Source: Toxorhynchites rutilus septentrionalis (lineage: Eukaryota > Arthropoda > Insecta > Diptera > Culicidae). Taken from it: 64,000 nucleotides of DNA. The translations under genes and the position numbers were made by a program. The stretch spans positions 283,127,803-283,191,802 of the forward strand of contig NC_073745.1 of assembly GCF_029784135.1 (NCBI RefSeq). The letters are read 5' to 3'. Under the pieces are notes generated by a model that was given only the letters and a program-made list of their open reading frames with translations, was not told the origin of the DNA and searched no databases. Below are positions 1-64,000 of the stretch, piece by piece (within the stretch, counting starts at the first letter, position 1; each line of letters opens with the position of its first letter).

Positions 1-547
1 GGGAACTACCATGATAGGTAAAAGATAACGCATTCAAATCAACTAATTCAAACTGAATTCTTTCAACCAACAGGTCATTCGATAACAGCAATTTCTGAGG
101 AGTATTCGGAAACCAACTGGAACTGCGGAGCACTTTGAGATGTATTAGTTGCTGGCTAATTCAAATTATGAATTGAAAGGATACCTGTTATTATAAATAT
201 CAATTGAAATTTATATTCTGAGCTCCAGAGTCGGGACATTATACAGCAGGACATTACAATTGCAACAGAACAGTAGAAGTGCAACATCGCTTGTTCAGCT
301 TATTTCAGAATTCTTCAACATATTCCGAAAAGCACCCTTTAGCAGTGATATTAGGTATTGGTAAGCCGATGTTGGAACTAGAGAAATGCGATGAGAAAAA
401 TCTCGTTATAACATCTATACTAATCTCCATCATTCCTGATCTTAACACAATAGATTGAACGTTATGTACGCCTAATGCATACGCCTAACAATGAAATGAG
501 GTAAGTTTCATGAAACATTTATAGATGGAAAAACATTATATGTGTGT
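1..547. other. No recognisable feature
   Basis: AT-rich sequence. I see no coding pattern, terminal repeat or RNA gene before the first transposable element begins. Confidence 0.5.
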
Positions 548-803
548 TTTTGACGTAGGACTACGTCTTTCAGTTCTATACTGGGGTGTAAGTTCAAAGT
601 TTCGAAAACGAAAACGTTACGCCGGAGAACGAGATTTTGAGCGTTAATAGCTCCTGAACAACTGAACGAAATGGTATGATAAACACTTCATTCGAAAGAT
701 AAAATGTCTACCCGTTATATGCTTGTTACTTTTTGATCCAAAAACTTGTTTAAATAGCCCTAACATTGCTTTCAAAACAGGCTATTGAAATCACACCAAT
801 AGG

Positions 804-839
804 TATATAAGCGAGTGCCGCTCGGAAATCCACTCAGTT
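804..839 (+). promoter_or_regulatory. Putative Pol II core promoter inside the element
   Basis: TATATAAG (804-811) is followed by the arthropod initiator TCAGTT (834-839). The initiator A at 836 lies 32 bp from the start of the TATA box, which is the canonical spacing. Transcription would run rightwards into the tandem repeats. Function is inferred from motif spacing only. Confidence 0.45.
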
Positions 840-930
840 ATGATTGCGCAACGATTGAGGTGCGATCGCTGGAATGAATGGATGTCTCCCTAACACAGAC
901 TTCGAAACCAAGGAACCTGGGGAAATCTTA

Positions 931-1370
931 AGCAGCGGGTACTTTTATACTTGCTTGCGTTTCTGCAAATCGAAATGTTTCCCTAACACAGATTTCAAAA
1001 CCATGGAGCCTGAGGAAATCGATATTGCAAAATATATGCAAGCGGCGGGTACTTTTGTACTCGCTTGCGTTTCTGCAAATTGGAATGTCTTCCTAACACA
1101 GAATTCAAAATCATAAGGCCCGGGGGAATTGGCATTGCAAAATAGTTGCGAGCGGCGGGTACTTTTGTATTCGCTTGCGTTTCTGCAAATCGAAATGTTT
1201 CCCTAACACAGATTCCAAAACCATGGAGCCAGAGGAAATCGGCATTGCAAAATAGATGCAAGCTGTGGGTACTTTTGTACTCGCTTGCATTTTTGAAAAC
1301 CGGAATGGGTTTTCCCAATACAGATTCCGAAACCAAGAAGTTGGGAAAAACGGCATTGCAGATACATTCA
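931..1370 (+). repeat. Tandem repeat, 110-bp unit, four copies
   Basis: Units begin at 931, 1041, 1151 and 1261, exactly 110 bp apart. Each starts with AGCRGCGGGTACTTTTGTAC or a close variant and contains CTGCAAATCGAAATG and CCCTAACACAGA. Diverged units lie in the other members of the group at 5.0-5.25, 7.0-7.5, 46.4 and 63.2-63.8 kb, mostly in the opposite orientation. Short reading frames on both strands here are products of the repeat and not genes. Confidence 0.9.
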
Positions 1371-1973
1371 AGTCGACAATACTGCATTTTTACACTCCGG
1401 AATTCGTTTTGCTAACACGGTCTACAAAGCAGGTACAGATGCAACGCTTTGACTCGATTATTCAAGACTGTATTGGAAGATATCTCTTCATGTCGCCAGC
1501 TCGCTGAACTTCTACGCATAGCGTTTGATGATTAGGCAAAATGTTGACAACTATTTCCTGCGATAACTACTACCATAATGCATAAATTGACTTAAATTGG
1601 TATTTGTTTGCAATTAAATTAATTCATTCATTCACTAGTTTAATCAATACACACAAAAGATAGTTCTGCGCAGCGGCGATATCGTACCCAATGAGGAACA
1701 TTCGAGATGGGATTATTGCTAATTAAAGAAATACAATTGATTACTAAGTCAACGGCAGTCCTACGTCAACCTTGCAGTTATATCATAGGTATAACCCATC
1801 CATAGTTTTTTTTCAGAGCGCTTCTGTCCGGGTTCGAACAATGCAACACAAAATAAATGAAAACCATGAGAAGTTCTTTCAACTGGCATTGCAGCACGAA
1901 ATGCAAAAATAAATGCATAATTATCAGGTTGCTTTGAACAAACAAAACCCGAACAATACGAGTACTATGTTGT

Positions 1974-2844
1974 CGAGATGAAAAATAGAAGGTGGGAAGA
2001 TTCACGGGTTTTGCTTGTGTTAAACTTTGATTGTATTAGTAGCCGGGAAGATAAGAAGTTCACATACCAGGCATAACAGTCAGTTACTCAAATGGTACAA
2101 AATTGAATGTGTCAACGAATAACGTTGAAAGAGGATATACAGAAAATAATTACGTATAGCCAAAAAATATTTTTCGCGTTACATTCATCATTTGAAAAAT
2201 AAACAGAACATGTCACGAACCAAAATGTTTCATTTTTGTTATTTCTTCTTATATCAGAATTAGTATTCTAATTTTTACTATGTTTGGATTTTAGAGCATC
2301 TTCATGGTAGTTTATCTCTTGTTAGCAATTGTAATTCCTTTTTCCACAATTAGGGTGCTGAACACTTCATTCGTCTAAAACTAGGACGGAAGCAGAAAAC
2401 TTTTCGTCTCAATTTAGGTCATATGGAGTCTATTCAATTTATTTTTCAAGTGCATTTTACGTGGACTACTTTTGCTACTTTTTTCTCATGCGCTGTAAAA
2501 TGTTTTCCGCCAAAGGAAAAAACGATTTTGTAACTCTGACTTTGTTCATTCATGTTTTTGGTCGATGTAACGAGAAGTAAAATAAGATTGAAATAAAGTT
2601 TAGAACACCTCAACAATACTGAAATTTCAGTTTCTGCTAAAATTTCAGTTGGGCCCCTATGATTTTGAACGCTAGCATTTGAATTAAGAAAAAATACTAA
2701 TTTGTTCATTTCATCTGCTTATTTTTACTTTTAATAACAACACTTTTCGTATGTAGTGGACTATTATAAGAAAAGTAACATACATAAACAAAATCTGTGA
2801 CGTCACAGATTTAAAAATCTTCCCACCTTTCATTTTCCATCTCG
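1974..2844. mobile_element. MITE with 9-bp target duplication (MULE-like)
   Basis: Terminal inverted repeats of about 28 bp start CGAGATG on both sides and continue to GGTGGGAAGATT (1990-2001 and, inverted, near 2816-2828). They are flanked by a perfect 9-bp direct repeat CTATGTTGT (1965-1973 and 2845-2853). A 9-bp duplication is typical of Mutator-like elements. No transposase is visible. A perfect 22-bp palindrome (2791-2812) with a CRE-type TGACGTCA centre sits just inside the right end. Confidence 0.75.
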
Positions 2845-2853
2845 CTATGTTGT

Positions 2854-3504
2854 ATTCATTTCCGCATTCATATTGCTATATAGATCATTATAATTAATCT
2901 TTTGTATGACCAAAAGTAAGCTCGATGCTAGTCAATAAGGAGTTTACAATAGTGAAATACGCAGAGGATCTTAAATATCCTATTTGATAGTTCCGACCAG
3001 TAGTAGAACAAATAGTGCATCAATTTCTTTTATAATAGCACAAGAAAATGAATAATGTAATTGTAGTTATTGAGTTACATGAATTAGTATTATGTTCCAG
3101 GTAGTGTTTTAAGTTTAATAAAATGTTTCCAATAAAAGTGTTTTTTTTTCTTTATTTTTTTCATTCTCCTCAATACCAACAAACATGAGAGGAAAGCAGT
3201 TGGTCGATACGGTGCCAGATTGGCACAGTGTTGGCCCATAATTGGATGTCAAATACGAAGACAAAATCATTGCAAAATGGTACGACATCGGCACCGTTGT
3301 CGACACCATTTGTTGGGACCAATCTGGCAAAACAATGTAGAGTGGGTAGATATCGATGTCTGCTACTTACTTTATCTTTCGGGTATATTATTTATTTTAT
3401 CAAGTTTCTTTTTGTAGTTTTCTCATCAATAAAAAAAAAACATAAACTAGAATAAAGCGCAACTTCATTATTTAGTTCATTCTTTTCTCATAAAAAATTA
3501 ATTT
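2854..3504. other. No recognisable feature
   Basis: AT-rich sequence with poly-T and poly-A runs. Short ORFs on both strands around 3.1-3.45 kb show no family resemblance I can recognise. Confidence 0.4.
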
Positions 3505-5686
3505 AAAAAAATCGTAAAGGATTGTATCTAGGATGCGACCGCATATTTTCGACATAGAACTACGCAGTTATATTATGCAATCCACTTGTTTATCACTTCT
3601 AATATTATTTTAGAATGCATCGGAATTTTTGCAATTATTTTCTTCGTTACAAATAAATTTAATGAACGTCCCTTACGTTTGATCACATATTTTGGTAGTC
3701 CTAGGCATCATGACTACCACCATGACTACGACTTGTCAAACGATCATTGTATTTTACTTTTCCCTCTGAAATTATTGAACATCTCATGTTTACGTAGCTC
3801 TCGAACGGCGAAAGTCATTCACCTCTAGTATCTGAAATGACGATTTTCCTAGGCTTCTCAGTTTAAAGGTACGTTTTAGGGAAGCATATTATAGATGGGC
3901 AAACCGTTCACGAACGATACGAAAGAACTAGTTCGCCGAAAAGAGTGAACGAACGGTCGTTCTTCCCACGAACTGATTGCGAGTGAACGGTTTGTGAACG
4001 CACTGATTCCGAAAGAACGGTTTGCGAGTGAACCGTTTGAGAGCGAGTGAACTGTATGGGAAAGAACTAATTGAGAGTGAACTGTTTGGGAACGAACTGT
4101 GTTTGCGAAGTGTTTGCGAAAGAACGAGTGCAGTTGAACTGATTTGCGCTGGATGGAATGGGTAAATAAAACGAGAACGCTTGTAAGAAAAATAAATCGA
4201 TATTGTCATTTACGAGCAAAATGCATGTAACGTAGCGTTTATTTTGTTGATATGTACTCAATTTTGAGGTTAAAAATTAAATTAGATTTTGGTAGTTTTG
4301 AAGGCAAAAGTATATATTTCCAATTTCATGTATTCTTTCAATTCCGCGTAACATTCATGTACTTCCTGATTATCAAAAAAAAAAAAAAAAATCAGGGGGA
4401 AGCCGGGACGATCCTTGAATTAGGTGAACATAAAATCTAATAGTAAGGGAAAGTTGAGAAAAAAGTTTTTTCGTTGCTTTCAATCCATTGTTTGGCCTAT
4501 TGTGTGTTATTGAGATTCTTTTTATGATTGATTGTTAGTGAAAATCGCTGCTGATTTTTTTCTATGAATGAACATTATGAAATATGATCTTACATGGAAC
4601 CTGTGTGTTGTCCAAACAGAAAATATGAAAAATTGCACATATTTTGTGCGCATCAAATTATTACATATAATATAATTTTGTCGGCCGATAAACATATTTT
4701 CACATTCAGTTTGCGAGTTTAAAGAATAAGCAGCTTATCTTTCCCCACTAAATTTCAAAAATATAAATCCCATATGTACACTATCCAATCCAACGATGTC
4801 AATTAATAGCTATCTATTGATGTTGGGTTCCAGCTAACATTCTATATTGTTCTTAATACCGCTGAACGAAAGAGCGAAAGAACGGTCCAAAAGAACTGAT
4901 TCACTTAGATGAACGGTTAGTGACTGAACCGCTCATCAAAGTGAACTGTTTTGCCCATCTCTAAAACATATTCCGGTCTGCACAACAGCAAGCGAGTAGA
5001 AAGGTACTCAACACCAAAAATACTCCCAACTTGCATGTTTCGACAGATGATGATGTTGATGTTGGATTAAAGAGGCTTTAAACTTTGCAGTCTTTCGACA
5101 GAGCGAATTCCCCCAGTCACATTGATTTGGAAGTCCGTGTTAGGGAAACAAAGCTCGGTGGGAACAAAAATACCCCTGACTTGCATGTATATTTGCAAAG
5201 CGGACTTCCACAGGTACATTACATTTTGAAGTCTGTGTTGGGGAAACCGTAAATCGGGCCAATCAAAACTTGGCAGTTAGGGCGTTTAGATAACGCTTGA
5301 AATTTTACAGTTATTTAATTGTTCATCTCATGAAAAATAACATTTTATTAATTGTGATAGACGCGTAAAAATATTTCCTATCAATTCATGCAAACATCTT
5401 TCCGATCTATTAAGAAATGTTCGATTTATAAGCATTCGAAATACGGGTAGGGTTGGCACACAAATCGGCAGAACAAATGCATGGGAAATAAGTTTTCATG
5501 AATTTAAACCGTTTAGAGATTAGTATAGCATATCAAACAAATCTCAATTTCCGATTCGATTGGTATGTCTATCATGAGAATTCGTTCACAGTGAAAATAG
5601 TTATTAACGTTAACTTTATTTCATTAAATCAGGACCTGTTTTCTGATTTGGCACCCTTCCTGAAAGACGTAAGTCTACGTCAAAAA
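3505..5686 (-). mobile_element. GACGTAG-ended element, copy 2, split by a nested insertion
   Basis: Read on the minus strand, the left end is at 5666-5681 (GACGTAAGTCTACGTC on the plus strand). It is followed by the same interior start as the copies at 39.4 and 48 kb (the segment matching GTGCCAAATCAGAAAACAGG). Then come diverged ~100-bp repeat units (about 4975-5250) of the type in copy 1. The right end, with the ATGCGACCGCAT and GACATAGAACTACGC blocks, lies at about 3505-3565. A separate element at 3890-4963 interrupts it. The copy therefore combines the 5' part of one subfamily with the repeat interior of another. Confidence 0.6.
3890..4963. mobile_element. hAT-like non-autonomous element with GAACGG repeats
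   Basis: Inverted ends TATAGATGGGCAAACCGTTC (left) and TAGAGATGGGCAAAACAGTTC-type (right, inverted) are flanked by 8-bp direct repeats AAGCATAT (3882-3889) and AAACATAT (4964-4971), seven of eight matching. An 8-bp duplication fits hAT. Both subterminal regions are full of short GAACGG/GAACTG repeats in both orientations (3895-4140, 4862-4945), which may be transposase-binding sites. No transposase ORF is present. It lies inside GACGTAG-ended copy 2. Confidence 0.7.
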
Positions 5687-5689
5687 TGA

Positions 5690-6890
5690 AGAATTGCTCA
5701 CGTTGATGAGGTAAAGTTGGAGAGGTAAAATCAATTTCCACGCTTGTCCGCGGAGGATGAGTGGGGTCTAAATTCGTACTTTGTCTGTCCACGTGATATG
5801 TAAACAACCCCAGGTTCTAATTGCCGTAGTGGCTGGATTCGATGAAATCCAATTGATCCGATAGATAGCGGAAGAAGCTTCCAAACGAAATAAACTTCAT
5901 CAGAGGCTTCATGCCCAATCCAACCTTGCAACCTATCACTCTAGCGCACCAAATTGAATTTAAAATAAAATTCGTAACCAATACGAGTGAGATCTAAATT
6001 GGAAATAACTTCCGTTCCAACAAAAACACCTTACTGCAAGCAATTACCACTGTTTCTCCGCTTCCCACAAGATTCATCTGTCTGTCTGCTTCTGCTGCTG
6101 CACTAAGTAATACGTTTCCACAGGATTCTCGCATAACTTTCCCAAAGTCAAACACCGAACAGCAAACAAACGCACACACACACAAACACACACACACACA
6201 CACAGAGAGTGAACAAAAACATCGAGCCGTTGTTTGGAAAAAGTACAAAAACATGTTTGCGGAAAACTTCTATATCTTGTTCGTGCAGCAGCGAATGGCC
6301 GTTGCACTTTCGCATTATTACTTATTCACGGAGATATTTCTCAGTGGCGATTTGTGCTACTGGATCAATTTATTCACTTGCATATAAAATTATGGCATGT
6401 CCGCTCTCATAGTGGTTGAAGTTGAAACTCAATTTCAGGAATACACAGTTGAACATCTCCCCTGGCTCTCCTCACAGAGTTTAGAGAACCTTGACCAGTT
6501 TCTAATTTTGGTCAGATACTCAATTAACTAGCATTAGAACACATTTTGGGCGATTGTAGCAAAGATACGTTCGTTCTGTTTGGAATTGATTTTGCATTAC
6601 AAATTCACACGTAGTATTCGAACAGAGTGATTCAATGATAGTAATCCAATTTTTGATTGAGAAACATTTGAACTTTGACCAAACGCTTTTGGTCCCGAGA
6701 TCATGAAAACCATAATAATCAATAATTACGGAAACAAAAACCATTTTTATATTCTCTTTAGGGTTATTCATTCCATCTCTGTATTAACTACTGAAGTATG
6801 GAATGAGTTTATCAATATCAATATCATAGAAGTGAACACACGAGCATAGGGGGGCATATGCCGATGGGTGAATCTCTTTCAGCACCCAAA
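5690..6890. other. Unassigned sequence with a CA microsatellite
   Basis: No gene or terminal repeat is recognised. A (CA)n run with interruptions occupies about 6171-6204 and creates spurious reading frames. The rest looks like single-copy or very decayed sequence. Confidence 0.4.
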
Positions 6891-6891
6891 G

Positions 6892-7804
6892 AAAAAAATG
6901 GGTGGGTTATATCTATGATATAACCGTAAGATTGACGTGGGACTACCTTAGCTTAGTATTGTTTGTATTGATTAAATTTTTGACTGAATGATACAATTTC
7001 CGAATTCAATTGAATTCAATATATTTGCGTTACGAGACCGTGTTGGGGAAACGCACTCTAGTTTGCACAAAAGCAAGCGAGTACAAAAGTATTCGCAGTT
7101 TGCATGTATTTGCAACACTTTGGCTTAGAAGTCTTTAGAGGGAAAACAGATTTCAGTCGGAACAGAAATACTCCCGACCTGCATGAATTTGCAATCCCAA
7201 CATCCCTAGACACCTTGGTTATGAAGCCTGTGTTGAGAAAACATATTTTAGTCGGAACAAAAATGCCCCCCACTTGCATGAATTTGCATTGCCAATTTTC
7301 CCAAGTTCCATGGATTTGAAACCTGTGTTAAGGAAACACATTTCAGTTGGAACAAAAATGCTCCGACTTGCATGTATTCGCAATGCCAACTTCCCCACGC
7401 TCCTTGGATTTAAAGTCTGTGTTAGGGAAACACATTTCGGTGGGAACAAAAGCTCCCCCTACTTTCATGTATTTGCAATGTCGATTTCTCCAACGCTGCT
7501 TGGTTTAGAAGTCTGTGTTAGGGAAACCGTAAAGCGGGCCTATCAAAACGAGGCAGTTAAGGCGTTTATATAACGCCTAACATTTTACAGTTATTCAATT
7601 ACTAATGAAAAATAACATTTTATTAGTTGTGATAGATGTGTAGAATAATTCCCTATCAATTGATGCAAACATCTCACCGATCCAGTAGAAAATGTTCGAG
7701 TTAAAAGCATTCGAAATCTTGCATTTTTTCCCCCTCATGTTCAGTGTTTATGTTTTCATTTTACCCCCCCATATACTCCGGTTAGACGTAGTCCCACGTC
7801 AAAA
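6892..7804 (-). mobile_element. GACGTAG-ended element, copy 3
   Basis: On the minus strand the element starts at GACGTAGTCCCACGTC (7785-7800, plus-strand reading) and ends just past a perfect stem-loop GGTTATAT-CTATG-ATATAACC (6905-6925). Next to that hairpin is the second core TTGACGTGGGACTACC (6932-6947). The interior holds five to six diverged repeat units. Both ends are intact and no ORF of substance exists. The hairpin and ends match the copy at 62.6-64 kb closely. Confidence 0.75.
7041..7540 (-). repeat. Tandem repeat, ~92-99 bp units
   Basis: The motif GTGTTAGGGAAAC or a variant recurs near 7041, 7126, 7225, 7317, 7411 and 7508, each followed by TCGGAACAAAAATG-like sequence and ACTTGCATG. 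These are homologous to the 110-bp units of copy 1 on the opposite strand but slightly shorter. Confidence 0.8.
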
Positions 7805-7807
7805 GGT

Positions 7808-8059
7808 TTTTTTTGTGTGTCCGATTCCATGTGGCCCGCTCTCAGCTCTCCAGAGCATTGAGGGCACAAGGCAGGCAATCGGATACCCCCGTCCGGGATA
7901 TCGTAGGTAGCCGTGATCCTGATCTTCTGCTTCATCTATATCTATTCCGCCGATGTCAACGTTTAATGATGTTTCCTCCGTTGTATCCCTATATCATATC
8001 CCTCCTATCCGATCGATGAACGTTTACTTAGTCGCGACAATGCATGCACATATCCTTTA
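7808..8059 (+). pseudogene. 3' end fragment of an I/Loner-group LINE ORF2
   Basis: The plus strand encodes the C-terminal tail RFHVARSQLSRALRAQG...PVRDIVGSRDPDLLLHLYLF. This matches the last residues after the RNase H domain of the element at 30.3-36 kb (ARSNLENSLRTRG...) and the fragment at 13.6-13.9 kb. It is followed by a stop and the start of a 3' UTR that also matches the 13.5 kb copy. A (CAGT)n run follows at 8060-8079. Only about 250 bp remain, so it is a 5'-truncated or broken copy. Confidence 0.7.
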
Positions 8060-8169
8060 CAGTCAGTCAGTCAGTCAGTTTTTCCACCAGTACAATTATT
8101 TCAATAATTCAGATTTTCCACTCAAAAATGAATTTTCTTTTCTGTACATACCTAATATTGCTTCTCTGT

Positions 8170-8440
8170 TAACTCACAAATCGAAATAGAACCATCAGCA
8201 AATTGAATTTTGATATTAAATCACTCAAAATGCTTAATATCGAAGCAGCTAAAATTACATCCATACGCGGAATCATGTATGATTTTCGTTTTTTGTTTCC
8301 TTTTTCCACTTTAGATCAGTATTCATGGCCATAGGGTGGCTTAAATATTATAGAATAACATGTAGAAGGAAATCTGAAATTCAAAATGTAACACCACCAA
8401 CCACCTGTCCATATCTAGGTAGTGCGGACTGAATCAAAAC
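8170..8440 (-). repeat. Fragment of the GGGGAACCGCGGG MITE family
   Basis: This segment (AAAATGCTTAATATCGAAGC through CCACCTGTCCATATC) is the diverged reverse complement of the left half of the MITE at 52424-53062. The terminal inverted repeat itself is missing, so this is an internal fragment. Confidence 0.55.
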
Positions 8441-8444
8441 GGCT

Positions 8445-8881
8445 GTCAAAACAGATCCAATGATCAGGAGTGTTAGTTTTCTTTTGATAATCAACACTAT
8501 TAAAAAGGTATTGTTATCAAAGGCAAAAATACTTAAACTTATTTATTTAATTATTTATTTCTTCGAATCATCTGACTCACATTTGGTCTAAATGATTATT
8601 TAAAACTAAACGTTATGAAATGAACAAACTACATTTTTCCGTCAATTTTTTAATTGACCATTCCATCTCTGAAAGAGCATCTTATATTGCAAGGTATCAG
8701 AACCTGACAGAATATAAACAACCTATGAATAACGCTTAGTTCACTCCAAGATTTTAATGTGGGAGCAAAATTCGACATTGGCGAATTTCGATATGTACAT
8801 ACATAGTTAAATGTTTTAGAGACGTTTTTCTAACGTCGGTGAAAACAGCTTTGCTGGTGAAGCTGACCGAATGAAATCCGC
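8445..8881. other. No recognisable feature
   Basis: AT-rich sequence without coding signal or terminal repeats that I can recognise. Confidence 0.4.
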
Positions 8882-9269
8882 TTAATTATGATCCGCTAGT
8901 CCTGGTGATGAATATAACGGTAAAGCAATTTGCGCTTCGTGTTGATGATGGACGTAATTTTCTGAGTCAACTACCGGCTTAATTGTGGAGAAGGAATTAC
9001 AGTTTCTCACGAGGTTTCTTTTCCGGTTGAAATGTAACGATGTATTTGTAACCTGTAAATGTGTTTGAAAGGTTTGCTACACTTTTGGTTTTCAATAATT
9101 GAAACATCGTACTTACTCCACCGATACGGGAACCCTTATTCGGAACTAGTTTGTCGTCTCCGCAAAAATCGACCCAGCGCGTCTGTAAATACGTTTCCGA
9201 GGGTATACGATAAAAGCTAACGCGAACATTTTCACTCGTATTCGGGCAGTCTTTCACTGAGCAACGCAT
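8882..9269 (-). CDS. Small THAP-type zinc-finger reading frame, probably two exons
   Basis: The ATG at 9269 opens a frame beginning MRCSVKDCPNTSEN. It has the first half of a THAP DNA-binding domain: C3 and C8, then SFYRIP, the invariant Trp in TRWVDFCG and VPNKGSRI. The second half (a Cys and the HF motif) is not contiguous. A consensus donor GTAAGT at 9116 and an acceptor TTTACAG ending at 9053 define a 64-nt intron. Joining these keeps the frame open to a stop at 8882 (107 residues, with LHF in exon 2). Alternatively, a CSKPF stretch at about 9081-9067 is the original CSKHF with His changed to Pro, which would make it a dead domain. THAP fingers occur in P-element transposases and host regulators; I cannot tell which this is. 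It lies directly downstream of the broken mariner on the same strand. Confidence 0.45.
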
Positions 9270-9416
9270 TTTTAATGTCCACTTTCCTCGATATAACATT
9301 TCTCCGAACGAAAAAAAAACCAACCAAGTCACAGTCACGTAAATGTTTACTCTTGCGGTTTGAAAACATTTGATGAAAAGTGGAACGAAGAGTTGCCAGA
9401 TTATTCCATTTATTCC

Positions 9417-9825
9417 AATCGACACGAGCCTTTTTTTGAGCGATTGTCAAATTATGTGGGATCCAACGTGAACATAATTTTCGCACAACTAAGTGTTCAT
9501 GTAAAATCGCATATATGCTGGTGGAACTAATGATTAGGGATGCCTCAATCTCACAATAGGTTACATGACGATCTTGCTTAATCATTTCGTGCACAGCATC
9601 GATGTTTTCTGGCACTACAGTCGATTTTGGACGACCTTCACGAAACTCGTCGGACAGCGAACTACGACCACGATTGAATTCACTATACCAGCGATACACA
9701 GTGGTTTTTGATGGAGCTTCATCGCCAAAAGTCAAATTAAGTTGATTGACGCACTCTTGTTGTGATAATTCACGTCGAAAGTCGTAAAAAATCATCGCAC
9801 GAAAATGTTCACGATTCAGTTCCAT
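9417..9825 (-). pseudogene. Mariner-family transposase, N-terminal half only
   Basis: The ATG at 9825 starts a frame with the two helix-turn-helix domains of a mariner-type transposase. The landmarks are MELNREHFRAMIFYDFRR, then SKTTVYRWYSEFNRGR, then EGRPKS and SRWIPHNLTIAQKKARVDW. Homology stops abruptly after RVDWNK near 9417, before the catalytic DDD/E domain. The frame runs open into unrelated sequence until 9232. The catalytic domain is therefore absent and the copy is inactive. No terminal inverted repeat was identified. The break point lies about 150 bp upstream of the THAP exon. Confidence 0.8.
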
Positions 9826-10007
9826 TTTTTTGCCGAGACCAAACTTTCAACTAAATATAAAATAAACAAATAGCGTCCGTATGAAAAAATGTTCTGAGTA
9901 CGTATATCGTCAAAAATGTCAAACTTTACGATGGAACCGTCAGATGGACTCACATGACATCAGTGTTGCCAATTCCCGAAATATAAATAGTGACCCTCGT
10001 ACAGTCA

Positions 10008-10075
10008 TTCCATGCCAAACCGATATAGTGGTTCTCAGTGGTAGTTTTGTTCTTTATCGCAAAACATTAGACTCG
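10008..10075 (+). repeat. Interspersed repeat end, inverted copy at 14038-14118
   Basis: The segment CATGCCAAACCGATATAGTG followed by GTTCTCAGTGGTAGTTTTG and TTCTTTATCG recurs as its reverse complement at 14038-14118. The two copies face each other across about 4 kb of other elements. The family is unknown. Confidence 0.6.
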
Positions 10076-10160
10076 TATATTTTAATTTTTTCGTTTGGGT
10101 GACCGTTTCCATTTCAGGGTGGTCCGTTTTCCAAAAACTGACTTTTTTCAAATTCATAAC

Positions 10161-10200
10161 TTCAGAACCACTTAAACCGGTTCAGAACCACTTAAACCGG
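10161..10200 (+). repeat. Exact 20-bp tandem duplication
   Basis: TTCAGAACCACTTAAACCGG occurs twice in direct succession (10161-10180 and 10181-10200) with no differences. Confidence 0.9.
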
Positions 10201-10490
10201 TGAGCGACATATCTAAATGAAGCCAATGAGCTAGCTTTTTATTAAAAAATATTGAACTTGCAAAAAAAATGGATTTTATTTTCGTAATTATCGATTGTAT
10301 TTGTTTTTATTGTATTCATGGCTTTTGACTAGAGGGCGCTATATTTTTAATATTTTTCTTGAAAGATGAGGATGTTTCACATAACATATCTTGATTTCAG
10401 AGATGCTATTTTTTTTTCGTTTTTGAGATATGATTTTTCAAAAATCATTTCTCCCCTTGAGAACGAATGGAATGGCTGTATATATGTATA

Positions 10491-11042
10491 CTAGCTGACC
10501 CGGCGAACTTCGTCCCGCCCAAAATTATTTTTTTGATATGAATTCTTTAGAACGAATTTCTAAACTTTTTCTCGATGTAACATTGTTCTATGGGCAGAAT
10601 ACAACAAATACAACGAAATGAAGATGGCTCAAAAGGGACCTTTTCTTCAACGGATTTTGCGATTAACAACACATTTGGTTTTCCATTTCTACCATTTTTA
10701 TTTATATAGATAGACAGATAGAAGATAGAGGAATGCATTGTTCTGCCTGAAAATGCATTTCCACTTTCGAACAAAGATCTACTTCGTTAGCACAAATATC
10801 GAATGGCCTAACAACGCTTATCATGATGTAATTTTTGATCATATGCGAATTCTATTTTCCAAATTTTCCGACATTCCTTCAGAGTTTTCCGAAAATTCTC
10901 CGATTTTGTTCTCCACTATGTTGATCTACGGGAAGAGATGAATACAACAAAATAAAGAAGGCTGAAATCGGGCCATCCCTTCTTCGGGTTTTCCGCTTAC
11001 GAACAGATTCGGCTTTCCATTTTTATATATATAGATAGATAA
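10491..11042 (+). repeat. Dimeric interspersed repeat ending in a TAGATAGATA tract
   Basis: It begins CTAGCTGACCCGGCGAACTT, a head sequence I recall from insect interspersed repeats. It contains GGGACCTTTTCTTCAACGG and CCATTTTTATTTATATAGAT (to 10735). A second diverged monomer follows immediately, with CGGGCCATCCCTTCTTCGGG and a TATATATAGATAGATA end (to about 11042). The simple TAGA tail suggests RTE-type 3' ends or target sites. The class is not established. Confidence 0.5.
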
Positions 11043-11534
11043 AGGCTAACAGTGCGATGTTGAAGGGATGCTCATGAACTGGGAGTAAACGATCTCCGTT
11101 ATCGCTTGGATGTAGTCAATCTTAATACAGGGTGGGCCATTTAAAGTGGAAGGATTTGTTTTTGCAATAGCAAAGTAAAGAAGTGGAATTTTAAATTTTT
11201 TTTTTGAAATTCATTTATTACGTCTAACGTCATGTGTATTGATATAAACTAAATATGGAAACGTTTGATATATTAAAACTATGGAAATATGTCATACGGT
11301 GAGTCTAATATCTTTTATGTGATGAATAGAGCCTCTCATTTTTCATAAACTTGTGAAATATTGTTATATCCAAAAAGTCTGCAATAAAAATAAAAAGTAT
11401 TTTACAGATATGTCTGTGAATTTACAAGCATATTTGTAAATCTGGCATCTCTGGTGGTTTGAGAATGTATTGCAAGAAATCGCTTGAAAAAATGCACGAA
11501 TTTGCTTGGAAATGAAGTGAATTGAGTCCGCACC

Positions 11535-11579
11535 ACTTAGGTCCATATTACCCCCGCTGTCCGTATAACCCGCGGTTCC
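11535..11579. repeat. Terminal fragment of the GGGGAACCGCGGG MITE
   Basis: GTCCATATTACCCCCGCTGT followed by CCGTATAACCCGCGG and TTCCCCTA is the reverse complement of the left terminus of the MITE at 52424-53062. Adjoining sequence to the right matches the LINE 3' UTR copy, so the MITE end abuts or truncates it. Confidence 0.6.
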
Positions 11580-11898
11580 CCTACATGGGCCGAAGGTTGT
11601 GCAGGCTATTGATTATTCAACAAGAACCAAGATTGTACCGCTCATGACAACTCTACACGAGCTGAAGATTGTGTCGGACAGTGACCATTCTACCCTGGTT
11701 TCCTCGAGACGTATCACGATTTATATGGGGTACAGACTAGGGGGCGTTGCTGATTAATGGTCAGCTGCACCCCTATAGGAAGTATCCCGTGTCGGGCACA
11801 CGTACAGTGCATTGGACACAGCAACATCACAATTTCGAAAACACTTGTAATACTAACCTCGAGCCAACCGCGAGTAATCTTTTAAATATTACTAACAT
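11580..11898 (+). repeat. LINE 3' UTR copy, plus orientation
   Basis: Segments such as GCTGATTAATGGTCAGCTGC and CCAACCGCGAGTAATC match the reverse complement of 13140-13500 (the 3' UTR of the LINE fragment there). This gives two inverted copies of the same 3' UTR about 1.5 kb apart. The plus-strand copy is interrupted by the MITE at 11900-12535. Confidence 0.65.
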
Positions 11899-11899
11899 A

Positions 11900-12535
11900 C
11901 TGTTCTGAATCATATTTCGGACGCTTAAGGCATATGATGCAGAAAACAGATCTAAGCTTTATGCACAAGTATTATTTGGTTGATATTTTCAATAAATTAG
12001 TTCAATATGCATTTAAGTATTCTACTTTGGTACCTATTTGATTGAAAACATGAAAAAACCATCAAATAAAATGCTTTTCAATTGAAGCGAATAAGAATCA
12101 AACTTCGGACACTGAATCAAATTTCGGACAGATTGAATTCAAATTTCGGACACTTTATTTTGTAATTTTTTGGACGAAAATTACTTTACACTTGATCATA
12201 TTTTATAATCAACTGCGAAACACTTACCAAGCAATCACAGTAAACTGTTAACGATGATGAGAACTGATGAAACACGGGAGAAATTAAAATATTTATGGAC
12301 GGGTAAATTCTACGTGCTCACGCTAAGCAAACGTCAAACACAAACAATAATGAGTAGTGCTGTTGTTTTTCTTCCTACTATGTAATAATTCAAATGTAAT
12401 ACTTAAATAAAGTGATAGTGAAACCAAGGGATTACTCTAAAGAAGCAATTGTGATATTAATTTTATAGTTAAATCATCAGTGCATTAAGCATTTCAAGAT
12501 ATTAGATAAAGTGTCCGAAATATGATTCAGAACGG
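11900..12535. mobile_element. MITE with 21-bp perfect core TIR and TA target duplication
   Basis: Perfect 21-bp inverted repeats GTTCTGAATCATATTTCGGA+C lie at 11902-11922 and 12513-12533. The ends begin CT/CC outside the perfect block and are flanked by TA (11898-11899 and 12536-12537). The interior contains further TTTCGGACA repeats near 12105-12155. The 636-bp length, TA duplication and lack of ORF fit a Tc1/mariner-type MITE. It inserted into the LINE 3' UTR copy. Confidence 0.85.
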
Positions 12536-12890
12536 TAACTACAAATGTTTATACCGCAATGTGGTTTTTCTAATATGGACATTTATTTCCGTTAGTCAGT
12601 GTTAGGGAAACGCCTCGGGTCAACACAAATATATGGGAAATTAGAAGCTCTATTTCCAACGCTATTTTAACATATTTTAACATTTAGACTATAGGAAATT
12701 TTATAATTGCATTGCAATAAATTGCTTGGAGCGTCTAAAGCGATCGGTGCAAAAACATCATGAATCATGAAATCATCATGAAATGTATCAGCATAAAGCA
12801 ATCAAAATTGGACAATTTTCGTGACGCGACCTATATTTTGTTTATATATATTTTATATATATAAACAAAATTTTATATATATAAACAAAA

Positions 12891-12934
12891 TTTATTAAGA
12901 CTCCCATGGCTAACGCCATGGGAGTCTTAATAAA
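12891..12934. repeat. Perfect 20-bp hairpin with TAAC loop
   Basis: TTTATTAAGACTCCCATGGC (12891-12910), loop TAAC, then its exact reverse complement (12915-12934). The right arm plus the following CATATATATCTTGGATAAA resembles the inverted LINE 3' terminus at 13055-13092 (TTTTATCCAAAATATATATT, TATTAAGGCTCATATGGC). The hairpin may therefore be two LINE 3' ends meeting tail to tail. Short (TTTATATATATAAACAAAA)n repeats precede it. Confidence 0.85.
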
Positions 12935-13072
12935 CATATATATCTTGGATAAAAAACATTTTTTTCGCAAGTACAGTATTTTTTCAAAAAAGACTAGCTG
13001 ATGGACTTTAATTTGAAATATTGATAATCCAAATCGGTCCAGTAGTTCAAACGCCATGATTTTTTTTATCCA

Positions 13073-13875
13073 AAATATATATTTTTATTAAGGCTCATAT
13101 GGCATCAGCCTGACAGGGCCGGGAGTTCAATATTTCGACAATGTTTGCCATACAACTATGTTAGTAATATGTAACCGATTACTCGCGTTTGGCTTGAGGT
13201 TAATATTTCAAGTGTTCTCATAATTGGGATGTTGCAGTCTGCGATGCTCTCTACGTGCGCCCGACACAGTATATTTCCTATTGGGATGCAGCTGACCATT
13301 AATCAGCAACGCCCCACTAGGCTGTACCATATCTGTAGGCATATCTAGCGTGGTCGTCTTTCTCGACTCGAGGAATCCAGGATAGAAAGGTCACTAGCTG
13401 GCAGAATCATCAGCTCGTGTAGAGTTGCCATGAATGGTACAATCCTCAGCTCTTGTTGAATTACCAGTGGGTTGCACAACCTTCAGCCCGTGTATTTGTA
13501 AAGAGTATGTGTATGTATTGCCGCGACTAAGTAAAAGTTTATCGATCGGATAGGAGGGATATGACAAAGGAATACTACGGAGGAAAAATCGTTAAACGTT
13601 GACATCGGCGTTTCTGAGGAACAGGTATAGATGGAGCAGAAGCTCAGGGTCACGGCTACCTAAGATACCCCGGACGGGGATATCCGATTGACTGCCTTGT
13701 GCCCTCAATGCTCTGGTGAGCTGAGAGCGGGCAGCATGGAACCGGATACATGACCAGACAACATGAGGTCGTGGTAGCCATCGCCACAATCACAAAGACT
13801 ATTTGCTGCGAGCCCAATGCGATAGAGATGTGCTTTTAGGTTATAGTGATTGGACATAAGCCGAGATATCACGCG
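13073..13875 (-). pseudogene. I/Loner-group LINE, 3' terminal fragment
   Basis: On the minus strand the fragment encodes SRLMSNHYNLKAHLYRIGLA, a Cys-rich CDCGDGYHD segment, then (after a frameshift near 13780) VVWSCIRFHAARSQLTRALR and a stop at about 13590. This is the same C-terminal tail as the 30.3-36 kb element. A 3' UTR of about 500 bp follows, ending GAGCCTTAATAAAAATATATA at about 13075. Everything upstream of the tail is missing, so this is a 5'-truncated retrocopy. Confidence 0.75.
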
Positions 13876-14037
13876 AATGAAATCACTGAATCACTATCAC
13901 GCGAATAAAATGAATGAATGAATGAATTTTTAGAAATGTCATTTTCGGAAAAAGGGGAAAAGAAATATTTTTTGGGCCACACAAAAAGGGAATTGAGCAC
14001 ACTAATAAAAAAAAAAATAAAAAAAAACGGGGCTAAT

Positions 14038-14118
14038 AATTTTCGATAAGGAACAATACTACCGCTTTTTATGGAAATCTAAGAACCACTATATCGGTTT
14101 GGCACGGAATCGCTGAAT
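14038..14118 (-). repeat. Inverted partner of the repeat at 10008-10075
   Basis: Reverse complement of the 10008-10075 segment, including AACCACTATATCGGTTTGGC. No other structure is recognised between here and 14385. Confidence 0.6.
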
Positions 14119-14385
14119 GTCTAGATTGAGTTTCTCTTCATCAGAGCGGATCACCTGAAATATGAGTATGAGAGTTTTAAGGAGCTTGAACGATCAGATG
14201 ATGAACTATTCTAGTCAATGGTTATTCCAATTGACGTGACTAATGAATACAAATCTGTCTCTTCATTCAACCTGACTTCAATCCACACTTCTACTCCCCC
14301 TGACACGAATCTCGTCACCCATGTACACTATCTTATTTTTACGTCCATATAAAGTGGAATAAAAACTTGATTTCTGATGCAAAAA

Positions 14386-14900
14386 ACTAGAAGTGGGTTA
14401 TATCTTTGATATAACCGCAAAGTGGACGTAGGACAAACGTTGACATAGTATTTATTGGAACAATCATATAAATCCTAGACATTTCATATTTAAAATAAAG
14501 TGATTATCATACCACTTCGTTTAGCCGAATTATAAAACGCTCGCGAATAAAAGAATTATTAACGCTCAAAGAGGGAATCGATTCCTCCTCGGAAATACCC
14601 AGCGCAAATAGTACCCCCTCCCCAAGCCCCGACAATTGCAGTCATCCTTGATCCGGGGCCCCTCGGTTTTCGCTAAATGCTCCGTTAGGTCCGACTGCAG
14701 AGGAGAAATGGAATTGAAAAACGACAAACGGGAGAAAGAGATGTTGGGTTGAAAGGAGGTTGGTAGAAAACTTCTGCATTTTATCTTTCGAATAATGTGA
14801 TTATCATACCACTTCGTTTTTCCAGAAAGAGACTATTAATACTCAAAGGAGGAATCGAGTCTTCCGAGGAAATACCAAGCGCAAATTAGAATCGACATAA
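14386..14900 (-). mobile_element. GACGTAG-ended element, right-end fragment
   Basis: It has the typical right end: AGAAGTGG, the stem-loop GGTTATATCTTTGATATAACC (14396-14416), then a decayed core GTGGACGTAGGACAAACG. Interior sequence TGATTATCATACCACTTCGT occurs twice (about 14501-14520 and 14801-14820) and matches copies at 26.2 and 46.1 kb. No left end was found before the histone pseudogene. Confidence 0.6.
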
Positions 14901-15172
14901 ATAATTTTATAACGCAACTTTCATCACAGTGATTTCTTCGATATGGTGAAATATCCGGTACATCATGTCATATATTTCGTATTCTTCAAATCCATACTCA
15001 TTGGCACCCATCAGTATCGAATTATCATCGACACCTCGATTTTCGCTAAATGCTTCTTTCGGTTCGGCCTGCTAAAACTTGTCTGAACTCTAATCCATCA
15101 AATTTGGTGTTCCTGGAAAGAGCCGTTGATTATATGCTAAGGTAATAATGATTAAAGTGGAAGCGCGGCTGT

Positions 15173-15562
15173 TTAAGCACGCTCTCCTCGGATACGACGG
15201 GCCAGCTGGATGTCCTCGGGCATGATGTGACGCGTTTTGCGTGGCTTAGCACACAAATTGGTATCATCGAACAGGCCGAATAAATATGCCTCGCTTGCCT
15301 CACTTGCCTGCAGTGCCGTAACGGCGGAAAACTTTGGAAGCGCAAGTCGGTTTTGAAGTGCTGGGCAATTCCATGGACCAAACGCTGCAAAGGTAGCTTG
15401 CGGATCAGCAATTCGGTCGGCTTCTGATAGTGACGAATTTCACGCAAAGCGACGGTTCTCGGTGGGTAGCGATGTGGCTTCTTCACACCTCCTGTGGCTG
15501 GCGCGCTTATCCGAGCTGCTCTCGTGGTGCCTTGCCACCGAGCGGTATGCTTGGTCCCGATG
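15173..15562 (-). pseudogene. Histone H3 pseudogene
   Basis: The minus strand retains clear H3 blocks: [60 protein letters not shown] and the C-terminus [14 protein letters not shown] followed by a stop at 15173-15175. The initiator Met and part of the N-terminal tail between TARK and AARKSAP are lost. At least two frameshifts break the middle, so no functional histone can be made. No introns are present, as in replication-dependent H3 genes. The hAT element at 15853 lies about 290 bp upstream of its 5' end. Confidence 0.9.
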
Positions 15563-15867
15563 AAACGAGTCCTCGCGGTACGAGAGTAGAGGTAGAGATG
15601 AACGAAAGCAAAGTAAAGGTGATATTATACTATCAGGCACGTAGCGTAACCGGCACGCTTCATACAAGACAAATATTATTGCGTGTGTTTCAAATGTGTA
15701 TGCGTATATATAGCGGAACGGCTCCGGGCATACACAGCACGTTTCAGGCAAATGCATGAAGGAATTTTCGAAAAGAATATTTTGTCGGTGCCGAGCACGA
15801 ACTACACGTCGAAGTTCGTGGTATGGGTGCGTTCGTCGCTCTTCGGTACGACTAGTGATCCCCGATA

Positions 15868-15985
15868 ATCGTTCGATTAATCGATTAATCGAATACTTCC
15901 TACAGAAATCGATTATTAATCGAACGAATACTGCGCAACCAATAATCGAAGCGAACGAATAATTTGCGTCGATTAATCGATCCAA
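15868..15985. repeat. hAT subterminal ATTAATCG repeats (left)
   Basis: At least six copies of ATTAATCG or its reverse complement CGATTAAT cluster just inside the left end. A matching cluster lies at 25322-25425 inside the right end. Such clusters commonly bind hAT transposases; binding here is inferred. Confidence 0.7.
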
Positions 15986-16559
15986 ACCCAGAAGAAAAAA
16001 AAATACGACCGCTGCTGTTTTATTTTTTTATAAGTTATTTTGATTATATTTGATTTACCATGTAGTGGCTCACCCCACTTCGTAAACACCTTGATCTGCA
16101 TGTCTTGTCAGTGGGCTTTGTCATTAGTCATTTTGTTTCAACAGTGCTAGGGTTCAGACTGTAATCGCGACTTATGGCGCAAAAAGCGAATTGGAAGCGA
16201 AAGTGAAAGAAATATTTTTGCGGAGAAAATTTAACAAATACTGCAGGTATTGTAAATATCTTATATTTTATTTGAAAAAGTGTTGAATTTTATTTTATTC
16301 GCAGGTTCAGATATCCAGGGAGATTGAAATCCTGTTCCAGAGAAAAAAGGACAGCGTTGCCTTTTCTTCACGGCCATTTTGAGCGCGTTTTTTCAGGTAA
16401 TTTAGAATAGGTTATAAAAAGGTTCTCTGACGATAATTTTGCTGGTAAATGTGTTTCGACCATTCGGAACCACGGTATAAGGTCACTTCGACAAAGGCGA
16501 TAGAGTTGAAGCATCAATGCCTTCCCGGGGGAGTACCGTTAGTCGCTGGTTAGTAGTAC

Positions 16560-16637
16560 AATAGAACCCCGATTATCCGCTGAAGTGAGCCCGTAATTCT
16601 ATAGAGCCTATTCCGCGGATAATCGGGTTTCTACTGC
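16560..16637. mobile_element. Short palindromic pogo-like MITE
   Basis: TAGAACCCCGATTATCCGC and its near-perfect inverse GCGGATAATCGGGTTTCTA lie about 40 bp apart. The same end sequence recurs at about 23250-23335, 59745-59822 and 61150-61222. It resembles termini of pogo/Tigger-derived MITEs. No target duplication was fixed. Confidence 0.55.
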
Positions 16638-18438
16638 ATTATATTTTTCTTTTTAACCGGGATTTAGGAAAAAAAAAACTGATTATTCTCTGTAGCTACT
16701 CTGGTGTGCAAAGCAAAGCGTAAATGGTTGTTAGCAATTGCTGAAAATTTGTTATTCATGCATCATAATTATCCAGTGGTTAATTTTGAGTATTGTTTAT
16801 AAATTAATACTGTTATGAGTTGATAATAATTTAATTTTAATAACATTTCTAATAAATAAGTAATCAAATCTTATTTTTAATTATGTATGAATGATGTTTA
16901 TATGCTAATTGTGTTATAATTTATCTTATTTTTATGATTTTTTTCCTAATATCCGGTATCCGGCCGGATAGTTTTGAATATCCGTTTCATCTCCAGTAAT
17001 TATGCACTGAACATATTAAGAATAAGCTTCTAACACGTTAGAGTTTTCCGAATGATTGAATCATTTATGTTTACCGATCTAAATCGATTTATATTCAATT
17101 TTATCAATACCTGTTCATTGTGATTCAATATTTCGACACAACGAAACTAATTCGAAATATGAGTATTCTGCTGGAGCTTAATATAGTCGGAACCTTTTCG
17201 AGTCCTGCTTTTCAACAGAAATCAACGACGGAATACCTAAGGGAGAATGCGAACTTCGTCAGATGATATGTTAACGGCGATAATTTCATAATTTTTAACT
17301 CTCCTATATTCCCGCGCAAAATCGTAACTCGTATACTCACTCCAAAACTCCAGATTTTTTTTCTTTAACTTCATTCAGTTTTAATAATTATTTAATTCAG
17401 CCATCTCATTCACTCTCTGCCTGTCAAACCTATGCGCGAGTAGAGGAAAGTTAAAGCTGGTGTATTCAACATTCCTTTTCATTCCAAACGAAATCACAAT
17501 TTATTTGTCATCAAATATTAGCGAGTTTTTCGGAGTTTTTTCATTGTCAAATGCAATTCTCTGATAAATGGTTCTTTGTTCCATTACCATCATTCATGGA
17601 TAAAAACAGAAAATTTAATCGAAATAACTAGAAGTTGCTAATGGATTAATCATTTGATAAAATGAAACGCCAAGCATTGAACTACGTCGACGAAGGAATC
17701 TGATGTTGGTTAAATTTTTTTTCTGATTATCACCAGCAAACTTGCAAAGAATCTCAACAGTTCTTTGAGCAGATTTATAATACGGGACAATGCCCAACGT
17801 CATCATGTAACTTATTCCAACACGACCGAGTTGGACCTTCTCAACGATCCTCGTGAATCTTTCCAATACGATCATGTCCTTCTGAACAGTACGAAATTAT
17901 TTGTGACACATGACTGTTTCCAGGCACCGCTGATTGCAACATCCCAGGAGATGGCTGGAATGAGCTTTTGGGTCAATGACATGTTAGATATTTGAAAGAA
18001 ACTGGCTTGATTTATTGTGTATGCTTTTTTGATTTCATATGATTCATATGAACCTGTTTGCATATGTTGTAGGAAAAAATTCATATGCACATACCAAACA
18101 GTATGCTTTGCTTTCGCGTTTTTTGTCCTTTACCTTCGCGCACAGACAAAGGCAGGCAACATGCACCAAAGTAAATGTACACAGAAAAAAATATAAAAAA
18201 TAAAAAAATATATATAATATTCCAAGATAAATAAACATTTTTGTATAACAAACTTTCCAATTACTGCCATTATTTAAAATTCAATAGGCGATTTTTTTTG
18301 ACAGGGCTTAAATTCATTTATATTCCCTGATTTTCAAGATTTTTCTAGATAGCCGACACTCTGTGATTGAAATTGGTTTATTCTTTTCAGATTGAATATC
18401 GATTGGAACCGAAGAAGCCTAATTGGGAAAAATTCGCG

Positions 18439-21400
18439 ATGTCAGAAACACCTTCGACAAAAAATCAAGAAAAATCCAAAATCAGTCCGGCTTGGGAGTT
18501 CTTTAAAAAAATTGAGGGGAACAAAGTACAATGTAAATTATGTTTGCATATTCTAAGTTTTTGCCGCAACACGAGCAATATGCTCAATCATTTGACATTC
18601 AAGCATAAAAATTTGGCCTTCTCCACTGTTAATGAAAGACCGGTCCCGGTTCTAAATCAGGGACGAAAAAGAACAGCATCACAAGAATCTAGAATTGATA
18701 CTACTCCCAAAATGGGTCCACGGCAACAAACTATTACATCGGCTTTCGATCGTCCTTTTTCATACGGAGGTAATCCCACCTGATTCAATTTTATATACAT
18801 GATGGCGGCCACGAAAATAAATTTTTGTTAACTCTTCTTTGCATAATGGTGGAAATTTTCATCATAACATTGAATGCCCAAAAATTATATAAAAGAACAA
18901 GTTCACTTTAAGTTGAACTATACCACCCTGATTTATTTCACCAATAAGCAAAATCATGCAGAGAAGGGTTAGCAAATGATGAATTTCATCGTGCCTAGAA
19001 TTCATTTTTGTATAGCATTTAGAGTTGTTCCTTATATTAAAATAATATTAATTTTCGTTCTTCCAATAGCATGTTTTGATTTTTTTTTTGTAAAAATATG
19101 GACAAGCGGTTTTCAATTTGAGATTAAAAATGTTTGATGAGAGAGAATTTAAAGTTATCTAAAAATAATCATAGTTCAAATTGGTCACTTGGTAATGAAA
19201 ACTAAAATTTTTCGACTGTCGCCATCATAAAAAGACATGATGTCAAATGATATTCGAGCATTCTTTTTATTTTCGTTTTGTTTTCATTTTAGCTGGCGGT
19301 ACCAAAGGAAAAGAAATAACAACTTGTGTCATGTACATGGTGTGTACGGATAACATGCCTCTTTGTACAGTAGACAAGAAAGGATTTCGTCAACTAATTA
19401 AAACTGTATGCCCACTATATAAAGTGCCGCACGAGACACAGTTTCGCGAGATCCTGAAAAATAAATTTATAAAAAGCAAAGAAATTGTCAGAAACCGCCT
19501 CCGATCGATCACAAGCATCTGTCTAACGACAGATGTTTGGACCGAAATGTTAAACGTCAGAAGCTACTTGGGGATCACAGGGCATTTTATTCATGGTAAG
19601 CTTGATCATTTTTTATTAAAGTATTAGCTCAGTAAATAAAATTTAACTATCCAAGATTAAAATTCGACAATATCACTAAATCTAACATTAGATTAATTGG
19701 ACAATATTAGGATTTAGGACTAGGATGGAGCGAGTGTAATGAGTAATTTTTAATTTCGCTCATTACTTAGGGTACTCATACACTGTTTGGCCGAAGCCAA
19801 ATATTTAATTCTTTTTGACAGATAAAATTTGATCAACTTGTACTGATCAAATATATTCGAAAAACGACAAGCAAATATTCAGTTATTTGTTGATAATTGA
19901 TATAAAACATAAAATAAAAAAACATAAACATAAAATAGTGTTCGTATGTTTGTCCAAATCTCAAACCAAACTCAAAAAAAAGTATCAAATATTTGACTTC
20001 CGGACAAACAGTGTACGGCCGCCTTTTTTTTTAGCCAAAGCGTTTCTGGCTAGAACCATCTTGTAGTACAGGCTAATTCTAATTCCAAGGGATAACTTAT
20101 CTTTGTTACATCTTAGAATTGTCTAAATTTGTTACAAGTGAAACTGAATAACTTTGTTCTACAGTAAGTTACATCTAATTGGACAGATATGTAATGCGAT
20201 ACGTTCAATTGGACATTTTTGTAAACCCCGAGTTCGGGGCCCAAATTATGGCCCCCCATTGAAAGTCGACACTGTACCACTGTCATCACGAATGTGAATT
20301 ACAGGTCAGAACCTGAGACGAGACATGATAATAGGGGGCCGATTCCGGACCACTTTTTCTGTCGAACTCGGACAACTTGCAACTCGGCTTCTAATTGGTT
20401 GATGAGGAAAATAATTGACAAAGATAAAATACACAAAAAGTGGGATTTCTAACATTTTCACAGTATTGCCAAATATATTCAAAATTGAATAATAGTTGCA
20501 TTCACATATCACTTTAGCGATAATATCTATTATGGATTCTTTGTATATTTTCGTTTCTATTACGTCAGCTGTTCAGTTCCTGAAGAGAGGGAAAAATTGC
20601 ATCGGAATTTCCATCCTACATTTTTTTGTGATTCTCCTGCCATCTAGCATAGCATAATAGCAGCGGACTAACAGAGAAGAGCATTCAATTATTTTCCAAA
20701 TATAAAGCAGTTAGCAAAAAAAATAAGGATAACAAATAACATTTTTTTATATATTCTTTATTTGAGAGGCTTTTAGCCTCCTGGGCTGGTTCGCCTCTGA
20801 TGTTATAATTTGGGAATGTATTATTTTATCAATATTTCAGTACTGATAGTATTTGAACGATATCAATCAATTATCAATTATAAGGCCTTATTCCCGTATA
20901 CACTACACAGTGAAAACGAAATGAAGTGTATCCGCGATGACAACGATACGGTGTCGACATTTGGATACGAAATTCATTTTTAACAAGTCTTACTACTCGG
21001 CCCGAATGCACTTTTAAAGTGCTAAAATCTGAACGAAAATATTTACTTGGCGTTATTTATTTACTCGAAGCACCCCTTTTTTACTCTAACTTAACCTATT
21101 TTCTATACACTTTCCGATATTCTCATTATAATATAAAATTATCTTCAGATACAATTTTTGTACGAGATTTTTTTACCATATGAAGAAAGCAAAGTTTTCC
21201 ATTCACATTGAACACTAATTTGATGCGGAGAATTATTTTTCATTCATAATTTCTATTTGAAAAATATTAATTCTACACGAAACCCATAATTTTCTTTAAC
21301 TCGCAAAACGAAATTTAATGGCGTGCCGTTCTTTTCATTTTCATCGTGAAGTATAAACGGTAAAACGAACTATGAATTTAATTAATTTATTTCAACATAT

Positions 21401-24400
21401 CATACTCCGACTATCAAATCTACGTTTTCTAGTTTTCTTTATCTCTTCACATTTATTTTTTTTTGCATACCAAAATAACGAGAAATACTTATTGTTTGAA
21501 ATATGTGACATTCGGTTAAAAAATTTATACAAAAAAATGGTGCAGCTCAGAAAATACATGATACGAAGAACTCATGTTTTTCATGGGAAAATAATCTTCC
21601 GAAATTTTATGAAATTTGGCAACTTTCAAATCTCACTTCCCTATTATCTAGAACTTGGTCGACGAAATGCAGAAAGAAAAGTAAAAAGCCAGTTGTCACG
21701 TCTTGTCTAAGATCAGAACCGCTTCCAGTGTGACGCTGAGTGGTGCCTCTAAATGTCGAATTAGCTGTAACTTACTGTATAAATGCAAAGAAGTTGTACC
21801 ACGATAAATCTTGTTCATACCTGAGGAAAACTCTTCCACTGCTAAATATGTTTAAAATATTCCAAATATTAAGACTAATTAATTGATTATCTAGCTGTTT
21901 TGAAAACCTTCACCTCTCGATGCTTAGAAACAATAAAATTTTACTGTTACCTGAGATGCAAAGGGCGGTTCATTTTGAATAATACTTATCTCTATTTTTT
22001 TTAAGTTACATACATTTATACCCTTGATTGGTTAGGGTAAAATGCAAACAAAAACCCAAATACTGAACATATCGCTATCATGTTATGAACATTTGAGTCA
22101 ATTTGTCTGTGAGTTGCGAATCTGCTCACCGACACCGCGTTCGATTACGGTTGTTTAAGAAAAAATTAAAGGTGTACCACCAAATCATACAGAGAGATTG
22201 AGAAGAAAACAAAAAAAAAATGATTTCGAAATTTCAGCTATGCTTGCTTATATAAAAAAAGGTTGCGTAAGATTACTTTTTTCGGTTAGGATTAATTCCG
22301 ATTGAGAATTAAACTGAAAATCCCTTTACGGTCGTAAAATATTTTATTATTTTCAGAGTATTTTTTACAAGCATGGCTTCCTTCAAACTTTTTGATGAAC
22401 CATTTTTCGTTTAGATTCTCAACTACACTCCGTTTTGCTAGGAGTTGTTGAATGCAAACAATCGAAAACATCAGAATACATTGCGAATCTGTTGCGGGTT
22501 TGCTGCAACGATTGGGGTATTAAAAACGAAACAATTTCTTGTGTAACGACCGATCTCGGTGCAAACATACTAGGGGCAGTAAGAATGGAGTACGGTGAAC
22601 GACGCCATGTACCGTGCTTCGCCCACACAATCAACTTGATCGCAAGCAAAGCAGTCCCCTTGTACAAAGAAGCATACGCAGCTCGGATGGAGCCGGTCAT
22701 AGAAGAGGATAACGACGATGAGCTGGATGGTGTTGAGGATCATTGTACGATAGAGGTTTCCATTACACCAGAGAAAAATATGATATATATAATCAAGAAG
22801 ATGAAAACAATAATCAAGTTCTTCAAAGCAAGTGAAACAGCCACCAGAGAACTGAGAAAACTGCAGTTGGCCGATAATAAAAAGGAAGGACAATGTCTAG
22901 GACTAGTGTTGGATGTCCGAACACGATGGAATTCGATTATGGCAATGATAGAAAGATTCCTTGTAATGGCACACTATATTTCAAGGGTACTGCTCGTTGT
23001 TCCTAAAACACCAACTATGTTAACAGCAGATGAGTTGTCAATTTTGAAGGAAATCTGCAAAGTTCTCCACCCATTGGAAACAGTAACTACCGAAATGTCA
23101 GCTGAAAAGTACGTGACGATCAGTAAAATTATCCCATTGGTTCGGTTGCTAAAAATCGTAAGTGTTTTTTGTATAATAAGCATCAGAGTATTTAATATGT
23201 TTTGTCGTTTCATAATATCTTTTTTTCGCGTTAGTATTCCATTTTTGTCCCTCTATTACGTTATCCGCGATTTTTGTTATCCGAGGTTACGTTGCCAGAC
23301 TATTCCGCGGACAATCGGGGTTCTACTCTATTATGTTTTTCTATTTAACTTTCAACGGGAATTTAACGAATATATAGTTAGAAACCTATTTAATTCAATT
23401 TATGGTTATTTCTCTGAACTTCAATACACTTGCCCAAACAATCTTCTAGTTTATGGACTCCATGCCTGAAGTGAGATTTGAGAACTGCCAGAAGTCGGAG
23501 GTTTTTAATATAAATTTTACTGATTCTCACGATTTTTGGTGTATTTCTGAACAATCACTCACTTCGTTACTCAAATTTGTTCAAGAAGACGTAGTAACAT
23601 TTTAGAAAACATATCGTTGAACCTAATCTAATCGAACGACATAGCCTATTGAACAACTTTTTAGTTCATCGATAATTTTTCACATTTTTTTTAAAATAAT
23701 AACTCTGCCTGACTGGTTCAACGGTTCCTTTCGAGTAATAACAATATTTTTCATCAATTTCAGAGCTATACAAGTATGCAGCTTGATTCTGCTGAAGCTA
23801 TGTCTGTAAAAAACAGCATTATGCTGCACATCATGAAATATTTCAATGATGTAGGAAAAAGAAAACTTTTCGCGGTCGCAACGCTTCTTGATCCCCGATT
23901 CAAGAAAATACATTTTGAAAGTCCTCTCACGGTGGCCCCCGCTATTTCATGGGTTGGTGAGTTAGTCTTTTCTTGCTTGTCCTATTGAGAAAAAAAACAA
24001 CACGACAGAAACAAAATATTTTATCGGCAATATTTCTGTTGCTTCACAGGGGAACTTGTCAGAACAGCTGCGGAAGAGTCACCTGAATTCGAATACGATC
24101 TTCGGATATCAGGAGAGCCAGAAACAAACACCACTACCGACGACTTGTGGGCGATTCATGATTCCATGGTAGCTGAAAGCAATCGCGTGCATGGAGATGA
24201 CAGCGCCGGAGGAATTCCCATTGAACTGAGGCAGTATTTAAATACTACAGTCGCTCCGAGGACCTGTGACCCACTTATAGTGTGGAATGAAATACGAGCA
24301 CAGTATCCAAACGTGCATAAAATAGCTATGCAATTTTTATGTAATTCAGCGACGTCTGTTCCTTCGGAACGTTTGTTCTCGAAAGCAGGGCAGATAATGA

Positions 24401-24486
24401 CTAAGCAAAGAAACCGCTTGTCCGGTTCTAACTTAGACATGATATTATTCCTACAATCGATCGATGAAAATGTTTGGTTTTCGTAA
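18439..24486 (+). CDS. hAT transposase, five exons, 668 aa
   Basis: Exons 18439-18769, 19293-19595, 22415-23157, 23764-23956 and 24050-24486 are bounded by GT/AG sites. They total 2,007 nt and stay open to the stop. The start MSETPSTK is chosen because a splice acceptor (18390) and the BED finger bracket it; an upstream 5' exon is likely non-coding. A BED zinc finger has C32, C35, H51 and H56. The RNase-H-like hAT core shows LTTDVWTE (Asp about 191), TTDLGANILG (Asp about 258), the CFAH motif and RTRWNS. The C-terminal dimerisation motif SVPSERLFSKAGQIMTKQRN, with RLS...DMILFL, is intact. It would bind the element ends and catalyse cut-and-paste transposition in the nucleus. I see no inactivating change. 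Confidence 0.9.
19781..20013. mobile_element. TA-flanked MITE in hAT intron 2
   Basis: Inverted ends CACTGTTTGGCCGAAGCCAA (left) and CACTGTTTGTCCGGAAGTCA (right, inverted) extend to CAAATATTT. They are flanked by TA (19779-19780, 20014-20015). The element is 233 bp with no ORF, consistent with a Tc1/mariner-type MITE. Confidence 0.75.
20930..21420 (+). repeat. Diverged ~450-bp repeat, second copy at 25470-25960
   Basis: Co-linear but strongly diverged blocks are shared by the two sites: GTGTCGACATTTGG / GTGTTGACATCTGG, GGCCCGAATGCACTTTTAAA / GGCCCGAAGGCAGTTTTAAA, and TTTTTCATTCATAATTT / TTTTTCATTTATAATTT. One copy is in hAT intron 2 and the other just beyond the hAT right end. The family is unknown. 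Confidence 0.5.
23250..23335. repeat. pogo-like repeat end in hAT intron 3
   Basis: TACGTTATCCGCGATTTTTG and CCGCGGACAATCGGGGTTCT match the repeat at 16.56 kb and the two copies at 59.75 and 61.15 kb. It lies just after the splice donor at 23158. Confidence 0.55.
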
Positions 24487-24633
24487 AGGTGCGAGATAGC
24501 TGAAAAATTGCGATATTACGTTGCATCGTTTTAGTGTCTACTGCACAGAGAAAGACACCAAAACGATTCAACGTAAAATCGAAATTTTTCACCGCTTTCG
24601 CAGCTTTTTGCGGAACTGTGCGATAAATGTATA

Positions 24634-24824
24634 CAGGAAATCCTGTTTTTGAGCGATCCTTTTTTGTACGATTTCTCGTTTGTACGACCCTTTTTGCGCG
24701 ATTTTATTATCTGAGCGAATAGATTGTGTGATCTAAGTTCTGATTTGATAATAAAATGGCACAGAAAGGGTCGCACAAACGAGAAATCGAACAAAAAAGT
24801 ACCGCACAAAAACAGGTTTACCTG
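24634..24824. mobile_element. 191-bp palindromic MITE with TA duplication
   Basis: Its two halves are near-complete inverted copies (CAGGAAATCCTGTTTTTG... and inverted CAGGTAAACCTGTTTTTGTG...), flanked by TA at 24632-24633 and 24825-24826. Blocks CGATTTCTCGTTTGT and GACCCTTT are mirrored. Its ends resemble the element at 55017-55553. It lies in the 3' region of the hAT element, about 150 bp after the transposase stop. Confidence 0.8.
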
Positions 24825-24837
24825 TATAGTAAGTATT

Positions 24838-24955
24838 AAGAAATGTATATAATATGTATAAGAAAATGTATATAATATGTATAAGAAAATGTATATAATT
24901 TGTATAAGAAAATGTATATAATTTGTATAAGAAAATGTATATAATTCGTATGTAT
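24838..24955 (+). repeat. Minisatellite, ~23-bp unit, about five copies
   Basis: AAGAAAATGTATATAATTTGTAT and close variants repeat in tandem directly after the MITE. The tract sits between the transposase stop and the hAT right end. Confidence 0.85.
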
Positions 24956-26109
24956 TAAAACATGTTGAATATGTAATAAGAAATTTAGAATTTAGTTAGG
25001 AATGTATATACGAGAATGTAAATAAATGTAAAATTGAATAATTTTTCATCAACTTTAAAAGATCGTGTTATCGTATTATATAAAATGCATTTTTGATGGA
25101 AAGGTAAACTTTAATTCATATGTTTCAATAGGAATTCGGATAAATTTGATTGATGCACAATGCTTAGCTTATATTTCATACGCCCCATTACCACCCTAGC
25201 AGCTTAAACGACAAATACAAGTAATTATAACGGTTCGAAATTACAATTACAAGCATTCAAAACGGCAAACAATTTCTGGCAAATGAAAAATAGAATAATA
25301 ACTAATTATTGCTCTTAGTGTTACGATTAATCGATTAATCGATTATTTGGGGCGATTAATCGTATCGAATAACAAACGGCTGAAAAGTATTCGATTAGTG
25401 GATGAACGATTAATTTCAAAAATCGGGGATCACTAGGTACGACATCGGTTCAATCACCAGTAGCTCGGCTTGGCTACAGTGTTGACATCTGGTGGCGATA
25501 TTCATTTTTGGAGGTAGATTAATCTCTATCAAATTAGAAGGCCCGAAGGCAGTTTTAAACTGTTAAAATTTGAATGAAAATCTTCGCTTCATGTTATTTG
25601 ATTATTCAAAACATATAGTAATAAGCTTTACTCGGCCATTTATATATATATATTGGAATATGATGTTTCTATTAAAATACATGATTATGATATGAAATTT
25701 TCTTCACACGTAATTTTGTAGAAGATTTTCCCCCACTTGCAACCAAATGTGGTTTTCGTGTAAATAAAATACATATTCGATATAAAAAAGTAATTTTTTC
25801 ATTTATAATTTTAATTTTGAAGTGTGTTCATTTCACCTGAAAATCCATCATAGTAATTGTAGCTTCCCAAAATCGTTATACGAAGCTCAATTTCGTAAAC
25901 GTGAATTTACTCTCACGATCCGAAAACAAATTTCTCCGCTCCGTCTGCGCTGCTGGTCCGTACAGAGAAGCTGCTATGCATGATAATATAAATACATCAT
26001 GTATTTGTCTGCCCGTGTCGGTACATTCCGCTTACGCTACGTGCTAAATAATACAAAACGGCCTGAAGCGTCATGTTTTATACCCATCCTCATCTCACAT
26101 CGTCGCATA

Positions 26110-26365
26110 AACTGAATGGATTTCCAGAGTTTATATACGGTTTAAATAACCTGTTTTCTAAGCAACTTTAAAGCTATTGAAACAAGTTTTCGGGTCAACA
26201 ATTAACAATCATATAACTCGTGGACATTTCGTCTTTCGAATGAAATGATTATCATACCACTCTGTTCAGCCGGAAAAAATATATTAACGTTCAAAACCTT
26301 GTCACTCTGTCGTTTTCGAAACTTTGAACTTACACCCCGGTACAGAAATGAAAAGTAGTTACACC
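26110..26365 (-). mobile_element. GACGTAG-ended element, left-part fragment
   Basis: The block CTTTCGAATGAAATGATTAT...CATACCACTCTGTTCAGCCGG, then GAACTTACACCCCGGTACAG, matches the reverse complement of copy 1 at 570-800 and the copy at 46.1-46.26 kb. The terminal core has decayed (AAAAGTAGTTACACC). Confidence 0.55.
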
Positions 26366-26369
26366 ATTA

Positions 26370-29300
26370 ATAGACGTTTTATTGTCTACCCACCGTGAAC
26401 TCAAACCAACGAACTTGGACCGTTATCAGGTCCTCGCGCTAGTATTAGTAAATTGCGTGCAGTTTGGGAGGAATTCTGAACAAAATTTTAGTTCACTTTG
26501 TCTCCGAGTTCAATTTTGTAAAAAAAAACATACAGAAAAACGGGTTGGTGTCATCAAAATTCACGAATTTGTCAGTGTCACTGCACTCTATTTTTCATGT
26601 GTAAGAATTTTCGAGTACGATACAAAAAATCTAGCTCACCTGTAGTATATGTCAAACCACGTTGAACTCAAACATCGATACATGTATACGTGATACATCA
26701 GAGAGAGAGAGAAACGAATTCATTTTGGGGGAAGTCACTTCAATATGCATTGAATTCCATTGGTCGGGGAAGAATGAAATGCGATAGTCGAGTCGTAGAT
26801 GAGATATCATCATCTCGACTAAGCTTTTATGCATCTCTGGAAACTCGAAAAAAATCGAGTGGTTCCAATGTTATGACACGTAGTGTGATTCGTTGCTGAG
26901 AGGAAGTTTCTCTAAGAAAGTTAGTGTCATCTAAGAAGACGAAGATCCTTTATTAAAAATCACAATAATCATTAAGTACAATATCGAATGTCATTCCAAG
27001 AATGCGAAATTTCATATCTTAATCAATACGAAGATTTGTTATTTAAATTACTACCTTGAGGAAAACTATGTAAAACATTTTCAATTTACGAGACGAATTT
27101 GTGAAAAGTTCAACCCGATTCCAACCTAATCCTAATCAAATAAATTTAGTAGTAATCGAAATTTGAACCATAGTTGCGTCTGCTATTCATACCTTATGTT
27201 TCCAAAGCGATAGAGTATGCATCTAAGGCTACATCAACAGTACGTCTGAGATATCGATTTCGATGCATTGCATAAACATTTAAACTTTAAACTGTGTGTT
27301 AACCATCGCTAAACAATGGTATTGTGTACACTGTTCACGCATGTAAGGCTGGAAATTGTAAAATGTTTGAACATCCCACAGCCACTACAACGAACCCTCC
27401 AACAGGAACGAAAGATGGATCCTCTGCATCCTACTACCCCTAGAGTACCTATTAATGGTGTACACTCTCCTTGTTACACATTACATGGATAATGGGGCAA
27501 ACATTTGGTCTGTTAAACATGTTATAATTGAAACTTGACGTTGGATCGTTCCTCCGTACGACGAGAGCCACTCGTACTGCGTGTATTTTTGGTTGGCAAG
27601 AATTGCTGCTTATCGTCCTCTAACCGTTACGTGCCGGCACAGGATATAACCCACTGACCAAATTAGGCAGGAGCGTTCCACGAGGTACCATTGTGTGATG
27701 ATGAGTGGCGATTAAAATTCTGTATCGTGGTGGAAAACGAATTTTAGGGCGGTCTTTCTAAATACCTGCAGTTGGAAGTACGATAGCCCTGCTGGTGTAT
27801 GTTGTTGTTCATTCTGTTGGAGAAATTCAACGCCGCGATATACAGTAAATAATCCTAAATGACCACAATGTCGATTATAATTGGGATAATTAAAAGCAAC
27901 GTATAGAGCAATCCAACGCAGTGGTAAGCTTCAGCGCTTTAGAGGAAATGTCAGCAAATGTCTATCAACTCATGAAAAGCTCCGATAGTCTGGTTCAATT
28001 TTTAAATCCGATCTTCATTCAATTCCGCTCAGTGTCATTAGAGGATAAGAGTGGAAGGCGGTTTGTTCAAAGAAGTCTGTGTGTGTGTCTGTGTTCTTCA
28101 GATTATTTTTTTATATATTCAATTTAGACGAAAATCCTTCCGAGCAATACGTGAACAGAAACATTCATGTTCGCCAAAAAGTTGGAAATGCAAATGAGGC
28201 AGAGCATAATGCCGGTCCCCCCCTCAGACGAGCCGTGCAGCACGTTGTGGTGGTGGGTGTCGTGTATATTGCTCGAATCGCTTAGGCTAAGTATGAAGGG
28301 GTTTGGGAGGACAAAACGTGTACCGCTTCGGTAAATATATAAGTGTGTATATATATTTTCGATTTCAATATTCCACGGCGTCTCGGATCCCGGTCTCTCG
28401 GGAGTGCTTTAATCTGTTGTAACGCTAGCCGAGGGTGGCTTAATGACTCAAGTTGGTCTGGTTGGCATGTGCCGCGGCGGCAGCACGCCGTTAAGAAAAA
28501 GATTGGCCACAGGGTAAGCGTGTGCCTCGGTTCGATTGCTTCAACTCTTTCGCGTCCAATCAGTCGGCAAAGTTAGATACTCTAAATTCAAATTTCACGT
28601 TCCACCAGTTGGTTGCACTTGGCGAAAGTTTGTTTTCTTTGTTGAGAAGTGAAAAAAAAACAATCAGAGGGTTGATATATTACAGATATTATGTTTTCAT
28701 TATAATACAGAATTTTATCAGACATTTAAGTGATGCCACCTGAATTTGGAAGGCACTTTTTACGCAAACGTTCTGAAAATATGCCACGAGCAACAGACGC
28801 TTAGAAAACGAGTTATTGTTTTTGTGAGTGATTTGTTTCGTGATATGACAAATTCGAGTAATTGTCATCGTAATTCATGGCGGAAAATTCTAACGTGACA
28901 TACGCGTTTCGGAAACTTTGCTCGACTGATGCGGCTTCAGTGCTCAAAACAAGACATGTACCGTTGTAGGTAACTTCAATCCACTTCGTCTCCCACTTCG
29001 GTCTGAGTTAAAATCAGTTTATGAGCTTCATCTCGATCACGCCAAATCATCGAGGCCCGGTTTTCAGGGTTTTCGACGGTGATCAGTACGATCGACATTA
29101 GATTGATAAATCAAATCCAATCCATGTTTTGTTTTAAGCTTTTTTATGGACAATTGATTGGTTCATATCTTTCGGGATAGCTCCACAGGGGTAACATTTG
29201 GCTGCCACTCTTTATGTGAAAGGGTGCTATATGTTCTTTCGCCCAGCATAGTAAGAATGAACTTCTATTTTACATGAAGATTACTAAGATCAAGTTACCA

Positions 29301-29411
29301 TTTACTAATCCGTGTTCTATTTACTAATTAATCTCGTTTCCATCACGTTTTTGTGAAATTCGTCGCATAAAAAAATCCGTTCATGCTGCAAAATGGTGAA
29401 CCAACAAATTA
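26370..29411. other. Unassigned region, possibly single-copy
   Basis: About 3 kb without recognisable transposase, reverse transcriptase, terminal repeats or RNA genes. It includes a (GA)n run (26700-26713) and more GC-balanced stretches (27.5-27.8, 28.2-28.6 kb) with ORFs under 80 codons on the plus strand. It may be intronic or intergenic host DNA. Confidence 0.35.
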
Positions 29412-29470
29412 AAAAAAAATTGCGTAGTCCTACGTCCTAAGCGGTCGTGTCTCGGATACAACTCGAAGCG
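29412..29470 (+). mobile_element. GACGTAG-ended element, isolated right end
   Basis: GCGTAGTCCTACGTCCTAAG followed by CGGTCGTGTCTCGGATACAA matches the right ends at 50.31-50.36 kb (almost identical) and 41.18/49.11 kb. No left end lies upstream, so it is a fragment. Confidence 0.6.
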
Positions 29471-30292
29471 ATTTTTCAGCATGTAAAAATCTTATTATCT
29501 GAATAGTTACGTAGCGTTTTTTAGAAATTTTGAAAATTGTCAAATAAATTTAAATAACCAACTTCATTTGAATAAAACAGTTTTCTACAAAAATCGTAAT
29601 TTAAAAAATTATAGAAAAAACTATGAAAATTTATCAAAAACGTATCTATTAAGGATGATTCTCGCGTAACTTTTGAAAGCTATCGTTGATAACTAAGCGG
29701 TGAAAGCATTTCCTGATGTTTTTGAATATCAAAAGTGTAGAAGTGTATCCAACTATGAGGTAAAACCACCAGCTGAAAAAAACGCACTCAAAGATTCGTA
29801 CAGCCATGCTGCTACTCTTGAGATGACCCCATAGTTTTTACTGTAACCCTTCAACGAAATGGAATATCGAAAAATCCTTCCGGCACAACATTGCATAAAA
29901 ACCATTTTTTCGATTTATCAGAGTTTTTATTTAAGTCATTTATTTTTACAGGCTCAGTTACATAGGTTTAAACGAGCCGAACTCTTAGCTATACTTTTAT
30001 TAGTATATATCAACATGTTTCCTTAAATCTAGGGTTAATAAAGTAGGAAACCGATTACTCGCGGTCGACTCGAGATTAGAAGGGTGACATCGTTTCTTTT
30101 GGAAAAGGAGGGGATATAAGGATATTGTACAATGTTCACACTCGCATTCACACTCACGCTCATCATACTCAATTCTTAAATCTATTATATCTATTATGTA
30201 TATACATTTCAGCTTATTTTCTATAGTTAGTCAGAAGGGAAACAGACGCTCGCGAAGGAAAAAAAAAGGAGAGGATAAGGGTGTACGGACAA

Positions 30293-33200
30293 TCACACAT
30301 GAAGATCGATAGTTTTAAGGAAAACATATATTAGGGACATATAATCGAGGTCTAACCGAGCCAACACATCTCTCACCGGTACATTGGGCTGTCTACCTCG
30401 GGTCCGAAGGGAGTTTTCTAAATTCGATCTGGCAACAAGATACACCTCGCACGACCAAACAACGTGCTCGATGTCGTGGTAACCTTGGCCACAAACACAG
30501 AAATTGCTACTGGCAAGATTGAAACGAAAGAGTAGCGCATCTAACGAACAGTGATTGGACATGAGTCGGGAGAAGGTACGAATAAAGTCCCGACTCAAGT
30601 CCAGACTTTTGAACCACGGTTTGAGGCTAACCTTAGGGGAAATTGAGTGAAACCACCGGCCCAATTCATCTTCATTCCATTTGCGTTGCCAAGTAGCGAT
30701 GGTATTTTTACGGACTAAAGAATAAAATTCATTGAAGGCGATTTCACGGTGATAAATGTCGCCCTCAATCGCACCTACCTTTGCTAATGAGTCAGCCCTC
30801 TCATTACCCGGAATTGAGCAATGTGAAGGGACCCAGACAATGGTAATGACATAACAGCGTCTGGATAAAGCACTCAAAATTTCTCGTATTCTCTCAAGGA
30901 AGTACGGCGAGTGCTTTTCCGGCCTCACTGAACGGATAGCTTCGACAGAGCTAAGACTATCCGTTACAATGTAATAGTGTTCAACAGGTCGTGAGGCGAC
31001 GCTGTCCAGCGCCCAATGAATTGCTGCCAATTCAGCAATATACACTGAGCAAGGATTCTGAAGACTGTGGGAGGTGCTAAAAAATTCGTTGAACACTCCA
31101 AATCCTGTGAACTCGTTTATAGTGGACCCATCAGTAAAGTACATATTATCACAATTGATACCCCCATACTTTTCATCGAAGATCGTTGGAGCGATCCTCG
31201 ATCGTTGGTAATCTGAATATCCATGGATATCTTGCTTCATGGACAGATCAAAATGCACAGAGGAATTGATGTAGTCAGGGAAACAAACACGGTTGGGAAT
31301 ATACGAAGAAGGATCAACCTGCATGGAGATGAATTCATGATATGAACTCATGAATCCGGAGTGAAAATTTAGCTCGATCAGCTGCTCAAAATTTCCGATC
31401 ACCAATGGGTTCATGACCTTACACCGGATGAAGAACCGAAGAGATAATAAATTGAAGCGATCTTTTAGTGGGATTAGGCCTGCCAAAACCTCGAGACTCA
31501 TGGTATGCGTTGAGGGCATACATCCCAACGCAATACGGAGACAAAGATACTGAATTCGCTCGAGTTTAATGAGGTGTGTTTTGGCAGCTGATTGAAAACA
31601 GAAACTGCCATACTCCATCACTGAGAGAATAGTTGTTCGATACAACATTATAAGATCTTCGGGATGGGCTCCCCACCAGGTGCCGGTAATTGTACGGAGA
31701 AAGTTTATTCTTTGTTGACATTTTTTACTCAGATACCTAATATGGGCCCCCAAGTACATTTGGAGTCGAACCAAACCCCAAGATACTTGAATGACATAGC
31801 ATGAGTGATCGGTTTACCCAAAAGTTGAAGCTTTGGTTTTGCTGGTCTATGCTTCCTAGAAAAAACCACCATCTCTGTTTTCTCCGTGGAGAATTCGATC
31901 CCTAGCCCAATGGCCCAGGTTGAAAAATTGTTCAAAGTATCTTGTAAGGGTCCTTGCAGGTCGGATTCGTTTGATCCTACGACAGACACCACTCCATCAT
32001 CTGCAAGTTGTCTTAGGCTGCAATTGTGTGTAAGGCAATTGTCGATGTCGCTTACATAGAAGTTGTACAAAAGGGGGCTTAAACATGAGCCCTGGGGGAG
32101 GCCCATGTAAGAGAACCGACTTACTGCCGAATCTCCGTGAGAAAAGTTCAAATGTTTCTCACAAAGCAAATTATATAACATATTATTCAATAGAGGCGGC
32201 AGACCCCGATAGTGTAATTTGTCCGACAAAACCTCTATTGAAACAGAATCGAAAGCTCCCTTTATGTCCAAGAATACTGAAGCTATTTGTTTTTTCCGGC
32301 TTAAGCCATTTGAATTTCTGAAGAAAGCAACGCAAGACAATCATTCGTCCCCTTGCCCCTGCGAAACCCATATTGTGTATCTGAGAGTAGGCCATTCGTT
32401 TCAACCCATCGATCAAGGCGAAACAAGATCATTTTTTCCAACAATTTCCGTATACAAGACAGCATTGCTATTGGGCGGTACGAATTGAAGTCGGACGCGG
32501 GTTTTCCAGGTTTTTGAATAGCTATAACTCGTACTTGTCTCCAATCATCTGGAACAATATTATGCTTCAGGAACCGATTGAATAAATTCAACAAGCGATG
32601 TTTCGCCACATCAGGGAGGTTTTTCAGCAAGTTGAACTTAATTCTATCCGATCCCGGAGCAGAATTGTTACATGAAAGGAGAGCAAGAGAGAATTCTACC
32701 ATCGAAAACTCGGAATCAAGATTGCACCTATCTTGTGAAATATCTCGAACAATTTTTGTACGGGGACGGAATCGGGACAAACCTTCCGTGCAAAATTCAA
32801 AATCCATCGATGTGAATATTCCTCGCTTTCATTCGTTGAAGAGCGATTTCTCATGTTTCGAGCCACTTTCCATAATTTTTTCATTGACGTTTCTCGTGAC
32901 AAACCTCCCACGAAATTTCGCCAATTAGCACGTTTTTTCCCTTTGATCAAATTTTTGAACTGATTCTCAAGGGCTAAATACGTTTGAAAATTTTCAGGGG
33001 TTCCACGTTTTCGAAAAGCTTTAAATGCATTTGATTTATCCTGATAAAGCTTGGAACATTGGCTATCCCACCATGGATTGGGAGGCCTTCGACGAATAGT
33101 GGAACCTGGGATGGGTTTCGTTTGAGCGCGAACCGCGCTGTCATATATCAAACGAGAAAGGAAGTTATACTCCTCCAATGGAGGTAAACCATCTCTGGAA

Positions 33201-33963
33201 TTGATGGCTAGAGTAATCGCGTCCGCATATTTTTTCCAGTCAATGTGTCTTGTGAGGTCATATGCCATGTTTATAGATTCAGAAGAACTCGACCCAGTGG
33301 TGATGGAAATTTTGATTGGCAAATGATCACTACCGTTGGGATCCTGAATTACATTCCACTTGCAATCTAACGATAGTGAATTCGAGCAAAGCGAGAGGTC
33401 AAGAGCACTTGGGTTAGCAGGAGGTTTAGGTACACGTGTTGTTTCCCCAGTGTCATATTGAAGCTGTTACAAAGGTCATATATCAACAATGAACGATTGT
33501 CGTCGTACTGTTCCCCCCAGGCAGTTCCATGAGAGTTGAAGTCTCCCAAGATCAATCGTGGCTCAGGAAGGAGTGAGCACATGTCATCAAGTTGTTTGCG
33601 GCTAACCGCAGCTCTCGGAGGCCAATACAAGCTAACAATACAGAGGTCTTTGCCTTTAATGTTTGCATGACAAGCAACAGCTTCGATCCCTCCAATAGGT
33701 GGAAGGTCAATTCGAAAATATGAGTGGCACTTATTGATCCCCAATAGCACCCCTCCGTATCTGTCATCACGGTCCAAGCGTATAATATTAAAATCATGGA
33801 AAGAGAGGTCATCTCGCGAAGAAAGTCAAGTTTCGGACAGAGCAAAAACAATACAATTGAACTTTTGAATTAAAAATTTGAATGCATCCAATTTAGGAAT
33901 AAGACTACGACAATTCCACTGTAAAACAGTGATATCTTCGACCTCTCTATTCAAATTAGACAT
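30293..33963 (-). pseudogene. LINE ORF2: endonuclease, reverse transcriptase, RNase H
   Basis: ORF2 starts at the ATG at 33963 (MSNLNREVEDITVLQWNCRS). APE-type endonuclease motifs are ALSET, GGVLLG, SLYWPP, LILGDFNSHGTAWG and, in a shifted frame, GSDHLP. The reverse transcriptase has APGSD, YRPIAMLSC, FLDIKGAFDSV, LPQGSCLSPLLYNFYVSDI and the catalytic box LADD in place of the usual YADD/FADD. RNase H has the four acidic sites YFTDGS, YIAELAA, IVTDSLSS and GNERADSLAK. A Cys-rich tail CVCGQGYHDIEHVVWSC precedes the stop at 30293. Damage: an in-frame TGA in place of Trp after ALSET, and frameshifts near 33.42, 32.75, 32.32 and 31.75 kb. It would have copied the element's RNA into genomic DNA. 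Confidence 0.9.
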
Positions 33964-35376
33964 CAAGAGAGATAATCATTGCAAGGAGGGGCCATGTTTG
34001 CATCAATTGCTGTAAAATTGTCTTTAATACTGGAAGCATTGAGATGACAAGGGTTCTGATGGAGTCGGAAACATTAAAACACGTGAAGATTTGATCCAAA
34101 AGGTCAGACAACTTTATAAATCCCGATTGGGAAGTTGAGCTTGACGGCGAAACAGGGACAGTTGGGGTTTTTGATGTCCCCTCGAGTGCTGGGTCGTTCG
34201 AAGGTGAACTATTCCAACGGAAGCCAGGAGGAACCTGATTTTGCTTGTCCGCTGCACTCGATATTTTAGGCATGCTAACAGGGGGTATCACCGATGGAAC
34301 TTGTCGTTGAAGTTTGGGAGTGGTCACATTTTTGCGCCGGGGATTCCCTTGGAAAATGAACGGTGTGCCCTCTTCAGCTGTGTCCGCTTCTACTTCGTCA
34401 ACTGGCAACGTGGAGAAGACATTGTGTGTGGGGATTGGTTGTTCTTGTTGTTGTTCGGCCGGTGGAGAAGCGTCCTTTAAAATTTCCGCAAAAGTACGCT
34501 TAGAGCGTTCCTTCAAAGAGCGTTTTTGTTTCTCCCAGTGACTCTTGTAAGTTTCACAAGCCAAGAGCACATGTGGAATTCCTCTGCAATATGGACACTT
34601 TTGCTCAGTCGCACTGCAAGATTTACCCACATGTTGCTCTTCGCAAGTGGCACAGCGCTCCTTGTTGGCACAATAAGCTGAAGTGTGACCAACTGACTTG
34701 CATTTTTGCCTAGTTGTCGGCATTCTAAGATTTTGATTTTCATCAAAGGTAGTTTTTTAAATCTACCATCTCCTTCTATAATTGATTCGCTCGTCAGACC
34801 CGTTTCGGTTATCACTCCCGAGATTTCTACGTCATGGGAAGGCACGTAGACACGATACTCTAGGGTAAATCTCTGGTCGACGACAATATCGTTTGCTTCT
34901 TTCCGATTATCCACGACAACACGCAGTTTGGTCGGTCTAACTTTTGAAATTTCTTTCACGGAGGAGTATCTTGTCAGATCTTTCATGATCTGAATAACAT
35001 TAAGCGCTTTTCCGTTTGGCTTAGGCCTGAGGAAAACAACCCATGGACCAGTTCCAAGTGCATCTTCCGGATAGACCTTGACACGTGGAGAGGTGATAAC
35101 ATGAGAAGGAGATGACGTGGATTGGGTGGGATCGGTGACAACAGGGAGGGGAGGTGGGATCGAAGGAAGGGCGGAAGTGCTAGGGGATGGAGAGGAGTGA
35201 GTGGCAGACTTTTTAGAGGGGGGCTTGGTGGAGTTAGCTGACTCGTCCCCGGACGAAGCATCTCCTGTTAAAGTAACGCGTTTAAGTGTTTTCGCTGTTC
35301 CTTTTTTGTTATTTTTTACTAACATTGGGGAGTCATCGTCAGAGATCTCCATATTTGGAGACCCCCCTTCTGACAT
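33956..35376 (-). pseudogene. LINE ORF1 (gag-like RNA-binding protein)
   Basis: It starts MSEGGSPNMEISDDDSP at 35376, with a Ser/Pro/Thr-rich N-terminus (about residues 50-110) and a conserved gag core (GTGPWVVFLRPKPNGKALNV, YSSVKEISKVRPTKLRV). Three Cys/His knuckles follow in a different frame: KCKSVGHTSAYC (first Cys lost), CATCEEQHVGKSC and CPYCRGIPHVLLAC. Between the core motif KILECRQL and the first knuckle, related gags have several dozen more residues. Here the two are directly adjacent and out of frame, so an internal deletion plus frameshift near 34.73 kb is inferred. The normal role is to bind element RNA in a ribonucleoprotein. Confidence 0.85.
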
Positions 35377-36699
35377 TCTACAATTTGTACTTATAATCTA
35401 ATGTATTTAAAAATAATAATAAAAAAAAAATAAAATAGAAAAAAAGGATTAAATATATTAATTTTTATTCACCCAATTGTACACCAGTGCAGATAAACTG
35501 GCAACCGATGCTTGCTTCCCAATCGGTTGATCGCGCTCGGCACAATTGAATGTGTGTCGCACACTACCACACACAGTCGCCGGTGGTCGTTGAATCGCAC
35601 TGTATGCGAATGAGTTGTAAGTGCGACGAGGATGGCGGCTCCTCCTCAATCGGATGATCACGCGCAAAGAATAGCTGCAATTATGAGTCGGCCAACGGCA
35701 CTTCACCACACTATCCACGGTATGCGCAATCACACTGGTATTGGTGTGTACACGCGCGATATAATGCCAGCAATGGCGATGATACAGCAGAAACCAATCA
35801 CTTTTCCAGCTCTGCTGAAATGATTTCCCGGTTTGTACACTGTCCAATGTTCCGCGGTGACAACCACGCGCGACGTGAGAAAAAAAAACCCCAAACGAAA
35901 GAAGGAGAATAAAAACACTTGTCCGGTTTTGTAGCTAACGAGACCAATCGAATATCCGGAGTCGCAACAATCACGTCTGGCTACCACAAACTTTAGACAT
36001 GGAATGATTTATCAGAGTTGCTTCCCCTCTTAAATAGATTCCCGAAAATATCACAATAAAATAAGTACAACGAAAAATTTCGCACGTAAAAACTCATGGG
36101 TATAGCTTTGTACACAAAAAAGGCAATGATATTTTATTAACCACACACTTTCAAAAATAGTTGAATGTCCAAATAAAAATACCTCTATGTGTGAAAATTT
36201 CTTCTGATCATGGTATAATAATAGCTTCGAATGACAATGAATAATATATTTGAAAGCAAGAATTAACCAGGCAAATGTAATGCAACTGGTAAAAGTATAC
36301 CGTCAGATGCACGCTAAAGGCCCATTTATACGTTGCTAGTAGCTGGCTTCACAATGAGCAGCTACTGACCCGGTGAACTCGCTTGACAAATGGTTGACTC
36401 GCCTTGTCCGTTCACACAATGTGAGCTGCTGGCAAGAAACTAGATACTACGGCACAGGTTTTCCAGAGATGCCAGGCGGTTTTTCAAATGTCCATCAAAT
36501 CGTCAGAAACAGCAATCAGATCCGAATTTGTCAGATGATTGATCCGAAATCGACTTCTTTATTGGCAGTTTTCGTCTTAGATTTTCAGTTGAATTTATCA
36601 TTACACAATTTTATCGCTAAACACACACTGGCCGTGTTTAAAAATACTTTGTGCTGAATTTCTTTGAACTGAAGGTACTATCCGGAAAAAGCAGAAAGA

Positions 36700-37080
36700 A
36701 AAAAGGATTCGGTCCAGGAATTGGATGCAAAAAAAAGGAGCAACAAATACAATATTGAAGTAACTCTACGATGATGATCCCCGAGAGTACAGAGCAGTGT
36801 TAAGAATAACACCTGAAAAAGTGAAAAAACTGTTGGATTTAATTGCTCCACAAATACAACGCAAGATACACTCATGAGGGATGCTATACCTACATAAGTG
36901 AAACTAGAAATGTTGTACCTTTCTTCTGGAATATCGTTCAGATTATTGTCGATATTTTTTTAGAATCTCGAAAGCATCCATAGCTAAAATAATTCCGAAA
37001 GTATGTAGTGCTACAAATGGCAGTCTAAAAGATTTTTCAAATTTTGAATTATTTCGCCTTGACAGCAGCTTCGTGTACCA
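36700..37080 (+). pseudogene. PIF/Harbinger (HARBI1-like) transposase fragment
   Basis: Plus-strand blocks in shifting frames read DDPREYRAVLRITPEKVKKL, LDLIAPQIQRK, DTLMRDAIP, KLEMLYLSSGISFRLLSIFF, then RISKASIAKIIPKVCSA. This order matches the N-terminal HTH region of HARBI1-like transposases (F/Y-R-x-x-LRM...DT-MR-AIP...L-FLATG-S+-SL...RIS+-TI). At least two frameshifts and a stop are present, and the catalytic DDE part is not found. I judge homology from memory of the family pattern. Confidence 0.7.
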
Positions 37081-38009
37081 ATTTGTGAAATGAAAATGAT
37101 AGTAGATTTGCAGGAGGAATAAATACGCCTCAAAAACTAAAATAATGAATGAAAATCTACTTTTTTAAATGGAATATGTATTCTGTTTTTTAGAACAATA
37201 CTTTTTTTGGAAGTTGTGAGTGAATTTCGAATGAAAATTGTGCCCGATAATGATTTTATATTTAGAATCCCAAGAAAACTATCTCAAAAAGAAAACGTGC
37301 CCCACCAGCGTGCAAAACAAAATAAAATGAGTAAAAAAACTTTTTAAGTTAAACGGTTTATTTGTGATTAAACATAATAATGTACTAAAAGCTAGAGAAA
37401 ATAATTAGGCAAGTTGCAGTTAGTAGTTATCACACCTCTCCTTCATTAGTCTAGGGCATTGATAAGACTAAAATAAAATAGTGGGACATATGATGAAATC
37501 ACTAATTGTGGATAATGAAAATGAATGGATTTTATAATTTAAAAAGTTTTTGTTTACTCATTTTATTTTCTAGTTTTTAGTACATTATCTGTTTCATTAG
37601 AATATTTCTCTACAATAAAGGCATTGTACTGTATTCTATCAGTCAAAAAATTTCATTTGATACCGATATTGAGTAGATTGCAGAAAATACATAGTGTGTT
37701 CTCCAAGTCAAGTTCGTTGGTTTGATACACATATCTCAATCAACCTTTTTTTTGAGATGATATGGAATCAGCGATTTTGAGCGGAGGCCAAATTGGATTT
37801 TTCAAGATAAGCAGTTTTAAAATGACAGCAGTTCCTATCCGGTCAGTTCCTATTGGTCAAATTTCTATTACTGTGGGACAATCCTACAGACATACATACA
37901 TACATACGAACAGTTCAAGCTAAATAAAACCGTTTAATAAAGTATATTGCTATTTTGTGATTGCGGCCATCTTGGATTTTAATTTTTCATGATCTACTGT
38001 GATCTACTA

Positions 38010-38760
38010 TTCAAGCCCTTTCATTTGATACCCATATTAATGGTGTTTTGACATAATATGTAGTCCGCCATTTGGTAGAATTTTGATGGATTTGCATTTT
38101 TCACAAATAACCGTGTTCTGCTAGTCAATCCCTTTCATTTGATACCCATTGTTACGGGGGTTTCGGAGGTTCTATTCAGCACGCGTTTTTATCAATGTAT
38201 AGCGAGCTCAAAGCTGTATTTATTAAGAGAAACAATAATTAAACAAGAACTTTACATTATTAGGTTTTACCTACATTTGATCTCCTCGTTTTAAATTCAA
38301 AGCACGACAGGATGATTCAATTATTTAACAATTTGGGAATTCAACTTTATTTTGGGTTCTATCTCTACTCCTTTTTTGTGATTAGCAAAGAATGTGTGGT
38401 ACGAGAGAAGTTTTCAGAATGACAGTGATGACAGCTAGCTGTCAATGATTGTCTGGGTGCGTCATGGAGTGGCACCGTCCGGATGCGCAGGTTCAGATCA
38501 AGTCATCAGTGGCGTAGTTTGCTTCCCCCCAACACCCATATTAATGAAGTTTTGGGAAACTATGTAGTCCGCCATTTAGTAGTGGCAGCCATCTTGGATT
38601 TGCATTTTTCTTAAATAACTGTATTCTGCTAGTCAAGCCCTTTCATTTGATACCCATATTGATGGGGTTTTGGAAAACCCACATTGATGAGGTTTTGAGG
38701 AAGAAAGGGATCCGCCATTTTGTAGCGGCCTCTATCTTGGATTTACAAGATAATGAAATA
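38010..38760 (+). repeat. Diverged 114-bp tandem repeat
   Basis: The unit CCCTTTCATTTGATACCCAT, continuing ATTAATGGGGTTTTG, then TAGTCCGCCATTT and CATCTTGGATTTGCATTTTT, recurs at about 38018, 38132 and (after an inserted LTR) 38639. A weaker copy lies at about 37660-38000. Consecutive units are 114 bp apart. Confidence 0.75.
38150..38534. mobile_element. Solo LTR (385 bp) with 5-bp target duplication
   Basis: The segment begins TGTTACGGGGG and ends CCCCCCAACA, so it has TG...CA termini with a TGTT/AACA inverted tip. CCCAT flanks it on both sides (38145-38149, 38535-38539). Removing it restores the 114-bp repeat unit (GATACCCATATTAATG). No internal retroviral-type coding region is present, so it is a recombined solo LTR. 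A 5-bp duplication fits Ty3, Ty1 or BEL types. Confidence 0.8.
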
Positions 38761-39788
38761 CGCAGTTTTGTAATGACTACAGAGATAAAGGTGTGTTCCA
38801 AATTTCAGATCAATCGGTCAACAAGAAGGGGGTCAAATTTCTACTAATGTGGGACATGTTACAAACATACAAACAGATTACAGGGCAAGCTAAATAAAAC
38901 CGTTTAATAACAACGATTCCGCTTAGAAACTATGAGGGTTTTATTTGTTTTTTCAATAATTTTCAAGTCTATAATAATCTTCGCATATTTTCAAATATCT
39001 TAAAAATAGAGACATGTAAAGACAATGTAAAGATTTGGCATCCCTGATTCGAGCGCTAAATTCTGTTTTTGACGTTTTGAGGGATGCGAGTGCGAGTAAA
39101 TTCAAAAAAATTTGAAGTAGCTCGCACGCCGAATCACACATGACACTAACTGGCATGATGTGTTCACACGGTGTGAGTAGCTGTACTGCAGTAACTGACT
39201 AGACCGACTCGTATGCTTACTCGCACCGTCTGAACCCGGCTTAAGGCTCGATCGGGCCTAACTAAACGATCATCTCCTATGTTACAAACTAACCGAGCGA
39301 TCGATAGAACACGGGTTTATTTGCGAGAGACTGTCGTTTCCGACGGCGGTAGGGGAACGATTCGGAATGGTCTTATGCAGAAAAAAACATCAATTTATCC
39401 GAATTTTTTTGACGCTGAACTACGTCTTTCATTAAGGGTGTCAAATCAGAAAACAGGTCACGTTTTTATGAAATAAAGTTAACGTTAATAACTATTTTTG
39501 CCGCGAACGGATTTTGGCGATTTACATACCAAACGAATCGGAAATTCCGTAAGATTTGTTTAATATGCCATACAATAGAATCCCCTGGTTAGTAAATGGT
39601 TAAAATTCATGAAAACTTTAAGTGTTTCTATTTTCCCATACATTTGTTCTGTCCATTTGAGTGCTTTCCCGAACAGAGATATCAATAACGAGCAACTTAT
39701 CGACGACCAACGGAGGGGAAATCGTATGATTTAAAGTCTCCGTGAACAAAGGAAAAGAAGAAGAATGAAGGGGAATACTTGCCTAGAG

Positions 39789-39825
39789 TATAAACAGTGG
39801 ATCTCGCTGAGGCAAACTTTCATTC
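39789..39825 (+). promoter_or_regulatory. Putative Pol II core promoter inside the element
   Basis: TATAAA (39789-39794) lies 33 bp before the A (39822) of TCATTC, a perfect match to the arthropod initiator TCAKTY. The same pair, identically spaced, is at 48321-48357 in the sister copy. Downstream sequence is not conserved between the two. Confidence 0.45.
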
Positions 39826-40121
39826 GGCATCGGACTGTTGAGCAATCCAGTTCACTTTGCTTTCGCTGCGCTTCGATCTAAGATTGGACCTCACCAGTGG
39901 TAATCCAGCTTGGAAATCGTCGTTTGATTTTTCGGTTCGTTTTTCGCGTTATTCGTATCGTGTGTTCTTCTTTCCGCGTCATAAATTGGACGCTTCGCGT
40001 AATGTGCGATGAGCAAGAAGAAGAGGTAGGCAGGCTTGAGCCCTGAAAGAACGAACGCATTGCCAGGGGCAATAAAATTTCGAGGTAAGCGTCATCTAAT
40101 GATGCACGCGGTGTTGGTGCA

Positions 40122-40364
40122 GTGAAAAGCGCTCGCACTGAACCGAGCCTTCGCAAATGTGACACCGCACCGAACAACAGCGAAGTAGGCGATTTCGGCG
40201 CGTCGGTCGAAAATGTAAACGCCCAGGCAGCAACCAAAATCATGCTCCCCCCGCTGGTGGTGAAGGCGGTCGCTCTTGACAAACTCATCAGCGAATTCGC
40301 ATCGATGGGTGTTACAGCAGAGTACAAGCTGTGTGGCATAATTCAGTCTTTTTCCAAGCAGTGA
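40122..40364 (+). pseudogene. Fragment resembling Jockey-type gag (pre-C2HC region)
   Basis: The 80-codon open frame includes KIMLPPLVVKAVALDKLISE and FASMGVTAEYKLCGI. This resembles the start of the pre-C2HC region of insect Jockey-type gag proteins (PPIVVK...L...YKL-RI). The frame ends soon after, and no zinc knuckles or reverse transcriptase follow. An upstream ATG near 40000 (MCDEQEEE) may be its old start. It sits in the unique interior of a GACGTAG-ended element, which suggests capture, or insertion followed by loss. The family call is from memory of the motif. Confidence 0.45.
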
Positions 40365-41244
40365 ACATTGTTTATTTTCTGCGTTCATAAGGTCTTCGTT
40401 GGTGCCTTTGAGAATGCATCAATGCATTAAACTGACGTTATGGCGAAGCAGACGTTAAGGTTGTGCACCAAAAAATTATTTGGGAATACCAAGCATCTTG
40501 AATGTCTTACCGGAATGTTATAAGTTATTTGGGTTCACGTGCCAGTCGCAAAACTACCTTCAACTAGGACTGCATTTGCGCTAATATTGATCATAATGAA
40601 GCATTGCTACTGTTTTCGAGGTTGTTATTAACAAAAAGAGTTTATTTCTCTTGTTTAGTCATCAAGAAAGTAAATGTTCTGGAATTTTGTATGTGATAAG
40701 GTTTCGCTTACCAGTAGCAAAACTTCCTCCACTAAGGGTGACAGCTGCGCTTCTCTCGAGTATGAGAAAGTAATGCAACTCTTTTCGAGGCCAGTAATAT
40801 TAACAGAAGCGATACTTGCAAGTGTTGTCATTGTTGTTGTTTACATGCGGTGCCAAAGATATATTGATGTAGTTATGAGATATGGAATAATGGTGCTGGT
40901 GCAATATGTATATAATCGACTGTAGCCGAGTCTATGTCAATTTCGAAAAAGGCCACCGGAATAGCCTTCGAGGTAAATTTTCAATGCATTGACATGAAAT
41001 AAATTGCGACATACGATTGTTTTGCGAGGGCAAGAATCAATCATCAATCAATTACCGTCAACTGATTCTACAATGAAAAAAACAATTTCGGAGATTATTC
41101 TACTAAGCAGTTGCTTCTAAAATTTCACAGCATTATAGAATAATATCCGAAGGTATAAATGAGCAACTTATATAAAATAACAGCGTAGTTCTACGTCAAC
41201 AATGCGGTCGTATCTTGGACACAACCTCCTATAATTTTTTTGTT

Positions 41245-42905
41245 TTTTAAAATTTAGCTTGAAAATATATGAATAACCCAAAATTTTCACCCTCTTACCC
41301 TCACCCCAATGTTCTGGAAGAAAGGTAATGAAGATGGTCGAGTTTCGAGCGACATAGCATGCGCTGCCATAACTATTTCGCAAATAGTGACGTCAGTCGC
41401 TGTGTTTATCTTTGATTGCCCACCGCATCCATGTAAAAATGCTATTTTCAGGAAGTAATTTATCAATTAAAAACGTTCATTTTTGTAGAGCTCCCGCTGA
41501 ATATGAGGCTAATGTGATAGTGTGGAGTGAATATTTGTGAAATCACGCCGAAAAAGACGGATAAAAGTGATATTTTCATGTGCCATTTTCACTGCCCCAC
41601 GTTCATAGAAACAAACGAACTTTCATTATTTTACCGTTATGAAGTTGATGTTTCGAAGGCTCTCAGTGTCGGTGTGTATGTTGTGAGATAATAATCGCCA
41701 ACCAATCAAAATTTCACCGAAAAAGTAACTGCTTTCGAGAACTAAGCATACGACTGCTCTCTGGACTTTTTTACCACATGAATAATCATAAATAAGCCCC
41801 GATATAATTGTCATCTGTTGAAAAACAACCAGTTGAATGATTACATGAGAATTTTGGCTCAAATTATCATACAACCGTGAGTACTTTCAACATTGCTTTG
41901 TTTCTTCCATATACATTCCATATTGAATGCAAATAATTACAACACGATATTTTGCTTGCCAACACAGATAGACTTCGCCTACTGCTCCACCTCCTACCTC
42001 ATTGCCCTCACCCCCTTTATTCAAATACGATTTAGTATTTTTGTATAAATAATATCCAAATAATTCAACCGTCATTCGTTTTTCAAACAGAATCATTGGA
42101 TTTTTCTGTGTATCGTATGATGATAGGACGTGACCAGGACAATGCCATTTTAATATGCCGTGAGCTGTGCTAACAATTAATGGTCGAATGATCAACTATT
42201 CACCTCTATTCTGAAACCCAATTGAGTTAGAACTACCCGAACGGATCGCAATTTTGCATTTTGTAATCCGATTGATGACTCAAGTCCAATCGAGTTATGC
42301 ATCCTAGCCACGCTCTACCGTACCAAACATGTGTTCTATGTAACAGTGTAATAAAATCTTGCATGAAAAGTGGGTTTGATATGAATTTAAATTATGGATA
42401 GAATTTTGGCGGACAGGCAAACAAGTTTATAGAAATCATTATAATGGCGAATAATCATTCACAAATCAACAACGCAGACATTGGCATTGAAAATCGTTGG
42501 GTAGTACCATATTCACCTCAGCTGAGCAAATATTCAATGATCATATTAATGTTCTGCAGTTCTGCAGCTCCGTGAAAAGCAATAAATACATTTGCAAGTC
42601 CGTAATGACAGCAATACGCAGCAATACGACTGTGTTCGAATTCAGTATATTGATATGACAAAATGCACTAATGACGGAATAATGCACTACCAAATTGACC
42701 GGTACATTAGCTCCAATGAAGTTGTCTGGCGAATCTTTGGTTTGCTAATTCTTGAACAGAACCCAGCGTTTATAAATTTAACCGCCCATCTTGAAAACGG
42801 TTAGTGTGTATATTTCATCGAGATACTGCAGTTGAACGTAATTAATATTGATTTCCTATATTTCATTTTTTTACTTTACGACAAAAATATATTTTTACAT
42901 TTTAC
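41245..42905. other. No recognisable feature
   Basis: AT-rich, without ORFs above about 100 codons that resemble a family, and without terminal repeats I could pair. Confidence 0.4.
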
Positions 42906-43068
42906 ATGTAACGGGTGTTAAATAAAAAATGAGAATTTTTTCAATACCTTTCAGTAACTCAAATAAAGAGCGTATAATTTTCTTTCTCCAAGAAAATTGC
43001 TCTTTGGGCTCCCTAGAAACAGTAAGCGTGTTTGGTTTTGCTAGTTTGAATTTGGTCAAAGCAAAGAT

Positions 43069-44000
43069 GGCGTTGAAACAGCACTCCTCGAACGCATTGT
43101 ACGGTTCTACGAAACGCATTTCCAGCAAGGAAAAAAGTTCACGGTGGCACATTTTATGGAAGAAAATGTACCTGTCAGTACGGTATATCGTATCCTGAGT
43201 TCCCTGAACGTAGAGCGGAAGGTCGGAAGTGGTCGTCCGGTGACGATAATGACGAAGCAGAGGAAGACATCGTTAAAGAAGCTGTTTGACAACAAGGACG
43301 CAACCAGCGTGACGCCGGTCGGAAATATGGCTGCTCCCACGCATTGATCCATCGGACCCTCAAGATGGAAGGAATCGTCTGCAGGAAGAAGACGAAGTCG
43401 CCGGAGTACGCGGAGGAGCAGATTGAGACGGTTAAATCACAGTGTCGGTGGATGACCAAAAAATACCGCGAGACGTCTTTCGTTCTGGACGACGAAAGCT
43501 ATTTTCCGCTGTCCAAAACGCATTTCGCATATTATGATAATTACTAATCCAGCGACAAGTCATCCACACCGCCTGAAGTGAAATACAAGTTCAAGCACAA
43601 GTTTGAAAAAAAGATTATGTTGTATATCGCCATTTCCGACCGGGGCATTTCAAAGCCTTGGTTTAAGCCGAGCGGTCTGGCAATCAACCAACAAATCTAT
43701 CGAGAAGAGTGCCTCCATAAAATCCTGCTGCCGTTCCTGAACGAGCATCACGCGGATGGGAAGTACGTCTTCTGGCCGGACAAGGCGTCTTCCCATTACG
43801 CCAAGAAGACGCTGGCGTATCTTGAGGAGAAAAAGATACCGTTCGTGCCGTAACACAACAAATTTGTCCCAGTGCCGCCCAATAGAGGATTTCTTTGGCT
43901 CACTCAGTGCCCTAGTGTATAAACACAATTGGAGGGCCAAGGACACGAAGCAACTGACTACAAGAATCCGGAATTGTATCCGGTATCCCTCAGCCGCATT
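43069..44000 (+). pseudogene. Tc1/mariner-type transposase (DD37E-like), decayed
   Basis: From about 43069 (MALKQ...) the frame continues LLERIVRFYETHFQQGKKFT, then VSTVYRILSSLNVERKVGSG (first HTH and a GRP-like linker) and GCSHALIHRTLKMEGI (second HTH). The catalytic region has FVLDDESYFPL (first Asp), FWPDKASSHYAKKTL (second Asp) and, after a frameshift, QCRPIEDFFGSL (third acidic residue, about 37 residues on). It carries a frameshift near 43.3 kb, a TAA at 43546 and a TAA at 43851. A possible 5' end motif CGGGTGTTAAATAAAAAATG starts at 42911; no matching 3' end was found. Confidence 0.8.
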
Positions 44001-44589
44001 CTAATCTGGCCCTACAGTTGCATTCGCTCAACTTTCATTCACATCCACCCACGACACTTCTCCACGCTCCTCTTTCAACAGATTCTCTTTTGTTGCTCAC
44101 ACTATTTCCCCCAAGAACTTCTCTACATAGAATAGCGGCGTCATCGACAAAATAAAATTTCCTATTTTGGAATATGCTGCAGAATTCGTCAGAAAATAAC
44201 AATAATTCTTCGCTGCACAGCAGGTTAATTCCTTTAGTTTGCGAAAATGAGAAAATTAAAATGAATAACATGACGTTGTACCGGAAAAATATATACTAAG
44301 ACACCCGACACCATCAGCACGAGGGAAAAAATCATCAACGACGGTATTGGTCATACGGTCATACATTGGTCATACGATTATATTCAGAATCTACAAAAAC
44401 ATCGCTAATGAGCAAGCGGGTCTGTCGCAGACGAAAGAACAAAATACTCTCACATGGGAATGTATTCGTGTACAGTACACGACAGTAACAATAAATGTCG
44501 CATGACATTTTCATTGTGTGACTGTAGTTAAAAATTCAATCTCGTGACTGTTACGGGACAATGGAGGCGACAGTCATGAGATAACTGTC

Positions 44590-45135
44590 GTGATACAGTA
44601 CATTTGGTACCCCTGGTCCGGAAACACTCGGCATTCCTTCGCATTGCAGTATGAAAAGTGAGACCCGGAAGCTGTTTGAAGTCTTCGAGAACATATGTTT
44701 CATCGTCCATTATGGTGCATGAACATTTTTGCAAAAACTGGGTGTAGAGCACCTTAGCACGGCTTTTTGCAGTGAAATTTTGTTTATCATCACCTTTTTT
44801 ACTTTGTACGCCTTCAGTCCATGCCTCTGCTTCATTTTTTGTACATATGATTTTGATTTTCCAACCTTTCGAGCCACATTTCTAACTGAAAGGTTGGGAT
44901 GTTTCTCAATAATGGCAACCACCTTTCGGTCCATCTGTCGGAAGCATACTTTTGGATTTGTTCCGCTTCCAACCTTCCGATCCACAGTTAAGCGCTGGTC
45001 AAACGATTTGCACACACTAAACACGGTACTCTTCGGCAGTTTTAGCTTTTTGGCGAGATCGCATACCGACGGTGTTGGATTTTGCTGCCGTTCGCGCAAA
45101 ATGCGTTTGCGTACTTCCACTTGATTCGACGCCAT
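44590..45135 (-). pseudogene. ITmD37E-like transposase, N-terminal part
   Basis: The ATG at 45135 starts MASNQVEVRKRILRERQQNP. Paired-type HTH blocks SVCDLAKKLKLPKSTVFSVC and NLSVRNVARKVGKSKSYVQK follow, with the linker DRKVGSGTNPK between them. After a frameshift near 44.75 kb the first catalytic motif appears (TIMDDETYVLEDFKQLPG, 44.65-44.72 kb). The remaining catalytic domain is lost. The block DDETYV-DF+QLPG is shared with the element at 57.7-59.0 kb, so both belong to the mosquito DD37E group. Confidence 0.8.
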
Positions 45136-45517
45136 TTTACCAAACTGAAGAAGAATGTAAACATGTTGGACATCGAAATAAAGAGGAGGGTTTCAGCTGC
45201 AATGTAAGTGAAATATTTCATTGATTAGTGAAATATTTCATATACTACACTGAAGTGTCCGAAATTTAACGTGGACAGGCTTTAGTCGGATCTGGAATGT
45301 TTTGACAGCGGCTTTCGTTCATAATTCAAGTCATATTGACACAACTGCTACCATATTCAATTTTACACTCACACTTGTGCTAAAAGTATTACAATGCAAC
45401 CAACATTAAAGTTCCAAATTTGAATTCTATTTATATTCTATCAAATATAAGTTCTATTCAGTTCATTGAAACATCAATATCCAACCAATCCATCGAAAAA
45501 TTCTTATTGGAACAAAA

Positions 45518-46267
45518 AAAAAATAGAAGTGGGTTATATCTGTGATATAACCGCAATGTAGACGTAGAACTACCGCTGGCTCTGTAATCATTTGTTTGAA
45601 ATTACATCTGAATCAATTCTCAATGAATGAATGAATAATTATTTCTGAAGATTGCTGGAAATTTTCCTTGTTAGTGTGTGAGTGATTGAGTATGAAATTG
45701 TTATTAACATGAAATTTAACTATTTCGAACTTGTTGGTGGTGTGGAAAACAAACCGTTGGGTTTGCGTGGTTCTGCAAAAGCAACTGATGAAGTTTGATA
45801 CATAATTCTATTTTGTTCTCGTGAGAATAATACATGAGAGTTTTCATGACCTCTCCATGCGGAAGCAGAATAGAAACTGATACGATTGGATACGATTGCA
45901 TCACTAAAACCGAATGCGCAAATCTTCCTTTGCTCGAGCGCATTCGTCGAAATCACTTTTGCGTCCGTGTTTGGGAACACATTCCGATCACCACAAAAGC
46001 AATCATCATCAATGCGCTAGATTGTTATGATTTAAATAGCCTGTTTTCAAAGCAATTTTTATTGAAACGATTTTTTGAATCAATAAGTGACGCTCATATG
46101 ACTCTTTGACATTTTATCTTTCGAATGATATGATTATCATACCACACCATTCAGCCGGTAAAGAGGTATAACGTTCAAAACCTTGCACTCCAGCGTCACT
46201 CTCTCGTATTCGAAACTTTGACCTTACACCCCGGTATAGAAATGAAAGACGTAGTCCTACGTCAAAA
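45518..46267 (-). mobile_element. GACGTAG-ended element, short complete copy
   Basis: The right end, read leftwards, is GAAGTGGGTTATATCTGTGA with the stem-loop at 45532-45552 and the core GTAGACGTAGAACTACCG just inside. The left end is GACGTAGTCCTACGTC (46248-46263) followed by AAAACA. It is about 750 bp with no tandem array. Both ends match copy 1, so it is an internally deleted relative. Confidence 0.75.
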
Positions 46268-46339
46268 CAAGTTCTTTGGTTCGTACTCATTCATCGCTCC
46301 CAGCTTATTCACAATGATCACAATCCATTTGTGCGCGTC

Positions 46340-47018
46340 GCTTGTTAAACTATCGACCACGAGGGTATTTACAGTCTGTTTTCCCCCAGGCACCTTGAAT
46401 TGGAAATCTCTGTTAGGGAACACATATCGGTTTGCAATGTTGATTTCTCCAGGCACCTTGGTTTTAGAGTCTGCTGTTTCATAAAATATATAATTTCTTT
46501 CATTTTCACTGTAATGAAATATTATGGAGTGCTCAGAATGATTGATGCAAAAATCTCGTAAATCTACCAATGTACCTTCAATTTCGACCAATCAGAACAA
46601 GATATTTGCGTTTGCAGATTTTCCGTTTGTTGATAATTAGTTTCATATAATATATTATCCTATTCATTGTGGTGAATTTTTATGGAGTGCTCAGATTGAT
46701 TGATGCAAAGATCTCGTAAATCTATCAGGAAATAACTGAACTGCCGCTTGTGTCGCGTTAATTTCGACCAATCAGAAAAGGGTATTTCCGTTATGATAGA
46801 GGATGAGATGTTTCAATTGTTCGATAGTTAATTTCATGACATGTATTATTTTATTCAATTAAAAAAATGGTTATGGAATGCCGAAATCGATTGACGCAAA
46901 AATCTCATCACTCCATTATGAAATGACTGAGCAATAAGCGTTTGAAATTGCACTTTTTTCACGATGCGATCGATTTTCGTCCCCCAATATGTTCCTGAAA
47001 GACGTAATCCTACATCAA
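46340..47018 (-). mobile_element. GACGTAG-ended element, left part, with two repeat types
   Basis: The left core is GACGTAATCCTACATC (47001-47016). The interior has two remnants of the ~100-bp unit (about 46380-46470: CTCTGTTAGGGAACACATAT, CCAGGCACCTTGG) and then a different ~160-190 bp tandem repeat. No right end was found before copy 45518-46267, against which it abuts. Confidence 0.55.
46480..46990 (-). repeat. Tandem repeat, ~160-190 bp unit, three copies
   Basis: TTTCATAAAATATATAATTT, then TTATGGAGTGCTCAGA, TTGATGCAAAAATCTCGTAA and ATTTCGACCAATCAGAA recur starting near 46484, 46644 and 46835. A further unit lies at about 51355-51490 beside another GACGTAG end. Confidence 0.7.
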
Positions 47019-47959
47019 GACAAAGGAAAATGATTCAAATCAGTTTTGAAATAATATTGAAATTTCAAAATAGTATAACCAGTTTCTTCCTATCGAATAT
47101 GTATTTATTTCGAATTAATTTCGAAATTTCTTCACCGTTTTCAGATATTGTAACGACTTCTATGACATGATCATGGTAGTAATTGAGAAAAATAACTTTC
47201 TAACGTCTTGGATCCAGAGACTCGCAACTTTTATTGTTCTTCCTTTGCTCTTTATTGAGACCTTTTCATTCTCACCAAATAGAGAGCAGGATCTTTCAAC
47301 TTCAAGTTTCACAGAATTCACGATTCATCAGTTATCCAGCTAGCGACCAGACGGCAACGAGATGTTCCAAATGGCTTTTTTCGAGGAGCGTTTCGTTTAG
47401 TTTTCCAAATTTTCAAAGCTAGAGGCGACAGAGAATGAGAATGAGGGAATTTTTAGCCTCTATAATTTAAACCATTATTATTACTATCAAAGTCCTAGTC
47501 TCACTCCAGCTAGCAGACAGCAGCCTCTCACAATGCTGATGTCAGAAACAGCTGATTTGCTCGATACAAAGGAAGAACGGACGATGGACACAGTGATACA
47601 ATTTTTTTCGGTGGAGGCACCGTGTTGATTTTCATATCGTCTGTTGAAAAGTGCTTCTGTATTTTTGCATCACATCATTTCTGCATCTTTACTGGAGTGT
47701 AAGTTTAATATTTCGGAAACGAGAGCATTACATTTGAAGTGCAGGGATTAAAGAAATAACACCTCGTTGCCGATTGAGAGAAGTGGTATGACAATCTCTG
47801 TGGAAAAATAAAAGGTGTATGATGTTTGTTGCTTTTTGACCCAAAAACTTTTCCCATAGCTTGGAGAGAGCGTTGCGTGACTTATGCGGAAAGGAGCGAG
47901 TCGAGCTGTCATCGAGTGCGGACGTGTTTTCTGTTGCTTCGCACACAGTTTTATTTGAG

Positions 47960-49168
47960 TTTTTTGACGTAGAACTACGTCTTTCATTAAGGGTGCCAAA
48001 TCAGAAAACAGGTCATGTTTTTATGAAATAAAGTTAACATTAATAATTATTTTTGCCGCGAACGGATTTTGGCGATTTACCTACCAAACGAATTGGAAAT
48101 TCCCTAAGATTTGTTTGATATGCTATACATTACAATCCCATAGTCTATATATGGCATTCCCATTTCCTCATACATTTGTTCTGTCCATTTGTGTGCTTTC
48201 CCGACCAGAGCTGTCAATAACGAGCAACTTATCGACGAGCAACGAAGGGGAAACCGCAAGATATAAAGTCTCTGTGAACAAAGGAAAAGAAGAAGAACGA
48301 AGTGGAATATTTGCCTAGAGTATAAACAGTGGATCTCGCCGAGGCAAACTTTCATTCTTCGTGAGGAAATCGACTGAACAACATCGTTGCTGGGCGAGCT
48401 GGACAGCGAGGGATCGAATGCCTTTCTCAAGGTAATGGGGATGGAGGAGTAATATTATGGATAAAGTAAAGTTTTCCAAGGGCCTTTTTGAAGGTTAGAG
48501 ACGAATGAACTGAAGAAGTTTAAAGTCTGAAGCAAGGAAGGAAGGCAAACTTTCAGTATCGTTCTGTATTCAGAGCAATGAATATCGCTTAACATTGTTT
48601 GTTTGTTTTCTGTCATCAATGCATTGAACTGACGCTATGGTGAAGCAGGTGTTAAGGTTGTGCACCAAAAAATTATTTGGGGAATACCAAGTTATTCAAT
48701 GAATTATATTGAGTTATTAATGCTGCTTTCAACTAGGATTGCATTTGCGCGAATCTTGATCATAATGACGCAGTGCTACTCTTTTCGAGGTTGTTGAGAT
48801 TAACAGATAGAGTTTATTTCGTTTATTTAGTCACCAAGAAAGTAAATATCGTTCTGAAATGTTGTATGTGATTTGGTTTCGCTAGTAGCAAAACTTTCTC
48901 CACTAAGGAAGACAGCTGCGCTTATCTCGAGCATGTATTTTTCTGCGAGTACAAGAATGAATCATCAAACAATTATCGTCAAATGATTGTACAATAAAAA
49001 AAACATATTTCAGGGCAACCAAACTGGTAGAATAGTTATTTCAAGATTTTCGTAGCATTATAAAATAATATCCGCAATTATAAACAAGCGACTTGAATTA
49101 AACTACAGCGTAGTTCTACGTCAACAATGCGGTCGTGCCTTGAACACAACCTCTTATATTTTTTTTTA
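47960..49168 (+). mobile_element. GACGTAG-ended element, sister copy without gag fragment
   Basis: Left core GACGTAGAACTACGTC (47966-47981) and right core GCGTAGTTCTACGTC (49108-49122), followed by AACAATGCGGTCGTGCC and ACACAACCTC. It aligns with 39405-41240 at both ends but lacks the central unique segment. TATAAA at 48321 and TCATTC at 48352 form the same core promoter pair. It is inserted beside or within a remnant of copy-1-type sequence (47694-47960). Confidence 0.75.
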
Positions 49169-49444
49169 TTCTGTGCTATCCGAACAGAAATGTTTGCATT
49201 CCATTAGCAGTGTTGTTTTGTATGCAGTTTTTAAATTTAGTTGATGGTATTGCGTGAAATTGCGGAATTGAAAACTGTTTTTTTGTTTCAAGTACAGTGT
49301 TCAGCAGCATACTGAAAATTTACGAGTGCGAAGATAGTTCTTCATAATGATTGTATCACCGCCAAGGAAATAATCGACATGGCTGAAATGAGCGGAAACC
49401 GACCTCAGGTAAGTTCTCTGTTTTTAATATTCACACAGCTTACA

Positions 49445-50372
49445 TTTTTGACGTAGGACTACGTCTTACATTGAGGGTGCCAAATCAGAAAACAGGTCAC
49501 GTTTTAATGAAATAAAGTTAACGTTAATAACTATTTTTGCTGCGAACAGATTTTAACGCTTTGCATACTAATCGAATCGGAAATTTTCTAAGATTTGTTT
49601 GATATGCTATACATTACAATCCCATAGTCTGTATATGGTTTAAATTGATGAAAATTGGAAGCATTCCCATTTCCCCATACATTTGTTCTGTCCATTTGTG
49701 TGCTTTCCCAAACAGAAATGTCAATAACGGGCAACTTATGCAGCCGTTAGAATAGAAACAACCAAGGGGATAGCGAAAAGAGAATATTTGCGAAGTAAAT
49801 TCCACCCTTGCATAGTAAGTAAGTTGTCGCTAGCGTATAAGTATTGCATCTTCTCTGAGGAAAATTCTCAGAATATGTCTGTGCCCAAAACAACAAAGGT
49901 CGCTTATTTTGCTCGTTTTGTGTATTATGTTATCCCTTGAGCTGTGAACGCTAGTGAATGTTTCACATGAAGTGTGTTTCTATGTTTCATTCATAGCGCT
50001 GCAACTGGGTGCATCTGTTAGACGCGTGTTTGATGCTTGTTGAATGGCAATGTACGGAAGACGCCTCTCGTTAAATATTCAGTGCATTGCGCGCATTGAT
50101 ATAAAGAAACAAATTGCGACATATGATCAATTAGTGTATTGTTCTCCCAAAGGCAAGAAAGAACCGTTGTTTCTCGAAATGATTCTACAAAACCACGCAA
50201 GCCATTAAAACTTTTCAGGGTCCCCGGAACTTTTTACTAAAGAGTTATTTATGGAATTTCGACGTATTCGCAAATAATATCCGAAATGATAAACATTGAG
50301 AAAAAAAGACTACGTAGTCCTACGTTCTAAGCGGCCGTGTCTCGGATACAACCTCTACTCTACCTACAAGCT
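49445..50372 (+). mobile_element. GACGTAG-ended element, third sister copy
   Basis: Left core GACGTAGGACTACGTC (49450-49465), followed by the shared block GGGTGCCAAATCAGAAAACA. Right core CTACGTAGTCCTACGT (50310-50325), followed by CTAAGCGGCCGTGTCTCGG. It lies only about 280 bp from the previous copy in the same orientation. The interior has diverged. Confidence 0.7.
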
Positions 50373-50427
50373 AAACATGAAAAGTGCCAGATGTGGAGCT
50401 TGTGCAATTTTCAAAGGGGATTCCTCG

Positions 50428-50935
50428 GTGACCTTCTCAGGTTAAAATATATCGTTGATTCAAAAAAATGCTAAAGAATGTCTTGCCGATCTTCTCATGT
50501 TGCCCAAAATAACCTTAGTTGTGGCGATTGAAAATATATTAACATGTGAAATATAAAATGTAATACGCGTGATGGATAGCAAAATATATAATCGGTTCGA
50601 TAGATTTTGAAGGAATTTTGTCTGTGACCTTCTTAGGTTTATCGAGGAAAACCGCTGATTTTTTTTTTTTTTGAAAAATTATACCAGTGATGAATATCAA
50701 TACATATCGTAGGTTCAGTTGATTGGAAAGGATTTTTTTGGGTGACCAGGTTAAAAAATATATCGTCGATTTGATAAATGTTGAAGTTTTGAAAGATAAT
50801 ATAAGTGACGAACATCGATATACATAGTCAGTTTAGCGAGTTTAAAAGAATTTCCTCTGTGACTTTCTCAGGTTAAGAATATATCGTCGATTAGAGGAAT
50901 ACTGAAAGGGTTTCTTAGTGACCTTCTCAGGTTGC
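50428..50935 (+). repeat. Degenerate tandem repeat, about five units
   Basis: GTGACCTTCTCAGGTTAAAA (or variants) followed by TATATCGTCGATT recurs near 50428, 50620, 50743, 50857 and 50919, irregularly spaced (about 60-190 bp). The family is unknown. Confidence 0.55.
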
Positions 50936-51354
50936 CAAAAATAACCTTCCGAGGTCGGACATTGAACAATAAGAACAATAAGTGTTATGTCTTGTCTCGC
51001 GTCGCGTTTTATAAATATGTGCTTGCTCTGGCCAAACGCAGTTTTTATTTTGCTACCATGTTGAACGAACTTGCAAAATTTTTCGCCTCAGCTTGAACTG
51101 AGAGCCTGTAGCGAAGCAGAAAATAAATACTAAATAGTACGTTTTCATACCGTTGTTATCAAATAACAACAATTATGAGGAATAATTATGACGAGGCTGA
51201 TTTGGAAAACATAAGTTAAAGGCGAATGAACTCTCTGTGAATGTATCCAATGAAGAACTGGGAGATTTATTGGCACAGATAGCTTGTGCCAATCGACTAA
51301 TCAGAAAGTGGCATTTTCGATTACATAGTGATTGATATTTTTTTAATTGTTCGT

Positions 51355-51572
51355 TGGTTAGTTTCATAAAATATATAATTTTTTTCATTGTAATATATTG
51401 TTAGGGAGTACCAAACCGATTGATGCAAAAATCTCGTAAATCCATCAGGGAACGACTGAGGAATGAGCGCTCGAAATTGTATAATTTTCGTGATGTGACA
51501 GATAGTTGAAATTTTCAATTTTTCAATTCGCATCCCCAATTTGTTAGCGAAAGACGTAATTCTACGTAAAAA
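51355..51572 (-). mobile_element. GACGTAG-ended element, left-end fragment
   Basis: The core GACGTAATTCTACGTA (51553-51568) is followed by AAAAAAA. The adjoining interior is the ~160-190 bp repeat unit also found at 46.5-47.0 kb. No right end was found. Confidence 0.6.
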
Positions 51573-51612
51573 AATATTTCAGTTTGAAAACTATGCATGA
51601 ACACTATGTCCT

Positions 51613-51888
51613 TTTTTTTTATCTTCGCCTATTTTTCGTCGGCATATTTCCGCCACTTCAGTGCCAATCACCGACATCAGGGAGGCGACTCCACCTGTCC
51701 CTACCTATCAGACTCAACAACTCATGAGCCGGGCCAACTTCTTTTACTTCCCCTTCGAAGGAAGACGTAACCAGAGATTTTTCGCCTCTGAAAATCCCAA
51801 CGATTCCAGCTGGGATTGAACCCAGACCGATCGGATTGTGAAGCTGTTACGCTAACCACACAACCACTGGCGCCGTCTACACTATGTC
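51613..51888 (-). mobile_element. tRNA-derived SINE (Feilai-like) with 12-bp target duplication
   Basis: On the minus strand the 5' region reads as a tRNA-like promoter. It has an A box (GTGGTTAGCGTAACAG, about 51844-51859) and a B box (GGTTCAATCCC, 51822-51812). The body ends in an A-rich tail seen as poly-T at 51613-51620. A perfect 12-bp direct repeat ACACTATGTCCT flanks it (51601-51612, 51889-51900). The 276-bp length, Pol III promoter and tail define a SINE. Feilai is the known mosquito tRNA SINE; family identity is inferred from memory. It depends on a LINE enzyme in trans. Confidence 0.88.
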
Positions 51889-52423
51889 CTATACACTAGT
51901 GATCATATGATGTGAAAGCCATGACCAAAACAAGAGAGCAAGAGTTTGTCACTCACCGACAAACTCGGGAGGGCAATGTGCAACTTTGTTGTTGAACCAA
52001 TTGAAAATTATTATGCATTTGGTTTCTTTGAGAATATTTTTTATTGAATTCTGAATAAATAGCTTATTTTTAACCCTTATTTTTATCCCACTATTTTTAT
52101 CCTCACCTAATTTTTAACCAGCTCTGAATTATTTTGGAATGAAACATAAACATATATCGAGAAAATTACTTTTCAAACACGTCTTACTCTGATGGATAGC
52201 GGTAGAGCTCAATATCAGAGGTACTGTTACAAAAGAAGCACACGTCGATCGAATTACATTTGCTTAGACATAGCGGGGCTACAACGATTTAACGTACAAC
52301 TTTCCATTGGACTAGGGAACAGTGGAATATCTCCGGCTAGATCCAGCTATAAATGCAAATTTTCTTGCCAAAAATCAACCCGATTACGAAACTTATTCAT
52401 TCAATCCTACCGCTGCAGTCGTA

Positions 52424-53062
52424 GGGGAACCGCGGGTAAGACGGACAGTGGGGGTATGATGGACAGGTGGCTGATTTGTAAAGTTGCATTATGAGTTTCG
52501 AATTTCTGTTGATGAGAACCCCTTCTACATACTATACTAGAATATTTAAACCATCCAATGACAATGAATACTGATCAATAGTGAAATAAAAAAACAAAAA
52601 CCGAAAATCAAACATGATTCCGCGTGGGGATGTAATTTTTGCGGCTTCGATATTAAGCATTTTGAGTGGTTTAATTGAAAAGTTGAATTCGCTGATGGTT
52701 ATATATCGGTTTGCTCTCTCTTTTTGTTCTATTTCAGTTACTGGACGCACAAACACTGAGAGAGAGCGAAATCATTCCTCTCGCAAGCGATGAACTTCTA
52801 CGCTTCGTATATTATTGAGCTGTCCATATTCCCCCCCACTATATGTCCATTATATCCGCATCGATAAAAATGTTCTACTTTTCGGCTTGTTTTAATTTCA
52901 GTAAAAATCATGGAAAATACATTTTTAAAGAACATTTGACCAATTATTTCAAAAACCAGTATATAAAACTGTAAGAAACTGCTTTTATGTATTGGAAAAC
53001 ATGAGTTTCCAAAGATACAATTGAAGTTTTCTTTAACATGTCCGTCTTACCCCCATCTCCCC
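52424..53062. mobile_element. MITE with GGGGAACCGCGGG ends and TA duplication
   Basis: Left end GGGGAACCGCGGGTAAGACG and inverted right end GGGGAGATGGGGGTAAGACG, both continuing GACA, are flanked by TA (52422-52423, 53063-53064). A second GTCCAT-type motif repeats inside both ends. Fragments of the family lie at 8170-8440 and 11535-11579. There is no ORF. The upstream 52192-52423 frame has no recognised homology. Confidence 0.75.
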
Positions 53063-53069
53063 TACTATT

Positions 53070-54282
53070 CAAATGCCACCCACGCCACAACGGAACCCGG
53101 TCCCATCTTACAATGCTTCGATAATTCGCAAACAATGCGTGGAAAGTTTCCCCCACCATCTCTCTCCTTCTATTTTGAAATTCATTCTATCTTTTGCAAG
53201 CTACGCAGCGGTCGGTCGGGATGATCCCAGGAAAAATAAAATCATCACTTACTCTGTCGCTATTTCGTTCTTGTTGGTTTGTTGTTTTTTGTTTCGTTTA
53301 AAGTTGACTGTGCCGCGTAAACTTCCCACCGAAGAGTATCTGTCATGGCGGGTGAAAGTCTTTTCTTTCCACTTGAAAGCGGCAAATTGAATTTTCAAGC
53401 TAGGTCAATAGCGATGGTTCTAGCCGGGGGTTCCTCCCCGGCAGCCGACCCGACAGATGAATGATTAGAATACGGACTTTTTTCCCGTTGGACTTGGCTT
53501 TTTTTTTCTTGCGCCCGGTATAGTTAGAATGGTATAAGCGGTCGATGTATGGAGCTGAACGAAGCAGGGGGAAAAAACGCCTCGGCAGCACCGAACAGGA
53601 GACGCTCAGTCTACATGCCGGATATGGTGGGGAATAAATTGTATTGTTAGTTCAAAGTTCGCTCAGCGTTATTCCTCAAACGGGGCGGAAGATAAAACCT
53701 ATTCCATTGGCAGCAGAGTCAGAGGACATGTGGTGCGGATGAGAAGCGACAGCGAGCGAGAGTAGGATTCGGTGAATGACCAAGCGCGCCAGGAGCGACG
53801 AGCCGCCGGGAAGATAAAAGCTCCAAGAACCTCCAAGAAAACTAATAAACGAGAAGGAAATAAAAACAAATAGTAGATGTTACGACCATTTTTGCTCAAA
53901 GTTTTTTTTTCTTCTCTCTCCCAGTAGTTCTTGTCGGGGCTGTAAATGACGGCGCGTGCAGGGTTGTAGTGGCAGGAGGAGTACTCAATTGTTTTGTTGG
54001 TGGAAAATCTGCTGATCCCTATCGGAGAGTTATTAACTAAAACTTGAAACGTGGCACCAACGAAGAAAAAGTGAAGGCCTCATTTTCGTCTCCGATCCAC
54101 CAGCCACCCTTGCGGCCATCGCTTGGACAAGCGGAAACGATGTAATCGCCTCCGATCCGTTACTGTCCAGAAATCACATACACTGCTAGAAAGGCAAAAT
54201 CCTGCTCATCTTTCGAGTATAAAACATAATCCTTATCAGTGTATGTAATCCAACTGAATCATGGAATAGTTTTTCGTTTCAG
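53070..54282. other. Unassigned, more GC-balanced region
   Basis: Less AT-rich than its surroundings, with no recognisable transposon ends or domains. It could be host single-copy DNA such as a UTR or intron. Confidence 0.35.
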
Positions 54283-54768
54283 ATGTATCATAATGCCAAC
54301 GAGGGGGCTTCATCTAACGTGGGCCACACATTTCGTTCCGTTACGGCACTTTATTTTTATTGTGCATTGAAAAATGATTCCCACCGACAAGTTGGGGAAT
54401 TTTCCGATTTTCTGCGCAATGAGACAATTGAGGGATCCGAAAGCGAGTCGAGCAGACTCGCGTCGATCGGAAACAAGGAAACAATTTGCACAACGAGCCC
54501 AGGGGGTGTGCGCGAATTGATAGAAAGAAAGTATACGACGGCGAGGAAGATATTTCCACCCGCGGGGGTGTTCATCCTAGATCCGCCTCGGGGGAATAGT
54601 TTGTGCGTTGTTTTCCTCCCTCCGCAATTCTTCGAACCGGGAGGAAATAATTTGTCGTATTGCTTATGGTTGCAGAGAGTGAGTGGGAGCTCAATGAGCT
54701 GCAATTTGTTGGATGGTCTTTTCGTGAGGAATGCTCGGGTGGGAGGATCTCAATTTCTTCTTCTTTGA
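54283..54768 (+). CDS. Uncharacterised 161-codon ORF
   Basis: The longest open frame in the more GC-balanced region. The ATG immediately follows TTTTTCGTTTCAG, a good splice-acceptor sequence, so it could be the start of an exon. I recognise no domain, signal peptide or membrane segment. The residue composition (Ser, Gly, Arg, Glu) is unremarkable, and overlapping antisense frames of 72 and 115 codons reduce confidence. It may be an exon of a host gene or a chance ORF. Confidence 0.2.
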   Translation: MYHNANEGASSNVGHTFRSVTALYFYCALKNDSHRQVGEFSDFLRNETIEGSESESSRLASIGNKETICTTSPGGVRELIERKYTTARKIFPPAGVFILDPPRGNSLCVVFLPPQFFEPGGNNLSYCLWLQRVSGSSMSCNLLDGLFVRNARVGGSQFLLL

Positions 54769-55016
54769 TGTGATTTCCTGCTGAAATATGCCATAGCTAT
54801 TTTCATAGAATATCAGGTAACTCGAAATCGCGAGCGTGGCCTGAAATGTCTAGCATAAATATAGCAATTAAGTTTTGCGTGGAAACATTCTTTCCCCCCG
54901 AAATTACCCGGTCATTGCTATTAATAATAGCAATGACCGAGACGAAACACTGAATACTTTTATTGAAATGACAAACAAACGGAAGTTTGAAGCAATTGTC
55001 GTGAACAAAAAGAGTA

Positions 55017-55553
55017 CAGTAAAACTTGGTTTTGTGCGAATTTTTTTTGTGCGGTTTTCTGCTCTTTTGCGGTTTTTTGTGCGGTATATGAAAAGAAGCA
55101 TATTTGACGAAGTTATCGTCCATTTAGTTTTTTTTCGATGGTTTATATGCATTTCAGTGCGAAAAAGCATATTTGCGTCACAATTATCCACTTCAGGAAT
55201 CATTCCCCTCTTCCCATCAAATGCTCTAAGTTTTTCTAAGTGTTTGCAAGACATGATTTCTAACAGCAACACGTTTCGGCATGCAACTAAAAGCACAAAA
55301 CAGCCTCGCGCAACCGAAAGGGCAAACTGTCTCATCGCAAAGTAGGGAAACAAAAGGAAATTGAACGGTGAACGGCATGGATGTGAGTTATTTTCTTGGG
55401 GGAAACTTTTTTTATGCGGTCCCTATCTACCGCACAAAAAAAAGTTGTTTTTCTCAAAATGTGTACCGAACACGGTTTTTTAAAGCTACTGGTGAAGTTT
55501 TGCACGATTTTTTATGCGGTCCCTATCCCCCGCACAAAAAAAAGGTTTGCCTG
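55017..55553. mobile_element. TA-flanked MITE with GTGCGG repeats
   Basis: Left end CAGTAAAACTTGGTTTTGTG and right end (inverted) CAGGCAAACCTTTTTTTTGTG are flanked by TA (55015-55016, 55554-55555). The right-end module TTTATGCGGTCCCTATC...CGCACAAAAAAAAG is present twice (about 55414-55447 and 55512-55545). The ends resemble the MITE at 24634-24824, so both may use one transposase source. Confidence 0.65.
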
Positions 55554-56559
55554 TAATTTCAGATGAAATCGTCTTAAAAATGCAGATTTGAAAAACATGT
55601 ATTTTTGATTCGAACGAACGATTGTATTCTGTTTGAGTTGGAGGAAATATGAGTTTTCCACAGTAAATGGGACTTTTTGGACTCAAGCGTAACTTTTGAA
55701 AAGGGCGTATCGATTTTAGCAAGAGAAATCTATATTAGAAAGTATATTAGAAGGAGTTATAGAGCATTGACGTTAAAACGTGAAAAAGTATACACTGAGT
55801 TATTGATTTTTTTTGCTTCGGACTTTGTTGCCTCAAACTGGCTCTACATTACAAAGTACGCTACGGAATACAATTCTGTTGCTTTCATTTGAAAGATGGG
55901 AAAATTTAGTATAGGATATAGTAGTGGAACATCTAAATTAGTTCATTTTAATAACATTTTGGAAGTGAAAACTTAAAAGTTAATAATTTAATGTTTTATT
56001 ATTAATTTAATCGTAAAAATTTACAATGAACTAGATTGTTTCTATCAATTAAATTGAAGCTCTTTAACCGCCCTACAATTTTTTCTTTGATATCCAACTT
56101 CTACCTTTCTTAATTTGGCTCCAATGTCGATATTAGCAATTCTTGATGAAAATTCAAGCAAAATCTTCAAAAATCACGATTTTTACCCCACTGTACATGT
56201 AATAGCCACTAAAATTACATTTTAACGTTGAAAGGTTACATTTCTTCTTGAAATAAGTCACATTTGAAATATAAAAAAAATTTTTTTCAAACAGTGATCG
56301 ATCCAAAAATAATTGAGTCCAAAATTGTATATAATCGAATCTCATATACATAATCGAGTCTGTACATAATCGAGTCCGACCTGTATTTAAAATACATATT
56401 TTTATTTATTTTTATTTTTTCATATAAAACGGCGTATCAATTTTAGTAAAAGATATCTTTGATAATTTATATCTGAAAAACTATGAATACTACCAAAATA
56501 GTGTCTGAGAAAAAAAAATCTTTTTTTTTTATTTACAAAATAAACTTTAATTTGCAATA

Positions 56560-57142
56560 TCTCAAATACATATTTTTTTTATTTTTTCATATAAAATAGA
56601 AGTCATGTAGAAAATTTGAAAAATCAGTCCGAGATGGTAAAACTATTTTTGGAAAACTTTGTGGAACATCGAATTTTTATGAATTTTCGAATCTTCGAAT
56701 TTTTGTATGTTAATAATCATTTTTAGCCACAAATTATGAATCCTGATGCGATTTAAAATGAAAAAGCTCTTTTTCAGTTTCCTTATAGATGCAGCCATTC
56801 TCGTTATATTAAAAAAAAAACATTTCTAATTTATTGACTTTTTCGATGTTTTTTTTTTAAATTTATATATTAATTTTTTAATTTTTTTAACTTTTTCATA
56901 TAAAATAGAAGTCATTTAGAAAATTTAAAAAATGAGTCTAAGATGGTAAAACTACTTTTTGACGAACTTTGTGGCACATCGAATTTTTACGATTTTTCGA
57001 AACTTTGAATTTTTGTATGTTAACAATCATTTTTAGCCACAAATTATGAATCCTGATCTGATTTAAAATAAACAAGCTCTTTTATCAATCTCATTCTAAA
57101 TGCAACCATTCTCGAGATATTTGAAAAAAAAATTTCTAATTT
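56560..57142 (+). repeat. ~309-bp tandem repeat; inverted copies at 59.2 and 60.6 kb
   Basis: CATATAAAATAGAAGTCAT followed by GATGGTAAAACTA, TTTGTATGTTAA and TTTTTAGCCACAAATTATGA occurs at 56588 and again 309 bp later. The reverse complement of the same unit lies at about 59230-59520 and, in the duplicated segment, 60632-60922. The ITmD37E element therefore sits between inverted copies. Confidence 0.7.
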
Positions 57143-57485
57143 ATTGTCTCTATAGTAAATGTGCTCTTTTAATATGTTCGTTGTATTAAACCGCCATGTT
57201 CATGAAATTTTATGAATTCGCTTATAATTTTCAACAACTTTTCAAAATACACCATTATGATAAAAATATAGGTTTGGGAGTTACGTTCAAAAATATTGAA
57301 GACATGTGGGTTAAAACATTTAAACATAACATGGGTCCTATGACTCCTAAACATAAATTTTCACCATAATGATGTATTTGGAAAAATTGTTGAAAATTAT
57401 AAGCAAATTCATAAAATTTCATGAACATGACGGTATAACACGACAAACATATTAAAAGAGCCTATTCACCATAAAAAAGACAATG
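57143..57485. repeat. Fold-back (long palindrome), arms ~135 bp
   Basis: Left arm blocks GCTCTTTTAATATGTTCGTT, CATGTTCATGAAATTTTATG and CTTATAATTTTCAACAACTT reappear as reverse complements on the right (57366-57462), centred near 57313 with a diverged loop. It is a snap-back structure without an ORF. Confidence 0.8.
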
Positions 57486-57745
57486 TTCGCTACGGAACGG
57501 GTGATATCCGATCGGGGCTCCTTGCACGCGATGGTACGGTGAAGAAATCCTTACACACAGGTTGAAACAAATCCTGGATGTTGCTGGGAATTACCTCAGG
57601 TGGGGGCAGTAGAACTACTGCAACGGTAACCATTGGACTGTAGAAAACTTTACTATTTACTTTTTAGTCTTAAAAAGGACTTTTGTGGCGAGAAAGGCCT
57701 GACAAGCTACACAATAGAAACACGTGTGTGACAATTCAACTATTA

Positions 57746-59040
57746 AAGGGTGTGTCACATCAAATTGCATCACGGAAAAAACGCTGTAGAAATTTTATTT
57801 TTAGGAATTAAAGCTTCAGCTTTCGCTTATAATCAGATAAGAGTGTATAGATCACATTGGCCATGCTTCACTGTCAATTTTTCGTAAATTTGGAAAAATG
57901 TCGTCGAACGAAAAAGAGCGTCGTGAATTAATCCTGTGCACTCATTTCGAGAATCCGGAGTTGTCACATCGGGACATCGGTAAGATGCTGGGAATCGTCC
58001 AATCCACGGTCAGCAGAGTACTAAAACGATACTTCGAGAACCTAACCATCGACCGGAAGGTGAAGAACGACAAAAATGGATGCTCCGTCAGTGAAAAAGA
58101 TCACAAGCGCGTAGTTAAGCAGTTTAGATGTGATCCGAGAAGTTCGGTCCGGGATGTCGCCAATATTTAAGCTGAATTTGTCAAGTTCATTCGTCCAGCG
58201 GACCAAGCAGCGGGAGGGCCTGCGTACATACAAGGTTCAGAAGGCTCCTAACTGCGACGAAAGGCAAAACATGGTGGGGAAGACGCGAGCCCGGAAGCTG
58301 AAATGCTGACGAAGCCGCATTGCCTGGTAATGGACGACGAAACCTACGTCAAAGCGGACTTTCGTCAGCTGCCGGGCCTGTTGTTCTTTTCCGCAGAGGA
58401 CAAATTCAGCGTTCCGGAGGAGATTCGCAAGCAGAAACTATCCAAGTTTGCCAAAAAGTACATGGTGTGGTAAGCGATCTGCTCTTGCGGAAAGCGGAGC
58501 GCCCCCTTCGCGATGACCGGCACGGTAAACGGCAGGTTTACCTTAAGGAGTGCCTACAGAAGCGCTTACTACCACTATTGAAGCAGCACGAGGGCCCGAC
58601 CATCTTCTGGCCGGATCTCGCTTCGTGCCACTATTCAAAGGACGTGTTGGAGGGGTACGAAGCCAACGGGGTCACATTCGTGCCAAAGGAAATGAACCCG
58701 CCCAACGCGCCGGAGCTTCGCCCAACAGAGAAATATTGGGCGATTATGAAGCAGGCCCTCCGGAAGAACCCAAAAGTTGTCAAATCGGAGGCGGACTTCA
58801 ACAGAAAATGGATTTCTGTTAAAAAAAAAACTACAACCTGACGTTGTACAGAACCTCATGGACGGGGTAAAGAGGAAGGTGCGAGCATACGGGCTTGGGC
58901 TCGAAGTATGAATAAAAAGAAAATGCCAAAAGTTGTTTAATAGTTTTTATTTTACTGTCTAAAATTTTCAAAAGGATCGGTCTACTGGGCGAATTTCTAC
59001 AGCATTTTTTCCGTGATGCAATTTGATGTGACACACCCTT
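57746..59040 (+). mobile_element. ITmD37E (DD37E Tc1/mariner) element, both ends present
   Basis: Terminal inverted repeats AAGGGTGTGTCACATCAAAT continuing to TGCATCACGG and CTGTAGAAATT at both ends (57746 and 59040), flanked by TA (57744-57745, 59041-59042). The 1,295-bp length is typical of the family. It contains one broken transposase gene. A second copy of its 3' part and right end lies at 60191-60442 because of the downstream tandem duplication. Confidence 0.92.
57898..58911 (+). pseudogene. ITmD37E transposase, broken by stops and frameshifts
   Basis: It starts MSSNEKERRELILCTHFENP. The HTH blocks DIGKMLGIVQSTVSRVLKRY and SSVRDVAN are followed by a stop at about 58168. The catalytic residues are in different frames: MDDETYVKADFRQLPG (58.33 kb), IFWPDLASCHYSKDVLEGYE (58.60 kb) and LRPTEKYWAIMKQALRK (58.73 kb). 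Exactly 37 residues separate the second Asp and the Glu, which defines DD37E. The C-terminus VQNLMDGVKRKVRAYGLG ends at TGA 58911. At least four lesions, including stops near 58.17 and 58.47 kb, make it non-functional. Confidence 0.9.
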
Positions 59041-61593
59041 TATATATATTTCGATGTTCACTTTACAGAGTTTGGATGTGGAATGAATTCTTCTCGGTAG
59101 CGCTCTGGTATTTATACCAAATTTGGAGGGAGGGAGGTATTTATCTCGTAGATGATGGAATTCGATGTCTGTGTTGGAGAAATGGAACGGCTGGCTTTTG
59201 GTTGGTTCGCTCCACCTAATGCGTTGTACGCAACAGACAATAAATTTGATTTTTTCAAATATCTCGAGAATGACTGCATTTAGAAGAAGATTGATAAAGA
59301 GCTTTTTTTATTGTAAATCACAATTTGTGGCTAAAAATGATTGTTCACATACAAAAATTCGAAGATTCGAAATTCATAAAAAATCGATGTTCCACAAACT
59401 TTGCCAAAAATTGTTTTACCATCTTGGACTTAGTTTTTTAAATTTTCTACATGACTTCTATTTTATATGAAAAAAAAAATGTATTTGATATATTGCAAAT
59501 TAAAGTTTTTTTTGTAAATTACGATAGCGCGACAGCGAGTTCAATAGTAAATCTATAGGCCTTCCCGGAATTTGTCAATAAATGATAGGCTCATGCACTT
59601 TTGTTTTGGTCATGGCTTTCACATTATCTGATTACTGATGTAAACGACCTTGAAGATGGATAGTTTAATGATTTTTGTATTGATCAAACATAGTTTTCAT
59701 GCTGAAATATCCTTTTTTCGTGTTTGGAACTCATTTTTAGTCCATTATTGCGTTATCCGCGATTTTTGTTATTCGCGATGAGCTAGCCAGTCTATTCCGC
59801 TGATAATCGGGGTTCTACTGTTGATGGTGGACGCAATAGCAAAAAAAAAAAACACAAAAAGCTAATCGAACAGGAATTTCTCGCTCCAGGACTAGACCTC
59901 CTGGGTCTCGGGGGGATTGGTATTGTGTCTTCTCCGTTAGAGGTGACACTCCGATAGTGTCTATACTTCATGTTGAAAGTGGCTGGACTGCACATTTGCC
60001 GGCAAGCATGTTCTGACACATTTTCTAATCCGCTATGAATTGATTATGGTTAACCTTTTTGCCCAATGCAAACTGACTAGTGTAGATTAACTTGATCCTA
60101 TCGCTCTCTTTTCATCCTCAATTATGTGATGATAGTATAGTCTATCGGTGGGAATTCCGATGTCCGATTAAGTTCGTGGCGTAAGAAGGAAGGCGGACTT
60201 CAACAGAAAATGGATTTCTGTTAAAAAAAAAACTACAACCTGACGTTGTACAGAACCTCATGGACGGGGTAAAGAGGAAGGTGCGAGCATACGGGCTTGG
60301 GCTCGAAGTATGAATAAAAAGAAAATGCCAAAAGTTGTTTAATAGTTTTTATTTTACTGTCTAAAATTTTCAAAAGGATCGGTCTACTGGGCGAATTTCT
60401 ACAGCATTTTTTCCGTGATGCAATTTGATGTGACACACCCTTTATATATATTTCGATGTTCACTTTACAGAGTTTGGATGTGGAATGAATTCTTCTCGGT
60501 AGCGCTCTGGTATTTATACCAAATTTGGAGGGAGGGAGGTATTTATCTCGTAGATGATGGAATTCGATGTCTGTGTTGGAGAAATGGAACGGCTGGCTTT
60601 TGGTTGGTTCGCTCCACCTAATGCGTTGTACGCAACAGACAATAAATTTGATTTTTTCAAATATCTCGGGAATGACTGCATTTAGAAGAAGATTGATAAA
60701 GAGCTTTTTTTATTGTAAATCACAATTTGTGGCTAAAAATGATTGTTCACATACAAAAATTCGAAGATTCGAAATTCATAAAAAATCGATGTTCCACAAA
60801 CTTTGCCAAAAATTGTTTTACCATCTTGGACTTAGTTTTTTAAATTTTCTACATGACTTCTATTTTATATGAAAAAAAAAATGTATTTGATATATTGCAA
60901 ATTAAAGTTTTTTTTGTAAATTACGATAGCGCGACAGCGAGTTCAATAGTAAATCTATAGGCCTTCCCGGAATTTGTCAATAAATGATAGGCTCATGCAC
61001 TTTTGTTTTGGTCATGGCTTTCACATTATCTGATTACTGATGTAAACGACCTTGAAGATGGATAGTTTAATGATTTTTGTATTGATCAAACATAGTTTTC
61101 ATGCTGAAATATCCTTTTTTCGTGTTTGGAACTCATTTTTAGTCCATTATTGCGTTATCCGCGATTTTTGTTATTCGCGATGAGCTAGCCAGTCTATTCC
61201 GCTGATAATCGGGGTTCTACTGTTGATGGTGGACGCAATAGCAAAAAAAAAAAAACACAAAAAGCTAATCGAACAGGAATTTCTCGCTCCAGGACTAGAC
61301 CTCCTGGGTCTCGGGGGGATTGGTATTGTGTCTTCTCCGTTAGAGGTGACACTCCGATAGTGTCTATACTTCATGTTGAAAGTGGCTGGACTGCACATTT
61401 GCCGGCAAGCATGTTCTGACACATTTTCTAATCCGCTATGAATTGATTATGGTTAACCTTTTTGCCCAATGCAAACTGACTAGTGTAGATTAACTTGATC
61501 CTATCGCTCTCTTTTCATCCTCAATTATGTGATGATAGTATAGTCTATCGGTGGGAATTCCGATGTCCGATTAAGTTCGTGGCGTAAGAAGGA
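58789..61593 (+). repeat. Near-identical 1.4-kb tandem duplication
   Basis: 58789-60190 (1,402 bp) is repeated as 60191-61593 (1,403 bp). I noticed one substitution (CTCGAGAATGAC near 59266 versus CTCGGGAATGAC) and a length change in one poly-A run (near 59842 versus 61246). The unit starts inside the ITmD37E 3' coding part and runs past its right end, the inverted 309-bp-type repeat and a pogo-like end (59745-59822 / 61150-61222). The junction has essentially no homology. It is either a very recent duplication or an assembly artefact. Confidence 0.95.
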
Positions 61594-61794
61594 ACGAACG
61601 TAACAGTCAACATAGCAGTTTCTTGTCTCTGTTGACACTGCTGGGACACCTATCAAGCAAAATTAGCCTAGTCAAAAAAACATCGGTTGTTTCTACTTTA
61701 TACTACTCATGCGTGATTTACATAGAGCAATGCATAATTTTTTTTAGCATAAATTACAAATATTTGAGAAATTTTTTTTTGTGGGGATTTGAAG

Positions 61795-62420
61795 TATGGA
61801 AATATGATAGTCTGGGTGTTCGACACATTCACTCGAATCTTCCAGGTGTTGTTATACTCAAACAGGACATCAAGGCCCCGCTGAGGTTTTGTTGTCAGAG
61901 TACGCTTTCCTTATAGATTATCTGCAAACAGAGATTACTGGCCATCATCTGATAAGGGAGAAATATCTGACGTATATATGTTGAATTACAGGGGACCTAG
62001 GATGCTGTCTTGGGGTACCCCTGCGTTGATGTTTAGTTCCTTATGATTTTTATTTTTTTTAAATGTGGAAATGTCTATATATAGTATATATTTTTTAATG
62101 TGAAAATGCCGCTGATGTAGCTTAAACACCAGACCATCATGCCAGAAATTGTCGAACCCATTTTAGACGTCTAACAATGCCATTGCAGTTTTGACGACGG
62201 TTTTTTTGCCTGATGTTGTTTGTTACTCTGACGAGCTGATGAATTCATGGGTCAACCACCCCAAAATCCAAACTTCTCGTCAGGTAGCCTGGATCATATC
62301 AGTTTCTTAAAAATTTTGGAGAGAGCAGAGAGTAAGCTCTTTCTCCGTCTTAAGAATGGGTACTACTTTAGCTAATTTCCCCTTTCGAGGAGAAGTAGCC
62401 AAGTTGTCAGTATCGATTGA
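61795..62420 (-). pseudogene. Jockey-type reverse transcriptase fragment
   Basis: Minus-strand blocks in shifting frames are KTAMALLDV then FDNFWHDGLVFKLHQRHF (RT motif with the first catalytic Asp), LNINAGVPQDSILGPL with FNIYTSDISPL, SLFADN (the usual FADD now with Asn) and WKIRVNVS-TQTIIFPY. The order and wording fit the Jockey clade. Several stops and frameshifts and loss of the second catalytic Asp make it dead. Endonuclease and gag are absent. Confidence 0.8.
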
Positions 62421-62626
62421 AGATCGATGTTAAATGTCTATATAACCTGGGGTTTAGGTGTTTCAGCTCGATGTTAATGATGTCAGTAATTTTTAGACCA
62501 AAAAGAAAAAAAAAATGATTTTACGAACCATCGGTAATCTTTCAAAAATTATAGCTCAAAAACGACGGAAATCACATCTCTGATTTTTGGATATGTTATG
62601 TAAAAATAACTTCATCCTTCAAGAAA

Positions 62627-64000
62627 AAAAAAATGGGTGGGTTATATCTATGATATAAACGCAAGGTTGACGTGGGACTACCTTAGCTTATCAATCATTT
62701 GTTTGTATTGATTAAATTTTTGATGGAATGAAACAATTCCCGAATTCAATTGAATTCAATATATTTGATTTGTAAGTAAAAATATTGTTAAATGTCATGT
62801 AAGGTCAATTCATGCATTGTGATAGTAAATTTAATGACAGTCCTTCTACGGTTGGTATGATGCCTAGAACAAAATTTGTGAACGGGAGAATTTTCAAACG
62901 ATTATTTTATTTTACATTTGCTTCTGAAGTTTGCATCTCAAGTGTACGTACTTATCGAACCGCGAATTCGCTTGATTATATGAACTTCAGGCACTCAGTT
63001 CCGATTTTGACATGTATGTCGAACGCATATTGTTTAATGAATAGGCGTTATCGCAGCAAATGGTTAACAACTTTTTGCTTAATCATCAAATGGTATGCGT
63101 AAAAATTCAATGAGCGGAAGATATGAAGGTATATCCTTCAATACAAAAATGAATAACCGAGCCAAAGCGTTGTGTTCGTACCCGCTTTTGTAATCCGTGC
63201 TAGGAAAACACTTTGCGGAGTGCAAAAAAAATGCGGGTGCAGAGATACCCCCGACTTGCATGAATCAAAAACTTCAACTTCTACTTTTTATACTATAAAG
63301 GATTTAAACTTGAAAGTTCATTCGTCTCTAGTGTCTGCACGATTTTCCCAGGTTCCTAAGTTTAGGAGACCGTGTTAAAGAAACATATTCTAGTTTGCCC
63401 AAAGGCAAGCGCGTACAAAAGTACTCGAAGTTTGCATTTATTTGCAGAGCCGATTTTCCCAGACATTTTGGTTTTGAAGTCTGTGTTAAGCAAACACATT
63501 TCAGTAGCCACTGACTTGCATGAATTTACAATGCTAATTTCCTCAGACACCTTGGTTCTGAAGTCTGTGTTGGGGAAACACATTTCAGTCGGAACAAAAA
63601 TGCCCCCGACGTACATGTATTTGGAATGCCAATTTCCCCACGCTCCTTGGATTTAAAGTCTGTGTTAGGGAAACACATTTCAGTCGGAACAAAAATACCC
63701 CCGACTTTCATGTATTTGCAATGCTGATTTACCCAAGGCTGCTTGGGTTTGATGGCTGTGTTAGGGAAATCGTAGATCGGGCCAATCAAAATGAGGCAGT
63801 TATGCCGTTTAGATAACGCTTAAAATTTTACAGTTATTTAATTGTTTATCTAATGAAATATAACATTATTAATTGCGATAGAAGCATAGAAATATTCCCT
63901 ATCAATTGATGCAAACATCTTTCCGATCCAGTAAGAAATGTTCGAGTTATAAGCATTTGGAATCTTTCATTTTTTCCTGCAGGTTCTATGTTTAGGTTTT
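62627..64000 (-). mobile_element. GACGTAG-ended element, runs off the window
   Basis: The right end is at 62627-62685, with the stem-loop GGTTATATCTATGATATAAAC (62640-62660) and the core TTGACGTGGGACTACC. The interior has the same flanking blocks as copy 3 (CCAATCAAAATGAGGCAGTT, ATGCAAACATCTTTCCGATC) and about five repeat units. Comparison with copy 3 suggests the left end lies a few tens of bases beyond position 64000. Confidence 0.75.
63205..63770 (-). repeat. Tandem repeat, ~95-110 bp unit
   Basis: GTCTGTGTTAGGGAAACACA or variants recur near 63372, 63477, 63561, 63657 and 63750, with CAGTCGGAACAAAAATGCCC and GACTTGCATG-type blocks between. It is homologous to arrays at 0.93-1.37 and 7.04-7.54 kb. 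Confidence 0.8.

What the first reader, a model, noticed from the sequence alone, without database searches (positions are those of the whole stretch)
548..64000. A transposon group defined by GACGTAG-NN-CTACGTC ends and a 3' hairpin, with interchangeable interiors
At least twelve sites (0.55-1.81, 3.5-5.69, 6.89-7.80, 14.39, 26.1-26.4, 29.41, 39.41-41.24, 45.52-46.27, 46.3-47.02, 47.96-49.17, 49.45-50.37, 51.36-51.57, 62.63-64.0 kb) share the same ends. On the left, a T-run plus the 16-bp near-palindrome is terminal. On the right, the reverse-complement core is followed by about 45 bp ending in either the hairpin GGTTATAT-N5-ATATAACC or the related TGCGGTCGTG...ACACAACCTC, then a T-run. I see no target duplication and no transposase. 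Asymmetric inverted ends, a 3' hairpin, internal minisatellites and T-rich sites match Helentron-derived HINE/DINE-1 structure. This group may be an unclassified mosquito equivalent.
Basis: partly seen in the sequence, partly recalled or inferred. Interest (0 to 1): 0.85.

Follow-up and report, generated by a model that had tools for sequence, protein, structure and literature searches.

The report
Mosquito rolling-circle transposons (Helentron-derived HINEs)
The repeated DNA pieces in this stretch of what appears to be an elephant mosquito's chromosome are short, gene-less copies of a known kind of rolling-circle jumping gene (Helentron), and full-length copies that carry the enzyme gene and have matching ends were found elsewhere in the same genome.

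Summary
In detail: 17 near-palindromes in the window against 0.69 expected, and 32,321 exact ones in the genome against 2 for the reversed control. The genome is Toxorhynchites rutilus septentrionalis, inferred from names and contig lengths. Two Helentron lineages, H2 (12,495 bp) and H3 (14,885 bp), carry the same T4-GACGTAGNNCTACGTC left end and the same kind of right end (CTACGTC, hairpin, T-run; the outer half of their right palindrome is degenerate). They encode Rep, PIF1 helicase and an endonuclease-like C-terminus with the Helentron signature. Window element 548-1811 is 90% identical to H2 over its first 311 bp. Four sampled HINEs match H3 at both ends. The hairpin shows compensatory changes. 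Empty sites show no flank duplication. Ends and interiors are partly mixed between subfamilies. It is not unclassified: Culex Helentrons with palindromic subTIRs were described in 2014 (PMC4067079). So this is a new, abundant, apparently recent member of a known kind. No closely matching coding partner was found for subfamilies B to E.

The parts
548..1811 (+). HINE, subfamily A (partner H2), complete; minisatellite 930-1335
   Evidence: 311 bp at the left 90% and 70 bp at the right 84% identical to Helentron H2
548..567 (+). left end: TTTT + 16-bp palindrome (subTIR)
1752..1811 (+). right end: degenerate palindrome (CTACGTC kept), hairpin, T-run
3505..5685 (-). HINE, subfamily C (called C4), complete; interior 5103-5442 shared with subfamily B
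6891..7804 (-). HINE, subfamily B, complete; minisatellite 7144-7527
   Evidence: left end H3-like (0.77), right end H2-like (0.78)
14381..14438 (-). right end of a truncated A-type element; a stretch similar to part of H2 with a histone H3-like fragment follows at 14718-15629
26141..26353 (-). left-end body of an A-type element, palindrome lost
29420..29477 (+). right end only, D type
39407..41241 (+). HINE, subfamily C, complete
45517..46267 (-). HINE, subfamily A, complete
46365..47020 (-). left part of an E-type element
47962..49166 (+). HINE, subfamily C, complete
49446..50359 (+). HINE with C-like left end and D-type right end; no T-run at its right end
51325..51572 (-). left part of an E-type element
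62625..64000 (-). HINE, subfamily B; left end beyond the window at L005:4051

Best explanation
The elements are HINEs: non-autonomous Helentrons, moved in trans by Helentrons of the same genome. Shown: full-length H2 and H3 have matching ends and encode Rep, PIF1 helicase and an endonuclease-like domain; the 3' stem is kept through paired changes; insertions lie in T-rich sites without duplication of non-T flank. Inferred from the Helitron/Helentron literature: the HUH Rep nicks at the T-run beside the 5' palindrome, the helicase peels off one strand, the 3' hairpin marks the end, and the single-stranded copy joins between T residues of a new site. Because the end signals are short and the interior is free, interiors fill with minisatellites, gene fragments and pieces of other subfamilies.
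For: H2 exists in two copies (99.98% over the 8,630 bp compared). Their identity begins at TTTTGACGTAGGACTACGTC (left) and stops after CCTGTTTTT (right). H3's right limit is set by two copies and its left end by homology to HINEs. Pfam: in H3 Helitron_like_N, PIF1 and Exo_endo_phos are all above cut-off; in H2 Exo_endo_phos is just below (24.2 against 24.5 bits). The Helentron-diagnostic Rep motif FKR-IEFQHRGSPHAH is in H2 and H3; H1, a canonical Helitron of the same genome, has IEFQKRGMPHLH (rule). H2 is 61% identical to a Culex protein and 47% to a Galendromus protein over 99% of its length. Four of 4 complete sampled H3-type HINEs share H3's left end (0.97-0.99 over 120 bp); three of the 4 match its right end at 0.97-1.00; L006 scores 0.71 because the sequence before CTACGTC differs, but holds the exact 41-bp right end. 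Stem 88.5% paired against 30-43% when slid, two pairs changed on both sides. Empty sites.
Against: No transposition was observed. No coding partner at 80% or more over the right end was found for B, C, D or E; A1 (0.78) and A2 (0.80) are borderline with H2. In H2 and H3 the right-hand palindrome has 3 and 4 mismatches, so only its CTACGTC half matches the left end well. A target duplication made only of Ts cannot be ruled out. The five extra bases at the L022 empty sites were inferred from match lengths, not read. Of the two joined-flank genome searches that were answered, one (L016) found no empty site. In the stem test, two of five measures are no better than shuffles (166 and 500 of 500), and one pair is unpaired in 16 of 26 distinct rows. 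No RPA ORF was sought. H2's full frame needs an intron or frame change near its start (by eye).
Confidence: 0.96

Rival explanations
1. Helitron2-type element: Rep-helicase without endonuclease, asymmetric TIRs and palindromes at both ends.
For: Palindromes and asymmetric ends fit (definition in PMC4067079).
Against: H2 and H3 have an Exo_endo_phos-like C-terminus and the Helentron Rep signature.
Confidence: 0.02
2. MITE-like derivatives of a DDE transposon without visible target duplication.
For: Short, non-coding, very numerous, with inverted subterminal repeats.
Against: Matching ends on Rep-Hel elements; empty sites longer, not shorter, than the joined flanks.
Confidence: 0.01
3. The palindrome with its 2-bp centre is a site-specific recombinase core (Crypton-like or DIRS-like).
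For: Perfect 7-bp arms around 2 bp at several left ends.
Against: The ends flank Rep-Hel-endonuclease genes, and right-hand copies are degenerate. No recombinase was searched for.
Confidence: 0.01

Closest known systems
Culex quinquefasciatus Helentron-Cq-31A/32A and HINE-Cq (Thomas et al. 2014, PMC4067079)
   Same: Palindromic subTIRs, 3' stem-loop, string of Ts, TT insertion, tandem repeats in HINEs, Rep-Hel-endonuclease partner; a Culex protein (P0024) is 61% identical to H2 over 99%. The Figure 4 legend mentions histone gene fragments, without saying in which elements.
   Different: Their subTIR letters are in a supplement I could not read, so identity of the palindrome is untested; here the autonomous copies are 12.5 and 14.9 kb long
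Metaseiulus occidentalis HINE-Mo and Helentron-Mo (same paper)
   Same: 12-15 bp palindromic subTIRs 2-4 nt from the 5' end and 38-60 bp from the 3' end; here 16 bp, 4 nt, and 41-43 bp in H2, H3 and 548-1811
   Different: Protein of Galendromus occidentalis (the same mite; synonym recalled) only 47% identical
Drosophila DINE-1
   Same: subTIRs, 3' stem-loop, repeats in the core, TT target
   Different: DINE-1 subTIRs are not palindromic and DINE-1 has a separate 5' inverted repeat
ATon of Aedes aegypti (PMC3422177)
   Same: Numerous non-autonomous mosquito elements; whether the target is duplicated is unclear there too
   Different: True TIRs starting ATAGGCC, target AT, no partner known

Membership tests
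Helentron / HINE | Rep (HUH) + PIF1 helicase + C-terminal endonuclease in one protein of a partner with the same ends | tested here: met
   H2 endonuclease hit just under the Pfam cut-off, H3 above
Helentron / HINE | Diagnostic Rep motif with S between G and P and F/Y-x-R upstream | tested here: met
   against the rule read
Helentron / HINE | subTIR near the 5' end and about 38-60 bp from the 3' end | tested here: met
   41-43 bp in H2, H3 and 548-1811; right copies degenerate in their outer half
Helentron / HINE | Stem-loop near the 3' end | tested here: met
Helentron / HINE | Insertion in T-rich site without target modification | tested here: met
   a T-only duplication not excluded
Helentron / HINE | Subfamily rule: at least 80% over the last 60 bp with the partner | tested here: inconclusive
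   (last 62 bp): L022-H2 0.97; three of four H3-type HINEs 0.97-1.00, L006 0.71; A1 0.78 and A2 0.80 with H2; B, C, D, E below 0.80 to H2 and H3
Helentron / HINE | RPA ORF carried by some Helentrons | not tested
   no targeted search
Canonical Helitron | CTRR 3' end (recalled), no endonuclease, L rather than S before P in Rep motif 2 | tested here: not met
   H2 and H3 have S, an endonuclease-like domain and T-run ends; H1 of this genome ends CTAGT and has M at that place
Helitron2 | Single Rep-Hel ORF without endonuclease | tested here: not met
ATon | ATAGGCC termini, AT target | tested here: not met

The most novel reading that the evidence does not exclude
The shared 16-bp palindrome acts as a common, exchangeable end signal, so one Helentron protein pool mobilises many subfamilies, and 5' ends, interiors and 3' hairpins are reshuffled between lineages. 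Subfamily B has an H3-like left end (0.67-0.77) and an H2-like right end (0.75-0.78, against 0.64-0.69 to H3); D has a C-like left end with its own right end. An unseen native partner with the same combination would explain it as well.
Probability: 0.3. Interest if true: 0.5.

Novelty: new member of a known kind. Interest (0 to 1): 0.36.

Why it matters
It gives a very large set of anonymous repeats of a mosquito genome a class and a coding partner. Near-identical coding copies together with many near-identical ends (40 of 40 scored 5' ends, out of 1,448 candidates, at 99% or more to H2; 5,469 exact H3-type 41-bp right ends) point to recent activity, which makes Helentron transposition testable. 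The end-mixing offers a natural data set on which end signals a Helentron protein accepts.

Tried and rejected
Rfam and tRNA scans of the window gave nothing. The joined flanks of L016 gave no empty site: the matches, 40 scored of 487 candidates, were the filled site's own two halves and short repeats. L013's flank alignment with L017 was too weak to use. L005's flank alignment was not used as an empty site because another element lies directly beside it. H1 was rejected as the partner: canonical Helitron, no palindrome at its 3' end. A literature search for four spellings of the palindrome found 0 papers. 'Helentron' plus 'mosquito' found 8 papers, 6 listed, none about this species by title. 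'Toxorhynchites rutilus' plus 'transposable element' and 'genome' found 2, neither on this subject by title. Further listings. The DINE-1 paper PMC4067079 was read as passages, Results part 1 of 3 and section 8; the ATon paper PMC3422177 as parts 1 and 2 of 4; other papers only as listings. Rows dropped before counts: the L005 duplicate of the window's end (28 hits to 27), three of the 22 pairings that run over a nearer left end (window 47020 and 51572 to 45517, and L012:696), leaving 19.

Full report
Observation. The near-palindrome GACGTAGNNCTACGTC occurs 17 times in the window with up to 3 mismatches against 0.69 expected. In the whole genome (902,557,243 bases, 514 contigs) the exact form occurs 32,321 times against 2 for the reversed control. 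Profiles of the left and right ends pair into 8 copies with both ends that lie in the window or run out of it, plus 5 partial ones. Left ends read TTTTGACGTAGNNCTACGTC, with few exceptions; right ends read a poorer palindrome in which CTACGTC is the kept part, hairpin, short spacer and, except at 50359, a T-run.

Organism. The best protein match of the partner gene is named Toxorhynchites rutilus septentrionalis and lies on a contig of 345,355,930 bases, the length of the window's contig C2. A second match lies on 333,097,027 bases, the length of C3. This is an inference from lengths and names.

Partner. A search for Helitron_like_N gave 132 matches (150 of 1,313 candidates scored, so a lower bound). 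I fetched three pairs of similar copies, 6 of those 132 places. H1 is a canonical Helitron (motif IEFQKRGMPHLH, 3' end CTAGT). H2 and H3 are Helentrons. H2's two copies are identical at 99.98% up to ...CCCACTTCCTGTTTTT, where they part. On the left they share TTTTGACGTAGGACTACGTCTTTC... and the match stops before the four Ts. Copy 1 runs C2:320563411-320575905 (12,495 bp). Copy 2 runs C3:178025799-178042237; it has a different, apparently longer, repeat array, and not all of it was read. H3 runs C2:6592958-6607842 (14,885 bp). Its right end is set by two copies, its left end by homology to HINEs. The right-hand palindromes of H2 and H3 have 3 and 4 mismatches. The proteins have Helitron_like_N, PIF1 and Exo_endo_phos matches, the last just under cut-off in H2. 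They align with Culex and Galendromus Helentron-like proteins from the DUF6570 region to the endonuclease-like end and carry the F-x-R...RGSPHAH signature that PMC4067079 gives for Helentrons.

Link to the window's elements. Element 548-1811 matches H2 over 311 bp at 90% (left) and 70 bp at 84% (right); 45517-46267 matches over 246 bp at 82% and 184 bp at 74%. HINE L022, found in a systematically placed stretch, matches H2 at 0.92 (left) and 0.97 (right). Four complete H3-type HINEs (L006, L008a, L013, L016) share H3's left end (0.97-0.99). At the right end L013 matches 218 bp at 97%, L016 220 bp at 95%, L008a 102 bp at 98%, and L006 224 bp at 87%. L006 and L008a come from stretches chosen because they hold palindromes; L013 and L016 from systematically placed ones. 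The H3-type 41-bp right end occurs 5,469 times exactly (2,679 + 2,790), control 0. Forty of 40 scored copies of H2's first 300 bp (1,448 candidates) are 99-100% identical.

Hairpin. In 27 right ends (26 distinct) a 9-pair stem is formed in 88.5% of cells against 30-43% when slid by 1-3 columns. Two pairs show changes on both sides (11 and 8 sequences), and 0 of 500 shuffles reach the covariation score or the number of doubly changed cells. But the number of pairs with a double change was reached by 166 of 500 shuffles, further pair types by 500 of 500, and one pair is unpaired in 16 of 26 rows. The consensus fold has 6 pairs.

Target site. The L014 element at 9008-9869 sits in a repeat of which nine unfilled relatives were aligned from held letters. 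Those with clear alignment show a T-rich run at the junction and no repeated flank; some have gaps there. For L022, joined flanks of 200 bp match four other places over all 200 bases at 96-98% and a fifth over 59-200 at 94%. Each of these five is 5 bp longer than the matched query. Since my limits give 4 and 5 Ts to the element, this fits a short T-run in the empty site and speaks against a duplication of the flanks. The five letters themselves were not read. L016's joined flanks gave no empty site.

Mixing. Left ends fall into unrelated groups (A with H2; B with H3; C with D; E at 0.56-0.66 to B1, B2 and the H3 type). Right ends group differently: B is nearer to the H2-type right end (0.75-0.78) than to H3 (0.64-0.69). 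Window 5103-5442, inside a C-type element, matches B interiors at 79-82%. The 95-110 bp minisatellite is common to A, B, C4 and E. A histone H3-like fragment lies at 15130-15621 (Pfam Histone, E 4e-13; that it is H3 is by eye), in a stretch 75% similar to part of H2; H2's own histone-like peptide is below the Pfam cut-off. The Figure 4 legend of PMC4067079 also mentions histone gene fragments.

Abundance. In 16 stretches of 10 kb placed at round coordinates (L009-L024) there are 12 left-end hits (E below 1e-4, two of them without the palindrome) and 9 right-end hits (E below 1e-5), in 7 of 16 stretches. The 8 complete copies cover 10,569 of 160,000 bases, 6.6%. This is a rough figure from a small sample.

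Verdict. This is a HINE group with its Helentron partners: a new, abundant, apparently recent member of a known kind. The mechanism is rolling-circle by family; the steps of nicking and strand transfer are inferred, not shown here.

Noticed in passing
window 58789-60191 and 60191-61594: A 1.4-kb head-to-tail duplication, 99.86% identical: recent or an assembly artefact.
   Followed up: no
window 14718-15629: Histone-like (H3 by eye) pseudogene fragment in a stretch similar to part of Helentron H2; possible gene capture.
   Followed up: partly
L031 and L027:1-3389; L034, L032: Both Helentrons carry several kb of repeated sequence 5' of the coding region (about 1.33 kb units in H3), and H3-type HINEs keep pieces of it.
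   Followed up: partly
L025, L026: A canonical Helitron on two chromosomes, 100% identical over the 7,389 bp compared, ending CTAGT, with a protease-like upstream ORF (by eye).
   Followed up: no
window 30293-35397 (-): Long ORFs that look like a non-LTR retrotransposon (by eye).
   Followed up: no
window 57151-57473: Self-complementary stretch of about 323 bp at 79%.
   Followed up: no
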